This document shows, piece after piece, positions 1 to 64,000 of a stretch of DNA of 64,000 bases. Under the pieces are notes generated by a model, which was not told the DNA's origin, did no database searches, and saw nothing but the letters and a program-made list of their open reading frames with translations. The stretch comes from Oscillospiraceae bacterium (GTDB lineage: Bacteria; Bacillota; Clostridia; Oscillospirales; Ruminococcaceae). The stretch's first letter is position 1; every line of letters begins with the position of its first letter. The position numbers and the translations under genes were made by a program. Location: contig JAFUOD010000018.1 in NCBI GenBank assembly GCA_017472735.1, positions 1-64,000 on the forward strand, in the 5' to 3' direction.

Positions 1-173
1 AAACGCATACGGTGAGAGAGTGGCTGACACAGTTTGGCATTCCTATTGAGGATGAGTATTTCATTCAGTGGCACAAAACAATCTCCATAATCTAATAATT
101 TCTTGGCTAATTCAACCTGTGACATTTTCTTTGCTTTTCTTGCTTCAGCAATGATTAAACCTGTTGATTTCAT
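1..173 (-). pseudogene. XRE-family repressor, N-terminal part, probably truncated
   Basis: From an ATG at 173 (RBS AGAGG at 184-188 on the minus strand) the frame stays open to the window edge. The first 30 residues, starting MKSTGLIIAEARKAKKMSQV, look like helices 1-2 of a Cro/CI-type DNA-binding domain. After residue 30 the sequence no longer resembles the recognition helix or the usual following residues, which suggests a rearranged or broken gene. It is divergent from the polymerase operon, with a palindrome at 276-293 between them, the usual layout for an element repressor. It could instead be an intact divergent variant that continues outside the window. Confidence 0.4.
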
Positions 174-275
174 GTCTAGAACCTCTTTTCTTATTGAGAT
201 AAGTCAACTTTCCTCACTACCAATATACACGAAACATAGAAAATAATCAAGTAAAATCTATAACAAATAGAGAAA

Positions 276-293
276 ATGGAAACATATTTCCAT
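276..293. promoter_or_regulatory. Palindromic operator candidate
   Basis: ATGGAAA and TTTCCAT are perfect 7-bp arms around a CATA centre. The site lies in the divergent intergenic region between the XRE fragment and the polymerase gene. It resembles a weak LexA-like dyad as well as an XRE operator. The protein that binds it is unknown; the XRE protein or the lone LexA-type domain encoded at 1660 are candidates. Confidence 0.45.
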
Positions 294-394
294 TGAAATC
301 CATAAAATATAGAGTTATACTTGCATATGTGAGGAAACAATACCAAATGATTTTGGAAGTGGTTCCTTACAAAATTGCAGAGGAGGAGACCAGA

Positions 395-1645
395 ATGGCA
401 GGCAGAGTAATACTCCATAGTGATTGTAACTGTTTTTATGCAAGCGTAGAGCATTTGCACCGTCCGGAGCTTGAGGGGAAACCACTTGCGGTGGGTGGAG
501 ACCCGGAGAGCAGACATGGAATTGTTTTAACAGCTGACTACATCGCCAAAAGATATGGTGTTAAGACAGGCATGGCCTTGTGGGAAGCAAAGCAGCTTTG
601 TCCAGAGATTACTTTTGTTTCACCAAGAATGGACCTTTATCTGCGATTTTCAAGGATGGCTCACGAGATATATGCAGATTATACAGATTTGCAGGAACCT
701 TATGGTATTGATGAGAGCTGGTTGGATGTGACAGACAGTGCTTCTATCAAAGGAGATGGATATTCGATAGCAAGAGAAATAAGTAATCGGATGAAGTCAG
801 AGCTTGGTATCACAGTAAGCATTGGAGTTTCTTTTAATAAAATATTTGCCAAGCTTGGGTCAGACTATAAGAAGCCGGATGCGATTACTACTATGTATGA
901 GAGTGAGTTTCGTACAAAGGCGTGGAACCTGCCTGTTGGTGATTTGTTATATGTAGGACGAAGCACGAAACGTAAGCTTGAGAACCTGGGGATTCATACG
1001 ATAGGACAGTTGGCACAGACTGATGAAGCGATTCTTATTAGTATGCTTGGCAAGATGGGAAGTGTACTATGGGCATTTGCTAATGGCTTTGATGATAGTC
1101 CGGTGCGTAAAGAAAATACTCATGCACCTATTAAATCCGTAGGAAACAGCACCACCACTCATAGAGATTTGGTAAATGATGAGGATGTGAAGATTATCAT
1201 TTATGTTCTGGCAGAGAGTGTGGCTGCAAGGCTTCGGGAGAATGGTTTTCGGTGTCGGGTAGTAGAAATAAGTATCAGAGATAATGAACTTTATTCTTTT
1301 ACCCGTCAAAGAAAGATTGCCAATGCTACAAATATTACGGAAGAGATTGCAGCAGAAGGCTTTCGGCTATTTAAAGAGAACTATGACTGGAGAAAACCGA
1401 TTCGTAGTGTGGGAGTCAGAGGAGCTGACCTTGTGAATGATAACTATTGGGAGCAAATGGATTTGTTCTGTGATTTCAAGCTTAGGGATAAGCTGATGAA
1501 GATGGATGCTACTGTGGATGATATCCGCAGAAGGTTTGGTTTTTACAGTATTCAAAGGGGAATTATGTATCAGGACAGAATATTATCGGCAGTGAATGCG
1601 AAAGATGACCATACAGTGCATCCACATGGTTATTTTAATCAGTAA
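395..1645 (+). CDS. Y-family (UmuC/DinB-like) DNA polymerase of the element
   Basis: This 416-residue protein is a translesion polymerase. The start MAGRVILHSDCNCFYASVE is placed at 395 because GAGGAGGAG at 380-388 gives a good RBS; the longer frame from 293 lacks one. Visible Y-family features are the N-terminal metal-binding HSDCNCFYASVE motif, the YGIDESWLDV palm motif (second acidic pair DE), the SIGVSFNKIFAKLGSDYKKP motif and a C-terminal little-finger domain. It heads an operon with a lone LexA-type DNA-binding domain and a small conserved protein, which suggests a damage-induced mutagenesis cassette. The chromosome has its own homologue at 53279. Element-borne copies may help the ICE tolerate damage; that role is inference. 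Confidence 0.9.
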   Translation: MAGRVILHSDCNCFYASVEHLHRPELEGKPLAVGGDPESRHGIVLTADYIAKRYGVKTGMALWEAKQLCPEITFVSPRMDLYLRFSRMAHEIYADYTDLQEPYGIDESWLDVTDSASIKGDGYSIAREISNRMKSELGITVSIGVSFNKIFAKLGSDYKKPDAITTMYESEFRTKAWNLPVGDLLYVGRSTKRKLENLGIHTIGQLAQTDEAILISMLGKMGSVLWAFANGFDDSPVRKENTHAPIKSVGNSTTTHRDLVNDEDVKIIIYVLAESVAARLRENGFRCRVVEISIRDNELYSFTRQRKIANATNITEEIAAEGFRLFKENYDWRKPIRSVGVRGADLVNDNYWEQMDLFCDFKLRDKLMKMDATVDDIRRRFGFYSIQRGIMYQDRILSAVNAKDDHTVHPHGYFNQ

Positions 1646-1659
1646 AGGAGTTGGACGGA

Positions 1660-1875
1660 TTGACACGTAAGAAATTAACAGACAGGCAACAGCTTGTATA
1701 TGATGGCATAGTGAAGTATCAGAAGGAACATGGCTTTGCACCATCTATCAGAGAGTTGTGTAAAATCAGTGGCTTGGCTTCTACTTCCAGTGTGTATGCA
1801 CATTTGAAGAGTTTAGAAGATTTAGGCTATATCAGGAGAAAAGAAGATGCCCCAAGGGCGATTGCAATTATTTAG
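1660..1875 (+). CDS. Lone LexA-type winged-helix DNA-binding protein
   Basis: This 71-residue protein matches only the N-terminal wHTH domain of LexA: LTDRQQLVYDGI, an HGFAPSIREL recognition region, SVYAHLKSLEDLGYIRR, then an end at APRAIAII where LexA would continue into the Ala-Gly cleavage site and the S24 Ser-Lys protease. No peptidase domain follows in any frame. The start is the TTG at 1660, nine bases after AGGAG; the TTG at 1651 touches the RBS. It lies 14 bases after the polymerase stop. It may bind SOS-like sites but cannot be inactivated by self-cleavage, so it could compete with or modulate the host LexA. Confidence 0.75.
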   Translation: MTRKKLTDRQQLVYDGIVKYQKEHGFAPSIRELCKISGLASTSSVYAHLKSLEDLGYIRRKEDAPRAIAII

Positions 1876-1891
1876 ATAACGGGAGGATTCG

Positions 1892-2140
1892 ATGGAAGGA
1901 TATAAGGTTTATGTAGATGTAACCGCAGAGTTCAGTGCCGAAGGGGTATTAACTCCGAAAAGCTTTCGCTGGACGGACGGTAATGTATATGAAATTCAAA
2001 GAGTAAAGGATGTTCGCAGAGCTGCTAGTCTTAAGGCAGGTGGTGTGGGTATGAGATATACCTGTGTTGTGAACGGTAGAGACAGCTATCTTTATTATGA
2101 AGATAATAACATGTGGTTTATGGAGAGAGCCGGAGCATAA
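1892..2140 (+). CDS. Conserved small protein of the polymerase operon, function unknown
   Basis: An 82-residue protein with ATG at 1892 preceded by GGGAGG. It has alternating charged and beta-prone segments (YKVYVDVTAEF, YEIQRVKDVRRAASLKAGG, RYTCVVNGRDSYLYYEDNNMW), with no signal peptide or membrane segment, so it is probably a small cytosolic beta-rich protein. I recall similar proteins next to Y-family polymerases in Firmicutes but no named family. It starts 17 bases after the LexA-type gene and is probably co-transcribed. A role in translesion synthesis is only suggested by position. Confidence 0.6.
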   Translation: MEGYKVYVDVTAEFSAEGVLTPKSFRWTDGNVYEIQRVKDVRRAASLKAGGVGMRYTCVVNGRDSYLYYEDNNMWFMERAGA

Positions 2141-2365
2141 GCTGAGTGTCGCAGATGACATATAAATAACAGTAAAATGTTGTAACCGTGTCATTAAAGA
2201 CATTCAGTTGCTTCCGAAAAGATCAGCATTAGGGTTGTGGGTGACACAAGAGGCAGTTGTCACATCGGAACTCCACTTCCCGGAAGACTTGCAAAGGTAC
2301 TTTCCCTTCCTAAGCGAGTACAAAGTTGAAACATTGATTTTGTATAGCAAAGGAGCGAACTGAAG
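2141..2365 (+). other. Intergenic stretch with several possible RNA hairpins
   Basis: No open frame is convincing here. It contains overlapping inverted repeats: TTGTG at 2235-2239 with CACAA at 2245-2249, competing with GTGACA at 2241-2246 and TGTCAC at 2258-2263; GGAA with TTCC at 2267-2280; and GTACT with AGTAC around 2296-2321. Mutually exclusive stems before a small gene would fit a leader or attenuator, but no known family is recognised. Confidence 0.3.
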
Positions 2366-2569
2366 TTGGATAAGAAAATCGAGATAAGATGTAGAAATGG
2401 TCATTGTAACAGGCTGTTTATGAATTATTATGTTACAGGTAACGATGTAGAGTTGAACCTTGGCGGGTTTGAACTTAAGTGTGAAAAGTGTAAAAGGGTC
2501 TTAAGGCTCAAAAATTATACGGAGAAGCTTTTAATGGAGCAATCGGTAAAAGGTGTTTTCCGTGTGTAA
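2366..2569 (+). CDS. Small Com-like zinc-ribbon protein
   Basis: A 67-residue protein with a TTG start at 2366 after AAAGGAG. It has one clear Cys pair, CEKCK, near residues 39-43 and an upstream C-R-N-G-H-C segment near residues 9-14, giving the two knuckles of a small zinc ribbon. The layout resembles the phage Mu Com translational regulators (C-x2-4-C, about 25 residues, C-P/E-x-C-K). It may bind RNA or DNA. Com-like proteins are frequent cargo of mobile elements; the role here is unknown. Confidence 0.55.
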   Translation: MDKKIEIRCRNGHCNRLFMNYYVTGNDVELNLGGFELKCEKCKRVLRLKNYTEKLLMEQSVKGVFRV

Positions 2570-2643
2570 GATATGAATTAGAAAATTAAATGATGGCGCC
2601 ACCTGATAAGGACGGCATTGCTAGACAATGTGCGGTACCACGG

Positions 2644-2697
2644 ACGCAGGGGAAAGATAACCAGTTTTGGACTGGCTTTCCTTTGCGTTCTTTTTTT
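2644..2697 (+). terminator. Long hairpin with T-tract: terminator or attenuator
   Basis: ACGCAGGGGAAAG at 2644-2656 pairs with CTTTCCTTTGCGT at 2676-2688 (two G-U pairs). An inner stem CCAGT/ACTGG sits at the tip, and a T-tract follows at 2689-2697. It lies between the Com-like gene and the XRE gene. A second small stem (GCATTG/CAATGT) lies just upstream, so an attenuator is possible. Confidence 0.7.
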
Positions 2698-2778
2698 ATG
2701 CGTGATGTAGAAAAATATATGTCCACCAACATTTCTGTAACTGGTTATCGCCAGAGTACAGAAAGGATGGAAAATAAG

Positions 2779-3096
2779 ATGAATTACGAACTGAAGGATA
2801 GTGGGTTAAGAATTAAGAAGTTGAGAAAAGAAGCGGGATATACACAGGAAACATTTGCGGCAGAGATTGGAATTTCCCATAGAACCTATGCAGGAATCGA
2901 ATCAGGTGCCCATGGTACAAGTATTGATACGCTGATAAATATTGCAGAAGCTCTTGATACAACGTTGGATTATCTTGTTTGTGGTAAGAGTAATAATTCT
3001 GCTGGTGAGATTGATGAATTGCTTGCTTCGGTAGATGAAGATAAAAAAGCTATGGTTCTTACGATGATTAAGGGAATGATTTTAAGTATTTCCTAA
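2779..3096 (+). CDS. XRE-family transcriptional regulator
   Basis: A 105-residue single-domain regulator. Residues about 8-65 form a Cro/CI helix-turn-helix (LRIKKLRKEAGYTQETFAAEIGISHRTYAGIESG, helices 2-3), followed by an acidic helical tail (EIDELLASVDEDKKAMVLTM) that probably dimerises. ATG 2779 is chosen because AAAGGATGG lies 8-9 bases upstream; the frame is open further 5' but runs through the terminator hairpin. Inverted CTACG/CGTAG repeats directly downstream (3104-3130) are possible operators for the next operon. It probably controls element maintenance genes. Confidence 0.75.
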   Translation: MNYELKDSGLRIKKLRKEAGYTQETFAAEIGISHRTYAGIESGAHGTSIDTLINIAEALDTTLDYLVCGKSNNSAGEIDELLASVDEDKKAMVLTMIKGMILSIS

Positions 3097-3103
3097 AAGA
3101 AAA

Positions 3104-3130
3104 CTACGCAAATGATACGTAGTAACTACG
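3104..3130. promoter_or_regulatory. Triple CTACG-type repeat, possible operator
   Basis: CTACG (3104-3108), CGTAG (3118-3122) and CTACG (3126-3130) alternate in orientation. The last two form a dyad with a TAA centre. Being between an XRE gene and the next operon suggests a binding site for that regulator; this is inference. Confidence 0.4.
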
Positions 3131-3195
3131 CAGACAACCACATAAAAATATGTGTTGATATTTATTAGAATATAACTGTGCTCAAGGAAAGCATA

Positions 3196-3245
3196 TCACG
3201 AGAGTGAACAGCGCTGATAACTCTCCTTATTAAATGAAAAGGAGA
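3196..3245 (+). promoter_or_regulatory. RBS-sequestering hairpin upstream of the 3256 gene
   Basis: TCTCCTT at 3222-3228 pairs perfectly with AAGGAGA at 3239-3245, which contains the RBS of the gene starting at 3256. A smaller hairpin with a GAGA tetraloop (TCAC/GTGA, 3196-3207) precedes it. This would lower translation unless opened. Confidence 0.5.
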
Positions 3246-3255
3246 TTAGAAAATT

Positions 3256-3681
3256 ATGAATAACGTAAAAACAGATAAGGCAATCGGATTTATTAAGTCC
3301 AGAAAGGCAAGAGCGAAGGTTAATGAATATTCTGACAGACTGGCAGAGTCAGCTGCGAAGCAGGATATCGAAATGCTTTTTGTGTTAGTTGATGCAGGCG
3401 GCTCCAGAGATCTCGACAGACCGGTTCTTGATGAGATTTATGAGATGATGGCAGACAGTGAATTGTCCCATGTGTTCCTGAGAAGTACCTTGGATATTTC
3501 GGATAACTTATCAGATGTGCTTGCCTTTATCGAGTATGCCAATGACCATAACGTGCTTGTCCATGTTGTAAAAGTGCATGATGAGGATGAATATCCGGGA
3601 GACTTTGGAGTGGATGATGATATGGGCGATGACTGGGGTGAAGACGGTTCTGATATTTGGGACGGAGGTGCCGGATGTTAA
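3256..3681 (+). CDS. Serine-recombinase-fold-like protein, probably inactive
   Basis: A 141-residue protein. Residues about 38-108 (MLFVLVDAGGSRDLDRPVLDEI through MADSELSHVFLRSTLDISDNLSDVLAFIEYANDHNVLVHVV) follow the beta-alpha pattern of the resolvase catalytic domain, where RP-x-L-x-x-x, the S-R-L-R-like strand and the final helix are recognisable. The N-terminal Y-x-R-V-S block with the nucleophilic serine is missing, and the C-terminus is an acidic tail rather than a DNA-binding domain. It is unlikely to recombine DNA. A second protein of this kind is encoded at 4195. Function unknown; the family call rests on reading by eye. Confidence 0.45.
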   Translation: MNNVKTDKAIGFIKSRKARAKVNEYSDRLAESAAKQDIEMLFVLVDAGGSRDLDRPVLDEIYEMMADSELSHVFLRSTLDISDNLSDVLAFIEYANDHNVLVHVVKVHDEDEYPGDFGVDDDMGDDWGEDGSDIWDGGAGC

Positions 3682-3860
3682 GTGCGTATCATAATGGCGA
3701 GGTAGAGAATCTTCTCTACCTCCCGGAATATAAGATGTATCTGTCCATAGATTACGAAGGAGTCAATGTGTATGACGAATACGAAAATCACTATGGAACA
3801 TTTGCAACAGAGGAAGAGGCTATGGAAGCCCTTGGGAGATATAAGAGAGGTGGCTGCTGA
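3675..3860 (+). CDS. Small unknown protein, translationally coupled
   Basis: A 61-residue protein whose ATG at 3675 lies inside the end of the previous gene (7-base overlap), with GGAGGTG at 3664-3670 as RBS. The sequence (LLYLPEYKMYLSIDYEGVNVYDEY, then FATEEEAMEALGRYKR) has a beta-rich N-terminal part and a C-terminal helix with the T-E-E-E-A pattern common in small element proteins. No family is recognised. Its stop overlaps the start of the next gene (TGATG), so the three genes 3256-4183 are one translational unit. Confidence 0.55.
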   Translation: MLSAYHNGEVENLLYLPEYKMYLSIDYEGVNVYDEYENHYGTFATEEEAMEALGRYKRGGC

Positions 3861-4183
3861 TGAAATACGAAGGATATATGGTGGGACCAGCTCTTAGAAA
3901 ACTTCGGGAGGACAGAGGACTTAGTATCATGCAGGCTTGTAATTTGACTGGAATGAGTCCTTCTAGCATCAATCAGATGGAACAGGGTGGACGTAATATG
4001 AGTATGAAATCCTTGTTCTTGTTTATGGAAGCATATCAGACGGATGCTAATACGGTTTTGGATATTAGACCAGAGAATAGCTCGATTGATTCAAAATTAG
4101 CCTCATTGCCTGAAGGACAAAGAGAGTATTTAATGAGTACATTTCTTTTCATGCTTGAAAAAGCAGAAAGAATGTCAGCTTAG
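3860..4183 (+). CDS. XRE-family transcriptional regulator
   Basis: A 107-residue protein. Residues about 9-65 are a helix-turn-helix (LRKLREDRGLSIMQACNLTG, then MSPSSINQMEQGGRNMSMKSL), followed by a helical tail. ATG 3860 overlaps the preceding stop by one base. It is one of several small regulators in the element; target unknown. Confidence 0.7.
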   Translation: MKYEGYMVGPALRKLREDRGLSIMQACNLTGMSPSSINQMEQGGRNMSMKSLFLFMEAYQTDANTVLDIRPENSSIDSKLASLPEGQREYLMSTFLFMLEKAERMSA

Positions 4184-4194
4184 GAGGAACAGCT

Positions 4195-4569
4195 ATGGCA
4201 AAGAAGGTAGAACCGAGATATGAGTGTATTGCTTATTTATCTGTCGAAGCTGATTTGGCTGATGTGGATAGATTAGAAAATAAGCAACTTAAGTATATAA
4301 AAGAATATGCGAAAGCTCACAACATTGCCATTGTAGGCATTATGAGGAGACATGGCTTTTGCATGAATGATGTTTATAGAAACTTTAGACAGATTGCTTC
4401 TTTAATAAATAAGAACCGTGTGCAGGGAGTAATCATTGCTGGAATGAAATTTGTAAGCAATGACATGGAAGATGCGTATTACAAAATCGGAATGATTAAA
4501 GCTGCTGGTGGTCAGTTTATTACGGTAGATGAGGGCAATCTGGGTATGAAGCTCGTGATGGAGGATTAA
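4195..4569 (+). CDS. Second serine-recombinase-fold-like protein without catalytic serine
   Basis: A 124-residue protein. It begins like a resolvase catalytic domain: ECIAYLSVEADL aligns with the Y-x-R-V-S-T block, but the nucleophilic serine position is Glu and the neighbouring Arg is Ser. LENKQLKYIKEYAKAHNIAIVG matches the E-x-Q-x(3)-I-x-x-Y-A helix and strand, then FRQIASLINKNRVQGVIIAGM matches the F-x-x-L-x(n)-V-x-V strand. It stops before any zinc-ribbon or recombinase domain. GGAGG precedes the start. It is probably a regulatory or structural relic of a recombinase; the pair with the 3256 gene is notable. Confidence 0.5.
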   Translation: MAKKVEPRYECIAYLSVEADLADVDRLENKQLKYIKEYAKAHNIAIVGIMRRHGFCMNDVYRNFRQIASLINKNRVQGVIIAGMKFVSNDMEDAYYKIGMIKAAGGQFITVDEGNLGMKLVMED

Positions 4570-4572
4570 GTG

Positions 4573-5010
4573 ATGAAGAAGTTTAAGGATTATGGAAAAT
4601 ATAAGCGTGGCGATGTGGTATATGTGGATTTTGGACATAAGCCGCCAGGAGTAGAAGGCGGTATCAGACCTTGCGTGATTGTAAGTTGCGATGCGAGCAA
4701 TCATAATGGTGCACCGATGGTAACAGTTTGTCCGTTAAGCAGCAAGTTGAAGCCTATACCGGTGCATGTGCGGATTAAACCTAATGATGTAAAGGGATAT
4801 CGATTGAAGACTATTTCAGATTTTCTTCCGGAGGATATTCAGACGGTATCGAAAATGGCTATTCGTGGAAAGACAGGTTTTATACCGGTGGATGCTGACG
4901 TTATGGGGGAAATTGACAGAGCGCTTATTAGACAGCTAAATCTTTTAGCCACAGCAAGAAATATGGTTATGGAGGAATTGAACAATGGATCAGAGAACGA
5001 AAAGAACTGA
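4573..5010 (+). CDS. PemK/MazF-family toxin homologue (endoribonuclease fold)
   Basis: A 145-residue protein starting at ATG 4573, eight bases after GGAGG. It has the MazF hallmarks: KRGDVVYVDFG near the N-terminus, GGIRPCVIVSCD with the conserved RP, VTVCPLSSKLKPIPVHV with the S/T after the second beta-strand, and the C-terminal helix EIDRALIRQLNLL. MazF proteins cleave mRNA. The usual short antitoxin gene is not directly upstream; neighbours are the recombinase-like protein and a DUF6462-like protein. It may therefore be an orphan or regulatory PemK, or may pair with a non-canonical antitoxin such as the ribbon-helix-helix protein at 5289. Confidence 0.75.
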   Translation: MKKFKDYGKYKRGDVVYVDFGHKPPGVEGGIRPCVIVSCDASNHNGAPMVTVCPLSSKLKPIPVHVRIKPNDVKGYRLKTISDFLPEDIQTVSKMAIRGKTGFIPVDADVMGEIDRALIRQLNLLATARNMVMEELNNGSENEKN

Positions 5011-5197
5011 TAAAAAAAGATTTGCAAGATACTCCGAAGGTGCAGAGCTTTATTCAATGAGTGTGTCGAAGTTTATGCAATTGGCAAAGGATGCGAAAGC
5101 ATGTTACAAGGTGAATCAGTTGGTACTTGTTAATCTTGATATCATAGATGAGTATTTAGAGGCTTTCCATATAGTAGATGAAGATTTCTACAAATGA
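4985..5197 (+). CDS. DUF6462-like protein, candidate excisionase
   Basis: A 70-residue basic protein. RYSEGAELYSMSVSKFMQLA reads as a winged-helix/MerR-like recognition segment, and YKVNQLVLVNLDIIDEYLE ends it in the way I know from DUF6462 proteins of clostridial ICEs. Its ATG lies 26 bases inside the end of the MazF-like gene. Small basic wHTH proteins next to tyrosine integrases are commonly excisionases (directionality factors); the integrase starts 300 bases downstream. Confidence 0.6.
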   Translation: MDQRTKRTDKKRFARYSEGAELYSMSVSKFMQLAKDAKACYKVNQLVLVNLDIIDEYLEAFHIVDEDFYK

Positions 5198-5232
5198 TAA
5201 AAAAGAATAATGGAGAAAAGTGCAAAAAATGA

Positions 5233-5261
5233 TTGACTTTTGGTAATACCAAAAGTATAAT
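5233..5261 (+). promoter_or_regulatory. Consensus promoter with a palindromic operator in its spacer
   Basis: TTGACT at 5233-5238 and TATAAT at 5256-5261 are separated by exactly 17 bases. Two perfect 10-bp arms (ACTTTTGGTA and TACCAAAAGT, one-base centre, 5236-5256) fill the spacer. A repressor bound here would block polymerase. The first gene downstream encodes a ribbon-helix-helix protein, the likely autorepressor. Confidence 0.8.
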
Positions 5262-5288
5262 AAGGGTAAGAAGTGAGGAGGTGCTAGG

Positions 5289-5462
5289 ATGACAAAGATG
5301 GGTAGACCGAAGGTCGATAAACCGATTGACCATGTTGTAACAGTCAAGTTTAGAGAAGAGGAATACCAAGCTTTGTTGGAATATGCACAGTCTCGCAACT
5401 TATCCATATCGCATATATTACGACTGGGTGTTGAGATGCAAATCAAAAATAACCAGAAGTAG
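5289..5462 (+). CDS. Ribbon-helix-helix (Arc/CopG-type) regulator
   Basis: A 57-residue protein starting at ATG 5289 after GAGGAGG. The core is a beta-strand followed by two helices: DHVVTVKFREEEYQALLEYA then NLSISHILRLGVEM. This is the RHH layout, with alternating basic residues in the strand that read DNA bases. It sits just downstream of a promoter whose spacer is a perfect palindrome (5236-5256) and just upstream of the integrase, so it probably represses its own and integrase transcription. Confidence 0.75.
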   Translation: MTKMGRPKVDKPIDHVVTVKFREEEYQALLEYAQSRNLSISHILRLGVEMQIKNNQK

Positions 5463-5494
5463 TGCAGGCTCTTTTCTCCAGAAAGGAGATAAGG

Positions 5495-6730
5495 ATGGCT
5501 TGTAGAAAAGATGGAAAAGGTAGAGTTTTAAGAAAGGGTGAGAATTACAGAAAAGCAGATGGCAGATATTCATATGTTTACCGTGATGCTTTGGGTGTGA
5601 AGCGAACCATATATGCGAAGTCACTTACGGTTCTTCGTCAGAAAGAGGAAACGCTTGTCAGAGACCAAATGGATGGTTTAAATGTATATGTTGCAGGTAA
5701 GGCGGATGTGAATTTCTTGTTTGATAGGTATATATCAACAAAAACAGAACTTCGAAGCACGACCTATAGTAATTATTTATATGTTTGGAATCATTTTGTA
5801 AGAGATACCTTTGGCAAGAAGAAAATACGGGATGTTAAGTATTCTGATGTTTTGTTTTTCTACAATGATTTGGTTACAAACAAGGGATTGCAGATTAACA
5901 CGTTAGAGAGCATTAATACCGTGTTGAAACCAACATTTCAACTTGCTGTACGTGATGATATTATAAGGAAGAATCCGGTAGATGGAGCATACTGTGAGAT
6001 TAAGAAACGTAATGGTGGTGCAAGAAAGAATCGTAGAGCATTGACGGTTGAGCAACAGCGAGCATTTATGGAATATGTGGCTCAAAATCCATTCTTTTAT
6101 CATTGGTATCCGTTGTTCATGTTTCTTTTGGGAACTGGCTGTAGAATCGGAGAGGCAATTGGTATAAGATGGGATGATGTAGATATGGAAAAGCGTGTTA
6201 TCAGTGTTAACCACAGCTTAACCTATTATCAGAGAGCAGATGATTCTTTTAAATGTGAGTTCAGGGTTTCGCAGCCTAAGACAGAAGCTGGTATCAGATA
6301 TATACCGATGATGCAACCTGTCTACGAAGCATTAAAGAGTGAATATGAACGTCAGGAAGAAGAAGGATTTTGCGTCGAGAATGTAGATGGAATGACAAAT
6401 TTTATATTTACAAATCGATTTGGAATGCCTCATAACCCGGCAGCAGTGAATAGAGCTATCAAAAGGATTGTAGATGCTCACAATGCAGAGGAAGAAGTAG
6501 CAGCAAAGAAGCAGAAGAGGGAACCAATTATGATTCCGAGATTCTCATGTCATATTTTTAGACATACCTTTGCTTCGAGGTTCTGCGAAAACGAAACTAA
6601 TGTAAAAGTAATTCAAGAAGTGATGGGACATGCTGATGTATCAACTACCATGAACATTTATGCAGAAGTGAATCAGGAAGTTACCAGATCTTCAATTGAA
6701 AATCTAGCAAAGAATATGGATATATTTTAG
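5495..6730 (+). CDS. int: Tyrosine site-specific integrase of the Tn916 type
   Basis: A 411-residue tyrosine recombinase. ATG 5495 follows AAAGGAG at 5482-5488; a longer GTG start at 5462 overlaps the previous stop and is less likely. The N-terminus (GRVLRKGENYRKADGRYSYV) resembles the arm-binding domain of Tn916 integrase, residues about 75-165 are the SAM-like core-binding domain, and the catalytic domain shows TGCRIGEA (Arg I), the QPKTEAGIRYIP beta-hairpin Lys, SCHIFRHTFASRF (H-x-x-R), GHADVSTTMNIY (His and the nucleophilic Tyr). All five catalytic residues are present. It would integrate and excise the element with the help of a small excisionase. Confidence 0.93.
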   Translation: MACRKDGKGRVLRKGENYRKADGRYSYVYRDALGVKRTIYAKSLTVLRQKEETLVRDQMDGLNVYVAGKADVNFLFDRYISTKTELRSTTYSNYLYVWNHFVRDTFGKKKIRDVKYSDVLFFYNDLVTNKGLQINTLESINTVLKPTFQLAVRDDIIRKNPVDGAYCEIKKRNGGARKNRRALTVEQQRAFMEYVAQNPFFYHWYPLFMFLLGTGCRIGEAIGIRWDDVDMEKRVISVNHSLTYYQRADDSFKCEFRVSQPKTEAGIRYIPMMQPVYEALKSEYERQEEEGFCVENVDGMTNFIFTNRFGMPHNPAAVNRAIKRIVDAHNAEEEVAAKKQKREPIMIPRFSCHIFRHTFASRFCENETNVKVIQEVMGHADVSTTMNIYAEVNQEVTRSSIENLAKNMDIF

Positions 6731-6775
6731 AAAAGAGTCCTCTTGAGGTTATCTTTTCAATATGCTATAATCCTT

Positions 6776-6858
6776 GATGTGTTGTTAAGGGTTGATAACA
6801 ACACATCTGACTACTTTTAAGGGGTAATGACTACTTTTTGACCACTAAAAGTCAAAAA
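6776..6858. repeat. Inverted and direct repeats at the element end
   Basis: Three structures follow the integrase: 12-bp perfect inverted arms at 6776-6787 and 6796-6807; direct repeats of TGACTACTTTT at 6808-6818 and 6828-6838, spaced 20 bases apart; and inverted arms TTTTTGAC (6835-6842) and GTCAAAAA (6851-6858). Direct repeats one or two helical turns apart are typical integrase arm sites. The core attachment site should lie close by, probably between 6860 and 6985, but cannot be fixed without the other end. Confidence 0.55.
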
Positions 6859-6986
6859 ATCGTGGAAGAGTAAGTAAGAGTATGAAATGCGAGAATGCCC
6901 GAAAAATAAGGGTTTACAAGCATTTGCAAGAGTGAAAAAAAGCTCCGAAAAAGCTCCCTACCATGAAGAGCTTGGATAACTAAAAA

Positions 6987-7027
6987 ATCCCCTCCTCGTT
7001 TTTGAAACGGGGAGGGTTTGCGTTTTT
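6987..7027. terminator. Bidirectional terminator-like hairpin
   Basis: CCCTCCTCGTTT pairs with GAAACGGGGAGGG around a short loop, with TTTGCGTTTTT after it. No plus-strand gene of the chromosome ends just before it, so it may belong to a host gene separated from it by the element insertion. Confidence 0.6.
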
Positions 7028-7036
7028 AAGCTAAAG

Positions 7037-7047
7037 TGTGCTATAAT
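7037..7047 (+). promoter_or_regulatory. Extended -10 promoter of the Fe-S protein gene
   Basis: TGTGCTATAAT, an extended -10 element, lies 36 bases before the ATG at 7083. The same 11-mer occurs before the genes at 10113, 13678 and 63966. Confidence 0.65.
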
Positions 7048-7082
7048 AAAGGCCGAAATTTTGAATTTCATTGAGGTGTGTA

Positions 7083-7901
7083 ATGAAGAAATACATAATA
7101 CCGATTATCATGTTAGTTATATTCGAAACAGTTGCAGTTACACTTTGGTTAACTAAGGATAATATCTTTTATCTGTTAAATTTTAGTTATATCGGATGTT
7201 CTATTGCATTAGGTCTTACACTCTATATTAAGAAATATAAATATGCACGACGTATAACGCAGTTGCTGGTAGGTTTATATATGTTACTATATTTGGGCGT
7301 GATTTGTAACGAGAACATGCAGATAGAGGGATTTTGGTATTATTTGTTTACAGGCGTATTCGAGGCCGCAACCATTCATTACGCAGTCGCTAAGATTTTT
7401 GGACCGTTGATTTTTGGAAGAGGTTGGTGCGGATATGCCTGCTGGACTGCTATGGTATTAGATTTTTTGCCATATAAAGTGCCGATGCGACCAAGAAAGA
7501 AAATAGGATGGATTAGATATATTGTTTTTATCATATCATTAATATTTGTTTCAGCTCTTTTCTTGGCTAATGTAGGCAATATGGAAAAAATAATGTTTTG
7601 GGCATTTATAACAGGAAATATTCTGTATTATGCAGTGGGTACTATTCTTGCGTTTGCTTTTAAGGATAATCGCGCTTTTTGTAAATACATATGTCCTATT
7701 ACGGTGATAATGAAGCCAATGAGTTATTTTTCGTTGCTCAGGATAAAATGTGATACAAGTAAATGTGTATCATGCGGAAAGTGCAAAAAGGTTTGCCCAA
7801 TGGATGTTGACGTGACAGACAATTCAAGGAAGCGTCAAAATGGAACGGATTGCATTTTGTGTTTTGAATGTACAAAAGCATGTCCTAAGAATGCATTATA
7901 A
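7083..7901 (+). CDS. NapH-like membrane protein with two 4Fe-4S clusters
   Basis: A 272-residue integral membrane electron carrier. The start is ATG 7083 after GAGGTG. About six hydrophobic segments are visible in residues 5-210, with the conserved GRGWCGYACWTA motif after the third, and a C-terminal double ferredoxin domain: CVSCGKCKKVCPMDV and CILCFECTKACPKNA. This layout is that of NapH/NosR/RdxA-type quinol or ferredoxin electron-transfer proteins. FCKYICPITVIMK in between is also typical. The partner enzyme is not nearby, and the gene is more AT-rich than the DNA further downstream, so it may be acquired. Confidence 0.8.
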   Translation: MKKYIIPIIMLVIFETVAVTLWLTKDNIFYLLNFSYIGCSIALGLTLYIKKYKYARRITQLLVGLYMLLYLGVICNENMQIEGFWYYLFTGVFEAATIHYAVAKIFGPLIFGRGWCGYACWTAMVLDFLPYKVPMRPRKKIGWIRYIVFIISLIFVSALFLANVGNMEKIMFWAFITGNILYYAVGTILAFAFKDNRAFCKYICPITVIMKPMSYFSLLRIKCDTSKCVSCGKCKKVCPMDVDVTDNSRKRQNGTDCILCFECTKACPKNAL

Positions 7902-7948
7902 ATTGGGGCTTAAGAGAGATAACTTCCCATTTGTAAGGTAATAAAACG

Positions 7949-7976
7949 AGAGGGCTGTTTTTCAGCCCTCTTTGTC
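7949..7976 (+). terminator. Intrinsic terminator after the Fe-S protein gene
   Basis: AGAGGGCTG and CAGCCCTCT pair around a TTTTT loop, followed by TTTGT. Confidence 0.85.
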
Positions 7977-8006
7977 ACGCCATTAAATAGTTAATAAAGC
8001 AAAGAT

Positions 8007-8034
8007 TTGACAAAAAATGCGTATGTTGTATTAT
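8007..8034 (+). promoter_or_regulatory. Promoter of the type I toxin mRNA
   Basis: TTGACA at 8007-8012 and TATTAT at 8029-8034 are 16 bases apart. Transcription would start near 8041 at the hairpin TGCGC-TTAG-GCGCA. Confidence 0.75.
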
Positions 8035-8130
8035 AGGGTGTGCGCTTAGGCGCATAAAGGCTACCAGAAACGGTAGGCGGTTAGCTCTCCAATGGAGGGC
8101 TCTTTTCCCTCCGGGAAGGAGGGGTGTCTT

Positions 8131-8217
8131 ATGGTTACATACGAAGCAATGTTTCTTTTCGCTTCTCTTGTTGTAGCAATTGTGGCACTTGTTGTTGATA
8201 TAACAAAAAAGAAATAA
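8131..8217 (+). CDS. Holin-like type I toxin peptide
   Basis: A 28-residue peptide, MVTYEAMFLFASLVV followed by a hydrophobic stretch and the basic end DITKKK. This is the pattern of the putative holin-like toxin family (Hol_Tox, PF16935): MVTYEA start, one membrane helix, lysine-rich tail. Such peptides damage the cell's own membrane when overproduced. The RBS AAGGAGGG is held in a hairpin (CCCTCC 8107-8112 with GGAGGG 8118-8123). The 5' end (AAAGGCTACC 8056-8065, GTTAGCTCT 8080-8088) can pair with the 3' end (GGTAGCCTTT 8277-8286, AGAGCTGAC 8260-8268), closing the mRNA as in other type I toxins. An antisense RNA gene overlaps its 3' end. Confidence 0.85.
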   Translation: MVTYEAMFLFASLVVAIVALVVDITKKK

Positions 8218-8290
8218 CCGCCCCCTGCTAAAAGTGCGGTTATTTCAAAACCAAACTTAAGAGCTGACCGTCTATCGGTAGCCTTTTCTA
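8204..8290 (-). ncRNA. Antisense antitoxin RNA of the type I system
   Basis: On the minus strand TTGACA (8324-8319) and TATACT (8302-8297) form a promoter with a 16-base spacer. Transcription from about 8290 would end at the hairpin GAAATAACCGC/GCGGTTATTTC (8211-8246) followed by TTTTTTG on the minus strand. The roughly 87-base RNA overlaps the last codons and the 3' UTR of the toxin mRNA, the arrangement expected of a type I antitoxin. Ends are predicted, not measured. Confidence 0.75.
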
Positions 8291-8349
8291 TATATTAGTA
8301 TAAACGATTTTTATGATTTGTCAATACGTTCTATACATTATACACATTT

Positions 8350-9108
8350 TCACGCCATTAAATAGCTCATTGCAAGCATTAGGCAAAAGCCAGCAAGCAA
8401 AGCATAGGTTATGCCTTGTGCTTCTCCTTCGGAATGTGTTTCGGGTATCATTTCGTCGCTTATAACATAAATCATTGTGCCGCCGGCAAATGCCAGTGCA
8501 AAGGGCAAAATTGCCTGCGAAAGGCTTACTGCAAAATATCCTACAAACGTGCCCACGACCTCGATCAACCCTGTGCCGAGCGCCACCAAAAACGTGCGCC
8601 CGCGGCTTATGCCTGATGCCAGCATGGGTGCAATGATAACCATGCCTTCGGGAATGTTTTGCATGGCGATACCCATGGCGACAGTCATTGCCTCGGCGGT
8701 ATTGCCTGTGCCAAAGCCCACACCTGCGGCAATGCCCTCGGGCAGGTTATGTATCGCTATTGCCAAAACAAAAAGCAAAACCTTGCTTATTCGTGCGTGC
8801 TTTTCGGGGCAAGAGGTTATATCTACCCCCGAAGCTTTGCAAATGTGGGGCACTGCCCTGTTCATTAAATCAAGCAGCACAGCCCCTGTGAAAACTCCTG
8901 CAATGGTGGTTAAAAGAGCAAATCTTCCGCCGTATTCCAACGAGGGAAGAATAAGCCCTGTCATTGCCGCCGAGAGCATTACCCCTGCGGCAACAGAAAG
9001 AATTATGTCGCTTACCCTGCGAGAGGATGCCTTGAACAAGAAGCCTATGGCTGCACCTAAAACGGTGGCTCCTCCCACGCCAAGGGCTGTTAAAAGTACA
9101 ATTTGCAT
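8350..9108 (-). CDS. ZIP-family divalent metal transporter
   Basis: A 252-residue membrane protein of the ZIP family, GufA/ZupT branch, which imports Zn(II) and related metals. Eight hydrophobic helices fit the sequence. The two metal-site motifs are AIAIHNLPEGIAAG in helix 4 and GIAMQNIPEGMVI in helix 5. The second has Gln in place of the usual His, as in many bacterial members. A glycine/alanine-rich N-terminus starts at ATG 9108 (RBS GGAGG upstream). It lies downstream of trxA but is separated from it by a strong terminator hairpin. Confidence 0.9.
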   Translation of the reverse strand: MQIVLLTALGVGGATVLGAAIGFLFKASSRRVSDIILSVAAGVMLSAAMTGLILPSLEYGGRFALLTTIAGVFTGAVLLDLMNRAVPHICKASGVDITSCPEKHARISKVLLFVLAIAIHNLPEGIAAGVGFGTGNTAEAMTVAMGIAMQNIPEGMVIIAPMLASGISRGRTFLVALGTGLIEVVGTFVGYFAVSLSQAILPFALAFAGGTMIYVISDEMIPETHSEGEAQGITYALLAGFCLMLAMSYLMA

Positions 9109-9178
9109 GTTGTATTCCTCCGAAAAAAGTTTTTAAACAGCCCAAGAGGTCTTGGCAAATAAGATTTTAAGATAAAAC

Positions 9179-9225
9179 AAGCGTGAAACCAAGAAACCTG
9201 TTTTTTGTTTCCCAATTTCACGCTT
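9179..9225 (-). terminator. Strong terminator after trxA
   Basis: On the minus strand AAGCGTGAAA and TTTCACGCTT form the outer stem and GAAAC/GTTTC an inner stem, separated by mirrored TTGG bulges, followed by GTTTTA. A second small palindrome (CCAAGA/TCTTGG, near 9142-9155) lies between it and the ZIP gene. Confidence 0.75.
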
Positions 9226-9259
9226 TCACTTTTAATATATGGTTTGTACCTTTAAGGTG

Positions 9260-9580
9260 TTACAGATAGTTTTCCACAAGCTCTAAAAGGGCTTCTTTTG
9301 TTTTGTAACCAACCGATGTTTCTTTAAGCTCGCCGTCCTTAAAAATAATAAGGGTGGGTATGCTTGTAATACCAAAGGATTTTGTAAGCTCAGACTCGTC
9401 ATCAACGTTAACCTTGCCAACCTTAAGCTTGCCATCAAGCTCTTCTGCGATTTCAGCAACAACGGGGGCAATCATTTTGCAGGGGCCGCACCATGTTGCC
9501 CAGAAATCTACCAAAACAGGCAATTCGCTTGCCTTAACTTCTGCTTCAAAATTTAAGCTTGTTAATGTAATTTCGCTCAT
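9260..9580 (-). CDS. trxA: Thioredoxin
   Basis: A 106-residue classical thioredoxin with the active site FWATWCGPCKMIAP, the cis-proline segment SIPTLIIFKDG and the usual C-terminal helix. It reduces protein disulfides in the cytosol. Its RBS AGGAGG is just upstream. The gene before it encodes a ferredoxin-thioredoxin-reductase-like protein 27 bases away, so the two probably form a small redox operon. Confidence 0.95.
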   Translation of the reverse strand: MSEITLTSLNFEAEVKASELPVLVDFWATWCGPCKMIAPVVAEIAEELDGKLKVGKVNVDDESELTKSFGITSIPTLIIFKDGELKETSVGYKTKEALLELVENYL

Positions 9581-9607
9581 TTTTTAAACCTCCTGTATTT
9601 TAATGAC

Positions 9608-9805
9608 TTATTTCGACTTATAGTAAAGCATGCAATGGCAAAAACCTTCAAAATCGGGGTCGTCTATCTGCTCTTTAAACTCTTTGCACATGCACTTGTT
9701 ATCTTCTGTTCTTTCAAGTCTGCAAGGGCAATAGCCGCCTGTGCGCTTTAATCCGTCCTTAATGGTTTTTACAATTTCTTTATCCGGGTTAAGTGTTATT
9801 TTCAT
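9608..9805 (-). CDS. Ferredoxin-thioredoxin reductase catalytic-subunit-like protein
   Basis: A 65-residue protein with the CPC...CMC...CHC pattern of the FTR catalytic beta subunit (GYCPCRLERTEDNKCMC, then GFCHCMLYY), the cysteines that hold the 4Fe-4S cluster and redox disulfide. The start MKITLNPDKE at 9805 is preferred over the ATG four codons earlier, which touches the RBS AAAGG. In FTR systems, electrons pass from ferredoxin to thioredoxin; being directly upstream of trxA supports that here. No variable alpha subunit is seen, as is usual outside phototrophs. Confidence 0.75.
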   Translation of the reverse strand: MKITLNPDKEIVKTIKDGLKRTGGYCPCRLERTEDNKCMCKEFKEQIDDPDFEGFCHCMLYYKSK

Positions 9806-9845
9806 TACAGCACGCATCCTTTCACCGATTTATGATGTTATATTT

Positions 9846-9874
9846 ATTATATCATGTTTTTTCGGGTTTATCAA
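9846..9874 (-). promoter_or_regulatory. Promoter of the ftr-trxA operon
   Basis: On the minus strand TTGATA (9874-9869) and TATAAT (9851-9846) are 17 bases apart, about 40 bases before the first start codon. Confidence 0.75.
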
Positions 9875-9884
9875 TAGGCGGTAA

Positions 9885-10012
9885 GTGGAAGTGAGGGCGC
9901 CGTGCGAGGGCGCGGCGGCAGCCTGTGCCCGAAGCGTGGCGCCCGGGTGCCGGGGGCTCCGCCGCCTCGCCCAAAGGCGCCGCATGGCGGCTTTGCAGCT
10001 TGGTGAAATCGC
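9885..10012. repeat. GC-rich intergenic block
   Basis: A block of very high GC with many GGCGCC/GCGGCGG motifs lies between two AT-rich promoter regions and contains no credible gene. It belongs to a set of similar GC-rich blocks in this window (for example 20905-21035, 46815-46960, 56765-56895). Confidence 0.5.
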
Positions 10013-10016
10013 CCTC

Positions 10017-10044
10017 TTGATTTTTGCGAACAATGTGCTATAAT
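10017..10044 (+). promoter_or_regulatory. Promoter of the 10113 gene
   Basis: TTGATT at 10017-10022 and TATAAT at 10039-10044 with a 16-base spacer; the -10 is part of the recurrent TGTGCTATAAT. Confidence 0.7.
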
Positions 10045-10112
10045 AATTAACGAGGGGTGTGGGGGTTCACGCCCTTTTTTGGTATTAACAGCTCAGCCAC
10101 AAGGAGATTTAA

Positions 10113-10973
10113 ATGGATAGCAACGATAAAAGAGTCCTCCCGCAGGAGGATATAGATTTTGAACGTGAGCTTTATGAAAGGCAGAAGCGTGAAATTGAAG
10201 AACGTGCAAGACTTGACGCCGAGCGTGAAAAAGCGCAGGCCAAGGCAAAAAAAGAATATGAAAAGAGCTTAAACGACCGCAAGATCGAGCTGATGAAGCT
10301 TAAGCAAGGCGTTATCGAATCCTCGGACGTGATAAAAGAGGAGGAAAAGGTTAAAACCAAGCTTTCGTTTGGCGAAACGATATCTAACATCTGGTACCGT
10401 TCAAAGTGGCTGATTATATTTGCGGCATTTTGTTTGGTGGCATTTGGATACATAACATTTGATGCCGTGTTTAAAACCAAGCCCGATTTGACAGTTCTGG
10501 TTTTATCTTATGATGACGCACTTTATTACCGCTCCGAAGAGGTTGAGACCTTTTTAGAGGGTTATTGCGACGATCTTAACGGCGACGGCGAGGTTTATGT
10601 TTTGGTATATAACATCTCGACTGATTATTCCGACCCGAACACTGTAACCTCTAACCAGGCACAGCTAATGAGCCAGCTGCAGACAGGCGAGAACATAATT
10701 GTAATATCGGATTGTGAAAACGATTTTATTATGCACGATTTCAGAGCCGAATATCCCGATAACCCACGCTTTACCGAGCGAGGAATGCTGATCAATTGCG
10801 CCCTCACCCGTGAACAGCTTAAGTGGCAGGCAATGCCCGAAAGCCTTTATATCGGTATGCGCCAGCCTGCAAAGCTTTTATCTACAAGCGAGGAAACAAT
10901 GCAGGAGAACTTTAACCAAGCTTTGCCGATGTTTGAACGAATTGTTGAGGCAATTACCGAAAGCGAGCCGTAA
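10113..10973 (+). CDS. Unknown single-pass membrane protein with N-terminal coiled coil
   Basis: A 286-residue protein. Residues about 12-75 are a highly charged helix (ERELYERQKREIEERARL and on), likely a coiled coil inside the cell. A single membrane helix (WLIIFAAFCLVAFGYITF) lies near residues 98-116. The remaining 165 residues would be outside and contain DDLNGDGEVYV, an EF-hand-like or loop sequence, and VLVYNISTDY. There is no signal peptide and no family I recognise. It is monocistronic, ahead of a tRNA cluster. The call is structural only. Confidence 0.6.
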   Translation: MDSNDKRVLPQEDIDFERELYERQKREIEERARLDAEREKAQAKAKKEYEKSLNDRKIELMKLKQGVIESSDVIKEEEKVKTKLSFGETISNIWYRSKWLIIFAAFCLVAFGYITFDAVFKTKPDLTVLVLSYDDALYYRSEEVETFLEGYCDDLNGDGEVYVLVYNISTDYSDPNTVTSNQAQLMSQLQTGENIIVISDCENDFIMHDFRAEYPDNPRFTERGMLINCALTREQLKWQAMPESLYIGMRQPAKLLSTSEETMQENFNQALPMFERIVEAITESEP

Positions 10974-11017
10974 AACAAAAAGTTTTTAAAAAACTTTAAA
11001 ATATTTTCAAAAAAGTG

Positions 11018-11046
11018 TTGACAAATGCGATTAGATTAGTTATAAT
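11018..11046 (+). promoter_or_regulatory. tRNA cluster promoter
   Basis: TTGACA at 11018-11023 and TATAAT at 11041-11046 with a 17-base spacer, 38 bases before the first tRNA. Confidence 0.9.
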
Positions 11047-11084
11047 ATCAAAGTCGCCTTTAGTAGACAAGGCGACCGAGTGAT

Positions 11085-11160
11085 GGGAGCATAGCTCAGC
11101 TGGGAGAGCACCTGCCTTACAAGCAGGGGGTCATAGGTTCGAGCCCTATTGTTCCCACCA
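11085..11160 (+). tRNA. tRNA-Val (anticodon TAC)
   Basis: A 76-base cloverleaf with the GGGAGCA acceptor arm, a CTTACAA anticodon loop (anticodon TAC), a GGTTCGAGCC T-arm and encoded CCA. Confidence 0.95.
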
Positions 11161-11165
11161 TCTTC

Positions 11166-11242
11166 GGCCCGGTAGTTCAGTTGGTTAGAACGCTAGCCTG
11201 TCACGCTAGAGGTCGTCGGTTCGAGCCCGATTCGGGTCGCCA
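11166..11242 (+). tRNA. tRNA-Asp (anticodon GTC)
   Basis: A 77-base cloverleaf with the CTAGC/GCTAG anticodon stem around CTGTCAC (anticodon GTC), GGTTCGAGCC T-arm and encoded CCA, five bases after tRNA-Val. Confidence 0.95.
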
Positions 11243-11280
11243 CTCTTTTTATATAAAAAAGAGAATAGCTTATTGGGTCT

Positions 11281-11356
11281 GCCTCTGTAGCTCAGTTGGT
11301 AGAGCAGGGGACTGAAAATCCCCGTGTCGTTGGTTCAATTCCGACCGGAGGCACCA
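11281..11356 (+). tRNA. tRNA-Phe (anticodon GAA)
   Basis: A 76-base cloverleaf with the GGGGA/TCCCC anticodon stem around CTGAAAA (anticodon GAA), GGTTCAATTCC T-arm and encoded CCA. Confidence 0.95.
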
Positions 11357-11362
11357 ATATTT

Positions 11363-11438
11363 GCGGATTTAGCTCATCTGGTAGAGCGCCACCTTGCCAA
11401 GGTGGAGGTAGCGAGTTCGAGCCTCGTAATCCGCTCCA
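11363..11438 (+). tRNA. tRNA-Gly (anticodon GCC)
   Basis: A 76-base cloverleaf with the CCACC/GGTGG anticodon stem around TTGCCAA (anticodon GCC), AGTTCGAGCCT T-arm and encoded CCA. Confidence 0.95.
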
Positions 11439-11445
11439 CTTAAAT

Positions 11446-11476
11446 CGTCGTGGTAATAACCGCGGCGTTTTTATTT
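11446..11476 (+). terminator. Terminator of the tRNA cluster
   Basis: CGTCGTGGT (11446-11454) pairs with ACCGCGGCG (11459-11467), followed by TTTTTATTTT. Confidence 0.8.
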
Positions 11477-11489
11477 TGCCTAAAAAACG

Positions 11490-11612
11490 GTAGCAAGCCG
11501 CCGTCGGCGGAGCGCGCCCTGTTAGGGGCTGTGCGCAGGCGGTGGCGGCGGTCGGCGCCACGCTCAGGCACGGTTCGCAAGTTAGCGAACGCACCTTTCG
11601 CACAGCGCCCTT
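11490..11612. repeat. GC-rich intergenic block
   Basis: A GC-rich stretch with GGCGGTGGCGGCG-like runs and no convincing gene, followed abruptly by an AT-rich promoter. It is similar in composition and short motifs to the other GC-rich blocks. Confidence 0.45.
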
Positions 11613-11616
11613 GCCA

Positions 11617-11644
11617 TTGACAAATCCTAATGCTTTGCTATAAT
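11617..11644 (+). promoter_or_regulatory. Promoter of the lipoprotein operon
   Basis: TTGACA at 11617-11622 and TATAAT at 11639-11644 with a 16-base spacer. Confidence 0.8.
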
Positions 11645-11675
11645 TTAATCATAGATCCTAAAAGGAGCGAGTGTT

Positions 11676-12110
11676 ATGAGATCATTATTAAGAAAAAGCT
11701 TTGTTGCAATAATTTTGGTTGTAGTGGTTATATCTCTTACTGCGTGCATACCCACAGATGAAGCTAAAACTCAGGTAGCCGAGTTCTTAAGCTGTTTAAG
11801 CGAGGGTGATTACGAATCAGCCGAGGAATACATGCACCCCGATTCGCCGATAAATGCTGAATATTTGCAGGCTTTTGTTGAGGAATCGCAAAAAGCAGGT
11901 GCTGATTTGTCACAGGGAATTGATAAGATTTCTTACAATAACATTCAAACCTCCTATTACCATAGCGATGTTGACGGCAAGCGCTTGGTGCTTGGCGGCG
12001 AGGTAACTTTGCTTGACGGCACAAGCTTCGAGCTTTCAATTGAATTTGTTGATAACGATGGCGGGTATGGGATATCGCAGTTTTCTGCCACATATTCTAA
12101 CCCAATTTAA
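11676..12110 (+). CDS. Small lipoprotein, function unknown
   Basis: A 144-residue secreted lipoprotein. The basic start MRSLLRKS and a hydrophobic stretch lead to the lipobox LTAC (Cys at residue 24). The mature part (AKTQVAEFLSCLSEGDYESAEEYM, then strands GKRLVLGGEVTLLDGTSFELSIEFVD) looks like a small helix-plus-curved-sheet domain of the kind found in DUF4878-like or NTF2-like lipoproteins. This fold call is a guess from the pattern. It is followed 15 bases later by the 12126 gene. Confidence 0.7.
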   Translation: MRSLLRKSFVAIILVVVVISLTACIPTDEAKTQVAEFLSCLSEGDYESAEEYMHPDSPINAEYLQAFVEESQKAGADLSQGIDKISYNNIQTSYYHSDVDGKRLVLGGEVTLLDGTSFELSIEFVDNDGGYGISQFSATYSNPI

Positions 12111-12125
12111 GCAGGCGGTGGGTTT

Positions 12126-12653
12126 ATGACTGAAAGACTGCTAACCGTTAAAAGTGCATTGCTTACTAACGCCTTAAAGCACGCAAAAATGCGCCCGCAG
12201 GACGCTGTTAAGCTTGTTTATCAGGCATGCTTTGGCCCCGGGCATTTGATCTCAGATCCTCAAAAGGCTTTTGAGTATTTAAAAGCCGAATACGAGGCGA
12301 CCCGCCCCCGTGAAACTGCCCCCTTGTGCGAGCCGATAGGTCTTGGTATGGCAAGGGTGAACCTTGCAGCACTTGACCCCAACGGCGTTGAGATCGAAAA
12401 GCTTTTTGCGGCGTTCATCGCCTCCTCGAAAATTAAAAACAGCGATATGGCTGAGTTTTTAAAAGCTTTAGAGCTTTTAAAAAGCCTTTGTAAAGACGGT
12501 GTTTTCAGATTTGGCGTTGACGAGCTTAACGCTTATTTAGAGGATTATGCAAAGGCGGGTTATCCGATGGTTTCGCACAGCAAGGAATATAAGCAAGCCT
12601 ATGAGCCGGCCTACCGTGTGGTGCTTGAGGAGATTTTTAGAGCGAACATTTAA
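12126..12653 (+). CDS. Conserved hypothetical protein of Clostridia
   Basis: A 175-residue cytosolic protein. Conserved-looking blocks are DAVKLVYQACFGPGHLISDP, EPIGLGMARVNLAAL and GYPMVSHSKEYKQAYEPAYRVV. I recall this set of motifs in uncharacterised clostridial proteins but know no function; invariant His, Ser and Tyr residues could suggest an enzyme. It has no signal or membrane segment. It lies between the lipoprotein and PAP2 genes in the same direction, with 13-15 base gaps. Confidence 0.65.
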   Translation: MTERLLTVKSALLTNALKHAKMRPQDAVKLVYQACFGPGHLISDPQKAFEYLKAEYEATRPRETAPLCEPIGLGMARVNLAALDPNGVEIEKLFAAFIASSKIKNSDMAEFLKALELLKSLCKDGVFRFGVDELNAYLEDYAKAGYPMVSHSKEYKQAYEPAYRVVLEEIFRANI

Positions 12654-12666
12654 CGGAGGATAGAAT

Positions 12667-13272
12667 ATGTCGGCATTTGCAATGTGGCTTAACGAGGCTT
12701 TTGCAGGCTTCGACCATGCTGTTTTAGAGCTTTTTCATAACCTTGCCGTTTTGGCAGACTGGTTTTTTACACCTTTCTTTAAAATAATTACCCTTTTTGG
12801 CGAGGACGGTATACCCTGCATAATTTTAGGCATTGCGCTTTTGTTCTTTAAAAAGACAAGAAAAGCAGGCGTTTGCGTTTTGGCAGCCATAATTATCGGC
12901 TGGCTGGTTGTTAACATCTCGGTTAAACCGTTGGTAGCTCGCCCCAGACCTTATGTAAGCGGTGTTGAGGATTATTATAACTGGTGGCTTTCGGCAGGCG
13001 GCCCCGAAATGAGCGAGTTTTCCTTCCCCTCGGGCCACACAAACATTGTTGCGGCAACACTTACGGCTTTTTGCTTTGTTATGGGCAAAAAGTGGATCGC
13101 CCCCTGTGCCGTGTTCAGCGTGTTAATGGGTATGTCGCGCATTTATTTAATGGTGCATTACCCCACCGATGTTATAGGCGGATTGATTTGCGGCTTTGCT
13201 GCAGGGCTTCTGGGCTGGCTGATCGTTGATTTGGTGTATAAAAAGGTTGTACCTAAATTTAAGAGAGCATAG
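12667..13272 (+). CDS. PAP2-family membrane phosphatase
   Basis: A 201-residue membrane phosphatase with about five or six helices. All three PAP2 motifs are intact: KPLVARPRPY (K-x6-RP), FPSGHTN (PSGH) and SRIYLMVHYPTDVIGG (S-R-x5-H-x3-D). Such enzymes dephosphorylate undecaprenyl pyrophosphate (BcrC type) or phosphatidic acid/PGP. Substrate cannot be decided from sequence. RBS GGAGG is five bases before the start region. Confidence 0.9.
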   Translation: MSAFAMWLNEAFAGFDHAVLELFHNLAVLADWFFTPFFKIITLFGEDGIPCIILGIALLFFKKTRKAGVCVLAAIIIGWLVVNISVKPLVARPRPYVSGVEDYYNWWLSAGGPEMSEFSFPSGHTNIVAATLTAFCFVMGKKWIAPCAVFSVLMGMSRIYLMVHYPTDVIGGLICGFAAGLLGWLIVDLVYKKVVPKFKRA

Positions 13273-13273
13273 C

Positions 13274-13308
13274 AAAACCCTCTCCTTGGTTTTTCAAGGG
13301 GAGGGTTT
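13274..13308. terminator. Bidirectional terminator
   Basis: AAACCCTCTCCTTG and CAAGGGGAGGGTTT pair around GTTTTT. It serves both the PAP2 gene and, on the minus strand, tRNA-Thr. Confidence 0.8.
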
Positions 13309-13310
13309 AT

Positions 13311-13386
13311 TGGAGCTGGTGGCGTGACTCGAACACGTGACCTGCGCATTACGAATGCGCTGCTCTACCAACTGAGCTACACCAGC
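13311..13386 (-). tRNA. tRNA-Thr (anticodon CGT)
   Basis: A 76-base cloverleaf on the minus strand with the GCTGGTG acceptor arm, a TTCGTAA anticodon loop (anticodon CGT) on a GCGCA/TGCGC stem, a TGTTCGAGTCA T-arm and encoded CCA. Confidence 0.95.
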
Positions 13387-13405
13387 ACATGTATGTTTCA
13401 AGTAC

Positions 13406-13452
13406 AGCCTCCCTTATTTTAAGGGAGGTGGCGACGAAGTCGACGGAGGGAT
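13406..13452. repeat. Dispersed two-hairpin repeat, copy A
   Basis: CCTCCCTT/AAGGGAGG and CGAC/GTCG form two adjacent stems, ending GGAGGGATA. Related copies lie at 18695-18742 and, more distantly, 62917-62965. This pattern is common between genes of gut Clostridia and looks like a miniature mobile repeat. Here it lies in the tRNA-Thr leader. Confidence 0.55.
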
Positions 13453-13489
13453 AAAAAGTCCTCGCCTCGCCTTGACCGGGTACTATAAC

Positions 13490-13518
13490 ATTATATACAA
13501 CAGCGCCAACTTTGTCAA
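13490..13518 (-). promoter_or_regulatory. tRNA-Thr promoter
   Basis: On the minus strand TTGACA (13518-13513) and TATAAT (13495-13490) with a 17-base spacer. Confidence 0.85.
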
Positions 13519-13580
13519 CAAACTAAACTTAAAATATTTGTCAGAAAACATCGCAAAAGTATTTGCTATATTCACAAAGA

Positions 13581-13591
13581 TGTGCTATAAT
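13581..13591 (+). promoter_or_regulatory. Extended -10 promoter of the 13678 gene
   Basis: TGTGCTATAAT, identical to the element at 7037, 10034 and 63926. Confidence 0.6.
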
Positions 13592-13677
13592 CATTCTATA
13601 AGTAGTCTTAATTACGAGTTTTGAACATATATATTGAGATGAGGGATACATTCCCCCGAGAAAGGACGGTAAAATTC

Positions 13678-14715
13678 ATGTTTCAGGAAGGCACAAAAAA
13701 GCGCTCATGGATTCAGATAGTCGGAGCGATTGTTCTTTTTATTCTGGTAATAGCCATTATCGGCACTTTTGTACTGTTTGGCATTTTTAAAGACGCTAAT
13801 TCTGCGCCGTCACTTTTTGGTTACAGAGTTTACATTATGAACGGTGACGGAATGGAACCGAGAATCGAGGGTGGCTCGGCAGTATTTGTTAAAGAGGGCG
13901 AATTCCCTCAGCGCGAGGGTAATGTTATCCTTTGCAGTATTGACGGACAGCTTGCGGTAGTAGGCTTTTTGGGAACCGAGGATATTATAACGCCTGACGG
14001 TGCCGCCGAGACCAGATACATAGTTAAATATGACACCGCACCTGCAGAGGAAAAGTGGGGCGTTGGCGAAAGTGACATTATCGGTGTTGCAAAGACTTAC
14101 AGCAAGTTTTTTGGCAGCGTGGTAAAATTCGCTTCGTCTAAAGCAGGCATGCTTACGGTTGTAATCATTCCCTGTGCATTGGTGCTTATTTATGAAGTAA
14201 CAATGTTTATAATCTCTCTTAAAAAGAAGAAGGCAAAATCTCCTGTTATCGAGGAGCCTGTAAACGAAAAGAATTTGAAGGCTCAGATAGAAAAGAACGA
14301 AAAGAAGAAGTTCGTGCTTGACGAAGGTTATCTTGACAAGATGCCCGAAGAATCGGCTAAGCCTGCCGAGGCTATTGCGATTAGAAAAGCTTATACCGAA
14401 GCAGGGGCTGAAACCGCAAAATCTTCGTTCAAGTTAGAGTTCGAGTCGGATAAGACTGAGCACAAGCCTCGACAGAAGCTCGAGTTCACCTCGGATAAGA
14501 TTACCATACCCGATGAAGAGATTAAGGTTGAACCCAAGACAGAGCCCAAGACAGATACAAACGATGATGAACCGTTTGTAACGCTTACCATCGATTCCAA
14601 GGACGAGAAGAACGATTCAGTCATCGACCTTGAAAATCTCTCGGCATCGAGAATTGACGACCTTATTAAAATGCTTGAGGCTGAAAAACAGCGCTTGGGC
14701 GGAGATAATAACTAA
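13678..14715 (+). CDS. Signal-peptidase-I-like membrane protein lacking the catalytic serine
   Basis: A 345-residue protein. After an N-terminal membrane helix (QIVGAIVLFILVIAIIGTFV) comes FGYRVYIMNGDGMEPRIEGG, which aligns with the SipW/archaeal signal peptidase block S-G-S-M-x-P; the nucleophilic Ser is Gly. GEFPQREGNVILCSIDGQLAV and EKWGVGESDIIGVAKTYSKF follow the S26B beta-domain, then a second membrane helix (MLTVVIIPCALVLIYEVTMF). The cytoplasmic tail of about 150 charged residues is repetitive (KLEFESDKTEH, KLEFTSDKITI). It probably no longer cleaves peptides. ATG 13678 follows AAAGGA; upstream in-frame codons lack an RBS. Confidence 0.6.
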   Translation: MFQEGTKKRSWIQIVGAIVLFILVIAIIGTFVLFGIFKDANSAPSLFGYRVYIMNGDGMEPRIEGGSAVFVKEGEFPQREGNVILCSIDGQLAVVGFLGTEDIITPDGAAETRYIVKYDTAPAEEKWGVGESDIIGVAKTYSKFFGSVVKFASSKAGMLTVVIIPCALVLIYEVTMFIISLKKKKAKSPVIEEPVNEKNLKAQIEKNEKKKFVLDEGYLDKMPEESAKPAEAIAIRKAYTEAGAETAKSSFKLEFESDKTEHKPRQKLEFTSDKITIPDEEIKVEPKTEPKTDTNDDEPFVTLTIDSKDEKNDSVIDLENLSASRIDDLIKMLEAEKQRLGGDNN

Positions 14716-14723
14716 AAAATCAA

Positions 14724-14758
14724 CCCGCAAGAGGTAATTCTCTTGCGGGCGTTTTTTT
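14724..14758. terminator. Bidirectional terminator
   Basis: CCCGCAAGAG/CTCTTGCGGG with TTTTTTT after it on the plus strand and A-rich DNA before it; shared by the converging 13678 and sugar kinase genes. Confidence 0.85.
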
Positions 14759-15674
14759 ATTTTGAAAGAAGCTCGTTGAGCCTATCCGGATCGCAAAAGC
14801 TTGTTCCTATTCCGCTTATAGCGCCTGCCGCACAGCAAACGGCGTAGTCAAGAGTCTCGTCAAGGCTGAGTCCTTTGCTCATTGCAAGGCAGGCCCCTGC
14901 GACCATCGAATCTCCTGCGCCCTGTGTGCTTTTAACATCGACTTTAACCGCCTCGCGGTAAATAACCTCGTCGCTCGTGACGATTACAGCGCCATTTGCG
15001 CCCATCGAGGCTAAAACCACCGTCACACCGTAATCTGAAATAATCTTTCTGCAAAGGGCAACAATATCATCATTAGTTTCAAGATTAACGCCAAAGGTAG
15101 CCTCAAGCTCATATAAGTTCGGTTTTATCATAAACGGCTTAGCTTCAAGACCTTTTAAAAGCACCTCGCCCTGAGCGTCTAAAATCAGCCTTATTTCGGG
15201 GTTTTCACGCTTTGCAAGTTCGCCAAGGGTTTTATAAATATCCGTCGGCACGCCCTGCGGCAGACTGCCTGTAAGCACCAGATTGTCGCTTTTGCGTACC
15301 GCACGAATAAACGAGTCGGTAAAACCGTTAAGGTGGTTGCTGTCAACATAAGCACTTTTTTCGTTAATTTCAATGGTGCTAAGACGTGAGCGATCGAACA
15401 CCTTAAGATTAATACGCAGATCACCCTCGCACTTAATAAAGTCATGAGGGATATTTTCACGCTCGAGGGTTCTTTCAATAACCTCGCCGCCCGAAAAGTT
15501 AAGCCCTATCGCCTTTGTTTTAAGCCCTAAACGCTTAAGCGCACGGCTTACGTTAATTCCCTTGCCGCCAATATCAAGGCTTAAAAGCTCAACGCGGTTC
15601 ATCGAGTCCACATCAAATCTTTCACAGGCTACTGTTTTATCTAAGCAGGGGCTAAGGGTTACTGTTGTCGTCAT
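14757..15674 (-). CDS. fruK: PfkB-family sugar kinase, probably 1-phosphofructokinase
   Basis: A 305-residue ribokinase-fold enzyme. MTTTVTLSPCLDKT at the N-terminus, DIGGKGINVSRALKRLG (substrate loop), LTGSLPQGVP, and the ATP/catalytic motif STQGAGDSMVAG (anion hole and base Asp) place it in the 1-phosphofructokinase/tagatose-6-phosphate kinase branch. It phosphorylates a sugar phosphate with ATP. Usual fruR and PTS neighbours are absent, so the exact sugar is uncertain. Confidence 0.85.
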   Translation of the reverse strand: MTTTVTLSPCLDKTVACERFDVDSMNRVELLSLDIGGKGINVSRALKRLGLKTKAIGLNFSGGEVIERTLERENIPHDFIKCEGDLRINLKVFDRSRLSTIEINEKSAYVDSNHLNGFTDSFIRAVRKSDNLVLTGSLPQGVPTDIYKTLGELAKRENPEIRLILDAQGEVLLKGLEAKPFMIKPNLYELEATFGVNLETNDDIVALCRKIISDYGVTVVLASMGANGAVIVTSDEVIYREAVKVDVKSTQGAGDSMVAGACLAMSKGLSLDETLDYAVCCAAGAISGIGTSFCDPDRLNELLSK

Positions 15675-15714
15675 GTCGTGTCGCCTCTTTCACACAAAGT
15701 TATTAATACATTAT

Positions 15715-15743
15715 AGTATAATAGCTTTGGCGGCTTATGTCAA
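15715..15743 (-). promoter_or_regulatory. Promoter of the sugar kinase gene
   Basis: Minus strand TTGACA (15743-15738) and TATACT (15720-15715), 17-base spacer. Confidence 0.8.
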
Positions 15744-15747
15744 TTCG

Positions 15748-16287
15748 TCAAGCCTCTAACTGGCGCGAGAGGAACATTGCGGCGGTTTGGCTTAATGTGA
15801 GGTGAAGCTGTGTGCCCTTTGCCGCTGAATCGCCTGCCAAAAAGCAAACAGCACCCGAAATATCGCCCGAGACAACAATGGGGCTGATTGCAAGTGCATG
15901 GCGAGAGATACCCTCGGCAGGTAAAACAGGCTTGCCCTCGCCTGTGAACTGCCACGACTTGCGAAGCTCTAAAATCTCCTCTAACCCCTGAGAAATGCGG
16001 CGCTCGTTAAACTCTCGCTTAGAAACGCCCGAAACCGCAACAACGTGGTCTCTGTCGAAAATGACAACGGGAGCGTTGCCAAGCTTGTGAATAACCTCGG
16101 CAACCGAAGCGGCAGATTCGGACAGCTCGTTAATGGGCGAGTATTTTTTAAAGATGACCTCGCCCTCGCTGTTAGTGTAAATTTCAAGTGGGTCGCCTTC
16201 GCGGATACGCATGGTGCGGCGGATCTCTTTGGGAATAACAACTCGTCCGAGGTCGTCAATTCGTCTTACAATTCCTGTAGCTTTCAT
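15748..16287 (-). CDS. spoVT: Stage V sporulation regulator SpoVT
   Basis: A 179-residue regulator of forespore gene expression. The N-terminal 50 residues (MKATGIVRRIDDLGRVVIPK, then RTMRIREGDPLEIYTN) are an AbrB swapped-hairpin DNA-binding domain; the rest is the GAF-like domain of SpoVT (PVVIFDRDHVVAVSGVSKRE, ISPIVVSGDISGAVCFLAGD). The length equals that of known SpoVT. It indicates that the organism sporulates or descends from spore formers. In Bacillus the gene is controlled by sigma-G; a GTATA-like motif upstream would fit but is not decisive. Confidence 0.93.
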   Translation of the reverse strand: MKATGIVRRIDDLGRVVIPKEIRRTMRIREGDPLEIYTNSEGEVIFKKYSPINELSESAASVAEVIHKLGNAPVVIFDRDHVVAVSGVSKREFNERRISQGLEEILELRKSWQFTGEGKPVLPAEGISRHALAISPIVVSGDISGAVCFLAGDSAAKGTQLHLTLSQTAAMFLSRQLEA

Positions 16288-16427
16288 TATATAAATCTCC
16301 TTTAAAACAAATTTATGGCTTTATTATTTGTCAAACGAGGGGATTTATACTGCCTGCTATAAATTATATTTAATCTTCTTTGTGCACAATATAAAAATAT
16401 TAAACGCAAAATTATCATCTATATCAA

Positions 16428-16456
16428 TTGATTGCAGGCTTAAATAGTTGTATAAT
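16428..16456 (+). promoter_or_regulatory. Promoter of the GH3 gene
   Basis: TTGATT at 16428-16433 and TATAAT at 16451-16456 with a 17-base spacer. Confidence 0.75.
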
Positions 16457-16497
16457 TTTATTAATAATGTTATTTTCTATTTTTTAAGGAGGACAAC

Positions 16498-18630
16498 ATG
16501 GAAAGAATTAAACTTAAAGCACTGCTTAACGATATGACCTTGGAGGAAAAAGCTTTACAGCTTGTTCAGCTTTACGGCGCATTTTTGGGCGATGTTGACG
16601 TTTTAACAGGCCCTGCAATGAGCTTTGCAAAAATGCCTGCCGACCGCCCTTATCAGGTGGGCAGCCTTTTAGGCGAGCACGGTGCCGAGCACCTTATCGA
16701 CCTGCAGGATAAAATGATGGCTATTCAGCCTCACCACATACCTGCACTTTTCATGCTGGATGTGATTCACGGATATAAAACAGGTTTCCCTGTGCCGATT
16801 GCAATAGGCTCGAGCTTTAACCCAAGCCTCGCAAAAGAGATTTGCTCTGCTGCAGGCAAAGAGGCAGCAGTGGCAGGCTTGCACGTTACCTTCTCGCCGA
16901 TGGTTGACCTTGTAAGAGACAGCCGCTGGGGCAGAGTTATGGAATCGACGGGCGAGGACGTGTGGCTTAACTGTCAAATGGCAAAAGCCGAGGTTGAGGG
17001 CTTTCAGGGAGACGATTTTAAGGACAAGGGCAAGCTTGCCGCTTGTGTTAAGCACTTTGCGGCATACGGCGCCGCAGTTGCGGGAAGAGATTATAACGTA
17101 ACCGAAATCAGTGAACACACCTTGCACGAGGATTATCTGCCCTCTTACAAAGCCGCAGTAGATGCCGGCGTTGCATTGGTTATGACAGCGTTTAACACGA
17201 TCGACCGCAAGCCCTGTACCACCAACAAAAAGCTTTTGCGTGACATTTTGCGTGACGAAATGGGCTTTAAGGGCGTTGTTATTTCAGACTATGGCGCAAT
17301 TCAGGAAACCATTGCACACACGACTTCGGTTGACCACCGTGATGCCGCTAAAAAGGCAATTCTGGCAGGTTGCGACATTGATATGGTAAGCCCTTGCTAT
17401 ATTCAGAATTTGGTAAGTTTGGTTGAAGACGGCGAGGTTGACATTAAGCTTGTTGACGAAGCGGTTATGCGTGTTTTAGAGCTTAAGAATGATTTGGGCT
17501 TGTTCGAGAACCCTTATAAAGATGCCTCAAGTGAGGGCGAAAAGGAAGTTTTAATGTGCCGTGAGCATTTAGAGCTTTCTCGCCGTGCCGCCGAGGAGAC
17601 AACAGTTTTACTTAAAAACGATGGCGCACTGCCTCTTAAAAAGAATCAAAAAATCGTTGTTGTGGGTGCATTGGCAGATGACAACTTAATAACAGGCTCG
17701 TGGGCACTGTTTGTTGATAAAGATAAGACAGTTACCCTAAAGCAGGCAATAAGCGAGCTTTATAGCGATGTAAACGTTAGCTTCTTTGCCTCGGACGAAA
17801 TAAGCGACGAAATGCTTGAAGCTGCAGAATCGGCAGATGTTGTGCTTCTCGCATTGGGCGAAAACCACACCAAAACAGGCGAATCGTTAAGCATTGCCGA
17901 CATTACGCTTTGCAAGGCGCACAGAGACTTGTTTGATGCAGTTTACAAGGTCAACAAGAACACTGTTACAGTTCTTTTTGGCGGCAGACCTTTGGCTTTG
18001 CCCGAGGTAGCGCAAAAAACAAACGCTTTGTTAGAGGCTTGGTTGCCCGGCACCTGCGGCGCTTATGCAGTTGCTGACATTTTGTTCGGTGACGCTAACC
18101 CCTCGGGCAGACTTTCAATGAGCTTCCCTTACACAACCGGTCAGTTGCCGATAAGCTATGCGGCATTTACAACAGGCAGACCCAAGCCCAACACCGATAA
18201 GTTTGTGCCTTATGCCTCGAACTATATGGACTATCCCAACGTGCCGCTTTATCCGTTCGGTTGGGGATTATCCTACACAAATGTTGAGTATTCGGGTGTG
18301 AGCCTGAGCGCTGATAAGCTCACCAAGGACGGCAAAATTTTTGCAAGTGTTACCGTTAAGAACGCAGGCGATATGGCGGTTTTAGAGCCTGTTCAGCTTT
18401 ATATCCGCGATATTAAGGGCAGTGTTGTGCGCCCTGTAAGAGAGCTTAAGGGTATTGAGAAAATAAGCCTTGAAGCAGGCGAGGAAAAGACAGTTTCGTT
18501 TGAGATAACCGAGCCCATGCTCAGATTTTATGACGACGAAATGAACTTTGTAAGCGAAAAAGGCGAGTTCATGGCGTGGATAGGCTCGACAAGCTTGACA
18601 GAAAACGGTGCAAAGTTTGTGTTGGAATAA
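16498..18630 (+). CDS. bglX: Glycoside hydrolase family 3 beta-glycosidase (BglX-like)
   Basis: A 710-residue GH3 enzyme without a signal peptide, so cytosolic. The (beta/alpha)8 domain (residues about 8-330) has KHFAAYG, and the nucleophile Asp lies in GFKGVVISDYGAI. The alpha/beta sandwich domain (about 370-590) has TVLLKNDGALPLKK and GENHTKTGES, with a candidate acid/base Glu region, and the C-terminal fibronectin III-like domain ends the protein. It removes glucose or xylose from the non-reducing end of oligosaccharides. It is a single gene with RBS AAGGAGGA and a terminator at 18650. Confidence 0.92.
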   Translation: MERIKLKALLNDMTLEEKALQLVQLYGAFLGDVDVLTGPAMSFAKMPADRPYQVGSLLGEHGAEHLIDLQDKMMAIQPHHIPALFMLDVIHGYKTGFPVPIAIGSSFNPSLAKEICSAAGKEAAVAGLHVTFSPMVDLVRDSRWGRVMESTGEDVWLNCQMAKAEVEGFQGDDFKDKGKLAACVKHFAAYGAAVAGRDYNVTEISEHTLHEDYLPSYKAAVDAGVALVMTAFNTIDRKPCTTNKKLLRDILRDEMGFKGVVISDYGAIQETIAHTTSVDHRDAAKKAILAGCDIDMVSPCYIQNLVSLVEDGEVDIKLVDEAVMRVLELKNDLGLFENPYKDASSEGEKEVLMCREHLELSRRAAEETTVLLKNDGALPLKKNQKIVVVGALADDNLITGSWALFVDKDKTVTLKQAISELYSDVNVSFFASDEISDEMLEAAESADVVLLALGENHTKTGESLSIADITLCKAHRDLFDAVYKVNKNTVTVLFGGRPLALPEVAQKTNALLEAWLPGTCGAYAVADILFGDANPSGRLSMSFPYTTGQLPISYAAFTTGRPKPNTDKFVPYASNYMDYPNVPLYPFGWGLSYTNVEYSGVSLSADKLTKDGKIFASVTVKNAGDMAVLEPVQLYIRDIKGSVVRPVRELKGIEKISLEAGEEKTVSFEITEPMLRFYDDEMNFVSEKGEFMAWIGSTSLTENGAKFVLE

Positions 18631-18649
18631 AAAAATATAAAATGAATAA

Positions 18650-18680
18650 GGGCGAGCCTGCGTGCTCGCCCGTTGGTTTT
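18650..18680 (+). terminator. Terminator of the GH3 gene
   Basis: GGGCGAGC (18650-18657) pairs with GCTCGCCC (18664-18671), followed by TTGGTTTT. Confidence 0.85.
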
Positions 18681-18694
18681 GATGTGAGATTCTA

Positions 18695-18742
18695 AGGCTC
18701 CCTTTGTTAAAGGGAGCTCCCGCGAAGCGGGTGAGGGATTAA
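18695..18742. repeat. Dispersed two-hairpin repeat, copy B
   Basis: GGCTCCCTTT/AAAGGGAGCT and CCGC/GCGG stems followed by GTGAGGGATT, the same plan as 13406-13452. Confidence 0.55.
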
Positions 18743-18775
18743 AAAAGCAGACACCATTTTAAACGGTCGTCTGCT
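18741..18775 (-). terminator. Terminator of glgB
   Basis: On the minus strand GCAGACGACC pairs with GGTGTCTGC and is followed by TTTTTTAAT. Confidence 0.8.
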
Positions 18776-18788
18776 TTAATGTTTTTTA

Positions 18789-20798
18789 TCAATCCTTTTT
18801 CGCCCTGCCGGGGATTCGCTTAAAAGCGATTGCTGTGCGTGTCGGCAAATAGCACATAAATCCGCATCTGCCGTCGGGCGTTTTGCGAGCCTTAAACTTA
18901 ATCGAGGTATCAACTCTTGAGAAACCGCCGAACTGCCCATCATCGCTTGAAAGTACAACTTTGTAATCGCCCTCATTCTCAGTTGGAATAAAGTACCCCT
19001 CGAACGAGCGGGTGGGGTTAAAGTTAAAGGCAAAGGTCACACTGCCTTTTGAATAGATTATAACCTTGTCCGATTGGTGGAGCCAGCGGTTGACGCTTTC
19101 TTTATTCAACAGGTTTTCACTCTTGATAAGCCCAATCATTGCTTTGTCAAAGTCGTTAAGCTCGTGATATCTTAAGCCGTGGTCGTCAACCAAGTTCCAC
19201 TGGCGGCGGCAATAGTGATAGCTCCAGCCGTTGCCCTCACGGGGGAAGTCTATCCATTCGGGGTGGCCGAACTCGTTGCCCATAAAGTTAAGGTAGCCCT
19301 CGCCTGCAAGGGTCGAGGTTAAAAGCCTTATCATTTTGTGAAGCGCTATACCTCTGTCAACCACGGGGCTGCCGCCGAATTTTTGCATGCTTGAATACAT
19401 TTCGGCGTCGCAAAGCCTAAACATAATTGTTTTGTCGCCCACAAGTGCTTGGTCGTGCGATTCGGCATAACCAATGGTTTTTTCTTTAGGTCGGCGCTGG
19501 GTAAGCTCATACCAAAGCTTGCCCATATCCCAGTTTTCGTCGCTCTGCTCTTTAATTGTCTTTATCCACAAATCGGGCACACCCATCGAAAGGCGGTAGT
19601 CAAACCCCATGCCTCCGTCAGAAATCTTAATGCACATTCCGGGCATTCCCGACATATCCTCGGCAATGGTGATGGCGTTTTTATTAACCTCGTGAATAAG
19701 CTCGTTGGCAAGCTGTAAATAGGTTACAGCCTCGGTGTCTGTATTCATCGAGAAATACATATCATATGATGTAAATGCCGAGCCTAAGCCATGGTCGAGG
19801 TAAAGCATCGAGGTCACACCGTCGAAACGGAAGCCGTCGAAGTGGAATTCTTCCATCCAATACTTGAGGTTTGATAAGAGGAAGTGCAAAACCTCGTTTT
19901 TGCCATAGTTGAAAAGCTTTGTGCCCCATGCCGAGTGGTTGCCCTTTTCGCCCGAATGGAAGAACTGATATTCGGTGCCGTCAAAGCAGTTTAAGCCCTC
20001 GTTGGTGTTTTTTACTGCGTGAGAGTGCACAACGTCTAAAAGAACGGTAATGCCCATTTGGTGAGCAGTGTTTATTAAGCTTCGCAGGTCGTCTGCCTTG
20101 CCGTATTTAGAAGAAGCGGCAAAAAAGTTTGAGACCTGATATCCGAACGAGCCATAATAAGGGTGCTCCATAATTGCCATTATCTGAATGGTGTTATAGC
20201 CTAAATCTTTAATTCGCGGAAGGATTTTATCTCTGAATTCGGAATATGTGCCGATTCTGTAATCCTCTTGCGCCATGCCAATGTGGCACTCATAAATCAG
20301 CGGAGTTTTTTCGGGCACAAAGCTTTGGTCTGTCCATTCAAAGCTGTTGGGGGCTTCGATCTCGGCACACCAAAGATAAGTTACAGGGTCTTGCACAACA
20401 CGGGTAGCATAAGTGGGTATTCTTCTTAACTCCTCGCCGTTGTGAATGACAACTGCCTGCACCTTTTCGCCGGGCTTAAGGGCATCGTCTCCCTTTAAAA
20501 CCACTTCAAAAACGCCGTTTTCAAGGCGGGTCATGGGGTTAGCTCTTGTGTTCCAGCCGTTAAAGTCGCCTGTTAAATACATTTCATCGGCGGCAGGTGC
20601 CCATTCGCGGTAGACCCAGCCGTTGTATATTTTGTGAAATCCGAAATATCTGTGGCCGTTTGCAAAATCAGAAATTTTGCCGCTGCCTGCAAGCTCTTTT
20701 TTCTTGCGGCGATAGTTGTCCATTCTAAGGTCAAGGTCGCTCTCGAAGGGAGCAAGATAGGGGTCTATGTCAATAATTTTTAACGAAGTTTTTGCCAT
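18789..20798 (-). CDS. glgB: 1,4-alpha-glucan branching enzyme, eukaryote-type (GH13 subfamily 8-like)
   Basis: A 669-residue glycogen branching enzyme. A CBM48 domain (residues about 30-150: YNGWVYREWAPAADEMYLTG) precedes the GH13 barrel. GFRFDGVTSMLYLDHG holds the nucleophile Asp, and DVVHSHAVKNTNEGLNCFDG, ITIAEDMSGMPG (acid/base Glu) and YAESHDQALVGD are the other catalytic blocks. These read like plant and animal branching enzymes (GH13_8), not the common bacterial GH13_9 type. ATG 20798 follows GAAAGGACG; an upstream in-frame start at 20834 has no RBS. No other glycogen genes are adjacent. Confidence 0.9.
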   Translation of the reverse strand: MAKTSLKIIDIDPYLAPFESDLDLRMDNYRRKKKELAGSGKISDFANGHRYFGFHKIYNGWVYREWAPAADEMYLTGDFNGWNTRANPMTRLENGVFEVVLKGDDALKPGEKVQAVVIHNGEELRRIPTYATRVVQDPVTYLWCAEIEAPNSFEWTDQSFVPEKTPLIYECHIGMAQEDYRIGTYSEFRDKILPRIKDLGYNTIQIMAIMEHPYYGSFGYQVSNFFAASSKYGKADDLRSLINTAHQMGITVLLDVVHSHAVKNTNEGLNCFDGTEYQFFHSGEKGNHSAWGTKLFNYGKNEVLHFLLSNLKYWMEEFHFDGFRFDGVTSMLYLDHGLGSAFTSYDMYFSMNTDTEAVTYLQLANELIHEVNKNAITIAEDMSGMPGMCIKISDGGMGFDYRLSMGVPDLWIKTIKEQSDENWDMGKLWYELTQRRPKEKTIGYAESHDQALVGDKTIMFRLCDAEMYSSMQKFGGSPVVDRGIALHKMIRLLTSTLAGEGYLNFMGNEFGHPEWIDFPREGNGWSYHYCRRQWNLVDDHGLRYHELNDFDKAMIGLIKSENLLNKESVNRWLHQSDKVIIYSKGSVTFAFNFNPTRSFEGYFIPTENEGDYKVVLSSDDGQFGGFSRVDTSIKFKARKTPDGRCGFMCYLPTRTAIAFKRIPGRAKKD

Positions 20799-20838
20799 GT
20801 ATGTTGCCGTCCTTTCATAAAAATTAAAGTACAATAAA

Positions 20839-20867
20839 AGTATACTCTACAAACAAAGCGGTGTCAA
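20839..20867 (-). promoter_or_regulatory. Promoter of glgB
   Basis: Minus strand TTGACA (20867-20862) and TATACT (20844-20839), 17-base spacer. Confidence 0.85.
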
Positions 20868-20904
20868 TGAGGGATTTTTTTGAAAAAGTGCGGAATTTTG
20901 CGCT

Positions 20905-21035
20905 TTTATGCGCCGACGTGCCCAAAGCGCGCCGCGAAGCGGCTGTGCACAGGGCGTGGAGGCGCCACGGCTCGCCACTTTGCCTCCCTGCGGTCGGCAC
21001 ACGGCTCGCCACGGCGCCCGAGCCAAAAAAGAGGC
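20905..21035. repeat. GC-rich intergenic block with a dispersed motif
   Basis: This block contains TTTGCCTCCCTGCGGTCGGC flanked by CGCCACGGCTCGCCAC and ACGGCTCGCCACGGCG. Nearly the same arrangement recurs at 46897-46955. No gene is credible here. Confidence 0.6.
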
Positions 21036-21053
21036 AGAATTTTGTAAAATCTA

Positions 21054-21082
21054 TTGGCAAACTGTCGAAAATATGATAAAAT
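21054..21082 (+). promoter_or_regulatory. Promoter of the DUF975 gene
   Basis: TTGGCA at 21054-21059 and TAAAAT at 21077-21082 with a 17-base spacer. Confidence 0.7.
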
Positions 21083-21132
21083 AGTATTAACCGTATTACG
21101 GCTATTTCTTTAAATCGAAAGGAGAAATTTCA

Positions 21133-21774
21133 ATGTTCGCAAAAGATTTTAAAAAACAGGCAAGAGATTGTTTAAACGGTAAATGGGGTACCGCAATTTT
21201 AGTTTATGTTATTCACATGGTTATTGCAATGGGTTGCTCGGCAATTCCCGTTGTTGGATCGTTTGCAGCACTTATTATTGGCGGCCCGTTAGTATTGGGC
21301 TTGACTTTTGTTTTTATTCAGTTTGTAAGAGGCGGCACTCCCGAAGTAGGAGATATGTTCTGGGGCTTTAAGGCTAACTTCTTAGAATCATTCCTCTTGC
21401 AGCTTATTAACAGCGTCTTCATCTTCCTTTGGTCGCTTTTATTCATCATTCCCGGTATTGTTAAGGCTTATTCTTATGCAATGAGCTTCTACATTCTTGC
21501 TGACAACCCCGGCATAAGCCAGTCTGAAGCAAGAAAAGCTTCCGTTGCAATGATGCAGGGCAACCGCTGGAGACTTTTCTGCTTGGAACTTAGCTTTATT
21601 GGCTGGATGATTTTGGGCATGTTCACCTTTGGCATTCTTTATATCTGGCTTGTTCCTTACATGCAGGCTGCATATGCCGCTTTCTATGAAGATTTAAAGG
21701 CAAAGAACGCTCCTGCTGTTGAACAGGCGCCTTCAACTGACGAGCCTGCTACTTGCAACCCCGAAATTGCTTAA
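21133..21774 (+). CDS. DUF975-family membrane protein
   Basis: A 213-residue integral membrane protein with about five helices. The N-terminal FKKQARDCLNGKWGTA, the central FLLQLINSVFIFLWSLLFIIPGIVKAYSYA-type helices, and the C-terminal MMQGNRWRLFCLELSFIGW and LVPYMQAAYAAFYEDL match the DUF975 pattern. The function of the family is not known; it is often a single gene in Clostridia, as here. RBS GAAAGGAG; the gene ends before a terminator at 21789. Confidence 0.8.
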   Translation: MFAKDFKKQARDCLNGKWGTAILVYVIHMVIAMGCSAIPVVGSFAALIIGGPLVLGLTFVFIQFVRGGTPEVGDMFWGFKANFLESFLLQLINSVFIFLWSLLFIIPGIVKAYSYAMSFYILADNPGISQSEARKASVAMMQGNRWRLFCLELSFIGWMILGMFTFGILYIWLVPYMQAAYAAFYEDLKAKNAPAVEQAPSTDEPATCNPEIA

Positions 21775-21788
21775 TTTGTTAAAACTAA

Positions 21789-21821
21789 AAAGCTACCGAA
21801 TCTTCGGTAGCTTTTTCTTTT
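21789..21821 (+). terminator. Bidirectional terminator between the DUF975 gene and pyrB
   Basis: AAAGCTACCGA and TCGGTAGCTTT pair, with TTTTTCTTTT following on the plus strand and an A-rich run for the minus strand. Confidence 0.85.
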
Positions 21822-21823
21822 GC

Positions 21824-22900
21824 CTATTCAACTTTGTTTTCGCAATAAATACATCTTACGCTGCCATCGTCACACTTTTTAAATGCGTGAACGATCTCTT
21901 GTTCAGTTACGGTTATGCACTTTGGGTTTTGGCATCTAAGCTCGTCCGATTCAAAGGTTTCGGGGGTCGCATCGTCTCCAACCTCGCCCATATAGCCCAA
22001 AAGCTTCAAAATAAGCGCCATTCGCATATACATGCCGTTTTTAGCTTGCTTAAAATAACACGCCCTCGGGTCGTCGTCAACCTTAACCGAGATCTCGTTA
22101 ACTCGGGGCAACGGGTGCATAATGCAAAGCTCTTTCTTTGCACCGTCAAGCTTGTCGAGCGTTAAAATATACGAATCCTTTAAACGCTCATATTCTTCGG
22201 GGTCAGAAAATCTCTCGCGCTGAATTCTTGTCATATACAAAACGTCAAGCGAGGGGAGCGCTTCCTCTAAGCATTCGGTTTCGCGGTAGTTCATTTCGCA
22301 CTTATCCAAAACATCTGCCTTAACATAGTCGGGAATTCCAAGCTCTTTTGGAGAAATAAGCACAATGTTGATGCCCTCATATCTCGAAAGCGCCGAAATA
22401 AGCGAATGAACTGTTCTGCCGTATTTCAAGTCGCCGCACAAACCAACGGTCAGGTCATGAAGCCTGCCTGTTTCTTTTTTTATTGTCAAAAGGTCGGCTA
22501 AAGTTTGCGTTGGGTGGTTGTGGCCGCCATCGCCGGCGTTAATTACGGGTATTGTCGCCGCGCGTGAGGCTACATAGGGCGCACCCTCTTGCGGGTGGCG
22601 CATTGCAATAATATCAGCATAACAGCTTACTGTTTTTGCAGTATCGGCAACGCTTTCGCCCTTTGCGGCAGAGGAACTGCCGGCGTCTGAAAAACCTAAA
22701 ACCTTTCCGCCCAAGCGAAGCATTGCAGCCTCGAAGCTAAGGCGTGTTCTTGTCGAGGGCTCGAAGAACAGCGTTGCAAGGATCTTATCACGGCAAACTG
22801 CACTGTATTTTTCCGGCTTTTTGCTGATGTCGATCGCAGTCTCGATTATCTTATCAAGCTCTTCAACCGAAAAATCCAAAATGTCTATAAGACTTCTCAT
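21824..22900 (-). CDS. pyrB: Aspartate carbamoyltransferase with a fused PyrI-type zinc domain
   Basis: A 358-residue protein; classical PyrB is about 305. Residues 1-310 hold the transferase: [16 protein letters not shown] (carbamoyl phosphate loop), [24 protein letters not shown] and [10 protein letters not shown]. The last 40 residues have CQNPKC, then [10 protein letters not shown] and RCIYC, matching the zinc-binding end of the regulatory chain PyrI (four Cys, C-x4-C...C-x2-C) without the nucleotide-binding part. It makes carbamoyl-aspartate from carbamoyl phosphate and aspartate. The tail may help oligomerise trimers. It is the last gene of the pyr operon; its ATG overlaps the pyrE stop (ATGA). 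Confidence 0.93.
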
Positions 22901-23553
22901 GCTTTTGCTCCGTTAATTGCAAGATAGTTTTTAATGCGTGTTACGTTCTCTTCGTTTGCGGGGTCTTCTTCGAGGTATTCAATGATGTCGTAAACGTCAA
23001 CAACCGAGTAAACAGGGAAACCGAATTCCTTTTCGATCTCTGCCATTGCAGAAAGCTCGGTCTGACCCTTTTCCTTGCGGTCTACCATAACAAATGTTGC
23101 GGCTACCTTAACGCCCTCTAACGAAGAAAGGTTTGCCATGCTCTCGCGGATAGCCGTACCTGCGGTTATAACGTCTTCAACGATAACGACTTCTTCACCT
23201 GCCTTGGGCACATAACCTACAAAGATACCGCCTTCGCCGTGGTCTTTTGCCTCTTTGCGGTTGAAGAAGAAGGGAACATCCAAGCCGTTTTTAGAAAGAG
23301 CGATGGAAGAAGAAACCGCAATGGAAATGCCCTTGTAAGCAGGACCGTACAAAACGGTTTTCTTGTTGCCGACTTTTTCGAGGTAAGCTTTTGCGTAAAA
23401 TTCGCCGAGCTTAGCTATTTGGTCACCTGTTTTAATATCGCCTGCGTTAATGAAATAAGGAATCTTTCTGCCGCTTTTTGCGGTGAAATCACCAAACTTT
23501 AAAACGCCTGCACCCTTTAAAAATTCAATAAATTCTCTCTTGTAGCTTTCCAT
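22897..23553 (-). CDS. pyrE: Orotate phosphoribosyltransferase
   Basis: A 218-residue enzyme that joins orotate to PRPP to give [20 protein letters not shown] is the PRPP-binding motif, and [12 protein letters not shown] and [15 protein letters not shown] are the flexible-loop and substrate parts. It overlaps pyrB by four bases and is separated from pyrF by 238 bases of repeated DNA, the only wide gap in the operon. Confidence 0.95.
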
Positions 23554-23589
23554 GGTTTAATTCTCCTTTTATGTTAGTGTTTTTATATG

Positions 23590-23680
23590 TGATGAGTGCC
23601 AAATGAGCCGACGTCCGAGCTCGCCGCCCGAAAGGGCGTGTGAGCGAAAGGTGGAGGCGGCCGCTGTGCTGTAAGCTACC
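23590..23680. repeat. GC-rich intergenic block inside the pyr operon
   Basis: A GC-rich stretch with GCCGACGTC, GAGCGAAAGGTGGAGGCGG and similar motifs shared with other GC-rich blocks (20905, 56765, 61290). It lies next to the structured repeat at 23681. Confidence 0.45.
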
Positions 23681-23790
23681 TTTGAAATATTTCGGTTTTG
23701 CGAAGCAAAATTCGATTCATTCTGAATCGAAAGAAATATTTATATCGGCGGTGTAGGCAGTTACCTTTGTATCAAATTCAGTCCGCCGAT
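23681..23790. repeat. Structured four-stem repeat element, copy 1
   Basis: Read on the plus strand: P1 GAAATATTT-type arms (23684-23693 with 23733-23741) enclose P2 TTTTGC-GAA-GCAAAA (23696-23710) and P3 CGATTCA-TTC-TGAATCG (23713-23729); P4 ATCGGCGG/CCGCCGAT (23744-23751 with 23783-23790) encloses GTAGGCAGTTACCTT. A second copy at 61130-61242 keeps every stem with different bases. In this copy the pyrF stop lies immediately beside P4. It may be an RNA or a mobile structured DNA; no known family is recognised. Confidence 0.65.
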
Positions 23791-23791
23791 T

Positions 23792-24490
23792 TTAGTCAAC
23801 AAATTCTCTTACGCATCTTTCGTAAGCAGCAACGGGGTCCTCGGCGGCAGTGATAGGTCTGCCAACAACAATATAATCCGAGCCGATGAGTTTAGCCTGC
23901 TCGGGAGTCATAACCCTCTTTTGGTCGCCAACGTCGCCGTCGGCAAATCTTACGCCGGGGGTAACGGTTACAAAGTCTGTGCCGCAAAGGTTATGCACCT
24001 TTTCAGCTTCCAAAGGCGAGCATACAACGCCGTCAAGTCCTGCAATTTTTGCGTTGTGAGCATAGTGCATAACAACTTCGTCAATAGGCTTGTTAATAAG
24101 CAGGTCGCGTTCCATACTTTCCTGGTCAGTCGAGGTAAGCTGGGTTACGGCAATCAAAATGGGGCGTGTGCCGTCGGGTCTTGTTAAGCCTTCAATAGCT
24201 GCTTCCATCATTTTAACTGTTCCGCTTGCGTGCAGGTTAGTCATGTCAACATCGAGGTTCGACAAAACGCTCATTGACTTTTTAACGGTGTTGGGAATAT
24301 CGTGAAGCTTTAAATCCAAGAAGATCTTGTGACCTCTTGCCTTAATTTCCTTAACGATTTCGGGGCCGCAGGCATAAAACAGCTCCATGCCGATTTTTAC
24401 AAAAGGCTTTTTACCCTCAAACTTGTTTAAAAATGCAATTGTTTGTTCTTTCGAGGAAAAATCACATGCAATAATAACGTCCTTACCCAT
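23792..24490 (-). CDS. pyrF: Orotidine 5'-phosphate decarboxylase
   Basis: A 232-residue TIM-barrel enzyme that converts OMP to [19 protein letters not shown] carries the D-K-x-x-D catalytic array; [18 protein letters not shown] and [17 protein letters not shown] form the phosphate site. It starts two bases after the pyrD stop. Confidence 0.95.
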
Positions 24491-24492
24491 AA

Positions 24493-25404
24493 TTACTTAC
24501 AACCTCCAATAATATCAGATAAATTTTCAATTCCGTACTTTTCCATAACTCTCGGCAGATCGAGGATAATATCGCGGCAGGCAGCGGGGTTAACCAAATT
24601 TTCTGCGCCGACTTGAACGGCAGTTGCGCCTGCAAGCATCATTTCAATAACGTTTTCGGCAGTTGCAACACCGCCTACACCCACAACGGGAATGTTAACA
24701 GCATTTGCAACCTGATAAACCATTCTAACAGCCACAGGGAAAATTGCAGGCCCCGAGAAGCCGCCCATTTTGTTTGCAATAATAGGCTGGCGGTTTTTAA
24801 GGTTTATTCTCATACCCAAAAGGGTGTTAATTAAGCAAATTCCGTCGGCGCCTGCTTCTTCGCAGGCTTTGGCAATTGCAACAATATCGGTAACATTAGG
24901 GCTAAGCTTAACCAAAACAGGCTTTGTGGTTACTGCCTTAACAGCCTTAACAACTTCATAAGCCGCTTTGGGGTCTGTGCCAAAGCTCATGCCGCCGTTA
25001 TGAACGTTAGGGCAAGAGATGTTCACCTCTAAAATGCCGATTTCGGGGCATTTATCAAGCTTTTGGCACACCTCAACATACTCTTCAATCGAGAAGCCGC
25101 CGCAGTTTGCGATTGCGGGCTTGTTGTAAACCTTACGAAGCTTAGGCAGCTCTTCTGAGATGACCTTATCAACGCCGGGGTTTTGCAAGCCTACCGAGTT
25201 GATAAGTCCTGCCTCGCACTCGGCAATTCTGGGGGTGGGGTTGCCGAAACGGGGTTCTTTGGTTGTGCCCTTTAACGAGATAGAGCCTAAAATATTGATA
25301 TCGTAAACATCTGCAAATTCATAACCAAAGCCAAAGGTGCCGCTTGCGGGGATAACAGGGTTATCAAGCGTGAGCCCCATAAGGTTAACTTTTGTGTTTA
25401 CCAT
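24493..25404 (-). CDS. pyrD: Dihydroorotate dehydrogenase B, catalytic subunit
   Basis: A 303-residue FMN-dependent class 1B enzyme that oxidises dihydroorotate to orotate. [11 protein letters not shown] holds the catalytic Cys, [21 protein letters not shown] and [11 protein letters not shown] form the FMN site. It works with the electron-transfer subunit encoded by the overlapping pyrK and passes electrons to NAD. Confidence 0.95.
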
Positions 25405-26126
25405 ATTATCTCCTCCTTTTTAAGAACAGGACCTTCCTTGCAGATTCTCTTGTTGCCGTATTTTGTCTTGCAGCTGCAGCCCATGCAAGCGCCAAAGCCG
25501 CAGCCCATGCGCTCCTCAAAGCTGTATTCGCCCGAGCAAGAGGTTGCATTATAAACCGCTTTAAGCATAGGCTCGGGTCCGCAGGTGTAAATATACGAGG
25601 GTTCAAGCCTCTTTAAAGCATCGGTTACAAAACCCTTTGTGCCAACGCTTCCGTCGACTGTCGCGATTCTAAGGTCAACGCCAAGTGCCTTGAATTCTTC
25701 CTCATAAAAGATTTCGTCTTTAGTGTTAAAGCCCATGATAACGGTTACGCTCTTGCCTGCTTCAACCAATTTTCTTGCCGCTAAGTATGTAGGAGGCACG
25801 CCTACGCCTCCGCCGATTAAAACGGGGTTATCGCCTGCGTTATCAAGGTCATATCCGTTGCCGAGCTGAGTTAAAACATCAAGCTTTGTGCCGGCATCCA
25901 TCAAGCTCATTTGTTCGGTGCCAACGCCTACAATTTTGTAAACGAAGGTCAAAACATCGTCCTCTAAATTGCAAACAGATATGGGGCGTCTTAAATAAAG
26001 CCCGTCAAGCTTAATGTTAACAAACGTGCCCGGGTTAATGCCCGATGTATCGCCCCTAAGTGTCATTTCCATAACATCTTTAGCGATCTTCTTGTTTGTC
26101 AGAACTTCAAAAATTACGTTTTTCAA
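25398..26126 (-). CDS. pyrK: Dihydroorotate dehydrogenase B, electron transfer subunit
   Basis: A 242-residue FAD and 2Fe-2S protein. LRRPISVCN binds FAD, IGGGVGVPPTYLAA and TCGPEPMLKAV bind NAD, and MGCGFGACMGCSCKTK with the later C in RICKEGP holds the 2Fe-2S cluster. It overlaps pyrD by seven bases. Confidence 0.95.
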   Translation of the reverse strand: MKNVIFEVLTNKKIAKDVMEMTLRGDTSGINPGTFVNIKLDGLYLRRPISVCNLEDDVLTFVYKIVGVGTEQMSLMDAGTKLDVLTQLGNGYDLDNAGDNPVLIGGGVGVPPTYLAARKLVEAGKSVTVIMGFNTKDEIFYEEEFKALGVDLRIATVDGSVGTKGFVTDALKRLEPSYIYTCGPEPMLKAVYNATSCSGEYSFEERMGCGFGACMGCSCKTKYGNKRICKEGPVLKKEEIIW

Positions 26127-26222
26127 TGTTATTCTCCAATCTTTTTCTTAGTCGGAAATGTGCTTATAATGCGCCAAGAAGCTCATCGGTTTTTTCGGTG
26201 AGCTTGCTTGGGTTTATATTGA

Positions 26223-29200
26223 TCAGTCGCAGATTGTTGAGATACCCATAGTTGTCTCCTCTAAAACGTCCAAAAGCACTCTTACAGTGTCAAGAGATGT
26301 GAAGATGGTGACATTATTCTGGGTAGCGCACTGTCTTATTTCGTGACCGTCGCTTAATGCGCCTGTCGAGTTAAGACCGCGGGTGTTGATAACATAGCTT
26401 ACATGGCCCTGACGGATAGATTCCAAAATTTCTTCGCTTCCGTCCGAGATCTTTGTTCTTACACGGGTACGGATACCGTTGCCCTTTAAGAACTGAGCAG
26501 TGCCGGGTGTAGCTTCGATATTAAAGCCGAGATTATAGAATCGGCGGATAAGAGGAAGAGCTTCTTCCTTGTCCTCATCGGCAATGGTTGCCAAAACAGT
26601 GCCATAGTTCGAAACTGCCATGCCCGAAGCCTGCAACGCTTTAAAGAGCGCACGGTTGAACTTGTTGTCGTAACCGATCGCTTCGCCTGTAGACTTCATT
26701 TCGGGTGAGAGGTAAGCGTCAAGTCCCGAAAGCTTTGAGAAGCTGAACGCAGGAACCTTAACATACCATCTTTCCTTATCCTTGGGGTAAAGCTCGGTAA
26801 TTCCCTGTTCTTTAAGAGACTGACCCAAAATTACCTTTGTTGCAATGTCTGCAAGGCTGAAGCCTGTTGACTTTGAAAGGAAAGGAACAGTACGGGAAGA
26901 ACGGGGGTTAACCTCGATAACAAAGACGTTGTCGTTCTTGTCAACAATAAACTGAATGTTGTAAAGACCGATGATGCCAATGCCGATTCCAAGCTTTTTG
27001 GTATAATCAAGAATAGTTTCTCTAACCTTTTGCGAGATTGAGAAGGTGGGGTAAACGCTTATCGAGTCGCCCGAGTGAACACCGGTTCTTTCAACAAGCT
27101 CCATAATGCCGGGAACGAAAACATCTGTGCCGTCGCACACAGCGTCAACCTCGACCTCTTTACCGATGATGTAGCGGTCAACCAAAACAGGCTTGTCTTC
27201 ATCAACCTCAACAGCGGTTTTAAGATAGTGTCTTAGCATTTCTTCGTTAGAAACTATCTGCATGGCTCTGCCGCCCAAAACAAAGCTGGGACGAACCAAA
27301 ACAGGATAGCCGATATCAGCAGCGGCTTTACAGCCGTCCTCGATATTCGTAACAGCCACGCCCTTGGGCTGAGGAATATTAAGCGTCTGCAAAAGATGCT
27401 CGAACGATTTGCGGTTTTCAGCCTTGTCAATGGCATCAACATCGGTACCGATTATTTTAACGCCGCGGCGCATTAAAGGTTCAGCCAAGTTAATAGCTGT
27501 CTGTCCGCCAAGCGAGGCAATAACGCCCATAGGCTTTTCAAGCTCAATAATGTTCATAACATCTTCAACACACAAAGGCTCGAAGTAAAGCTTATCCGAA
27601 ATAGTATAGTCGGTCGAAACGGTTTCGGGGTTGTTGTTAATGATAATTGCTTCGTAACCCATTGCACGAATAGTCATTACAGCGTGAACGGTAGAGTAGT
27701 CGAACTCGACGCCCTGACCGATTCTGATGGGTCCCGAGCCTAAAACGATAACCTTCTTTCTATCAGAAGAGATCGATTCGTTCTCCTGCTCATAGGTCGA
27801 GTAGAAATAGGGAATATAGGTATCAATTTCGGCAGCGCACGAGTCTATCATTTTATAAACAGGGAACAGACCGTTTTCCTTACGCATGTTATAAACATTA
27901 ACTTCGTCGGTTTCCCAAAGCTTCGAGATATACTGGTCGCCAAAGCCCATTTTCTTTGCAGCCTTAAGGGTCTCAAGGTCGAACTTGTTTGCCTTAACAA
28001 CCGCTTCCATATCAACAATGTTCTTTATCTTCTCTAAGAAGAGCATGTCGATCTGGGTCTTATCGCAAATTACGCCAATGTCTACTTTGCGTCGAAGCAA
28101 CTCGGCAATTGCCATATATCTGTCATCGGTGCCAACCTTAATGTATGAAAGTATCTCCTTGGTGGGCATATCGTCAAACTTTTTAAGGTAGAGGTGGCAA
28201 ACGCCTGTTTCAAGAGATCTTACAGCCTTTAAAAGGCTCTCTTCAAAGGTTCTGCCAATGCTCATTACTTCGCCGGTGGCTTTCATCTGGGTGCTTAAGT
28301 GGTTGTTTGCGGCAGTAAACTTGTCAAACGGGAAGCGTGGCATTTTTGTTACGATATAGTCGATTGCAGGCTCGAAGCAGGCAGAGGAGTTAGCGATCTT
28401 GATCTCATCCAAGTTCATGCCTACTGCAATTTTTGCGGTAACTCTTGCAATGGGGAAGCCGCTTGCCTTGGATGCCAATGCAGAGGAACGGGAAACTCGG
28501 GGGTTGACCTCGATAAGATAGTATTTGAACGACTGAGGGTCGAGTGCGAACTGAACATTGCAGCCGCCTTCGATCTTAAGTTCTCTTATAATTTTAAGTG
28601 CCGAATCACGCAAAAGGTGATATTCTTTGTTGGTAAGGGTCTGAGCAGGAGCTACAACTACCGAGTCGCCGGTGTGAATGCCAACAGGGTCAACGTTTTC
28701 CATCGAGCAGATCGCAAGCGCTGTGTCGGAGGAGTCACGCATGACCTCGAACTCGATCTCTTTATAGCCCTTTATCGATTTTTCAACCAAAACCTGATGA
28801 ACAGGCGAAAGCTTAAGAGCGTTTTTCATGATGTCAACAAGCTCTTGCTCGTTATCTGCAAAGCCGCCGCCTGTGCCGCCCAAGGTGAAGGCCGGGCGCA
28901 AAACAACAGGGTAGCCAATGCGGTTTGCAACCTCGATCGCTTCATCGATCGAATGTGAAATATCCGATGGAACAACGGGCTCGCCCAGATCCTCGCAGAG
29001 CTTTTTAAACAGCTCTCTGTCCTCGGCACGTTCAATACTCTCGCACGAGGTGCCCAAAAGCTCGACCTGACATTCATCTAAAACGCCTTTTTTGGCAAGC
29101 TGCATTGCAAGGTTTAAGCCTGTCTGTCCGCCGATGCCGGGAACGATGGCATCGGGGCGTTCGTATCTTAAAATTTTTGCGACATATTCAAGAGTCAAAG

Positions 29201-29402
29201 GCTCCATGTAGATCTTGTCTGCAATGGCTTTGTCGGTCATAATGGTTGCGGGGTTCGAGTTTACCAAAACGACCTCATATCCTTCTTCTTTCAAAGCGAG
29301 GCAAGCCTGTGTGCCTGCATAGTCAAATTCGGCTGCCTGACCGATTACAATAGGTCCCGAGCCGATTACCATTATCTTTTTAAGGTCTGTACGCTTAGGC
29401 AT
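26223..29402 (-). CDS. carB: Carbamoyl phosphate synthase, large subunit
   Basis: A 1059-residue enzyme with two homologous ATP-grasp halves ([20 protein letters not shown] and [21 protein letters not shown]), an oligomerisation part and a C-terminal MGS-like domain ([15 protein letters not shown]). It makes carbamoyl phosphate from bicarbonate, ATP and ammonia. Because the partner CarA appears unable to release ammonia from glutamine, this large subunit may use free ammonia. Overlaps carA by eight bases. Confidence 0.95.
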
Positions 29403-30489
29403 TTTCTTTCTCCTCTCTCATAAATGCAATAAAGTTTTCAAGTATATACATCGAATCCTGAGGGCCGGGCGCGCTTTCGGGGTAATACTGCACCGAGAAG
29501 CACTTTTTGCTTAGGTTTCTTGCGCCCTCGCAGGAGTTATCTGCAACATTAATGTGTGTTACCTCAAGACCTGTGCCGTTTAAGCTTTCGCAGTTAACGC
29601 AGTAAGCGTGGTTCTGCGAGGTAAGCTCAGTCTTGCCGTTTAAGAGGTTTTTAACAGCATAGCCGCCGCGGTGACCGTGGCTTAATTTTGTAACGCTTGC
29701 GCCCTGTGCCATGCAAACAAGCTGGTGACCCAAGCCTACGCCCAAAACAGGTGCATAACCAATGAGGCTTTTAATAAGCTCTAAAACCTCGGGAATATCG
29801 CAGGGCGAGCCGGGGCCGCTTGAGATGATAATTCCGTCGGGGTTCATTGCTTTAATAGCTTCGGCGTCGGTGTTATGGGGGACAACAGTTACATTGCAGC
29901 CAAGCTTGTTTAAAGCACGAATCAAGCTTAACTTAACGCCAAGGTCGATTGCAACAACGTTTAAAATAGGGTTATTGGTTCTTGAGTACCATTTCTTTTT
30001 GCAGCTTACACGTGCAACCAGATCGGTGTCAAGGTCGTGCTCTTTAAGGGCTTCCAACGCTTCTTCCAAGGGTGTGTCGGCGCTTGTGATAAGCACCTTC
30101 GTGCATCCCTCGTTACGTATCTTTCTTGTCAACATTCTGGTGTCGATTCCTTCAATGCCGGGGATTCGGTTTTCTTCCATTATCTCGCTTAAGGTCTTGG
30201 TGTAACGGAAGTTCGAGGGCGAGTCGTTATACTCTCTTACAATAAGTCCGCCGATAGTCGGGGTTTTCGATTCAAAGTCGTCATCGGCAATGCCGTAGTT
30301 GCCGATTAAAGGATAGGTCATAACTACCATCTGGTCGGTATAAGCAGGGTCAGAAAGTATCTCCTGATATCCTACGACCGATGTGTTAAAGACGAGCTCG
30401 CAAACCTTGTCGCAGTTTGTGCCAAAACCTGTGCCGTAAAGCTGGGTGCCGTCTTCCAAAACGATTTTTCTTAAAGGCTTGTTTTCCAT
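29395..30489 (-). CDS. carA: Carbamoyl phosphate synthase small subunit without its catalytic Cys and His
   Basis: A 364-residue protein with the CarA N-terminal domain ([29 protein letters not shown]) and a class I glutamine amidotransferase domain. Where active CarA has G-I-C-L-G-H-Q, this has [12 protein letters not shown], so the nucleophilic Cys is Gly. Where active CarA has Q-Y-H-P-E, it has [12 protein letters not shown], so the catalytic His is Tyr. The Glu is kept. Other conserved blocks ([17 protein letters not shown]) remain, so the fold is probably intact but glutamine hydrolysis should be lost. ATG 30489 follows GGAGGG and lies inside the end of pyrC. Confidence 0.92.
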
Positions 30490-31736
30490 GAAATTTTTCC
30501 CTCCGTTACAGTCATTAAACATTCTCCGAACACGGTGTCACCCTCAAACGGTGTGCTTCTTCCTTTGGTTAAAAAGTCCTCGGGGTCTACCGTATAGCTT
30601 TTACTTAGATCAAACACAGTCAAGCTTGCCTTTTTGCCAACCTCAATTCCCGATTCGACTCCGAATCTTCGGGCAGGTGTCAGGCTCATCAGCTCGACCA
30701 GCTTTTCAAGGCTTATAACATTTGTCTTTACAAGGTTTGTATAAAGCTCGGCAAATGCAGTTTCAAGTCCCACAACGCCCATCAAGCTTCCTGCCAAGCC
30801 TTTCGATTTTTCCTCTTTTGTGTGGGGCGCATGGTCGGTGGCTATCATGTCAATAGTGCCGTCCTTAATGCCCTCGATAAGTGCCAAGCGGTCTGTTTTA
30901 TCTCTTAAGGGAGGGTTCATTTTGAACCTGCCCTCTTCTTTTAAGCACGAGTCATCCAAAATTAAATAGTGCGGGCCTGTTTCACAGGTTATGTCCACAC
31001 CCTCGCGCTTAGCTTTTCTTATTATCTCAACGCTTTCCTTCGCCGAAACATGGCACACGTGATAGCTAACGCCTGTTTGCTTGCAAAGCTCAATATCTCT
31101 TGCGATCGGTCTCCACTCGCTCTCAGAGCAGATGCCTTTGTGACCGTGTTCCAACGCATATTTTCCTTTGTGAATATATCCGCCCTCTAACAACGAATTA
31201 TCCTCGCAGTGTGCGGCGATTATTTTGTTAAGTGCTTTGGCTCTCCTCATGGCTTCAAGCATCGTTTCTTCGCTTTGCACGCCTTTGCCGTCGTCCGAAA
31301 AAGCACAGATGTCGTGAGCTATTGCTTCCATGTCCGAAAGCTGCTCGCCCTTTTCGCCGACGGTTATCGTGCCGTAGGGAATGACGTTTATAACAGCATC
31401 ACGCTTTATAGCCTCTAACTGAGGGGCTAAATTTTCGGCACTGTCGGGCGTGGGGTTAAGGTTAGGCATTGCAAACACGGTGGTATATCCGCCCTTTGCC
31501 GCTGACATTGTGCCGGTTTTTATCGTTTCTTTTAAAGAAAAACCCGGCTCTCGAAGATGAACGTGCACATCAACAAAACCGGGAAAAATAAATTTATCCG
31601 AAAAATCGAAAACAAAAGCCTCACCGCATTCGATGCAGTCATCGATACGGGCAAAGACTTCGCCGTCGGTCAATATGTCTTTTCTTGAAAAGGCGCCGTT
31701 TGTATATACGGTTGCGTTTTTTAGCAAGAGCTTCAT
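30471..31736 (-). CDS. pyrC: Dihydroorotase
   Basis: A 421-residue class I dihydroorotase. DVHVHLREPGFS provides the metal HxH and substrate Arg, AAHCEDNSL and CHVSAKESVEII the further metal ligands, and IATDHAPHTKEEK the catalytic Asp. It cyclises carbamoyl-aspartate to dihydroorotate. It is the first gene of the pyr operon, behind the attenuator at 31751-31785, and overlaps carA by 19 bases. Confidence 0.95.
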   Translation of the reverse strand: MKLLLKNATVYTNGAFSRKDILTDGEVFARIDDCIECGEAFVFDFSDKFIFPGFVDVHVHLREPGFSLKETIKTGTMSAAKGGYTTVFAMPNLNPTPDSAENLAPQLEAIKRDAVINVIPYGTITVGEKGEQLSDMEAIAHDICAFSDDGKGVQSEETMLEAMRRAKALNKIIAAHCEDNSLLEGGYIHKGKYALEHGHKGICSESEWRPIARDIELCKQTGVSYHVCHVSAKESVEIIRKAKREGVDITCETGPHYLILDDSCLKEEGRFKMNPPLRDKTDRLALIEGIKDGTIDMIATDHAPHTKEEKSKGLAGSLMGVVGLETAFAELYTNLVKTNVISLEKLVELMSLTPARRFGVESGIEVGKKASLTVFDLSKSYTVDPEDFLTKGRSTPFEGDTVFGECLMTVTEGKISWKTSL

Positions 31737-31750
31737 AATTAACCTCCAAA

Positions 31751-31784
31751 AACAATAAAAATCCTGTCTTTAAATCGACAAGAT
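31751..31784 (-). terminator. Attenuator terminator of the pyr operon
   Basis: On the minus strand ATCTTGTC pairs with GACAGGAT and is followed by TTTTATTGTTTTT, just before the pyrC RBS. A competing stem GCAAG/CTTGC (31801-31820) precedes it. Confidence 0.75.
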
Positions 31785-31840
31785 TTCATAACACAAGAAT
31801 TTCCGCAAGGGCTTGCAGAAACATTATAATATCTTATTTT

Positions 31841-31872
31841 ATGTGTATCTTGCCGGCATCTCTGTACCGTTC
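31841..31872 (-). promoter_or_regulatory. pyrR binding site: PyrR-binding-loop-like leader motif
   Basis: The minus-strand leader has GTACAGAGATGCCGGCAAGA, close to the PyrR anti-antiterminator consensus (UCCAGAGAGGCU...GCAAG). With the downstream terminator it indicates UMP/PyrR-controlled attenuation. The pyrR gene is not in the window. Confidence 0.6.
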
Positions 31873-31887
31873 TTAAAGACCTTACTC

Positions 31888-31916
31888 ATTATAATAAATA
31901 TGTCGCACATTGTCAA
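31888..31916 (-). promoter_or_regulatory. pyr operon promoter
   Basis: Minus strand TTGACA (31916-31911) and TATAAT (31893-31888) with a 17-base spacer; the leader is about 145 bases. Confidence 0.9.
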
Positions 31917-31997
31917 TAGTGATATGCCACAAAAAGCCGTGCAAATTGCAACAAAAGATTGTTACTTGGCTGCTTTAAAATTGTAAAGCTTTAATAG

Positions 31998-32026
31998 TTG
32001 ACAAAACTGTTAAAGTATGATAGAAT
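31998..32026 (+). promoter_or_regulatory. Promoter of the Leu T-box operon
   Basis: TTGACA at 31998-32003 and TAGAAT at 32021-32026 with a 17-base spacer. Confidence 0.85.
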
Positions 32027-32029
32027 CCA

Positions 32030-32314
32030 TATCAAACGCTGTGAAGATAATCAGCTTTTAATGAATCTTTAAAGAGAGCTGTCGTTAAGGTGAAAGACAG
32101 TAAGAGGGTTAAAGGCTTACTCCTATCCGAGCGGAGACCGTGAAAAGTTATTTAAGTAGTGGTCTACGGAATAAGCACCGTTATTTGGCTGAGGGTTTGT
32201 CTGAACCCATGAGAGGTCGATTTAATTCGGCAATACGGGTGGTACCGTGGTTAATTAATTATTAATCATCCCGCAGCAAGCTAAGAGATTTTTCTTGGCA
32301 GGCTGCTTTTTTAA
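32030..32314 (+). ncRNA. T-box leader, specifier read as CTC (Leu)
   Basis: A stem I with AGAGAGCTG at the distal part, the antiterminator motif GGGTGGTACCGTGG at 32237-32250, and a terminator (GCAGC-GCTAAGA/TCTTGGC-GCTGC then TTTTTT) at 32273-32314. The specifier is read as CTC at 32120-32122, five bases before CGAGC, by aligning with the two other T-boxes in this locus. Uncharged tRNA-Leu would then switch on the LeuA-like, synthetase and amidohydrolase genes. The specifier is less certain than the T-box itself. Confidence 0.85.
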
Positions 32315-32357
32315 TTTCAGACAAAAATTCTTATTTTATAAAGGATGGTCAAGCAAT

Positions 32358-33737
32358 ATGAAAAACATCACAGTTTCAGACATTACATTGAAATCTTTAA
32401 GCGCTCAGTCTCTTACCTTCAGAGAGAAAGCTGCAATTGCCAAGTCGCTTGACAGCTTGGGCGTTGACGTTATTGAGCTTCCCATGCCGGGCAGTGCCAA
32501 GGAAGAAGCAGTTGTTGATTCTACCATTGCGGCAAGCGTAACAAATGCTTGCGTTGCAATTCCCGTCGGCATGAGCGAGGAGACCTTGGAAACTGCATGG
32601 AGCTGCGTTAAAAACGCGGTATCGCCCTGCTTGCAGATCGAAATTCCCACCTCTACCGTGGGCATGGAATACATCTGGCACATGAAAGCGCCCAAAATGC
32701 TTTCTGCCGCTGAAAAGATGATTAAGCTTGCAAAAGAAAAATGCGAATGTGTTGAGCTTGTTGCGCTTGATGCTACCCGTGCCGAGCGTGACTTCTTGGT
32801 CGCTCTTTGCAAAATGGCTGCCGAGAACAGCGTATGCGCTGTTACTCTTTGCGATGATGCAGGTATTTTCTTGCCCGAGGATTTTGCAAAGATGGTTGCA
32901 GAAATTAAGGCACAGTGCGATGTTAAAATCTGCGTTATGCCCTCGGACGATATAGGAATGGCTTGTGCTTGCGCTGTTGCCGCTGTTAATGCAGGCGCCG
33001 ACGGTGTTAAGACCGCTGTAACGGGCTCGAGGCTTGCAGTTGATAGTTTTGCACAGATAGTTAAAATAAAGGGCGACGAGCTTGGCGTGTCGGTATCGGT
33101 TGACCTTACAAGATGCAACTTTGAAGCGAAAAACCTTAAAAACGTTTTTGAAACCGCAAAGACCGAAACCGCAAATGCCGAGATATTAAATGTTAATGAG
33201 GTTACGCTGACCGCAAACAGCACCTACCCCGAGGTTTGCGAAGCTATCAGCGCTTTGGGTTATGACCTTTCGGATGAGGACAAGGGCAGAGTTTATGAAG
33301 ATTTCCAGCGTCTTGCCCGCAAGAAAAAAGAGATAAGCACCAAGGAATTTGAGGCTGTTATTGCAACAAGCGCAATGCAGGCCCCCTCGACCTACCACGT
33401 TGAGAGCTATGTTGCAAACTGCGGCAACATTATTTCGGCAATGTCAAACATCACCCTTGTTAAAGACGGTGAAAAGCTTATGGGCGTTGCAACGGGTGAC
33501 GGACCTATTGATGCTTCGTTTAAGGCTATTGAACAGATCATAGGCCACCATTACGAGCTTGACGACTTTAAGATCACAGCGGTTACTCAGGGTAAAGAAG
33601 CTGTGGGCGAGGCTATTGTTAAGCTTCGTGCAAACGGCAAGCTTTATTCGGGCACAGGTATTTCTACCGACATTATCGGCGCTTCGATAAGAGCCTATGT
33701 AAACGCTCTTAACAAAATTGTTTATGCCGAAAACTAA
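32358..33737 (+). CDS. 2-Isopropylmalate-synthase-like protein, probably catalytically inactive
   Basis: A 459-residue protein with the LeuA layout: TIM barrel (1-270), linker, C-terminal LeuA dimer/regulatory domain (about 345-455: AMQAPSTYHVESYVANCGN, GDGPIDASFKAIEQIIG). The catalytic motifs are gone. D-T-T-L-R-D-G-E-Q has become SDITLKSLSAQS, the metal-binding H-C-H-N-D region reads CVMPSDDIG, and the G-E-R-x-G-N loop reads VTGSRLAVDS. The barrel frame (GVDVIELPMPGS, ALDATRAERDFL) is kept. It may act as a leucine sensor or scaffold rather than an enzyme. ATG 32358 lies after the T-box terminator; the frame is open upstream through it. Confidence 0.75.
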   Translation: MKNITVSDITLKSLSAQSLTFREKAAIAKSLDSLGVDVIELPMPGSAKEEAVVDSTIAASVTNACVAIPVGMSEETLETAWSCVKNAVSPCLQIEIPTSTVGMEYIWHMKAPKMLSAAEKMIKLAKEKCECVELVALDATRAERDFLVALCKMAAENSVCAVTLCDDAGIFLPEDFAKMVAEIKAQCDVKICVMPSDDIGMACACAVAAVNAGADGVKTAVTGSRLAVDSFAQIVKIKGDELGVSVSVDLTRCNFEAKNLKNVFETAKTETANAEILNVNEVTLTANSTYPEVCEAISALGYDLSDEDKGRVYEDFQRLARKKKEISTKEFEAVIATSAMQAPSTYHVESYVANCGNIISAMSNITLVKDGEKLMGVATGDGPIDASFKAIEQIIGHHYELDDFKITAVTQGKEAVGEAIVKLRANGKLYSGTGISTDIIGASIRAYVNALNKIVYAEN

Positions 33738-33755
33738 CATTTTAAGGTGATTATT

Positions 33756-36215
33756 ATGAAACTTTCATTTTCAACAGCCAATGTTAAAACCGCCTCGTTT
33801 TTAGAGCTGTGCGATACAGCAATGGGCTATGGCTTTAACGCAATCGAGCTTTATGATTTAGATACTGCCAAAAGCTCTCACAAAGACGGACTTTTCTCGG
33901 CTCTTTCAAGGGCAGATGCCAAGCGCAAGCTTATAAACCGCCATATCGAGGTCTCGGCGCTTACTTACCCTGTTGACCTTGCCTCGGGAAAAGCCGACCC
34001 CACAGAGCTTTGCGAATATGTAAACGCTGCCGCCGATGCAGGAATTAAAAATGTTATTGTTTTTGCGTCTGTTAAAGTTAGCAGCGAGGTTTTAAAGGAT
34101 TATTTAATGCCTGCCGTTAAGCTTGCCGAAAAGGAAGGCGTAAGAGTTTTGATGGATTCGGTAGGAGACTATGCCGATACGGTTAAGCTTGTTAAGGTGT
34201 TCCGCAAGTTTGCGTCCCCTGCAATGGGCGCCTGCTGGAATGTAAGAGAGACTTACTTTAAGGCTAAGGAATCTGCCGAGGATACAATTACAAACCTTGG
34301 CGCATATATCGGTTATGTTCGCTTGGGCGATGTTAAAGACGGCAAAGATGTTCTTATCGGCGAGGGAGAGCTGCCTGTTTCGGAGGTTTTGGACGCTTTG
34401 CGTTCGCTCAACTTCGACGGTGCGTGCGAATGTGCATGGAACGACGAGATCATCGACCCCGACATAGTCCTCACCCACTTTGCAAGCTTTATTGAAAGAA
34501 AAACAAGCGAGAGCAAGCCCAAAGCAGCACTTCATTATAACCGTTCTCACACCGGCACCTTCCCATGGAAGAAGTATGAGCTTTTGGACAAGACCTTCTC
34601 TCAGGTTTTAGATGTTGTTGCCGACACCTACCCCGACCAGTACGCTTTTAAATACACCACTTTAGACTATACAAGAACATATTCCGAGTTCAGACGTGAC
34701 GTTGACCGTGTTGCCGCCGCCCTCATTTCTTTGGGCGTAGAACCCGGCCATCACGTATCCATCTGGGCAACAAACATTCCTCAGTGGTTTTTGACCTTCT
34801 GGGCGGCAACAAAAATCGGTGCTGTTTTGGTAACCGTTAACACCGCTTATAAGATCCACGAGGCTGAATACCTCTTCCGCCAGTCGGATACCCACACCTT
34901 AGTAATGATAGACTCGTGCAAGGATTCAAACTATAAAGAGATCATGGAGGAGCTTTGCCCCGAGCTTAAAAACACAAAGCCGGGCGACCCGCTTTACTCC
35001 AAGGCTTTGCCGTTCTTAAGAAATGTTATTACCGTTGGCTTTGAGATGGAAGGCGCATTGACTTGGGAAAAGATGCTTGAGCGTGCAGATATGGTACCGC
35101 TTGAGGAAGTAAGACGCCGTGCGGCTGCCGTTAAGCCCGACGACGTTGCAAACATGCAGTATACCTCGGGCACAACAGGCTTCCCCAAGGGCGTAATGCT
35201 CACACACTCGAACATTTTAAATAACGGCAAGACTATAGGCGACAGAATGGACCTTTCGACTGCCGACAGAATGATGATCCAGGTGCCAATGTTCCACTGC
35301 TTCGGCATGGTACTCTCGATGACCTCGATGATGACACACGGCGGAACACTTTGCCCCATGCCTTACTTCTCGCCAAAGTCGTCGCTTGCCTGCGTTAACG
35401 ACGAGCACATAACCTGCTTTAACGGCGTTCCCACCATGTTTATTGCAATGTTTGGTCACGAGGACTTTGCAAAGACCGACTTCTCTTACATGAGAACAGG
35501 CATCATGGCAGGCGCTAACTGCCCGGCAGACCTGATGAGACGTGCTGCAGACGAAATGAATATGCGCGAGATAATCTCGGTTTACGGACAGACTGAAGCT
35601 TCGCCCGGATGCACGATGGGCGAGGTCAACGAAGATCTTTGGCACAGAGTTGAAACTGTTGGCTCTGCTTTCCCCGGCGTTGAGTGCAAGATAATCGACC
35701 CGGAAACAGGTGCAGAATTGCCCGACGGCGAAAACGGCGAATTTGTTGCCCGCGGCTTTAACATCATGAAAGGCTATTACAAAATGCCCAGAGCAACAGC
35801 TCAGGCTATTGATAAAGACGGCTGGCTTCATTCAGGCGATATTTGCTGCCGCACGCCCGACGGTTATTTTAAGGTTACCGGCAGACTTAAGGATATGATC
35901 ATTCGCGGCGGCGAAAACCTCTACCCCAGAGAGATAGAAGAATTTTACCTCACTCACCCCAAGGTCGAGGATGTTCAGGTAGTCGGCGTGCCCGACAAGC
36001 GCTACGGCGAAGAAGCCTGCGCGTGGATAATTCTTAAGGACGGCGAGGAAGCCACAATTGAAGACATGGTTGAATACGGCAACGCAAACATGGCTCGTCA
36101 CAAGGTGCCCAGATACTTTATCTTCACAAAGACCTTCCCCATGAATGCCGCAGGCAAGATTTTAAAATATAAAATGCGTGAGGATTCGGTAACCGTTTTA
36201 GGTATTGAAAAATAA
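33756..36215 (+). CDS. Fusion of a sugar-isomerase-like TIM barrel and an AMP-forming acyl-CoA synthetase
   Basis: An 819-residue fusion. Residues 1-250 resemble the xylose isomerase-like TIM barrel (AP endonuclease family 2 fold: MKLSFSTANVKTASFLELCD, YGFNAIELYDL, GYVRLGDVKDGKDVLIGEGE). Residues about 265-815 are an acyl-CoA synthetase: MQYTSGTTGFPKGVMLTH (ATP loop), YGQTEASPGCTMGEV, GWLHSGDICC, GRLKDMIIRGGENLYPREIE, and the catalytic Lys in MNAAGKILKYKM. In a Leu T-box operon, isovalerate is the natural substrate to propose. The role of the barrel is unknown. RBS AAGGTG; 18 bases after the LeuA-like stop. Confidence 0.85.
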   Translation: MKLSFSTANVKTASFLELCDTAMGYGFNAIELYDLDTAKSSHKDGLFSALSRADAKRKLINRHIEVSALTYPVDLASGKADPTELCEYVNAAADAGIKNVIVFASVKVSSEVLKDYLMPAVKLAEKEGVRVLMDSVGDYADTVKLVKVFRKFASPAMGACWNVRETYFKAKESAEDTITNLGAYIGYVRLGDVKDGKDVLIGEGELPVSEVLDALRSLNFDGACECAWNDEIIDPDIVLTHFASFIERKTSESKPKAALHYNRSHTGTFPWKKYELLDKTFSQVLDVVADTYPDQYAFKYTTLDYTRTYSEFRRDVDRVAAALISLGVEPGHHVSIWATNIPQWFLTFWAATKIGAVLVTVNTAYKIHEAEYLFRQSDTHTLVMIDSCKDSNYKEIMEELCPELKNTKPGDPLYSKALPFLRNVITVGFEMEGALTWEKMLERADMVPLEEVRRRAAAVKPDDVANMQYTSGTTGFPKGVMLTHSNILNNGKTIGDRMDLSTADRMMIQVPMFHCFGMVLSMTSMMTHGGTLCPMPYFSPKSSLACVNDEHITCFNGVPTMFIAMFGHEDFAKTDFSYMRTGIMAGANCPADLMRRAADEMNMREIISVYGQTEASPGCTMGEVNEDLWHRVETVGSAFPGVECKIIDPETGAELPDGENGEFVARGFNIMKGYYKMPRATAQAIDKDGWLHSGDICCRTPDGYFKVTGRLKDMIIRGGENLYPREIEEFYLTHPKVEDVQVVGVPDKRYGEEACAWIILKDGEEATIEDMVEYGNANMARHKVPRYFIFTKTFPMNAAGKILKYKMREDSVTVLGIEK

Positions 36216-36230
36216 TAAGGAATGATAAAA

Positions 36231-37052
36231 ATGCAGCATATAATCGATTGTCACTGTCATGTTTACCCCGATAAGATAGCCGAAAAAGCGGCAGAAGCTA
36301 CGGGTAAGTTTTACAGCTTGCCAATGGAATATAACGGTACGATCGGAACTGTTTTTGAAGAGGCTAAAAAGTCGGGCGTTTCGCACTGCGTAATATTCTC
36401 AGTGGCAACAAAGCCCTCGCAGGTGCGCTCGATAAACGAATTTATTGCGGCAACTGTTGCAAAAAGCCCTGAGTTTTTCACAGGTCTGGGTGCGCTTCAC
36501 CCCGACAGCGAGGATATAGAGGGCGACATTGAGCATTTAATGTCGCTTGGCTTAAAGGGCGGAAAGCTTCACCCCGATATTCAGGCGTTTGAGATAGATA
36601 ACGAGAAAAGCATGAAAATATGCTCGATCTGCGAGGAAAAAGGCTTGCCTGTTTTGTTCCACACAGGCGACCGCAGATATGACTATTCTAACCCTAACCG
36701 CTTAAAGCCCGTTTTGCAGGCTCATCCGAATTTAACGGTTATTGCCGCACATTTGGGCGGCTGGTCTGTTTGGGAGGATGCTGTTAAGGAACTTGCTCAC
36801 TTTAAAAACCTTTATGTCGATTGTTCGTCAAGCTTGGCGTTTATGCCTCTTGAAAGAATTACCGAGATAATAAAAACCTTCGGCGCCGAAAAGGTGCTCT
36901 TTGGCACGGATTATCCTATGTGGAATATATCCGATGAGCTTGACAGATTCTCTCGCCTTGGTCTGAGCGACGAGGAAAGAGAGCTTATATTGTGCAAAAA
37001 TGCACAAAAGCTATTTGGTATAAAGCTTAATTGTGTCGAAAATAACGGTTGA
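36231..37052 (+). CDS. Amidohydrolase 2 family protein
   Basis: A 273-residue metal-dependent hydrolase of the PF04909 type. HIIDCHCHVYPDK carries the HxH metal motif, GGKLHPDIQAF and PVLFHTGDRR add ligands, IAAHLGGWSVWEDA and FGTDYPMWN the last His and Asp. Relatives hydrolyse or decarboxylate small cyclic or aromatic acids. It is the last gene of the Leu T-box unit, 15 bases after the synthetase; its substrate is unknown. Confidence 0.8.
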   Translation: MQHIIDCHCHVYPDKIAEKAAEATGKFYSLPMEYNGTIGTVFEEAKKSGVSHCVIFSVATKPSQVRSINEFIAATVAKSPEFFTGLGALHPDSEDIEGDIEHLMSLGLKGGKLHPDIQAFEIDNEKSMKICSICEEKGLPVLFHTGDRRYDYSNPNRLKPVLQAHPNLTVIAAHLGGWSVWEDAVKELAHFKNLYVDCSSSLAFMPLERITEIIKTFGAEKVLFGTDYPMWNISDELDRFSRLGLSDEERELILCKNAQKLFGIKLNCVENNG

Positions 37053-37078
37053 CAAACGGCTGTTTAATTTGATATTAT
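37049..37078 (+). promoter_or_regulatory. Promoter of the Ile T-box gene
   Basis: TTGACA at 37049-37054 with TATTAT at 37073-37078 (18-base spacer); it overlaps the end of the amidohydrolase gene. Confidence 0.65.
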
Positions 37079-37097
37079 AATAGCAATATATCACATT

Positions 37098-37375
37098 AAA
37101 GTATAAAAGCTGTGACGAAGACGGAACTGTCGCACAAATATTTCTCAGCGAGTCGGGTTTGGTGCAAGCCGACAGATATTTGACACTTCCCATCACTTCC
37201 GAGCTGAAGATCCGAACAATGCGTTGTGTAGGGTTTTTCGTGACTGCTGCGTTAATGCATACGGCTTGTTTGAGCCTGAGCGGCGTGAGTGTTATTCACG
37301 CAATTTGAGTGGTACCGCGGGTATGATTTTATCAGCTCGTCTCAAGAGAATTGAGGCGAGCTGTTTTATTTTTAT
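37098..37375 (+). ncRNA. T-box leader, specifier read as ATC (Ile)
   Basis: Stem I has GTGACGAAGA at its base and GTCGGGTTTGGTGCAAGCCG at its tip. The specifier ATC is read at 37192-37194, followed by ACTTC then CGAGC. GAGTGGTACCGCGG is at 37307-37320 and the terminator CAGCTCG-CTCAA/TTGAG-CGAGCTG with TTTTATTTTT at 37333-37373. The purine after the specifier is present (A). The leader is nearly the same as the next T-box (39722) outside the specifier arm. Confidence 0.92.
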
Positions 37376-37398
37376 CTTCACGAAAGGAGAAACGCAAA

Positions 37399-39672
37399 AT
37401 GACAACCAACAACCAAACTTCTTATCAGCTTATGGAGATCGCTTCGCGAATTAAGGAAATGCGTGAGATCATGGGCTGGACTGCCTTGGAAATGGCACAG
37501 AAGACCGAGGTTAGCGAAGAGGCTTATGTAACTTATGAAAATGCGGGTGCAGACCTGCCGTTTAGCTTTATTCACAAATGTGCGCTTGCTTTCGGCATCG
37601 ACTTAACCGACCTTTTGGAGGGTAATAATCAGGCAAGGCTTTCTACATATACAGTAACCCGCAAGGGCAAGGGACAGAAGACCGCCAAGGAGGAAGGCAT
37701 TGATATTGCCAATCTTGCTCCTAAATTCCGTGATAAGATCGCCGAGCCTTATTGGGTCAAATATGAATATTCGGCGCAGCAGCAAACCCAGCCCATTCAG
37801 CTTGACACTCACTCGGGTCAGGAGTTCGACCTTATCATCAGCGGCAGCTTAAAGGTTCAGGTTGGCAACCACATTGAGGTCTTGCACGAGGGCGACTCGA
37901 TCTATTACAACTCGTCTGTTCCTCACGGCATGATAGCTGTAGATGGCGCTGACTGTGTGTTTGTGGCAGTTGTTTTGCCCGGCGAGGACACCAAGGAAGA
38001 AACCGTTCGTTCGAGCGTTGTTAAGGCTGGCAGCTCGGAAAAGCTTATTGCCGAGAAGTTTGTTAAAACCGTCGAGGATGAAAACCATTGCTTAAAGAGC
38101 ATTGAATTTAAAAACACCGACACATTTAACTTCGGCTTTGATATTGTTGATGAGATCGCAAACAAATATCCCGATAAGCTTGCAATGATCCACATTGATA
38201 AGAATCACTTTGAAAGACGTTTTACCTTTAAGGATATGAAGCGCGCATCAAATCAGACAGCAAACTATTTAAAATCCCTTGGCATTAAGCGCGGAGACAA
38301 GGTAATGCTTGTTTTAAAGAGACATTATCAGTTCTGGTTTGCAATGGTTGCACTTCACAAGCTCGGCGCTGTTGCAATTCCTGCAACCAACCAGCTTAAA
38401 GAACACGATTTTGAATACAGATATGAAGCAGCAGGCGTTAACGCAATCATCTGCACCGCCGACGGCGATGTTGCGGATATTGCCGCAAGAGCAGCTGAGA
38501 ATTACGGTCAGCCTATTACAAAGATAATGGTTGGCGGTGCAAGAGGGGATTGGCACGACTTCGATGCTGAATATAACCTCTTTACAGGTAAGTTCGACAG
38601 ACCCGAGGATTGCTCGGCGGGATATGAGACTGCGCTTATGTTCTTTACCTCGGGCACAACAGGCAACCCCAAAATGGCAGCACACGCACACACTTATGCT
38701 TTGGGTCACTTTGTTACCGCAAAGTATTGGCACTGCTGTGAGCGTGAGGGCTTGCACCTTACCATCTCCGACACCGGCTGGGGCAAATCTCTTTGGGGCA
38801 AGCTTTACGGCCAGTGGCTCTGCGAGGGTGCAGTGTTCGTTTACGACTTCGACAGATTCGATGCAAGCGACATTTTGCCAATGTTCGCAAAATACCGCAT
38901 CACCACCTTCTGCGCTCCTCCCACAATGCTCAGAATGATGATCAAGGAAGACCTTTCAAGGTATGACCTTTCATCTATTCACCACATGACAACAGCAGGC
39001 GAAGCGCTTAACCCCGAAGTTTTCAGACAGTTTGAGGCGGCAACAGGCCTTCAGATAATGGAGGGCTTCGGTCAGACCGAAACCACCCTTGCCATTGCCA
39101 ACCTTTGGGGTGACGTTCCCAAGCTTGGCTCGATGGGCAAGGCTAACCCTCAGTTCGATGTTGACATTGTTGACCCCGACGGCAACAGCCTGCCAAACGG
39201 CGAAGTTGGCGAGATCGTTATTCACACCGACAAGACTGTGCCCTGCGGATTGTTTAAAGAATACTACAGAGATCACGAAAAGACCTCGGACGCTTGGCAC
39301 GACGGACTTTACCACACCGGCGACACCGCTTGGCGCGATGAAGACGGCTACTTCTGGTATGTATCCCGTATCGACGATGTTATCAAGTCCTCGGGCTACC
39401 GCATTGGCCCCTTCGAGATCGAATCGGTTATTATGGAATTGCCTTATGTTCTCGAGTGCGGCGTAAGTGCTGCCCCCGATGAGGTAAGAGGTCAGGTAGT
39501 TAAGGCAAGCATTGTTTTAACCAAGGGCACTCAGCCTTCTGACGAACTTAAGAAAGAGATCCAGCAGTATGTAAAGGATCACACCGCACCTTATAAATAT
39601 CCCAGAATCGTCGTGTTTAAAGATGAATTGCCTAAGACCATCAGCGGAAAAATTCAGAGAAACAAGCTTTAA
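37399..39672 (+). CDS. XRE-cupin-acyl-CoA synthetase fusion (proposed 2-methylbutyrate ligase)
   Basis: A 757-residue three-part protein. Residues about 10-75 are an XRE helix-turn-helix (RIKEMREIMGWTALEMAQKT, then SEEAYVTYENAG); about 115-200 a cupin (DTHSGQEFDLIISGSLKVQV, EGDSIYYNSSVPHGMIAV); about 240-755 an AMP-forming synthetase with MFFTSGTTGNPKMAAHAH, EGFGQTETTLAIANL, GLYHTGDTAWRDEDG, IDDVIKSSGYRIGPFEIE and the catalytic Lys in ISGKIQRNKL. The start at 37399 follows AAAGGAG after the T-box terminator. An Ile T-box makes 2-methylbutyrate the likely acid; substrate is inference. The regulator half may sense the substrate or amino acid. Confidence 0.88.
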   Translation: MTTNNQTSYQLMEIASRIKEMREIMGWTALEMAQKTEVSEEAYVTYENAGADLPFSFIHKCALAFGIDLTDLLEGNNQARLSTYTVTRKGKGQKTAKEEGIDIANLAPKFRDKIAEPYWVKYEYSAQQQTQPIQLDTHSGQEFDLIISGSLKVQVGNHIEVLHEGDSIYYNSSVPHGMIAVDGADCVFVAVVLPGEDTKEETVRSSVVKAGSSEKLIAEKFVKTVEDENHCLKSIEFKNTDTFNFGFDIVDEIANKYPDKLAMIHIDKNHFERRFTFKDMKRASNQTANYLKSLGIKRGDKVMLVLKRHYQFWFAMVALHKLGAVAIPATNQLKEHDFEYRYEAAGVNAIICTADGDVADIAARAAENYGQPITKIMVGGARGDWHDFDAEYNLFTGKFDRPEDCSAGYETALMFFTSGTTGNPKMAAHAHTYALGHFVTAKYWHCCEREGLHLTISDTGWGKSLWGKLYGQWLCEGAVFVYDFDRFDASDILPMFAKYRITTFCAPPTMLRMMIKEDLSRYDLSSIHHMTTAGEALNPEVFRQFEAATGLQIMEGFGQTETTLAIANLWGDVPKLGSMGKANPQFDVDIVDPDGNSLPNGEVGEIVIHTDKTVPCGLFKEYYRDHEKTSDAWHDGLYHTGDTAWRDEDGYFWYVSRIDDVIKSSGYRIGPFEIESVIMELPYVLECGVSAAPDEVRGQVVKASIVLTKGTQPSDELKKEIQQYVKDHTAPYKYPRIVVFKDELPKTISGKIQRNKL

Positions 39673-39688
39673 AAAATTGGTTTTGGTG

Positions 39689-39717
39689 TTGACAATTATA
39701 TAGGGACGTGGTATAAT
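39689..39717 (+). promoter_or_regulatory. Promoter of the Val T-box operon
   Basis: TTGACA at 39689-39694 and TATAAT at 39712-39717 with a 17-base spacer. Confidence 0.9.
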
Positions 39718-39721
39718 ACTA

Positions 39722-40018
39722 CAGTAAAGTGAAAAAGTGTTGACGAAGAAGGGTAGCTTCTTTTCCGGTTAAGAGAAACGGCGTTTGGTGCGAGCCGCCA
39801 TCGGGGAATTGTTACTTGTAGCTTCCGAGCTGAGAGGAAGAAAGGTGTTTAACAAATACCGAGTAGACCCTTTCCGTGATTGCTGCGTTAATGCATACGG
39901 CTTGTATGAGCCTGAGGGGCGTGATTCACGCAATTTGAGTGGTACCGCGGGATATAATTTGTAATTATACTCGTCTCAAAGAAGAAATATCTTTGGGACG
40001 GGTTTTTGTTTCTTTTTA
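39722..40018 (+). ncRNA. T-box leader, specifier read as GTA (Val)
   Basis: The specifier GTA is read at 39818-39820, followed by GCTTC then CGAGC at the same spacing as in the Ile T-box. GAGTGGTACCGCGG is at 39937-39950, and the terminator CTCGTCTCAAAGA/TCTTTGGGACGGG with TTTTTGTTTC at 39970-40017. It controls the second synthetase and, by read-through, the oxidoreductase genes; whether read-through reaches ilvE is unclear because of the hairpin at 45651. Confidence 0.92.
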
Positions 40019-40054
40019 AACTTCGCCCAAGGGTACAAAGAAAGGAAGAAAAGA

Positions 40055-42343
40055 GTGCAAAACACCGGAATTGAACTGAAGATTCTTGAAATGGCGGCAA
40101 GAATAAGAGACCTTCGAGAGATCGTTGGGCTTACCACCGCCGAAATGGCGCTTAAAACGGGCGTATCCGAAGATGAATATATCGCCTGCGAAAACGGCAA
40201 ACGCGACCTTAACTTTGCATTTTTATACAGATGTGCGCTTGCTTTGGGCGTTGACGTAACCGATATTATTGAGGGTGCTTCGCCCCGACTTGCAGGCTAT
40301 ACCGTAACCCGAAAGGGCGACGGACAAAGAATTGAGCAGGCACACGGCATGGTTTATTATAACCTCGCCTCTGCTTTTAAAAACAGGATCGCTGAGCCTT
40401 TGCTGGTCGTTTCGGCTTACAGCGATGAGGCGCAGAACGCCGATATTGAGCTTACCACCCACGAGGGTCAGGAATGTGACATTATTGTAAGCGGTGCGTT
40501 AAAAATTCAGATAGGCGACCACGTTGAAATTCTTAAAGAGGGCGACTCGATCTATTACGACTCTGATACCCCTCACGGAATGATTGCCGTTGGCGGAACT
40601 GACTGTGTGTTCTATGCCATTGTTTTAAATCCTGCAGGTGAATCTATTGAAAAGATCACTCACGGCGGTGTCCGCGAGTTTACAGCACGTCCTTTAAAGA
40701 CTCCCGAAAGAAAGTGGATCTATGAGGACTATATTGAAACAAAAGAAGATAAGAACGGAGTACTGGAAAAGATCTCGTTTAAAAACGAGCAAGGCTTCAA
40801 CTTCGCCTTTGACCTTATTGACAGAATGGGCCGTGAACAGCCCGATAAGCTTGCACTTTTACATATTGATAAAAACCACGTTGAAAGACGCTTTACCTTT
40901 GCCGACATTAAGCGTGCTTCGAGCCAGACGGCTAACTATTTAAAATCCCTTGGAATTAAAAGAGGGGATAAGGTGCTTTTAATTTTAAAGAGGCACTATC
41001 AGTTCTGGCTTGTAATGATAGCTTTGCACAAGCTTGGCGCAGTTGCAATTCCCGCAACAAACCAGCTTAAAGAACATGATATATCGTACCGAATTAACAA
41101 AGCAGGCGTTAAAATGGTTATCTGCACTGCCGATGACGGCGTTGCCGAGCAGGTTGACATAGCCTCGAAGGAAACACCCACGTTAGAGACAAAGCTTATT
41201 GTTAACGGTCAGCGTGACGGCTGGAGAAGCTTCGATGAGGAATATCCTCTTTACACAGGCAAGTTTGACAGACCCGATGATTGCCCCTGCGGCGACGAGC
41301 CGATGCTTATGTATTTCACCTCGGGCACAACGGGCAACCCCAAAATTGCAACCCACAACTTTATGTATCCTTTGGGCCATTTTGTTACCGCTAAGTATTG
41401 GCACTGCGTTAACCCCAACGGCTTGCACTTAACCGTTTCCGATTCGGGCTGGGCAAAATGTGCATGGGGCAAGCTTTACGGTCAGTGGCTTTGCGAGGCT
41501 CCCTTGTTTGTTTACGACTTCGACAGATTTGATGCCGAGGATATTTTGCCGATGTTCGCAAAATATCAGATAACCACCTTCTGCGCTCCTCCCACGATTT
41601 TAAGAATGCTTGCAAAGCAGGATATTTCAAAGTATGATTTATCCTCTATTGAACACATGACAACAGCAGGCGAAGCGCTTAACCCCGAAGTTTTCAGACA
41701 GTTTGAAAAAACCACAGGTCTTCAGATAATGGAAGGCTTCGGTCAGACCGAGACCACCGTTGCACTTGCAAACCTTGCAGGCATGAAAGCTAAGCTTGGT
41801 TCGATGGGTAAGCCTGTTGCGCTTTATGATATCGACCTTGTTGACGCTGACGGCAAACGGGTTGACGATGGTGAGGTCGGCGAAATCGTTATTCACGTTG
41901 AAAACGGTTCGCCCTGCGGCTTGTTCCGAGGATATTACCGTGACGAAGAAAAGACCAAGGAAGTATTCCGCGACGGACTTTACCACACAGGCGATACTGC
42001 ATGGCGCGACGAGGACGGCTACTATTGGTATGTCGGCCGAGTTGACGACGTTATCAAGTCCTCGGGATATCGAATCGGTCCCTTCGAGATTGAAAACGTT
42101 ATCATGGAACTTCCATATGTTTTGGAATGCGGTGTTAGTGCCGCACCCGACGAGGTAAGAGGTCAGGTAGTTAAGGCAAGCATAGTTTTAACAAAGGGCA
42201 CCGAGCCTACCGACGAACTTAAGAAAGAAATTCAGCAATATGTTAAATCGCGTACCGCACCTTATAAATACCCCAGAATTGTTGTATTTAAAGACGAGTT
42301 GCCCAAAACGACCAGCGGTAAGATTCAGAGAAATAAATTATGA
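40055..42343 (+). CDS. XRE-cupin-acyl-CoA synthetase fusion (proposed isobutyrate ligase)
   Basis: A 762-residue paralogue of the 37399 protein with the same order: helix-turn-helix (RIRDLREIVGLTTAEMALKT), cupin (LTTHEGQECDIIVSGALKIQ, EGDSIYYDSDTPHGMIAV) and synthetase (MYFTSGTTGNPKIATHNF, EGFGQTETTVALANL, VDDVIKSSGYRIGPFEIE, TSGKIQRNKL). The two are alike along their whole length, so the gene and its T-box were duplicated together. GTG start at 40055 after AAAGGA. A Val T-box and the following 2-oxoacid oxidoreductase suggest isobutyrate as substrate. Confidence 0.88.
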   Translation: MQNTGIELKILEMAARIRDLREIVGLTTAEMALKTGVSEDEYIACENGKRDLNFAFLYRCALALGVDVTDIIEGASPRLAGYTVTRKGDGQRIEQAHGMVYYNLASAFKNRIAEPLLVVSAYSDEAQNADIELTTHEGQECDIIVSGALKIQIGDHVEILKEGDSIYYDSDTPHGMIAVGGTDCVFYAIVLNPAGESIEKITHGGVREFTARPLKTPERKWIYEDYIETKEDKNGVLEKISFKNEQGFNFAFDLIDRMGREQPDKLALLHIDKNHVERRFTFADIKRASSQTANYLKSLGIKRGDKVLLILKRHYQFWLVMIALHKLGAVAIPATNQLKEHDISYRINKAGVKMVICTADDGVAEQVDIASKETPTLETKLIVNGQRDGWRSFDEEYPLYTGKFDRPDDCPCGDEPMLMYFTSGTTGNPKIATHNFMYPLGHFVTAKYWHCVNPNGLHLTVSDSGWAKCAWGKLYGQWLCEAPLFVYDFDRFDAEDILPMFAKYQITTFCAPPTILRMLAKQDISKYDLSSIEHMTTAGEALNPEVFRQFEKTTGLQIMEGFGQTETTVALANLAGMKAKLGSMGKPVALYDIDLVDADGKRVDDGEVGEIVIHVENGSPCGLFRGYYRDEEKTKEVFRDGLYHTGDTAWRDEDGYYWYVGRVDDVIKSSGYRIGPFEIENVIMELPYVLECGVSAAPDEVRGQVVKASIVLTKGTEPTDELKKEIQQYVKSRTAPYKYPRIVVFKDELPKTTSGKIQRNKL

Positions 42344-43014
42344 TTAGCTTAAACCCAAAAAGAGTTACGCTTTTTGCAGGACATTACGGCAGCGGCAAAA
42401 CGAACATTGCTGTTAATTATGCGCTTGCTCTTAAGGATTTGGGAAAGAATGTTGTGGTTGCCGACCTTGACATTGTTAACCCTTACTTTAGAACAAAAGA
42501 CAGTGCAAAAGAGCTAAACGAAAAAGGCATTGAGATTATAAGTCCCGAATTTGCAAACACAAATGTCGATTTGCCGGCACTGCCTGCGTCGGTTTACGGC
42601 GTGGTGCAAAACCGTTTAAGGCACGCTGTGCTTGATATCGGAGGCGACGACCGAGGCGCTTACGCCTTGGGAAGATATGCGCCTTATATTATGGAAGAAA
42701 ATGATTTTGAAATGATATTTGTCGCAAATTTCTTAAGACCTCTTACAAGAACCCCCGAAGAAGCCTTTGAGGTTATGAAAGAGATCGAACAGGCAGGGCA
42801 TATTCCGTTTACTGCAATTGTGAACAATTCAAACCTTGGCAAAGATACCGAGCCCGAAGATGTCGAAAAAACCGACATTTTGGCAAAACGCTTAAGCGAA
42901 TTAAGCGGACTGCCGCTTTTGTTTACAAGCGCCGAGGAAAATGTTGCAAAACAGCTTACACTTAACAATGTTTTACCAATGAAGCTTCAAAAGAAGTATT
43001 TTGATATTATTTGA
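42340..43014 (+). CDS. P-loop ATPase of the oxidoreductase operon
   Basis: A 224-residue MinD/ParA-like or SIMIBI-class ATPase. The Walker A region is FAGHYGSGKTNIAVNYAL, followed by VVVADLDIVNPYFRTKD (Walker A'/switch-like Asp) and AVLDIGGDDRGAYALGRY. It has no membrane-targeting or DNA-binding part. Its start overlaps the preceding stop (ATGA). Similar ATPases are found next to 2-oxoacid:ferredoxin oxidoreductases in Clostridia; a role in cofactor insertion or activation is possible but unproven. Confidence 0.75.
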   Translation: MISLNPKRVTLFAGHYGSGKTNIAVNYALALKDLGKNVVVADLDIVNPYFRTKDSAKELNEKGIEIISPEFANTNVDLPALPASVYGVVQNRLRHAVLDIGGDDRGAYALGRYAPYIMEENDFEMIFVANFLRPLTRTPEEAFEVMKEIEQAGHIPFTAIVNNSNLGKDTEPEDVEKTDILAKRLSELSGLPLLFTSAEENVAKQLTLNNVLPMKLQKKYFDII

Positions 43015-43032
43015 CGAAAAGGAGAGATTTTT

Positions 43033-43239
43033 ATGGCAAAAGTAACATTTGCTACCGACGTTTGCAAGGGCTGTGGGCTTTGTGTTGACGCTTGTCCTAA
43101 GCAGCTTATTGTTCTTAGCAATGATAAAATCAACAAAAAAGGTCATTCCCCCGCAGAAATTACCGACCAGTCAAAGTGCATAGGCTGTGCTTTTTGTGCA
43201 ACCATGTGCCCCGACTGCGTTATTAAGGTCGAGAGATGA
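43033..43239 (+). CDS. vorD/korD: 2-Oxoacid:ferredoxin oxidoreductase, ferredoxin (delta) subunit
   Basis: A 68-residue protein with two 4Fe-4S motifs, CKGCGLCVDACPKQL and CIGCAFCATMCPDCV. It carries electrons between ferredoxin and the thiamine site of the complex encoded next to it. RBS AAAGGAG. Confidence 0.92.
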   Translation: MAKVTFATDVCKGCGLCVDACPKQLIVLSNDKINKKGHSPAEITDQSKCIGCAFCATMCPDCVIKVER

Positions 43240-43261
43240 TTGGAAAGGACGGACTTGAATT

Positions 43262-44323
43262 ATGGCAGAAAAAGTTTTAATGAAAGGTAACGAAGCTATT
43301 GCCGAGGCCGCTATTCGTGCAGGCTGCCGCCACTACTTCGGTTACCCCATTACCCCTCAGACAGAGCTTGCAGCTTACATGGCAAAAAGAATGCCCAAAA
43401 TAGGCGGCGTTTTCCTTCAAGCCGAAAGTGAAGTCAGCGCAATCAACATGGTTTACGGTGTTGCAGGCACGGGCTTGCGTGTTATGACCTCGTCCTCCAG
43501 CCCCGGTGTATCTTTGAAGCAGGAGGGTATCTCTTACATCGCAGGTGCAGACTTGCCCGCACTTATTGTTAACGTACAGCGCGGCGGCCCCGGCCTCGGC
43601 GGTATTCAGCCCTCGCAGTCCGATTACTTCCAGGCAACAAAGGGCGGAGGTCACGGCGACTATCACCTTATTGTTTTGGCTCCTGCTTCCGTTCAGGAGA
43701 TGGCAGACCTCACAGCAACCGCATTTGACCTTGCTGACAAATACAGAATGCCTACCATGATTTTAGCTGACGGCACAATGGGACAGATGATGGAGCCTGT
43801 TGTTTTGCCCGAGCCTTATGAAGCAAAGAGCGAAAAGCCATGGGCTGTAACCGGCACAAAGTGCGAGCGTGAGCATAACATCATCAACTCGCTTTACTTA
43901 GTGCCCGAGGAGCTTGAAAAGGTTAACTTTGCAAGATTTGAAAAATACAAGACTATTGAAGAAAACGAGGTCATGTATGAAGAATATATGATGGACGACG
44001 CTGAATACTGCATCGTTGCATTCGGCATTGCGGCACGTGTTTCCAAAAACGCAATTAACGCCGCACGCGCAAAGGGCATCAAGGTCGGACTTATCCGCCC
44101 CATCACCCTTTGGCCCTTCCCCAAGGATGTTATTAACAAGGCCGCTGATAAGGTTAAGGCATTTATCAGCGTTGAGCTTTCGATGGGTCAGATGATCGAA
44201 GACGTTAAGCTTGCCCAAGAATGTAAAAAGCCTGTATATCTTTGCAACCGTGCAGGCGGCATGATCCCCGAGCCCGAGGAGATCATTGCAAAGCTTGAAG
44301 AACTTGAAGGAGGTAACGACTGA
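43262..44323 (+). CDS. vorB/korA: 2-Oxoacid:ferredoxin oxidoreductase, alpha subunit
   Basis: A 353-residue subunit with the pyrimidine-binding transketolase fold (FGYPITPQTELAAYMAKR, LQAESEVSAINMVYG, TSSSSPGVSLKQEGISY, VQRGGPGLGGIQPSQSDY) and a C-terminal domain II. In the reductive direction the complex joins acyl-CoA and CO2 to form a 2-oxoacid using reduced ferredoxin; in reverse it oxidises 2-oxoacids. The four-gene delta-alpha-beta-gamma order is that of 2-oxoisovalerate (VOR) or 2-oxoglutarate (KOR) enzymes. The BCAA context favours VOR. Confidence 0.9.
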   Translation: MAEKVLMKGNEAIAEAAIRAGCRHYFGYPITPQTELAAYMAKRMPKIGGVFLQAESEVSAINMVYGVAGTGLRVMTSSSSPGVSLKQEGISYIAGADLPALIVNVQRGGPGLGGIQPSQSDYFQATKGGGHGDYHLIVLAPASVQEMADLTATAFDLADKYRMPTMILADGTMGQMMEPVVLPEPYEAKSEKPWAVTGTKCEREHNIINSLYLVPEELEKVNFARFEKYKTIEENEVMYEEYMMDDAEYCIVAFGIAARVSKNAINAARAKGIKVGLIRPITLWPFPKDVINKAADKVKAFISVELSMGQMIEDVKLAQECKKPVYLCNRAGGMIPEPEEIIAKLEELEGGND

Positions 44324-45078
44324 TGGCAGTTGTATTTGAAAAAACCAAGGCACTTACCGATGCACCCTTGCACTATTGTCCCGGCTGCACTCACGGTATC
44401 ATTCATCGCCTTGTTGCCGAAGCTATTGACGAGCTTGGCGTTTTGGGCAAAACCATTGGTGTTGCACCTGTTGGATGCTCGGTAATGGCATATAACTACT
44501 TCGCCTGTGACATGGTTGAGGCGGCACACGGCCGTGCACCCGCTGTTGCTACCGGATTAAAAAGAGCATTGCCCGAAAACGTTATCTTTACATATCAGGG
44601 CGACGGTGACCTTGCTTCTATCGGTATGGCTGAAACAGTTCACGCCGCTACAAGAAACGAAAACATCACTGTAATTTTTGTTAACAATGCAATTTACGGC
44701 ATGACCGGCGGCCAGATGGCTCCTACCTCTTTGCCCGGTCAAGTTACTCAAACCTCGCCTTACGGCAGAGATGTTAAGACCGTTGGCTTCCCTATCAGAG
44801 TCAGCGAGATGCTCTCGGCTTTGGACGGCCCCGAATATATTGAAAGAGTTGCAGTTAACAACGTTAAAAATGTTAAGGCAGCTAAAAAGGCTATTAAAAA
44901 GGCTTTTGAAAACCAGATCAACGGCAAGGGCTTCTCTCTTATTGAGGTTGTGTCCTCTTGCCCGACAAACTGGGGCATGACACCTAAAAAGGCTTTGGAA
45001 TGGATAGATACCAACATGATTCCTTATTATCCTTTGGGTGTTTATAAGGACAGAAGCGCTGTAAAGGAGGAAAAGTAA
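44323..45078 (+). CDS. vorA/korB: 2-Oxoacid:ferredoxin oxidoreductase, beta (thiamine) subunit
   Basis: A 251-residue subunit with the thiamine diphosphate motif GDGDLASIG and VNNAIYGMTGGQMAPTSL, and an N-terminal HYCPGCTHGIIHRLV. Its ATG overlaps the alpha stop by one base (TGATG). It supplies the catalytic cofactor of the complex. Confidence 0.92.
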   Translation: MAVVFEKTKALTDAPLHYCPGCTHGIIHRLVAEAIDELGVLGKTIGVAPVGCSVMAYNYFACDMVEAAHGRAPAVATGLKRALPENVIFTYQGDGDLASIGMAETVHAATRNENITVIFVNNAIYGMTGGQMAPTSLPGQVTQTSPYGRDVKTVGFPIRVSEMLSALDGPEYIERVAVNNVKNVKAAKKAIKKAFENQINGKGFSLIEVVSSCPTNWGMTPKKALEWIDTNMIPYYPLGVYKDRSAVKEEK

Positions 45079-45080
45079 TT

Positions 45081-45620
45081 ATGGCAACTAACAACATCCT
45101 CATTGCAGGTTTTGGCGGACAGGGCGTTTTGTTTGCAGGCAAGTTTTTGGCATATAAAGGTTTGCTTGAAGAAAAGGAAATCTCGTGGCTTCCTTCTTAC
45201 GGCCCCGAAATGCGCGGCGGTACGGCTAACTGCTCGGTAATCATCAGTGACACTCCTGTTGGTTCGCCCATTGTTTCCACCCCCGACGTTTTGATGGTTA
45301 TGAATCTCCCCTCGCTTGATAAATACGAGGCAGCCGCAGCTAAGGGCGCAAAGGTGTTCGTCGATTCGACCCTTATTACCCGCAAGCTTGTGCGCGACGA
45401 CGTTGACGCTTATTACATTCCCGCTACTCAAATGGCTAAGGATTTGGGAATCCCCACCCTTGCAAACATGATTATGGTTGGCAAGGTTATTAAAGAGGCA
45501 GGCGTTGTTTCGTTTGACAACATGGTTGACTCGCTCAAAAAGGTAGTTTCGGCAAAGCGTGCCGAGCTTTTGGAGCTTAACCTTAAGGCTATCGAAGCAG
45601 GATATAATTATATCGGCTAA
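45081..45620 (+). CDS. vorC/korC: 2-Oxoacid:ferredoxin oxidoreductase, gamma subunit
   Basis: A 179-residue subunit with GFGGQGVLFAGKFLA at the N-terminus and SYGPEMRGGTANCSVIIS, both typical of the gamma domain that binds CoA. It starts two bases after the beta stop and completes the complex. Confidence 0.92.
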   Translation: MATNNILIAGFGGQGVLFAGKFLAYKGLLEEKEISWLPSYGPEMRGGTANCSVIISDTPVGSPIVSTPDVLMVMNLPSLDKYEAAAAKGAKVFVDSTLITRKLVRDDVDAYYIPATQMAKDLGIPTLANMIMVGKVIKEAGVVSFDNMVDSLKKVVSAKRAELLELNLKAIEAGYNYIG

Positions 45621-45650
45621 AGCACTTGATAAAATTTTAAAAATGTGATA

Positions 45651-45690
45651 GTGTGAAATAAGCCGGCGATTTATCCCGCTTATTTCACAC
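45651..45690. repeat. 13-bp perfect inverted repeat between korC and ilvE
   Basis: GTGTGAAATAAGC (45651-45663) and GCTTATTTCACAC (45678-45690) with a 14-base loop. There is no T-tract, so it may be an RNA processing or stabilising hairpin, a weak terminator or an operator for ilvE. Confidence 0.55.
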
Positions 45691-45731
45691 TTGGCATTTA
45701 ACAAGTAATTCTCTTTTGGAGGTTGAATATT

Positions 45732-46799
45732 ATGCTTAACATTAGAATTGAAAAAACACAAAACCCCAAAGCAAAGCCCGAAAAAGGTGCACCTTTAGGA
45801 TTCGGTCACATTTTTACCGACCATATGTTTGTAATGAACTATGAAGAGGGCAAGGGCTGGTTCGATCCAAGAGTCGTACCCTTTGAGAATATCTCTTTGT
45901 CTCCTGCTTCAATGGTGTTCCACTACGGTCAGGAAATGTTTGAGGGCTTAAAGGCTTATAAGGGCGAGGATGGTCAGATTTACCTCTTTAGACCCGAAAT
46001 GAACGCTAAGCGTGCAAACGCTTCTAATGAGCGTCTTTGCATTCCTGAAATTCCCGAGGAAGATTTTGTTCAGGCTGTTAAGGCGGTTGTTGACGTTGAC
46101 AGAGATTGGGTACCCGAAGAAGCTGGCACCAGCCTTTATATCCGTCCATTTGTTATCGCAACCGATAACTTCTTGGGCGTTGCGCCCTCTAAAACCTATT
46201 TGTTTATGGTGATCCTTTCTCCTTCGGGAGCTTATTACGCAAGCGGTTTGGCACCTGTTGGTATCTGGATCGAGGATGAATATGTAAGAGCAGTAAAGGG
46301 CGGTATTGGCTATGCTAAGACCGGCGGCAACTACGCAGCATCCTTGGCAGCACAGGTTAAGGCTCATGACGGCGGTTACAGCCAGGTTTTGTGGCTTGAC
46401 GGTGTTGAGAGAAAGTATATTGAAGAAGTAGGCGCAATGAACATTGTGTTCAAAATTTCGGGCAAGATCGTTACACCTGCGCTTAACGGTTCCATTCTTC
46501 CCGGCATTACCCGAAACTCGGTGCTTAAGCTTTGCCGTGACTGGGGCTATGAAGTTGAGGAGAGAAAGATATCGGTTGACGAGCTTGTTGAAGCCGCACA
46601 CAACGGCACTCTTGAAGAAGTTTTCGGAACGGGTACCGCTGCTGTTGTTTCGCCCGTTGGCAAGTTAAGATATAAAGACGATGTATTCGCTATCGGCGAT
46701 GGCGGCATTGGCGAGCTTACACAAAAGCTTTATGATGAGATAACCGGCATTCAGTGGGGCAAGAAGGCTGACCCCTATGGCTGGAGACAGACGGTTTAA
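45732..46799 (+). CDS. ilvE: Branched-chain amino acid aminotransferase
   Basis: A 355-residue fold-type IV PLP enzyme. MVFHYGQEMFEGLKAYK, LYIRPFVIATDNFLGVAPSK, and ERKYIEEVGAMNIVFK are its hallmarks; the PLP lysine lies in AVKGGIGYAKTGGNYAASL. It transfers the amino group between glutamate and the 2-oxoacids of Leu, Ile and Val, the last step of the proposed pathway. ATG 45732 follows GGAGG; the inverted repeat at 45651 lies before it. Confidence 0.93.
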   Translation: MLNIRIEKTQNPKAKPEKGAPLGFGHIFTDHMFVMNYEEGKGWFDPRVVPFENISLSPASMVFHYGQEMFEGLKAYKGEDGQIYLFRPEMNAKRANASNERLCIPEIPEEDFVQAVKAVVDVDRDWVPEEAGTSLYIRPFVIATDNFLGVAPSKTYLFMVILSPSGAYYASGLAPVGIWIEDEYVRAVKGGIGYAKTGGNYAASLAAQVKAHDGGYSQVLWLDGVERKYIEEVGAMNIVFKISGKIVTPALNGSILPGITRNSVLKLCRDWGYEVEERKISVDELVEAAHNGTLEEVFGTGTAAVVSPVGKLRYKDDVFAIGDGGIGELTQKLYDEITGIQWGKKADPYGWRQTV

Positions 46800-46814
46800 G
46801 GTTTAGAACTTAGT

Positions 46815-46960
46815 TTTGGGCGGTCAGCCGTCGCAGCCGCAGCGCTTTAGTGCGGCGGTCGGCGGGTGGTCGCCCCGTGTAACTGCGCGAACATCGGTGC
46901 CACGGCTCGGCACTTTGCCTCCCTGCGGTCGGCACACGCCTAGCCACGGCACCAAAGAAT
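46815..46960. repeat. GC-rich intergenic block with the dispersed motif
   Basis: Contains CGGTGCCACGGCTCGGCAC, TTTGCCTCCCTGCGGTCGGC and ACGCCTAGCCACGGCACC, nearly matching 20960-21015. Nothing resembling a SAM riboswitch precedes metY. Confidence 0.6.
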
Positions 46961-46990
46961 TTTCTAGTTTAATAAAAAGAAGGATGTTAT

Positions 46991-48274
46991 ATGAGCAAAA
47001 GAAAGATCGAGACCGTTTGCGTTCAGGGCGGTTATACCCCCGGCAACGGCGAACCCAGACAGATTCCCATAATTCAATCAACCACCTTTAAATACTCTAC
47101 CAGCGAGGATATGGGAAAGCTTTTCGACCTTGAGGCAGAAGGATACTTCTACTCTCGCTTGCAAAACCCCACCTGCGACATGGTGGCAAAGAAGATTTGC
47201 GAGCTTGAAGGCGGAACTGCCGCAATGCTTACATCTTCGGGTCAGGCGGCAAACTTCTTTGCTGTTTTTAATATTGCAAACGCCGGCGACCATGTTGTGT
47301 CGACTTCCGCAATTTACGGCGGCACATTCAACCTTTTTAATGTAACAATGCGCAAAATGGGTATCGATTTCACTTTCGTTTCGCCCGATTGTTCGGATGA
47401 AGAGCTTGAAGCAGCATTCAAGCCCAATACCAAGGCTGTTTTTGGCGAGACTATTGCAAACCCCGCACTGCGAGTTTTGGATATCGAGCGCTTTGCAAAT
47501 GCCGCACACAAGCATGGAGTGCCCATGATTGTTGACAACACCTTTGCAACACCTGTTAATTGCCGCCCGTTTGAATTCGGCGCTGATATTGTTACCCATT
47601 CGACCACTAAGTATATGGACGGTCACGGTGCCGCAGTCGGCGGATGCATTGTTGATTCGGGCAAGTTTGATTGGCAAGCTTATGCTGATAAATTCCCCGG
47701 CCTTACCACGCCCGATGATAGCTACCACGGAATTACCTATTGCGAACGTTTTGGTAAAGAGGGCGCATTTATAACCAAGGCAACAGCCCAGCTTATGCGT
47801 GATTTTGGTTGCACACCTGCTCCTCAAAGCGCATTTATTCTTAACTTAGGTCTTGAAAGCCTGCATGTAAGAATGGCTCGTCACTGCGAAAACGGCTTGG
47901 CAGTTGCTAAATTCCTTAAAAACCACCCCAAAGTAACTTGGGTCAAATATCCCAACTTAGAGGGCGATGAGGACTACGAGCTTGCTCAGAAGTATCTTCC
48001 CAACGGCTCGTGCGGCGTTGTTAGCTTTGGCGTTAAGGGAGGAAGAAAAGCTGCTGAAGCCTTTATGAAAGAGCTTAAGCTTTGCGCTATTGAAACCCAC
48101 GTTGCCGACGCAAGGACCTGTTGCTTGCACCCTGCAAGCGCAACTCACCGTCAGATGACAGACGCCGAGCTTGAGGCTGCAGGCGTATCGCCCGATTTAG
48201 TCCGCCTTTCATGCGGAATTGAGTCGGCTGACGACCTGATTAACGACCTTGCTCAGGCGCTTGAAACCGTATAA
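46991..48274 (+). CDS. metY: O-acetylhomoserine sulfhydrylase
   Basis: A 427-residue PLP enzyme of the Cys/Met metabolism family. FYSRLQNPTCDMVAKKI, SSGQAANFFAVFN, IVDNTFATPVNC and THSTTKYMDGHG (PLP Lys) are clear, and SLGGARTCC-like VADARTCCLHPASATH near the end is typical of MetY. It makes homocysteine from O-acetylhomoserine and sulfide. The next gene supplies O-acetylhomoserine. Confidence 0.93.
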   Translation: MSKRKIETVCVQGGYTPGNGEPRQIPIIQSTTFKYSTSEDMGKLFDLEAEGYFYSRLQNPTCDMVAKKICELEGGTAAMLTSSGQAANFFAVFNIANAGDHVVSTSAIYGGTFNLFNVTMRKMGIDFTFVSPDCSDEELEAAFKPNTKAVFGETIANPALRVLDIERFANAAHKHGVPMIVDNTFATPVNCRPFEFGADIVTHSTTKYMDGHGAAVGGCIVDSGKFDWQAYADKFPGLTTPDDSYHGITYCERFGKEGAFITKATAQLMRDFGCTPAPQSAFILNLGLESLHVRMARHCENGLAVAKFLKNHPKVTWVKYPNLEGDEDYELAQKYLPNGSCGVVSFGVKGGRKAAEAFMKELKLCAIETHVADARTCCLHPASATHRQMTDAELEAAGVSPDLVRLSCGIESADDLINDLAQALETV

Positions 48275-48298
48275 AAAATAACATTACAGGAGATAATA

Positions 48299-49213
48299 AT
48301 GCCGATTAAAATTCCCAACAGCTTGCCGGCGGCAAAAACGCTGGCCGATGAGAATATATTTGTAATGACAGAAACAAGGGCTATGACTCAGGATATTCGA
48401 CCCTTGAAGATTTTGCTTTTGAACTTAATGCCGACTAAAATCGACACCGAGACTCAGCTTGCACGCCTTATCGGCAACACCCCCTTGCAGGTCGAGGTCG
48501 AGTTTATTCACACAGTAAGCCACGAGTCGAAGAACACCTCGAAAGAGCATTTATTCTCGTTCTATAAGACTTTTGACCAGGTTAAGCACAAAAAGTTCGA
48601 CGGTATGATCATTACAGGTGCGCCTGTTGAAATGCTTGACTTTGAAGATGTTGAGTATTGGGACGAGCTTAAGGAAATTTTAGAGTGGACAAAAACTCAC
48701 GTTCATTCCACCTTCCACATTTGCTGGGGCGCACAGGCAGGGCTTTATTATCACTTTGGTATACCCAAAGTGCCGCTTGATGAAAAAATGTTCGGTGTTT
48801 TCAAGCACACTGTCGATTACAAAAACCCCATTTTGTTCCGTGGGTTCGATGATGTTTTCTTAGCACCCCACTCACGTCACTCCACTGTTTTAAGGGAGGA
48901 TATTGAGAAAGTGCCCGAGCTTAAGATCCTCGCTACAAGCGAAAAAGCGGGTGTTTATGCCTGCATGACCCAAAATGGCAAGCAGATTTTTATAACCGGT
49001 CACTCGGAATATGACGCAGACACCTTGGCTAAAGAATACTTCAGAGATAAGAATAAGGGGCTTGATATAAAGGTTCCCGAAAACTACTTCCCTGATGATG
49101 ACGACACCAAGGCACCCATAGTTTCGTGGAGGGCGCACGCAAACCTTTTATATTCAAACTGGCTGAACTATTTTGTATATCAAACAACACCTTACGATAT
49201 TGAAAATCTTTAA
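48299..49213 (+). CDS. metA: Homoserine O-acetyltransferase (MetA family)
   Basis: A 304-residue MetA-family acyltransferase with the nucleophile in [18 protein letters not shown] and the PHSRHS and GHSEYD catalytic blocks. The residue that separates acetyl from succinyl specificity in this family is Glu here ([10 protein letters not shown]; succinyl types have Gly after the AP-hydrophobic pair), which points to acetyl-CoA. That agrees with the neighbouring metY. It starts 24 bases after metY. Confidence 0.92.
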
Positions 49214-49231
49214 TTTTTTTGGAGAATAGAT

Positions 49232-49687
49232 ATGGTTAAACACCCAAAAGATTCTATGACCGAATGCTCGCACATTGTTGTGCCAAAGCATTTAAACGGA
49301 GGCAACCGACTTTTCGGCGGCACACTTATTGAATGGATTGACGACGTTGGAGCAATAACCGCCCGCCGTCATTGCGGCGGCATGGTAACAGGCGCATCGG
49401 TGGATAATGTGCAGTTTCTGGCACCCGCTTTTCAAAACGAAACGATCGTGTGCATTGGCAAGGTAACATATGTGGGCAATACCTCGCTTGAGGTGTGCGT
49501 TAAGTCATATGCCGAGACGCTTGACGGCGAAAGACGCCTTATAAACGTGGCTTATCAGGTTGCTGTTCATATTGATGAAAACGGCAAGCCGATGCCGGTG
49601 CCTGCGCTTGAACCCGAGACTGACGAGGAAAAGCAGGAATATCTGAACGCCGAAAAAAGAAAAGAATTCAGAAAGATGTATAGATAA
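49232..49687 (+). CDS. Acyl-CoA thioesterase, hotdog fold (YciA/BACH-like)
   Basis: A 151-residue hotdog thioesterase: HLNGGNRLFGGTLIEWID carries the N-x-x-G-x-x-x-G-G pattern and catalytic Asp, and ASVDNVQFLAPAF is the central strand. It hydrolyses acyl-CoAs. Following metA by 18 bases, it may be co-transcribed; it could recycle CoA esters made by the synthetases upstream, but that link is only positional. Confidence 0.85.
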   Translation: MVKHPKDSMTECSHIVVPKHLNGGNRLFGGTLIEWIDDVGAITARRHCGGMVTGASVDNVQFLAPAFQNETIVCIGKVTYVGNTSLEVCVKSYAETLDGERRLINVAYQVAVHIDENGKPMPVPALEPETDEEKQEYLNAEKRKEFRKMYR

Positions 49688-49691
49688 AAAA

Positions 49692-49720
49692 GAAGCCGCT
49701 CCGAGGGAGCGGCTTTTCTA
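49692..49720. terminator. Bidirectional terminator
   Basis: AAGCCGCTCC/GGAGCGGCTT with TTCT after it, between the thioesterase and the coat protein gene. Confidence 0.8.
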
Positions 49721-50170
49721 TTAATACATTGAATTCTGCGACATATAAGCATAAAGCTTTTCGCCGTGCTGCTGTTCTTCAGACTGAATGTGGTTTAAAG
49801 CACGTCTTGCCTGAGGGTCACTGAATTCAAAAACGCTGGTGTCATAAAGCGAGGAAACATGCTTTTCCATTGCAAGCATATCGCTAACAAGGAACTGGTC
49901 GGCGTTCTTGGTTGCCTCGTTGGGGTAATCTACCTTGCAGCAGAACTTGTTTGATGCATTAAGACCTGTGGGCATCTGAGGCACTGTGCCCTGCAAGATC
50001 GAGCAAACGGTGTCATAGTGGCTTTTTTCGGCGGCAGCGATCTCGCCGAAAAGGCTCTTCAATTCTTCAGCGTGGGCATCTTTGCTGTATTTGCTGTATT
50101 TTTCATAGCAAAGCTTTTCCTGGCTTTTAAGATCCTGCAAAAGGGTGTTTTCTTTCTGGGTAAGAGTCAT
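49721..50170 (-). CDS. CotF-like spore coat protein (ferritin-like helical fold)
   Basis: A 149-residue helical protein. LLQDLKSQEKLCYEKYSKYS, FGEIAAAEKSHYDTVCSIL, FLVSDMLAMEKHVSSLYDT and LNHIQSEEQQHGEKLYAYM follow the repeated helix pattern of CotF-type coat proteins. Its RBS GGAGG is upstream. It is another sporulation marker. Confidence 0.8.
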   Translation of the reverse strand: MTLTQKENTLLQDLKSQEKLCYEKYSKYSKDAHAEELKSLFGEIAAAEKSHYDTVCSILQGTVPQMPTGLNASNKFCCKVDYPNEATKNADQFLVSDMLAMEKHVSSLYDTSVFEFSDPQARRALNHIQSEEQQHGEKLYAYMSQNSMY

Positions 50171-50328
50171 AATTAAACCTCCGATAATTTTATGAGGTTA
50201 TTATTAGCAGAAAGAAGCAAAGTATACATAAAAAGCAAAGCTGCCCGCTGAGGGTCACAGGCGGATCCGCTGTAGTTGTTTGTTACCTATAGCAAGGTAC
50301 TATAGCGGGGTATGGCTAATAAATCTAT

Positions 50329-51504
50329 TTATTCGTTTATCTCAATAGACGTTGAATTTATATGCACATATCCTAAAGAGGTACTTACGAATTCGATGTA
50401 GTAGTCACCGTCTTCAGGGATTTCAAACATAACATTGGCACCCTCGCTGTTCTCATGCACAGATTGTACATTTTGTTTCGGGAAAAACTCGTCGTCTGAT
50501 TCTCGATATAAGTTTAACTGCCAATGGCAATCACCGTCGTAATGCTTGTCTTTAATAGCGTAGAAATCAACGATGACGTTGATTGTAGTTCCTGCTTTCA
50601 TATTTGACAGTAGCTCTTTGGAAGTTGGGAAGGTAACACAGTTGCCGACGGTTATATCTTTTACTTCTTCTAATGTAATGCCGTTACAGCCTGTATATTT
50701 ATCGGCGATTTGAATGTCATCGGGGTTGCTGTCGAAATAGTATTTGTGATAAGTCGGACCTCCGAGTACGCCGCCGTCTCTTGATGTATTTAAAGTGGCA
50801 TAATCTATATAAACAGGCTCGTCGCTGTGTATGAAAATATAAAGCTCGGTATCTTCGTCAAATTCGTGTACAAGACCAAAAGCTCCTAATTTGTCGGGGT
50901 CTGTAAATCCGGACATTTTTTTGAACACTTCGCCGTCTATAATAAAGCCAAGGCTTGGGAAGTAGTTATTTTGAGCAAGCTTCAAGTTTTTCTGAGCAGT
51001 TCCGTATGCAGTATCTCTTTCTTTAACAATAATCTTAAAGGGTTCGCCTTTTTCGTCTGTTATTATAACTGTGCCATCTAAAACAAATTGCCGAGCATCT
51101 GCAACTTCTAAATAAGCTATGCCGTCTTCATTATATTCAAGCTCTTTGTAATCTTCCGGAGTTAAGTGTTCCCAATCTGAGCGGGCAAATCCGCCCGTTC
51201 GCTGACGTTCCAAATAATCAAGGTATTCAGGAGTCGCTTGACCGTTTTCATCAAATGCCCAATCGGGAGGAGTAGAGGTGTCAATCGTTACATTTTCAGC
51301 AGTAATCAGAGGGAAAAGGTCGTTAGCGATGATTGAAACGGATGCCAAAACAGCAACTGCCAAAACAGCGGCGATGAGTGCGGAAAACTTGAATCTCGGT
51401 GTATATTTTATATTGTTCACGCTGGCGTTGAGGGCTTCATCTATAAGCGAATCATCAATTTTTTGCATTTCAAGCAGAAAATCTGTTTGTTTTTTGTTTT
51501 TCAT
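50329..51504 (-). CDS. Membrane anti-sigma-like protein with an external domain
   Basis: A 391-residue protein. The first 45 residues (FLLEMQKIDDSLIDEALNAS) are a short cytosolic anti-sigma-like segment, followed by one membrane helix (FSALIAAVLAVAVLASVSII) and about 320 external residues, beta-rich at the end (VMFEIPEDGDYYIEFVSTSL), resembling a carbohydrate- or ligand-binding sandwich. Its ATG overlaps the stop of the sigma factor gene (ATGA), so it is very likely the partner that holds that sigma at the membrane. Confidence 0.7.
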   Translation of the reverse strand: MKNKKQTDFLLEMQKIDDSLIDEALNASVNNIKYTPRFKFSALIAAVLAVAVLASVSIIANDLFPLITAENVTIDTSTPPDWAFDENGQATPEYLDYLERQRTGGFARSDWEHLTPEDYKELEYNEDGIAYLEVADARQFVLDGTVIITDEKGEPFKIIVKERDTAYGTAQKNLKLAQNNYFPSLGFIIDGEVFKKMSGFTDPDKLGAFGLVHEFDEDTELYIFIHSDEPVYIDYATLNTSRDGGVLGGPTYHKYYFDSNPDDIQIADKYTGCNGITLEEVKDITVGNCVTFPTSKELLSNMKAGTTINVIVDFYAIKDKHYDGDCHWQLNLYRESDDEFFPKQNVQSVHENSEGANVMFEIPEDGDYYIEFVSTSLGYVHINSTSIEINE

Positions 51505-52058
51505 ATTACATACTCCTTTTCTGTAAGATGTTTTTTGAGTTTTTGTCTTGTACGGTGAAGCGATGATGTGATCTTTGTTTGAGAGATTCTCATATCCGCG
51601 GATATTTCAGCCGTGCTCATAAACAGCCAGTATCTTTTTATAAATATGATTCGTGTTTCTTTGTTCTGCTGTTTTAGAAAATTGTTTATTTCCTCGCCCA
51701 AGGCTATTCCCTCAACCTTAGCTTCAATATCTTCGCCCGAGGGGATAGCTTCGCTCAGTTCATCCAGTATACCGATAAATTCTTGTGATGAGCGCTTTTC
51801 GGAATTAAGATACTTTAGTCTGTTAATTGACAGATTTCTTATTATTTTGCAGGCATATGCTTTAAGACTTTCGGGGCGGTTCGGTGGAATGGTGTTCCAC
51901 ATCTGCAGATATGTGTCGCTCACACATTCCTCAACGTCAAGCTGATTTCTGAGTATGTTAAAGGATATTTGTCTGAGAAGCTTGCCATACTCGGAATCGG
52001 TAGCATTGATCGCGTCCTCGCTCCTTTGAAAATAAAGCTCAAGTATTCTTTTACTCAA
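51501..52058 (-). CDS. ECF-type RNA polymerase sigma factor
   Basis: A 185-residue sigma-70 family protein. Region 2 is YGKLLRQISFNILRNQLDVE through DTYLQMWNTIPPNRPESLKAYACKI, region 4 is RIIFIKRYWLFMSTAEISADMRISQTKITSSLHRTRQKLKKHL. It directs transcription of an unknown regulon. A 20-bp perfect palindrome lies just before its RBS. Confidence 0.9.
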   Translation of the reverse strand: MSKRILELYFQRSEDAINATDSEYGKLLRQISFNILRNQLDVEECVSDTYLQMWNTIPPNRPESLKAYACKIIRNLSINRLKYLNSEKRSSQEFIGILDELSEAIPSGEDIEAKVEGIALGEEINNFLKQQNKETRIIFIKRYWLFMSTAEISADMRISQTKITSSLHRTRQKLKKHLTEKEYVI

Positions 52059-52077
52059 TTGGGAACCTCCTCTTTGT

Positions 52078-52097
52078 AGTGAAAGATATCTTTCACT
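52078..52097. promoter_or_regulatory. 20-bp perfect palindrome before the sigma gene
   Basis: AGTGAAAGATATCTTTCACT, immediately upstream of the RBS (GGAGG near 52066-52070 on the minus strand). It may be an operator or an mRNA hairpin controlling the sigma gene. Confidence 0.6.
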
Positions 52098-52178
52098 TAT
52101 AAAGACAATTTTTGGGTGAGGGTCGTCACAGGGGCTTTAGTAAAATTTTAAGATTTTTTTATAGCGGTGTCAAATCGG

Positions 52179-52207
52179 TTGATTGGCAAAAGCTTTTGTG
52201 GTAGAAT
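52179..52207 (+). promoter_or_regulatory. Promoter of tcdA
   Basis: TTGATT at 52179-52184 and TAGAAT at 52202-52207 with a 17-base spacer. Confidence 0.7.
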
Positions 52208-52242
52208 AACTGTAACAAATAGTTTTAGCGAGGGGATATAGA

Positions 52243-52947
52243 ATGTCAATTTTCTCAAGAACTGAAATTTTGCTTGGTGAAGATGCTATGGACCGCTTAA
52301 AGAACGCACACGTTGCTGTTTTCGGCGTAGGCGGCGTGGGCGGCTATGTTTGCGAGATGCTTGCACGTTCGGGTGTAGGGCAATTAACATTAATAGACAG
52401 CGACACTGTGAGCGAAACCAACCGAAACCGTCAGATAATTGCGCTTGAAAGCACCACAGGCAGACCTAAAGCTGAGGTTATGCGTGAGCGCATTTTAGAC
52501 ATTAATCCCAACGCTTTGGTAACTGCTTTGAATATCTTCTATACGCCGGAGAATGCTGACAGCTATCCTTTGGCGGAATATGATTATGTTGCAGATTGTA
52601 TTGATACAATGACCTCGAAAATAGAGCTTATCATGCGTGCCAAAGCACAGGGCGTGAAGATCATCAGCGCAATGGGTGCCGGCAACAAGCTTGACCCGAC
52701 AAGGTTTGAGGTAAGCGATTTATACAAAACCTCGGTTTGCCCCTTGGCGAGAACGTTGAGATATGAGCTGAAAAAGCGAGGCATCAAGTCGCTTAAAGTG
52801 GTTTACTCTAAAGAAGAACCCAAAAGGCCGCTTGGCAAGGTTGAAGGCGAGAGCTTTGGCAGGCACATTCCTGCTTCGGTGGCATTTGCGCCCTCGGCAA
52901 TGGGCATTGTTATGGCAAGCGAGATAGTTAAGGATTTGATTGGATAA
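52243..52947 (+). CDS. tcdA: tRNA threonylcarbamoyladenosine dehydratase
   Basis: A 234-residue E1-like/ThiF-family enzyme. AVFGVGGVGGYVCEMLARSG binds ATP, DSDTVSETNRNRQI and DYVADCIDTM complete the adenylation site, and VCPLARTLRYELKKRGI is typical of TcdA (CsdL). It cyclises t6A to ct6A in tRNAs reading ANN codons. Monocistronic with a terminator at 52954. Confidence 0.92.
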   Translation: MSIFSRTEILLGEDAMDRLKNAHVAVFGVGGVGGYVCEMLARSGVGQLTLIDSDTVSETNRNRQIIALESTTGRPKAEVMRERILDINPNALVTALNIFYTPENADSYPLAEYDYVADCIDTMTSKIELIMRAKAQGVKIISAMGAGNKLDPTRFEVSDLYKTSVCPLARTLRYELKKRGIKSLKVVYSKEEPKRPLGKVEGESFGRHIPASVAFAPSAMGIVMASEIVKDLIG

Positions 52948-52953
52948 AAAGAG

Positions 52954-52980
52954 AAGCCGTCCGTTTTGGGCGGCTTTTTA
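52954..52980 (+). terminator. Terminator of tcdA
   Basis: AAGCCGTCC/GGGCGGCTT followed by TTTTT. Confidence 0.85.
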
Positions 52981-52983
52981 CGT

Positions 52984-53150
52984 GCGTGCGTGGGGCGAAG
53001 CCCCGCCCAGCCCCCCTGTGGGGGGCTGGGCGCCTCAAGCGCCGCCGCGCGGCGCTTGGGGTAAGCGGCGGCGGAGCCGCCGCAGGGCTTCGCCCGACCT
53101 TTGGCGATGAGCATTTTTGCAGCAGCGAGCATTTTTATCTCCCTGCCGCC
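52984..53150. repeat. GC-rich intergenic block with stacked palindromes
   Basis: Contains GCCCAGCCCCCC/GGGGGGCTGGGC (about 53005-53031) and GCGGCGGAGCCGCCGC-type dyads, and no credible gene. Similar palindromes recur at 54614-54672. Confidence 0.5.
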
Positions 53151-53203
53151 CACGCACTCGCCTAACTGTCCTAAAAAACAGCTTAATATGCACAACTTTC
53201 CTC

Positions 53204-53232
53204 TTTACAAATGCGAACATATGTGCTACAAT
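53204..53232 (+). promoter_or_regulatory. dinB promoter with LexA box 1 in the spacer
   Basis: TTTACA at 53204-53209 and TACAAT at 53227-53232 with a 17-base spacer that contains CGAACATATGTGC (53214-53226), one mismatch from the GAAC-N4-GTTC Gram-positive LexA box. Confidence 0.7.
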
Positions 53233-53244
53233 TGCCTTGCATAA

Positions 53245-53258
53245 AGAACATTTGTTCT
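53245..53258. promoter_or_regulatory. LexA (SOS) box 2 of dinB
   Basis: AGAACATTTGTTCT, a perfect GAAC-N4-GTTC dyad, lies between the -10 element and the RBS. Confidence 0.8.
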
Positions 53259-53278
53259 GATTATAGGAGGGGTCTGTG

Positions 53279-54514
53279 ATGCGGGATATTTTACACTGCG
53301 ACTTGAATAATTTTTACGCTTCGGTTGAATGCCGTGATAACCCGTCACTTAACGGGCACCCTGTTGCTGTTTGCGGCAGTGTCGAGGACAGGGCGGGGAT
53401 AGTTCTTGCGAAAAATTATATTGCAAAGGAGTTTGGAGTAAAAACTGCAGAAAAAATTTACGAGGCAAAGCAAAAGTGCCCGCATCTTGTCATCGTTCCT
53501 CCCAGAATGCATGAATATTCACGCATTTCTAAAGAGGTGCGAAAGATCTACGCTCGATATACCGACCTTATAGAACCATTTGGAATGGACGAATGTTGGC
53601 TTGACATAACAGGCTCGCATTATCTTTTCGGCTCTAACGAGGAAATAGCTTACCGAATTAAAGAAGAGGTGAAAACCGAGCTGGGCTTGACGATCTCGGT
53701 GGGGGTAAGCTTTACAAAAGTGCTTGCCAAGCTTGGCTCGGACATGAAAAAACCTGACGCCATAACGGTTTTATCGTATGATAATTATAAAAGAAAGATT
53801 TACCCTCTTGCTGCCAACGAGCTAATAGGTATTGGCCCTGCAACAATGCGACGGCTTGAGAAAATGAGGATTCACACACTTGGCGACTTGGCCGCCTGCG
53901 ACCCGCAGATGTTGGTGCGGCACCTTGGCAAGGGCGGAATGTGGCTTTGGCGCGCAGTTAACGGCTTTGATGACGCAATTGTTCACGAAATGGGATATGA
54001 ACCAGAGGCAAAGTCGATGGGTAATTCGACAACATTAAGACGAGATCTTTACACGAATGAGCAGGTTTGGCAGGTAATGCTCTCGTTAGCCGAGGAGGTT
54101 TGCCGACGTTTGCGTTTAGCCAACCAGTGCGCAGGCGGCGTGTGCATAAGCATTAAAACGAACGACTTAGACTACCACGAGTTTCAAGTCCAGCTTGATT
54201 ACCCCACAAACTCGGCACTTCTTTTGGCGCAGAACGGCTTTAAGCTGTTTTTAAAAAACTTCGATTGGCATCTGCCGATTCGTGCTGTTGGCATAAGAGG
54301 AATAAGCCTTATTTCCTCGAGGATTGAAAGGCAATGCTCGATGTTTGCTGATTCGGACAGAGCTGAAAAGCTTGAAACCTTGGATAAAGTATCTGACCGC
54401 CTGCGTGAACGCTTTGGTAAGGATGTTATATTCCCTGCACGCCTAAAGAACGAGCTGTTTTTAACCCACGAAAAGGTGAACATCTTTCAAAGCACGCATT
54501 CGTTTGCAGGGTGA
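53279..54514 (+). CDS. dinB: DNA polymerase IV (chromosomal Y-family polymerase)
   Basis: A 411-residue translesion polymerase: ILHCDLNNFYASVECRDNP, EPFGMDECWLDITGSHYLFG, TISVGVSFTKVLAKLGSDMK, and a little-finger domain. It is a homologue of the element-encoded polymerase at 395 (both have GVSF-x-K-x-x-AKLGSD and a similar length). Two LexA boxes make it SOS-controlled. ATG 53279 is preferred over GTG 53276 because of RBS spacing. Confidence 0.93.
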   Translation: MRDILHCDLNNFYASVECRDNPSLNGHPVAVCGSVEDRAGIVLAKNYIAKEFGVKTAEKIYEAKQKCPHLVIVPPRMHEYSRISKEVRKIYARYTDLIEPFGMDECWLDITGSHYLFGSNEEIAYRIKEEVKTELGLTISVGVSFTKVLAKLGSDMKKPDAITVLSYDNYKRKIYPLAANELIGIGPATMRRLEKMRIHTLGDLAACDPQMLVRHLGKGGMWLWRAVNGFDDAIVHEMGYEPEAKSMGNSTTLRRDLYTNEQVWQVMLSLAEEVCRRLRLANQCAGGVCISIKTNDLDYHEFQVQLDYPTNSALLLAQNGFKLFLKNFDWHLPIRAVGIRGISLISSRIERQCSMFADSDRAEKLETLDKVSDRLRERFGKDVIFPARLKNELFLTHEKVNIFQSTHSFAG

Positions 54515-54760
54515 GCGCTTCGAACGGTGTCGGCGTAAAAAGCTTCGTTAACCAAAAAAGCGTTCATCGCCCAAGGGAAGGCGCAGCCCTGCGGCGGGCT
54601 TCGCCCGCCGCTTCCCCCAGCCACCGCGCAAGCGGTGGCTGGGGGCGTTGCGTGCCCCGGGGGCACGCAACGGGGCTGCGCCCCTAAGCGCCGTGGACGC
54701 CCTTTGGGCGGCGAGTGGCGCATAATATCCGCCGTAAGGCGGATACCTTTAAACAAACTG
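54515..54760. repeat. GC-rich intergenic block with two adjoining perfect palindromes
   Basis: CCCCCAGCCACCGC and its complement (54614-54645, GCAA loop) are directly followed by CGTTGCGTGCCCC and its complement (54646-54672, one-base centre). ATCCGCC/GGCGGAT follows near 54727. No gene is credible here. Confidence 0.6.
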
Positions 54761-54761
54761 C

Positions 54762-54790
54762 CCCGAAAGCATGTGTTTTCGGGATTTTTC
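54762..54790 (+). terminator. Terminator, probably of dinB
   Basis: CCCGAAA (54762-54768) pairs with TTTCGGG (54777-54783), followed by ATTTTTC. Confidence 0.75.
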
Positions 54791-54837
54791 ATACATAAGC
54801 GGCATGCATGATTATGCAGTCTTGTTACATTTGGCTA

Positions 54838-54867
54838 TTGATTTTTTATAGGCTTGCGTTATATAAT
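54838..54867 (+). promoter_or_regulatory. Promoter of typA
   Basis: TTGATT at 54838-54843 and TATAAT at 54862-54867 with an 18-base spacer. Confidence 0.65.
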
Positions 54868-54946
54868 AACATTGACGTAGTTTTGTATGAATTAGCCAAT
54901 ATATTGATAGTTTTTTATGAATTATCACAGAAATGAGGAATTAACC

Positions 54947-56767
54947 TTGGTAAGAAATGATTTAAGAAACATCGCAATAATTGCGCACGTTGACCACGGA
55001 AAGACAACTCTTGTTGATGCCATGCTTAAGCAAAGCGGTACCTTCCGCGACAATCAGGTTGTAAACGAGCGTGTAATGGACTCGAACGACATTGAGCGTG
55101 AAAGAGGAATTACCATTCTTGCAAAAAACACCTCGATTATGTATGGCGATGTTAAAATAAATATTATTGACACACCCGGTCATGCTGACTTTGGCGGTGA
55201 AGTTGAAAGAATTCTTAAAATGGTTGACGGCGTTATTCTGCTTGTCGATGCTGCCGAGGGACCTATGCCTCAGACAAGATTTGTTTTGCAGCACGCTCTT
55301 GAGCTTGGTCACAGAGTTATTATCGCAATTAATAAAATAGACAAGCCCGATGCCAGAGTTAACGAGGTTATTGACGAGTGTTTTGAGCTTTTGATGGACT
55401 TAAATGCAACCGATGAACAGCTCGATTCTCCTATTCTGTTCTGCTCCGGTCGTGATGGCACCGCCTCGCTTGATGAAAAAACTTTGGGTACAGACTTGAC
55501 TCCGCTGTTTGAAAAAATTGTAGAGTATGTTCCTGCTCCCGAGGGATTCGAGGACGAGCCTTTGCAGATTTTGGTTTCTTCCATCGACTATAACGAATAT
55601 GTCGGCAGAATTGCGATCGGCAAGGTCGAGCGCGGCTCGGTTAAGGTCAACCAAGAGGTTATGATAGGCGACTTCCATCATACCAAAAAGGAATATCGCG
55701 GCAAAATCGTTACTCTTTATCAGATAAACGGGCTTGAAAGAGTCCCTGCACAAACGGCAACCGTTGGCGACATTGTGTGCATAAGCGGTATCGAAAACAT
55801 AACGATAGGAGACACCATTTGCGACTTTGCAAATTATGAGCCTTTGCCGTTCGTAAAAATCAGCGAGCCTACAGTGGAAATGACCTTCAGCGTTAACGAT
55901 TCACCCTTTGCAGGCAGAGAAGGCAAGTTTGTAACCTCACGCCACATTCGTGAAAGACTTTTTAAAGAGCTTTTGAAGGACGTTTCGTTAAGAGTTACCG
56001 AAACCGATTCGACCGACTCGTTTAAGGTTGCAGGCAGAGGTGAGATGCACCTTTCGATCCTTATTGAGAATATGAGACGTGAAGGCTATGAACTGGGAGT
56101 TTCTACCCCCAGAGTTTTATATAAAGAAATTGACGGCAAGCTTTGCGAACCTATTGAAGAGCTTGTGGTTGACGTCCCCGAAAATGCGCTCGGCTCGGTT
56201 ATGGAAAAAATGGGCTATCGCAAGGGCGAAATGGTTTCGATGACGCCCATGGGCAGCCGAATGAAGGTCGTTTTCCATGTTCCTGCCAGAGGCTTGTTTG
56301 GTTACAGAAACGAGTTTTTGACCGATACCAAGGGCGAGGGCATAATGAGCTCTGTCTTCCACGAATATCAGCCTTATAAGGGAGACATTCCCAGACGTTC
56401 TCAGGGCTCGTTGGTTGCATTCGAAACAGGTGAGGCTGTAACCTATGGTCTTTACAATGCTCAAGAAAGAGGAGCGCTTATTATTACAGCAGGCACCCCT
56501 GTTTATGAAGGCATGATCGTTGGAATGAGCCCGAAATCGGAAGATTTGGTTGTTAACGTTTGCAAAAAGAAGCATTTAACAAACACTCGTGCCAGCGGTT
56601 CGGACGATGCGTTGCGCCTTGTACCTCCCAGAATTTTAAGCTTAGAGGACAGCTTGGAATTTATTGCAGACGACGAGTTGGTTGAAGTAACGCCCAAAAC
56701 TATCCGCTTAAGAAAGAAAACACTTTCTAACAGCCAAAGAATGAAGGATAACGCAAAGCTTAAGTAA
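54947..56767 (+). CDS. typA: Ribosome-associated GTPase TypA/BipA
   Basis: A 606-residue translational GTPase. AHVDHGKTTLVDAM (G1), ERGITI (switch I), DTPGHADFGGEVER (G3) and NKIDKPDA (G4) are followed by beta-barrel, two alpha/beta domains and the TypA C-terminal domain (FLTDTKGEGIMSSVF, GMIVGMSPKSEDL). The TTG at 54947 is chosen because it has an RBS (GAGGAA) and gives the usual N-terminus MVRNDLRNIAIIAHVDHGK; an in-frame ATG at 54917 is the alternative. It assists ribosome assembly and stress growth. Confidence 0.93.
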   Translation: MVRNDLRNIAIIAHVDHGKTTLVDAMLKQSGTFRDNQVVNERVMDSNDIERERGITILAKNTSIMYGDVKINIIDTPGHADFGGEVERILKMVDGVILLVDAAEGPMPQTRFVLQHALELGHRVIIAINKIDKPDARVNEVIDECFELLMDLNATDEQLDSPILFCSGRDGTASLDEKTLGTDLTPLFEKIVEYVPAPEGFEDEPLQILVSSIDYNEYVGRIAIGKVERGSVKVNQEVMIGDFHHTKKEYRGKIVTLYQINGLERVPAQTATVGDIVCISGIENITIGDTICDFANYEPLPFVKISEPTVEMTFSVNDSPFAGREGKFVTSRHIRERLFKELLKDVSLRVTETDSTDSFKVAGRGEMHLSILIENMRREGYELGVSTPRVLYKEIDGKLCEPIEELVVDVPENALGSVMEKMGYRKGEMVSMTPMGSRMKVVFHVPARGLFGYRNEFLTDTKGEGIMSSVFHEYQPYKGDIPRRSQGSLVAFETGEAVTYGLYNAQERGALIITAGTPVYEGMIVGMSPKSEDLVVNVCKKKHLTNTRASGSDDALRLVPPRILSLEDSLEFIADDELVEVTPKTIRLRKKTLSNSQRMKDNAKLK

Positions 56768-56769
56768 TG

Positions 56770-56895
56770 CGCTTTGCCAAGCGCCTCCACCGTTCGCTCC
56801 CACCGCTCATCGCGGGCGAGCTTACGACGTCGGCGCCGAGTGCCGAAGCCGGGCGGCTAATGCCGCTGTGGCGAAGGCGTGGGCGCCGTGGCTTA
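56770..56895. repeat. GC-rich intergenic block
   Basis: Carries GCGCCTCCACCGTTCGCTC, GACGTCGGCGCCGAGTGCCG and GGCGTGGGCGCCGTGG; related motifs are in the blocks at 20905, 23590 and 61290. No gene is seen. Confidence 0.5.
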
Positions 56896-56940
56896 GCTGT
56901 TAAAACTTATTCAAAAACAACATCTTTAGGAGAAACATAA

Positions 56941-57342
56941 ATGAACGAAGTAATCAAAGGCACCGAGTTTGTATCGACAACCATTGTAACCGAAAACAAC
57001 ACCGCATTCACCGTTGGCAGCGGCGAGGCAGAGGTTTTCTCGACCCCCATGATGGTAGCGCTTATGGAAAATTCAGCTTACCTTTGCTTAAAGCCTTATT
57101 TGGATGAAGATGAGACCTCGGTGGGAATTAAAATGGACACCACTCACGAGTCGGCATCGCCGATTGGGCTTGCAATTACCGCAAGAGCCACAATTACCGA
57201 GGTTAACGGCAAGATCATTACTTTCGAAGTTATCGCTTCCGATGCTTTCGGCATTATCGGCAGAGGTATGCATCAGCGTGCCGTTGTTAACACCGAGAAG
57301 TTTGTAAGCCGTGCAAACGCAAAGCTCGCATCTGTTGAATAG
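56941..57342 (+). CDS. FlK-like hotdog thioesterase
   Basis: A 133-residue protein of the fluoroacetyl-CoA thioesterase-like family. VFSTPMMVALMENSAYLCL supplies the Thr and Glu of the FlK triad and THESASPIGLAITARA the His; GRGMHQRAVVNTEKF ends it. It hydrolyses a small acyl-CoA; fluoroacetyl-CoA is unlikely in this setting. RBS AGGAG; single gene. Confidence 0.85.
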   Translation: MNEVIKGTEFVSTTIVTENNTAFTVGSGEAEVFSTPMMVALMENSAYLCLKPYLDEDETSVGIKMDTTHESASPIGLAITARATITEVNGKIITFEVIASDAFGIIGRGMHQRAVVNTEKFVSRANAKLASVE

Positions 57343-57352
57343 TTATAAAAAG

Positions 57353-57388
57353 CCGCTTAAGGATTATACTTAAGCGGTTTTGATTTTT
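57353..57388 (+). terminator. Terminator of the FlK-like gene
   Basis: CCGCTTAAG/CTTAAGCGG followed by TTTTGATTTTT. Confidence 0.85.
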
Positions 57389-57402
57389 AATTAAAGCAAA
57401 GA

Positions 57403-57430
57403 AAAAACCCGCCTCGGTAAGAGACGGGTT
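57403..57430 (-). terminator. Terminator of the 57448 lipoprotein gene
   Basis: Minus strand AACCCGTCTC/GAGGCGGGTT followed by TTTTTC. Confidence 0.8.
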
Positions 57431-57447
57431 AATTTTTTAGGTTTTAA

Positions 57448-57831
57448 TTACTGTTCAACGTAGTTAGGGCCGAAGTAAGCAATGCCGTCAACAGTGTTCT
57501 GGATAACATCCATGGTCTTGTCGAATACGTATTCAACACCGGGATCTTCCTCTGCTGCACCGTCAACCTTGAGGGTGAGGATGTAGGAAGGAATTTCGGG
57601 ATCGTTTTCCATAACAGTGTATGTACCCTTGACTTCCATATCGGAAAGGCTGCTGGTGATGGTGTAAGTACCAACGTTTTCATCAGCGTTGTATTCGCCG
57701 AAAGTGATGGTGTTGGTGCCGGTGCCGTCAGAGTAAGCGGTGCCTGCAACAGGAGCTTCAAGCTTGGTGCATGCAGTGCATACAGCGAGAACCATAACTA
57801 AAACGAGTGCTACTGAAATTAATCTTTTCAT
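57448..57831 (-). CDS. Small lipoprotein with a beta-rich domain
   Basis: A 127-residue secreted lipoprotein. MKRLISVALVLVMVLAVCTAC ends in a lipobox (Cys at residue 21). The mature part alternates strands (GTNTITFGEYNADENVGTYT, MEVKGTYTVMEND), a small beta-barrel-like pattern seen in lipocalin-like lipoproteins. Function unknown. The gene has its own promoter and terminator. Confidence 0.7.
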   Translation of the reverse strand: MKRLISVALVLVMVLAVCTACTKLEAPVAGTAYSDGTGTNTITFGEYNADENVGTYTITSSLSDMEVKGTYTVMENDPEIPSYILTLKVDGAAEEDPGVEYVFDKTMDVIQNTVDGIAYFGPNYVEQ

Positions 57832-57885
57832 GTTAATTAATCCCCCGATAGAATCTAGTATAGTCGATTTGCTAATCGCAACTAT

Positions 57886-57914
57886 ATTATAACCCCAACA
57901 AAAGCAGTTGTCAA
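57886..57914 (-). promoter_or_regulatory. Promoter of the 57448 gene
   Basis: Minus strand TTGACA (57914-57909) and TATAAT (57891-57886), 17-base spacer. Confidence 0.85.
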
Positions 57915-58019
57915 TAAATTATTGATATTAAACAGCCAACATTGTGATAATTATACAGTTTGACTCAGCACGATTTGTTGAAAATTCCGATTATATTAAA
58001 CGATTTAAACCGACAGGCT

Positions 58020-58478
58020 TCACTTATCTTTAGTTGTAGACTTATTATATCCCTTGGGGCTTATGCCTTTCGAGCCCGAAACAAAGTATTTAATTATATT
58101 CCGCCTTGTTACAATGCCGATAAATTTGCCCTCGTCATCAGTCACGGGCACAAAATTTTGGCGCATGGCAAGCTCTAAAAGCTCATCCATCGTGGCGGTT
58201 ATTCTCACAGCGGCGCGGTCTTTATGCACGAGGTCTTTAAGTAAAAGCTCCTCGGCATCATAAATCGAAACTCCGTCGGTGTCGGTAATGCTCTCGTCAA
58301 GCATATACCACAAAAAGTCGCCCTCGGTAACGGTGCCGATGTATTTACCGCTTCTGTCAATTACAGGGGTCGAGGAATACCCGTGGTGGCGCATTTTTTC
58401 AAGCGCCTGACGTATCGAATAGTCGTCATAAAGGTATGCAACATCTTTTTTTAGTGTTAAGAAAAAAGCTATGTTCAT
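58020..58478 (-). CDS. CBS-domain pair protein
   Basis: A 152-residue cytosolic protein made of two CBS motifs (DYSIRQALEKMRHHGYSSTP, VIDRSGKYIGTVTEGDF; then VRITATMDELLELAMRQNFV, PVTDDEGKFIGIVTRRNI). Such pairs bind adenine nucleotides or cyclic-di-AMP. It overlaps the VanY-like gene by four bases. It resembles CbpB-type proteins; the ligand is unknown. Confidence 0.85.
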   Translation of the reverse strand: MNIAFFLTLKKDVAYLYDDYSIRQALEKMRHHGYSSTPVIDRSGKYIGTVTEGDFLWYMLDESITDTDGVSIYDAEELLLKDLVHKDRAAVRITATMDELLELAMRQNFVPVTDDEGKFIGIVTRRNIIKYFVSGSKGISPKGYNKSTTKDK

Positions 58479-59467
58479 TCTAAATCTTCTTCCGTTTCTT
58501 CGTTGATAGGCACATCATCTGCCCAAACATACTGTTCAAAAAATTCTTCTAAGCACAAGCCCGAATCTCTTATCAGAGCGGCATATTCAACACCTACATA
58601 TCTGTAATGCCAAGGCTCGTAAATATAGCCTGTAATGTCGGTTTTGTCCTTTAAATATCGCAATATGAAACCGTAATCCGCCGCGTTTTCCTGAAGCCAT
58701 GCAAACTCTTTCGTTTGGTCAAACGCCTCATAGGTATCCCAGTCGTCCTCTGTCACAATATCAACCGCAAGGCCTGCATTGTGCTCGCTTGTTCCGGGCA
58801 GGGCGATGTTAATTAAAACATCGTTATAGGCTTCGTCATATGTCCAACCGTATTTTTCCATTCGCGACTTGATGTTGCGCTCAAACAGCTTTTTTTGATA
58901 GCTCACGGTGCGGTAAGCCGACAAGACCTTAAGCTCGATTCCGTCTTTTTCGGCCGCTTCAATCATATCACGGCAATACTTTGCGGCGGTAACTTCAAGC
59001 TCATAAGACCCTTGCACATAATCGGTCTCGATTTCATAATCGTCGGGCAGAGGGTACCGGTGGTTTACCAAAAAGAAATGTTCGTTTTCTTTAATTTCAA
59101 TAACCTCGCTTTCAGTTTCTTCAAGGGTTGTGGTTTCTTCTTCCTTGGGGTCAACTTCCGGCTCGGTGGCGGTAACCTCGGTTTCTTCGGTCGAGGTAAC
59201 TTCTTCGGTCATAGCTTCTGTGGCGGGTACCTCGTCAGAGGTTTCTTCAGTCGAAGCTGCGATTTCAGCAGTCGTTGGGGTCTTGGTAGTTGCAGCGGCT
59301 TCGGTCGTTACATCCTCGTCAGAGGTTGCGGCAGGGGCAGTAACGCTTGCCTGCAAATTATCCTCGGTTACAAGGGGGGTGCTGTCACCCTCTTTAACAG
59401 GAGCGCTTACACAGCCGCAAAGCGACAGCAAAACAGCCGCCAAAACAATATATAATGTATATCTCAT
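58475..59467 (-). CDS. VanY-type D-alanyl-D-alanine carboxypeptidase lipoprotein
   Basis: A 330-residue lipoprotein: signal with lipobox LCGC (Cys near residue 19), a Thr/Glu-rich wall-spanning linker (residues about 25-125) and an M15B peptidase domain with TSEHNAGLAVDIV (zinc His and Asp), the E-P-W-H-Y-R-Y catalytic Glu/His block, and YGFILRYLKDKTDITGYIYE. It trims the terminal D-Ala of peptidoglycan. The order VanY-like then CBS protein suggests nucleotide-controlled wall metabolism. Confidence 0.88.
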   Translation of the reverse strand: MRYTLYIVLAAVLLSLCGCVSAPVKEGDSTPLVTEDNLQASVTAPAATSDEDVTTEAAATTKTPTTAEIAASTEETSDEVPATEAMTEEVTSTEETEVTATEPEVDPKEEETTTLEETESEVIEIKENEHFFLVNHRYPLPDDYEIETDYVQGSYELEVTAAKYCRDMIEAAEKDGIELKVLSAYRTVSYQKKLFERNIKSRMEKYGWTYDEAYNDVLINIALPGTSEHNAGLAVDIVTEDDWDTYEAFDQTKEFAWLQENAADYGFILRYLKDKTDITGYIYEPWHYRYVGVEYAALIRDSGLCLEEFFEQYVWADDVPINEETEEDLE

Positions 59468-59503
59468 AAGGGGTCACATCCTTTATATATTCGTGCCATA
59501 AGC

Positions 59504-59532
59504 ATTTTATCACAATCGGCGGTGTTTGTCTA
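59504..59532 (-). promoter_or_regulatory. Promoter of the VanY-like/CBS operon
   Basis: Minus strand TAGACA (59532-59527) and TAAAAT (59509-59504), 17-base spacer. Confidence 0.65.
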
Positions 59533-59604
59533 TAAAACAATATTGCTGCTTAATAACAAGATTAGTGGATAATTATTTTAATATTGTGAAAGAAAGGAGT
59601 AAAA

Positions 59605-60744
59605 ATGCTGAAAAGTCCGAATAACTTTAAAACACTTATGACGGTTTTTGGCGGACTGACCGCACTTGCATTGTTCTCGGCGTTGGTGTTGTTGTTTAAA
59701 ACCTTGCCTTACTCTGAGGTTTTTGTTAACATAACCGAGTTTGCCGCCGAGCTTACAACAGGTAATTTTAACCGTGATGAAGCGGATGTAACCGTCAACG
59801 AGACCGCAAACGAGGATACAGAGGTCATAAACACCTCGCCAAAAGGTGACGGCGTTGCAGACAGCCTGATCACACTTTCGGGGCATTTGTTTGAATTCGA
59901 GGCAGAAAAAGAAGATGCCGAGCTTCCCGAGGAGGAGCTTACGCCCTCGCAGATAAGCGGACCGATAATAAGAAAGACATATGCTTATAACACCTCGGCA
60001 AGCTGTGTTGAGCTGCCTTTTGGCGGGCTTATGCGAAACGATACCGACATCGACACTGATTATCTTTATGACCAGTGTACCCGCGAGCCTGCTGTTGAGA
60101 TCGACCTTGATGACGGGCCTCTTGTTTTGATAATGCATACCCACACGACCGAAAGCTATGAGGACTATGCCAAAGAGTTTTATGATGAGAATGATAAGTC
60201 ACGCTCGACCGATTTAAGCCGAACAGTGGTTGCAGTGGGCGAGAAAATTGTTGAAAAGCTTGAAGAAGCAGACATTGGTGTAATTCACGACACAACGATG
60301 TTCGATTACCCCAATTATTCGGGTGCTTATGACAGAAGCTCGGAGAGAATTGTTGAAATTTTAGAAGAGTATCCAAGTATTCAAATCGTTATTGATGTTC
60401 ACCGCGATGCAATTGAAGCAGACGGAGTGCGCTATGCCCCTGTTGCGGAAATTAACGGAAAAACAGCGGCACAGGTTATGATCATATGCGGATATGTCAA
60501 CGTTCCTCAATATAGATATAATCTGCGCTTGGCGTCTCGTTTGCAGTCGGTTATGGAGGAGAATTACCCAGGGCTTACAAGACCTCTTTTGTTTTATGAG
60601 CGCAATTATAACCAAGAGCTTACCAAGGGCAGCTTTCTTTTAGAGATGGGGTCAAGCTCGAACAGCCTTGACGAAGCACTTTATAGCGGCGAGCTTGTGG
60701 GAGAATGTTTAAAACAGCTTATTTTAGAGCTTGCAAACCAGTGA
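59605..60744 (+). CDS. spoIIP: Stage II sporulation protein P (cell wall hydrolase)
   Basis: A 379-residue protein with an N-terminal membrane anchor (LTALALFSALVLLFK), a low-complexity acidic linker and a C-terminal amidase/endopeptidase domain: LVLIMHTHTTESY, RSTDLSRTVVAVGEKI, VIDVHRDAI, GSFLLEMGSSSNSLDEA, which are the SpoIIP signature blocks. It removes septal peptidoglycan during engulfment with SpoIID. RBS AAAGGAG. Confidence 0.92.
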   Translation: MLKSPNNFKTLMTVFGGLTALALFSALVLLFKTLPYSEVFVNITEFAAELTTGNFNRDEADVTVNETANEDTEVINTSPKGDGVADSLITLSGHLFEFEAEKEDAELPEEELTPSQISGPIIRKTYAYNTSASCVELPFGGLMRNDTDIDTDYLYDQCTREPAVEIDLDDGPLVLIMHTHTTESYEDYAKEFYDENDKSRSTDLSRTVVAVGEKIVEKLEEADIGVIHDTTMFDYPNYSGAYDRSSERIVEILEEYPSIQIVIDVHRDAIEADGVRYAPVAEINGKTAAQVMIICGYVNVPQYRYNLRLASRLQSVMEENYPGLTRPLLFYERNYNQELTKGSFLLEMGSSSNSLDEALYSGELVGECLKQLILELANQ

Positions 60745-60770
60745 TTTTTAATAAAATTTATCTTTAACTA

Positions 60771-60799
60771 TTGGCAAAACCGCCTAAATGTGATACAAT
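60771..60799 (+). promoter_or_regulatory. Promoter of the ACT/DUF711 unit
   Basis: TTGGCA at 60771-60776 and TACAAT at 60794-60799 with a 17-base spacer. Confidence 0.75.
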
Positions 60800-60844
60800 A
60801 GCTTTAACTTGTTAAAACCTTAACGAAAAAGGAGAATATTTAAG

Positions 60845-61114
60845 ATGAAAGCAGTTATTTCGGTAATCGGCAAGGACGCAGTAGGCATTTTGGCAAAGGT
60901 TTCGACCATTTGCGCTGAAAACAACGCAAACGTAACCGAGGTTACACAGTCGGTTTTGCAGGATGTTTTTGCAATGGTTATGCTTGTTGATATTACAAAC
61001 CTTTCGACACCTTTAGCACAGCTGAGCGATAAGATGACGGCACTCGGCAAAGAACTCGGGCTTTCAATCTATGTAATGCATGAAGATATATTCAACACGA
61101 TGCACCATATATAA
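60845..61114 (+). CDS. ACT-domain protein (UPF0237 family)
   Basis: An 89-residue single ACT domain: KAVISVIGKDAVGILAKVST, NNANVTEVTQSVLQDVFAMV and IYVMHEDIFNTMHHI match UPF0237. ACT domains bind amino acids or other small ligands. In Firmicutes this gene normally directly precedes a DUF711 gene; here 391 bases of repeated DNA separate them. The last codons are duplicated downstream at 61249-61282. Confidence 0.9.
   Translation: MKAVISVIGKDAVGILAKVSTICAENNANVTEVTQSVLQDVFAMVMLVDITNLSTPLAQLSDKMTALGKELGLSIYVMHEDIFNTMHHI
61080..61113 (+). repeat. 34-bp direct repeat, copy 1 (3' end of the ACT gene)
   Basis: Begins ATGAAGATATATTCAACACG and ends CCATATATA; an exact copy is at 61249-61282. Confidence 0.9.
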
Positions 61115-61129
61115 AAGTTAAATGGGCAT

Positions 61130-61242
61130 TTTGAAATTTGGCTCGGTTTCGCGAAGCGAAATTAAAGAGCGGTGCTCTTGAAAGAGACAAATTTATAACC
61201 GACGTGCAGGCAGTGACCTTAACAGCAAACTTTACCGTCGGT
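61130..61242. repeat. Structured four-stem repeat element, copy 2
   Basis: P1 AAATTTG/CAAATTT (61134-61140 with 61188-61194) encloses P2 TTTCGC-GAA-GCGAAA (61147-61161) and P3 AAGAGC-GGT-GCTCTT (61165-61179); P4 ACCGACG/CGTCGGT (61198-61204 with 61236-61242) encloses GCAGGCAGTGACCTT. Relative to copy 1 at 23681, every stem is kept while the bases change in pairs. It sits exactly between two 34-bp direct repeats. Confidence 0.7.
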
Positions 61243-61248
61243 TTATGT

Positions 61249-61282
61249 ATGAAGATATATTCAACACGATGCACCATATATA
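61249..61282 (+). repeat. 34-bp direct repeat, copy 2
   Basis: Identical to 61080-61113, so the end of the ACT gene occurs twice, on either side of the structured element. Confidence 0.9.
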
Positions 61283-61289
61283 GCCGATA

Positions 61290-61485
61290 ATCACGGGTTA
61301 GGTTTGGCGACGACGTCGCACAGCGCGCTTTGAAGCGATAGCGAGAAGCTGTGCGTGCGGTGGAGGAGCGGGTTTTCGCTGCATTTTTACGATATATAAA
61401 TGCCGACTGTTTTGCGGTGGCGCCACGCCTCGCACAAGGCTTCGCCTTACGCTCGGCACTTGCGCCGCACCCTAATCACCTCATC
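61290..61485. repeat. GC-rich intergenic block
   Basis: Carries GGCGACGACGTCGC, GTGCGGTGGAGGAGCGGG and GTGGCGCCACGCCTCGCAC motifs, like the other GC-rich blocks, with an AT-rich island (ACGATATATAAATG) inside. No gene is credible. Confidence 0.5.
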
Positions 61486-61505
61486 AAGAAAGGTAACGAT
61501 ATAAA

Positions 61506-62861
61506 ATGATAAACTTAAGCGACATTTTAGAAACGATACGCATGATTCAGGACGAATGTTTAGATATTCGCACCATTACCATGGGCATTTCTCTTTTAGA
61601 CTGCATTGATGCCGACATTGATGTAGCCTGCGAGAAGGTATATAAAAAGATCACCACCTGCGCTAAAGATTTAGTGCGTGTTGGCGAGGAGATCGAAAAA
61701 GAGTACGGTATTCCGATAATTAACAAGAGGATTTCGGTAACGCCTATTTCAATCATCTCGGCGGCATGCAAAGAAAGCCCTGTTAAGTTTGCTATAACCA
61801 TGGATAAAGCGGCAGAAGCTGTGGGCGTTAACCTCATCGGCGGATATTCTGCGCTTGTTCAAAAGGGCTTTGCCGCAGGCGACAAAGAGCTTATCGAATC
61901 AATTCCCGAGGCTTTAAAGGTAACAAGCCGTGTTTGCTCGTCGGTCAACGTTGGCTCGACCAAAACAGGCATTAACTTAGACGCTTGCAAAATCATGGGC
62001 AGAATCGTTAAAGAATGTGCCGAGGCTACTGTTGATACAAATTGCTTTGGTGCAGCAAAGCTTGTTGTTTTTTGCAACGCTGTTGAGGATAACCCCTTTA
62101 TGGCAGGTGCTTTCCATGGTGTTGGCGAGCCTGACTGCATTATTAACGTAGGCGTTTCGGGCCCCGGTGTTGTAAGGGCGGCACTTGCAAAGCACCCCAA
62201 CGCCGACATAAACGAAATTGCGGGCATTATTAAAACCACCGCTTATAAAATCACCCGTGTAGGTCAGCTTGTCGGCGTTACAGCGTCCGAGCGTTTGGGT
62301 GTGCCTTTTGGAATCGTTGATCTTTCGCTTGCACCTACACCCGCAGTAGGCGACTCGGTTGCCCATATTTTAGAGGAAATAGGTCTTGAACAGTGCGGTT
62401 GCCCCGGCACCACCGCAACCTTAGCCCTTTTGAACGACGCTGTTAAAAAAGGCGGCGTAATGGCCTGCTCGTCTGTCGGCGGTCTTTCGGGCGCTTTTAT
62501 TCCTGTTTCCGAGGATGCAGGCATGATCGACGCTGCAAAAAGCGGCTGCCTTACCCTTGAAAAGTTAGAGGCTATGACCGCTGTTTGCTCGGTAGGCCTT
62601 GATATGATAGTTGTACCCGGCGACACCACTGCCGACACCATTGCGGCACTTATTGCCGATGAAGCCGCTATAGGCATGGTAAACTCGAAAACAACAGCCG
62701 TGCGTGTTATTCCTGCAATTGGCATGGATGTTGGCGAAGAACTTGACTGGGGCGGACTTTTCGGCTGCGGCCCTGTAATGAAGATAAACACCTATTCACC
62801 CTCGAAATTTATTAACCGAGGCGGACAGATACCCGCACCGCTTCACAGCCTTAAAAACTAA
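61506..62861 (+). CDS. DUF711/UPF0210 family protein
   Basis: A 451-residue PFL-fold protein of the UPF0210 family: [53 protein letters not shown], and [20 protein letters not shown] are its usual blocks. The structure resembles pyruvate-formate-lyase-like barrels but the reaction is unknown. It belongs with the ACT-domain gene upstream. RBS AAAGG. Confidence 0.9.
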
Positions 62862-62916
62862 CAGCACTTTAATAAATCAGCAGAAGTTTAGTCCCTCCTG
62901 CTGATTTTTTAGATTA

Positions 62917-62978
62917 ACCCCCTCGCCTTTAGGGGAGGGGGTGTTTCAGCTTTGCTGAAACGGGGGTGGGGTGAGGTG
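62917..62978. repeat. Dispersed two-hairpin repeat, copy C
   Basis: CCCCCTCGCC/GGGGAGGGGG and TTTCAGC/GCTGAAA form two stems, with GGGGTGGGGTGAGG after them. It shares the two-stem plan of copies A and B, with a different sequence. Confidence 0.45.
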
Positions 62979-63150
62979 GCGTGGTTGACCCATGGGCAAC
63001 AAGTGCCGCATCCGTCGGCGAAGCCGACAACCTTTTAACAAATTATTTTGCAAAACGCCCGAATTACGGTTGATTTTCCCCAACTCAACCGCCGGTGTGT
63101 AGAGTTTTAAACAAAAACAAGCTAAAATGAATGTGAAAGGAGGCAAAATG

Positions 63151-63765
63151 ATGGATCAATTAAAGATTGGCAAGTTTATTGCCGAGCGCAGAAAAGCAAA
63201 TAATCTGACTCAGATGCAGCTGGCAGAAAAATTAAACATTACCGACAGAGCAGTTTCAAAATGGGAAACGGGAAAGGCGATGCCTGATTCTTCCATCATG
63301 CTTGAACTTTGTGATGTTCTTGAAATCACTGTAAATGACTTATTGAATGGGGAGATTGTAACAATGGAAAACTATAACAAGGAATTAGAAAACAACTTGC
63401 TTGAAATGATAAAGCAAAAAGAGGAAAGCGACAAAAGATTACTTCGGGCGGAAATTGTAATGGGCATATGTTGCATTTTACCGCTTATTGCTTCGACCGT
63501 AATCGTTTCTTTCGTGCCCATGGAAGAGTGGTTAGCCGCTGTGATCGTCTTAACGAGTATAATTCCTCTGTTAATTGCAACTCCGTTTGCATTAAGAATC
63601 GAGCAAAAAGCAGGATATTACGAATGTGCCAAATGCGGCCACCGATATGTTCCCACATACAAAAGCGTTTTTATGGCAATGCACACTAACAGAACGAGAT
63701 ATATGAAATGTCCCGAATGTCACAAGAAATCGTGGCAGAAAAAAGTTCTGACCAAAGAACAATAA
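63151..63765 (+). CDS. XRE regulator with membrane helices and a zinc ribbon
   Basis: A 204-residue protein. Residues about 3-65 are an XRE helix-turn-helix (IGKFIAERRKANNLTQMQLA, ITDRAVSKWETGKAMPDSS). A coiled segment leads to two membrane helices (VMGICCILPLIASTVIVSFV and WLAAVIVLTSIIPLLIATPF). The C-terminus is a zinc ribbon (CAKCGHRY, then KCPECHKK). It is a membrane-tied regulator of unknown target. ATG 63151 is seven bases after AAAGGAGG; ATG 63148 is the alternative. Confidence 0.8.
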   Translation: MDQLKIGKFIAERRKANNLTQMQLAEKLNITDRAVSKWETGKAMPDSSIMLELCDVLEITVNDLLNGEIVTMENYNKELENNLLEMIKQKEESDKRLLRAEIVMGICCILPLIASTVIVSFVPMEEWLAAVIVLTSIIPLLIATPFALRIEQKAGYYECAKCGHRYVPTYKSVFMAMHTNRTRYMKCPECHKKSWQKKVLTKEQ

Positions 63766-63772
63766 ACTGCAA

Positions 63773-63805
63773 AAAACAGTACCGATATTCGGTGCTGTTT
63801 TGTTT
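63773..63805 (+). terminator. Terminator of the 63151 gene
   Basis: AAAACAGTACCGA/TCGGTGCTGTTTT followed by GTTTT. Confidence 0.85.
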
Positions 63806-63925
63806 TAACAGGCTTTTGAATTAACATTACCTTAACGTTTTCTAAAAACAATTTAAACAACATAGTTATATAATTGGGACAAGTAAAATAATTGCCCTTA
63901 AAAGCACTATCATTTTGTCGAAAAA

Positions 63926-63936
63926 TGTGCTATAAT
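63926..63936 (+). promoter_or_regulatory. Extended -10 promoter of the last gene
   Basis: TGTGCTATAAT, 30 bases before the ATG at 63966. Confidence 0.6.
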
Positions 63937-63965
63937 ATTTTTATTATTTATTTGTAGGTGAAGTA

Positions 63966-64000
63966 ATGAAACTGATTTTCAGCATGATAATAGGATATTT
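63966..64000 (+). CDS. Start of a gene cut by the window edge
   Basis: ATG 63966 with RBS-like AGGTGAA begins MKLIFSMIIGY. The hydrophobic start suggests a membrane protein; it is compatible with PlsY but 11 residues are too few to name it. Confidence 0.5.
   Translation, partial: MKLIFSMIIGY

Follow-up and report, generated by a model that had tools for sequence, protein, structure and literature searches.

Rumen anaerobes turn isovalerate into Leu, 2-methylbutyrate into Ile, and isobutyrate into Val (Robinson and Allison 1969; Allison and Peel 1971, both as cited in a passage of PMC7356843), and an excerpt of PMC2812497 describes an Ile branch in a methanogen, inferred because the usual route is missing there. 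Among acyl-CoA synthetases, MacsMa prefers 2-methylbutyrate according to the extract of PMC10455477, while MbcS takes 2-methylbutyrate and isobutyrate as substrates and handles isovalerate poorly (portion of PMC10026030). We analyzed a window of 64,000 nucleotides from an Oscillospiraceae bacterium (GCA_017472735.1, contig JAFUOD010000018.1, positions 1..64,000, forward strand) with a locus that is likely to be a starvation-induced module making branched-chain amino acids (BCAAs) from branched short-chain acids by reductive carboxylation. T-boxes, specifiers, gene families, synteny, conservation, a residue–specifier match and genome co-occurrence were computed, and from these we infer the substrates, the direction of the oxidoreductase, leucine sensing and all expression.

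In the proposed mechanism, uncharged tRNA-Leu, -Ile or -Val would accumulate and bind the matching T-box, whose antiterminator would be stabilized so that transcription enters one of three units. Three synthetases would result: one from the Ile unit that resembles MbcS and MacsMa and acts on 2-methylbutyrate; its sister from the Val unit, which acts on isobutyrate and is made alongside a VorB-type 2-oxoacid:ferredoxin oxidoreductase; and a different one from the Leu unit, which probably acts on isovalerate and is accompanied by a pseudo-enzyme of LeuA origin, possibly a leucine sensor. Running in reverse with reduced ferredoxin and CO2, the oxidoreductase would convert the acyl-CoAs to 2-oxoacids, which IlvE would aminate to Leu, Ile, and Val.

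Organization of the three units and their T-box leaders

The features of the locus are as follows (coordinates in the window, strand, description).

31998..32026, +, promoter-like site of the Leu unit, TTGACA-17-TAGAAT (11/12 positions, consensus match only)
32032..32276, +, T-box leader, specifier CUC (Leu) at 32120-32122 (RF00230, 111.0 bits)
32273..32306, +, terminator hairpin of the Leu leader, followed by a T run (-19.6 kcal/mol, z -4.3)
32358..33737, +, leuAx, LeuA homologue with a degenerate catalytic barrel and a conserved, leucine-binding LeuA_dimer domain (Pfam HMGL-like and LeuA_dimer)
33756..36215, +, timACS, fusion of a xylose-isomerase-like TIM barrel and an AMP-forming acyl-CoA synthetase, proposed isovaleryl-CoA synthetase (PRK12583-like, below cut-off)
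36231..37052, +, amidohydrolase (Amidohydro_2 domain match)
37049..37078, +, promoter-like site of the Ile unit, TTGACA-18-TATTAT (11/12 positions)
37103..37347, +, T-box leader, specifier AUC (Ile) at 37192-37194 (RF00230, 91.9 bits; alignment)
37333..37363, +, terminator hairpin of the Ile leader (-22.2 kcal/mol, z -6.9; consensus scan)
37399..39672, +, ACS_I, HTH–cupin–AMP-forming acyl-CoA synthetase fusion, proposed 2-methylbutyryl-CoA synthetase, Gly in the pocket (profile and domain matches, alignment)
39689..39717, +, promoter-like site of the Val unit, TTGACA-17-TATAAT (12/12 positions)
39731..39981, +, T-box leader, specifier GUA (Val) at 39818-39820 (RF00230, 73.6 bits; alignment)
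39969..40003, +, terminator hairpin of the Val leader (-19.1 kcal/mol, z -5.2; consensus scan)
40055..42343, +, ACS_V, HTH–cupin–AMP-forming acyl-CoA synthetase fusion, proposed isobutyryl-CoA synthetase, Ala at 467 (profile and domain matches, alignment)
42340..43014, +, P-loop nucleotide-binding protein that recurs in the module (weak CbiA/ParA matches under cut-offs)
43033..43239, +, ferredoxin subunit with two 4Fe-4S motifs (domain match)
43262..44323, +, 2-oxoacid:ferredoxin oxidoreductase alpha, VorB (NF005507, 567.9 bits, above the cut-off of 399)
44323..45078, +, 2-oxoacid:ferredoxin oxidoreductase beta, thiamine diphosphate (TPP_enzyme_C; PorB_KorB-type below cut-off)
45081..45620, +, 2-oxoacid:ferredoxin oxidoreductase gamma (POR domain)
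45650..45691, no strand, inverted repeat with 17-nt arms before ilvE (repeat search)
45732..46799, +, branched-chain aminotransferase IlvE, type II (TIGR01123, 413.6 bits, above the cut-off of 250)

The initial annotation had read one Leu, one Ile and one Val codon in the three leaders, and we confirm CTC, ATC and GTA at these specifier positions. All three leaders match the Rfam T-box covariance model RF00230 (genome-wide E values of 7.8e-26, 6.6e-21 and 3.5e-16 for Leu, Ile, and Val), with the gathering score of 93 passed by the Leu leader only and the Ile and Val leaders lying below it. The genome contains ten further RF00230 matches, of which eight were aligned and read at the same specifier offset (control leaders L012 and L013 were left out). 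Their specifiers are Tyr, Asp, Ala, Phe, Trp, Trp, Cys and, in a tandem leader, Leu then Ile; behind them lie tyrS, hisS-aspS, alaS, pheST, a trp operon, a trpB-like gene, a cysE-like gene followed by cysS, and an ilv/leu operon, recognized from their translations without a family search. Specifier and downstream gene agree in 8/8, and the offset rule fits all eight leaders read.

Genes for tRNA-Leu(GAG) and tRNA-Val(UAC) are present in the assembly; a tRNA-Ile(GAU) gene was not found among its 47 tRNA matches, which may be explained by rRNA operons missing from the assembly. The base following a T-box specifier is usually a purine. The base 3′ of the Leu specifier is C, which counts against the proposed module.

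Promoter-like sites number 30 in the region against 20.4 in shuffles. The consensus terminator scan, which listed the Ile and Val hairpins and missed that of the Leu leader, gave a total of 20 in the region, with no excess over shuffles (19.1), and the antiterminator stretches folded alone were no better than shuffles (z -0.6, -0.3, and -1.1 for Leu, Ile, and Val). Across relatives, a terminator hairpin is found in 140/153 module leaders carrying the expected codon.

Gene order departs in part from that first described. A synthetase gene directly follows the leader in the Ile and Val units, as proposed, but the first gene behind the Leu leader is LeuA-like and the synthetase comes second. The ferredoxin, alpha, beta, and gamma genes do lie beyond the Val synthetase, but with the P-loop gene in between; ilvE is downstream of the oxidoreductase as stated, but separated from it by about 110 bases containing the inverted repeat, which was found before 1/49 ilvE genes tested, namely that of the window.

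Synteny in other genomes, which the initial annotation had suggested searching, was found: the module recurs in dozens of uncultured Clostridia, mostly from the ruminant gut. After hand correction, ACS_I orthologues carry a T-box in 59/65 cases (AUC in 59/59), ACS_V orthologues a readable T-box in 81/89, and leuAx a T-box in 21/36 (CUC in 21/21), whereas six ACS_I, six ACS_V and 14/36 leuAx loci gave no T-box. The 81 ACS_V specifiers comprise 74 Val (63 GUA, 9 GUC, 2 GUG), five Ile and two Leu codons, and the Val leaders show synonymous codon drift.

The automatic first specifier scan misread several leaders, and the second scan was codon-blind; uncorrected, the latter gave 58 AUC and 1 other for ACS_I, 21 CUC and 2 other for leuAx, and 60 GUA, 8 GUC, 2 GUG, 1 GUU, 4 AUC, 2 CUG and 4 other for ACS_V. 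Readings were chosen by hand in six leaders (L059, L084, L086, L098, L107, L114), and leuAx of L057 and L080 was scored as lacking a T-box; the correction is one-sided because only unexpected readings were inspected. A third, cruder codon-blind rule agreed with the second scan in 14/23 leuAx, 56/59 ACS_I, and 72/81 ACS_V leaders and reproduced the hand reading in four of the six (L059, L084, L086, L107). For seven CUC leuAx leaders (L076, L101, L102, L114, L115, L123, L125) it differs or gives no reading; the first scan also reads CUC in these. The Leu specifier readings are the least robust of the three types.

The Ile and Val synthetases and their pocket residue

MbcS (NF047394) is the best NCBIfam match of ACS_I and ACS_V, with 436.6 and 445.1 bits, which is a resemblance and not membership given the equivalog cut-off of 850 bits. 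The best solved relative of ACS_V is PDB 3etc (622.4 bits), which we take to be MacsMa. Six residues presumably form the acyl pocket of MacsMa (W237, W254, K256, W259, C298, and G351), and all six are kept in 137/137 rows with an Ile or Val T-box; W259 and the pocket Gly are named in the extract of PMC10455477. Pocket position 467 is Gly in 64/64 Ile-T-box rows and Ala in 73/73 Val-T-box rows, with the Gly/Ala pair present in 61/61 loci holding both synthetase copies. The five ACS_V-like synthetases whose leaders read Ile all have Gly at this position, and the two whose leaders read Leu (L109 and L119) have Ala. We offer this single residue, Gly or Ala, as a possible read-out of 2-methylbutyrate versus isobutyrate use. 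The match between residue and specifier involves two changes on the tree at most, hence few independent events, four N-terminal columns split the ACS_I and ACS_V types equally well as column 467, and a clade test with rows grouped by T-box gave a p-AU of 0.047.

One locus, L138, was considered as a fresh residue/specifier switch and rejected as such, as its two synthetase copies are 57% identical in their N-terminal parts and 90% identical in their synthetase parts. This pattern suggests a gene conversion that left the differences in the pocket intact, and one of the at most two changes at 467 is probably a gene conversion.

In Staphylococcus aureus MbcS feeds fatty-acid synthesis (portion of PMC10026030), and the likeness of both HTH–cupin synthetases to MbcS, albeit under its cut-off, would fit a supply of branched acyl-CoA primers for membrane fatty acids, the T-boxes then responding to a shortage of amino acids as the usual primer source. 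We regard this as improbable given what surrounds the Val synthetase: among the loci with room (out of 80 named loci), ferredoxin and the three Vor genes follow downstream in 41/51 and ilvE in 35/51. The absence of the Vor genes from the same strand downstream in 10/51 speaks against the proposed module. The specifiers are conserved and matched to the amino acid, and VorB is found over cut-off in 17/17 carrier genomes examined vs 46/102 others. A biosynthetic role, as put forward in the initial annotation, is supported for the Ile and Val branches by the conserved matched T-boxes, the MacsMa/MbcS homology, the pocket residue and the presence of VorB in all these carriers, and both branches appear well supported as a branched-acid route.

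The Leu unit

The LeuA_dimer domain (PF08502) of leuAx scores 107.6 bits, and its conserved Gly, Asp, and Lys positions are kept in 42-43/43 aligned rows. Among these 43 rows, a true LeuA, L068, is alone in having the RDG motif together with the HxH metal ligands, and they are absent from all 39 distinct leuAx sequences of the alignment. A working 2-isopropylmalate synthase was rejected for leuAx because these catalytic and metal motifs are lost. We tentatively suggest, at less than even confidence, that leuAx could be a pseudo-enzyme derived from 2-isopropylmalate synthase that keeps the leucine-sensing half only and feedback-controls a dedicated isovaleryl-CoA synthetase, the HTH–cupin parts of ACS_I and ACS_V being parallel built-in sensors or regulators. 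With such a pseudo-enzyme leucine would act twice, as both the T-box (RNA) and the dead LeuA (protein) would be leucine-responsive.

The gene leuAx adjoins timACS in 31/31 loci with room (out of 80 named loci). The profile closest to timACS is PRK12583 and not MbcS, and no tie of the timACS family to isovalerate was found; timACS may activate isovalerate, an assignment less sure than those of 2-methylbutyrate and isobutyrate. Together with the missing synthase motifs of leuAx, and with a TIM barrel and an amidohydrolase to which the proposed route assigns no role, this profile match would also suit a Leu unit that does something else for leucine, for example using another precursor, while the Ile and Val units act as proposed. 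We consider this possible but rather unlikely, because the specifier is Leu in every leuAx leader having a T-box, because Vor genes share the leuAx neighborhood in many loci, and because the poor use of isovalerate by MbcS (portion of PMC10026030) leads one to expect a different synthetase family for the Leu branch. Support for a reductive leucine route comes from synteny, from the Leu T-box and from the LeuA-type domain of leuAx, and isovalerate is the putative substrate of its synthetase.

Carrier genomes and comparison with known systems

Just outside the window, the same genome has a complete classical ilv/leu operon preceded by a tandem Leu+Ile T-box, and this organism therefore has a second route besides the module. 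Over the 17 carrier genomes, ilvC is found over cut-off in 6, ilvD in 6 and IlvE-II in 15, with no IlvE-II match in G105 and G090. The 11/17 carriers without ilvC over cut-off, three of which have a completeness of 84-88%, all have VorB, and 10/11 have IlvE-II. Depletion of ilvC in carriers is weak (Fisher p 0.06, with kinship ignored and the set picked after seeing the data). Genomes with the module and without ilvC and ilvD are candidates for dependence on cross-fed branched acids.

The Vor and IlvE reactions are reversible and the VorB profile is named for a dehydrogenase subunit, so the module could in principle run toward breakdown, with IlvE and Vor making acyl-CoAs from amino acids and the synthetases handling freed acids. 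This direction is very improbable, since T-boxes induce their genes upon lack of the cognate amino acid, AMP-forming synthetases spend ATP, and VorB, mostly with IlvE-II, persists in the carriers without ilvC.

As the initial annotation had surmised, a search of the open-access literature gave no description of the gene set or its T-box code; the use of branched acids for amino acids in the rumen has been known for about sixty years, and the gene set is apparently undescribed. Branched volatile acids are under test as feed additives (excerpt of PMC12272956). Each synthetase is labeled by its T-box specifier with the product amino acid, so its substrate can be predicted from sequence, and the predictions are directly testable.

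Compared with reductive carboxylation in the rumen, the proposed acids and products are alike; there the physiology has been known since the 1960s, whereas here we have a candidate gene set with its regulation. The leaders share the RF00230 match, specifier codon and terminator with those of BCAA operons (passage of PMC2494555), but their targets are acyl-CoA synthetases, one per amino acid, and a 2-oxoacid:ferredoxin oxidoreductase; in a word search of PMC2494555, CoA and ferredoxin had 0 occurrences. With LeuA, leuAx shares the HMGL-like and LeuA_dimer domains and differs by the loss of RDG and HxH. MacsMa and MbcS are the closest solved and closest named relatives of the module synthetases, which keep the MacsMa pocket residues but differ in their N-terminal HTH–cupin fusion, their T-box control, and their division into a Gly type (Ile) and an Ala type (Val).

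T-box leaders and probable transcription units

The module is arranged in three units, each behind its own T-box leader:

32120-32122, specifier CTC; Leu unit: leuAx (HMGL-like plus LeuA_dimer), timACS (TIM barrel plus AMP-forming synthetase), amidohydrolase
37192-37194, specifier ATC; Ile unit: ACS_I (HTH-cupin-synthetase)
39818-39820, specifier GTA; Val unit: ACS_V (HTH-cupin-synthetase), P-loop protein, ferredoxin, VorB alpha, beta, gamma
45650-45691, inverted repeat with 17-nt arms, in the gap between the gamma subunit and ilvE

The initial annotation had placed the three specifiers at these positions, which a re-reading of the sequence confirmed, and the leaders match the Rfam T-box model (RF00230) at 111.0, 91.9 and 73.6 bits. 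Only the Leu leader (111.0 bits) passes the gathering score, and with genome-wide E-values of 3.5e-16 or better chance matches are very unlikely for all three. A synthetase had been described directly after each leader, which holds for the Ile and Val leaders but not for Leu, where leuAx comes first and timACS second. Likewise, the ferredoxin, alpha, beta, gamma and ilvE set follows the Val synthetase as described, but the P-loop gene intervenes and a gap precedes ilvE. No inverted repeat similar to the one in this gap was found 5' of 48 other ilvE genes tested. The P-loop gene (42340-43014) lies directly 5' of the ferredoxin in most of the loci compared and about 4 kb away in one (L122).

The whole genome holds 13 RF00230 matches. 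Specifiers were read by an offset rule (codon one base 5' of the last four-base stem plus GAG motif), calibrated on eight other leaders, leaving out one 5' of a thrS-like gene (L012) and one at a contig end (L013). The rule gave Tyr, Asp, Ala, Phe, Trp, Trp, Cys and a tandem Leu+Ile, in agreement with the downstream genes, recognised from their translations, in 8/8 cases. The two Trp T-boxes (L006 and L007, contigs C22 and C8) lie one 5' of the trp operon and one 5' of a trpB-like gene. An HTH-XRE RNA motif (RF02923, 59.1 bits) is present at 2221-2310 of the window. A purine is usual directly after a T-box specifier; the base at this position is often C here, as in the window Leu leader (32123) and 25/58 ACS_I leaders.

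A consensus scan placed a strong promoter-like site 5' of every window leader and a folding test a terminator hairpin at the end of each, so the module is probably transcribed as three separate units; the terminator total of the consensus scan was at chance level overall. The antiterminator stretches of the three leaders folded no better than shuffled sequence.

Recurrence of the module and conservation of its specifiers

With ACS_V as query, 104 of 119 genomes from the same family gave some match, many to the synthetase domain alone, and the search yielded 20 regions (L055-L074). A scan of genome contigs added 80 named loci (L075-L154), the best of at least 592 confirmed relatives, almost all from metagenome-assembled Clostridia and, where the record title names a source, mostly from ruminant gut and also from horse. 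The synteny that the initial annotation had proposed to look for recurs in these 80 loci: where there was room, ACS_I lies 5' of ACS_V in 54/66, ferredoxin and the three Vor genes lie 3' in 41/51 and ilvE in 35 of the same 51, and leuAx adjoins timACS in 31/31. In L138, one of the ten loci counted as lacking Vor, the genes sit on the opposite strand.

Specifiers were counted in the window and 100 regions for orthologues covering >85% of the window protein, with six hand readings; inspection by eye was limited to leaders with unexpected readings. ACS_I orthologues (n = 65) had AUC in 59 cases and no T-box in six. The 89 ACS_V orthologues had GUA (63), GUC (9), GUG (2), AUC (5) and CUG (2), with six lacking a T-box and two having too little upstream sequence; the Val codons vary at the third position without changing the amino acid, which speaks for selection acting on the specifier. 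For leuAx (n = 36, including L068, a true LeuA), 21 had CUC, 14 had no T-box and one was too short. A terminator hairpin and T run lie 3' of 140/153 leaders with the expected codon. The five AUC cases before ACS_V-like genes (L059, L061, L062, L064 and L065) have no second copy in the available stretch, and their pocket residue is Gly. The CUG (Leu) exceptions are L109, which has leuAx and timACS 3' on the same strand, and L119. Where HTH-cupin and synthetase are separate genes, or the synthetase stands alone, an AUC T-box is present in L069, L073 and L074; none was found in L067, L068, L070, L071 and L072.

The leuAx alignment combined 43 rows taken as leuAx with 13 LeuA proteins of relatives. 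The RDG and HxH motifs are absent from all 39 distinct leuAx (excluding the repeats L155, L159 and L161 and the true LeuA L068), with stray letters of these motifs left in the alignment (Arg in 10/43 rows, Asp in L068 and L147). The conserved Gly, Asp and Lys of LeuA_dimer are kept in 42 to 43 of 43 rows, and from this domain we infer that leuAx may sense leucine.

Synthetase pocket and the L138 pair

Among solved structures, ACS_V matches 3etc best (E 1.1e-185), a protein named in its entry only as AMP-binding, which we take to be MacsMa of Methanosarcina acetivorans; the best NCBIfam match is MbcS. In an alignment of 153/154 rows (one row <700 aa left out), the six residues of the MacsMa pocket are present in 137/137 labelled rows. 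Position 467 (ACS_V numbering) is the sole synthetase-domain column that perfectly separates the types, with Gly in 64/64 Ile T-box rows and Ala in 73/73 Val T-box rows. It aligns between W254 and K256 of 3etc, itself Gly, and the next-best columns (470 and 569) adjoin pocket motifs. The natural reading of this split would be that the smaller acid goes with a smaller pocket. The two Leu T-box rows have Ala. Four HTH-cupin columns separate the types equally well, so the N-terminal part differs between them too.

T-box label and residue 467 each need two changes on the tree of these related rows, the second at L138, whose copies (at 5461 and 9956; Ile/Gly and Val/Ala) are fully supported sisters inside the Val side. 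A tree constrained to keep the Ile-labelled rows in one group is rejected by a narrow margin (p-AU 0.047). The two synthetase parts share 90.2% identity, where the median of 61 loci is 73.4%, whereas the N-terminal parts share only 57.0% and the Ile copy shows Ile-type residues there; L138 is therefore not taken as a second switch but, probably, as gene conversion of the synthetase part that spared the pocket differences. That these were kept is a hint of selection on them. With L138 no longer a second switch, our overall confidence is slightly lower and still fairly high.

Pathway context and known systems

Seventeen carriers were picked from the 119 genomes after viewing the data (14 with the fused HTH-cupin-synthetase, one of these 14, G077, assigned from a shortened match, and three added for a full-length leuAx). 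VorB (NF005507) is above cut-off in 17/17 carriers and 63/119 genomes overall (Fisher p 7e-6, ignoring kinship), and ilvC in 6/17 and 70/119 (p 0.06, ignoring kinship); four of the 11 carriers without ilvC above cut-off have weak matches only. IlvD is above cut-off in 6/17, with sub-cut-off matches in G066 and G105, and IlvE-II is above cut-off in 15/17 (missing in G105 and G090). One carrier, G117 (a single contig, 99% complete), combines an Ile-T-box synthetase (L060) with VorB and IlvE-II and gives no match to ilvC or ilvD. The host organism itself retains the classical route too, since an ilv/leu gene set lies directly beyond the window: the tandem Leu-then-Ile T-box (contig C16, 67979-68412; L011 1319-1752), about 21 kb after the module ilvE, precedes a ten-gene operon (L014 4458-15474) read as ilvA, ridA, leuA (class II), leuC, leuD, leuB, ilvB, ilvH, ilvC and ilvD, with ilvC and ilvD also identified by TIGR families.

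The module is real, recurring and amino-acid-coded; confidence in its proposed branches is highest for Ile and Val and lower for Leu. Among the matches listed for the open-access literature (title and abstract start), no paper connects T-boxes to acyl-CoA synthetases or to this route, in line with the initial view of the gene set as not described. The physiology, also taken there as known, is indeed old: Allison and others are cited in PMC7356843 for the conversion of isovalerate into Leu, isobutyrate into Val and 2-methylbutyrate into Ile, the Ile branch was inferred for Methanobrevibacter ruminantium (PMC2812497), and branched acids are listed as methanogen growth factors (PMC10658910). MacsMa prefers 2-methylbutyrate (PMC10455477) and MbcS is active on 2-methylbutyrate and isobutyrate and poor on isovalerate (PMC10026030), which fits a module with two MbcS/MacsMa-like synthetases predicted to serve Ile and Val and an enzyme of another kind predicted to serve Leu.
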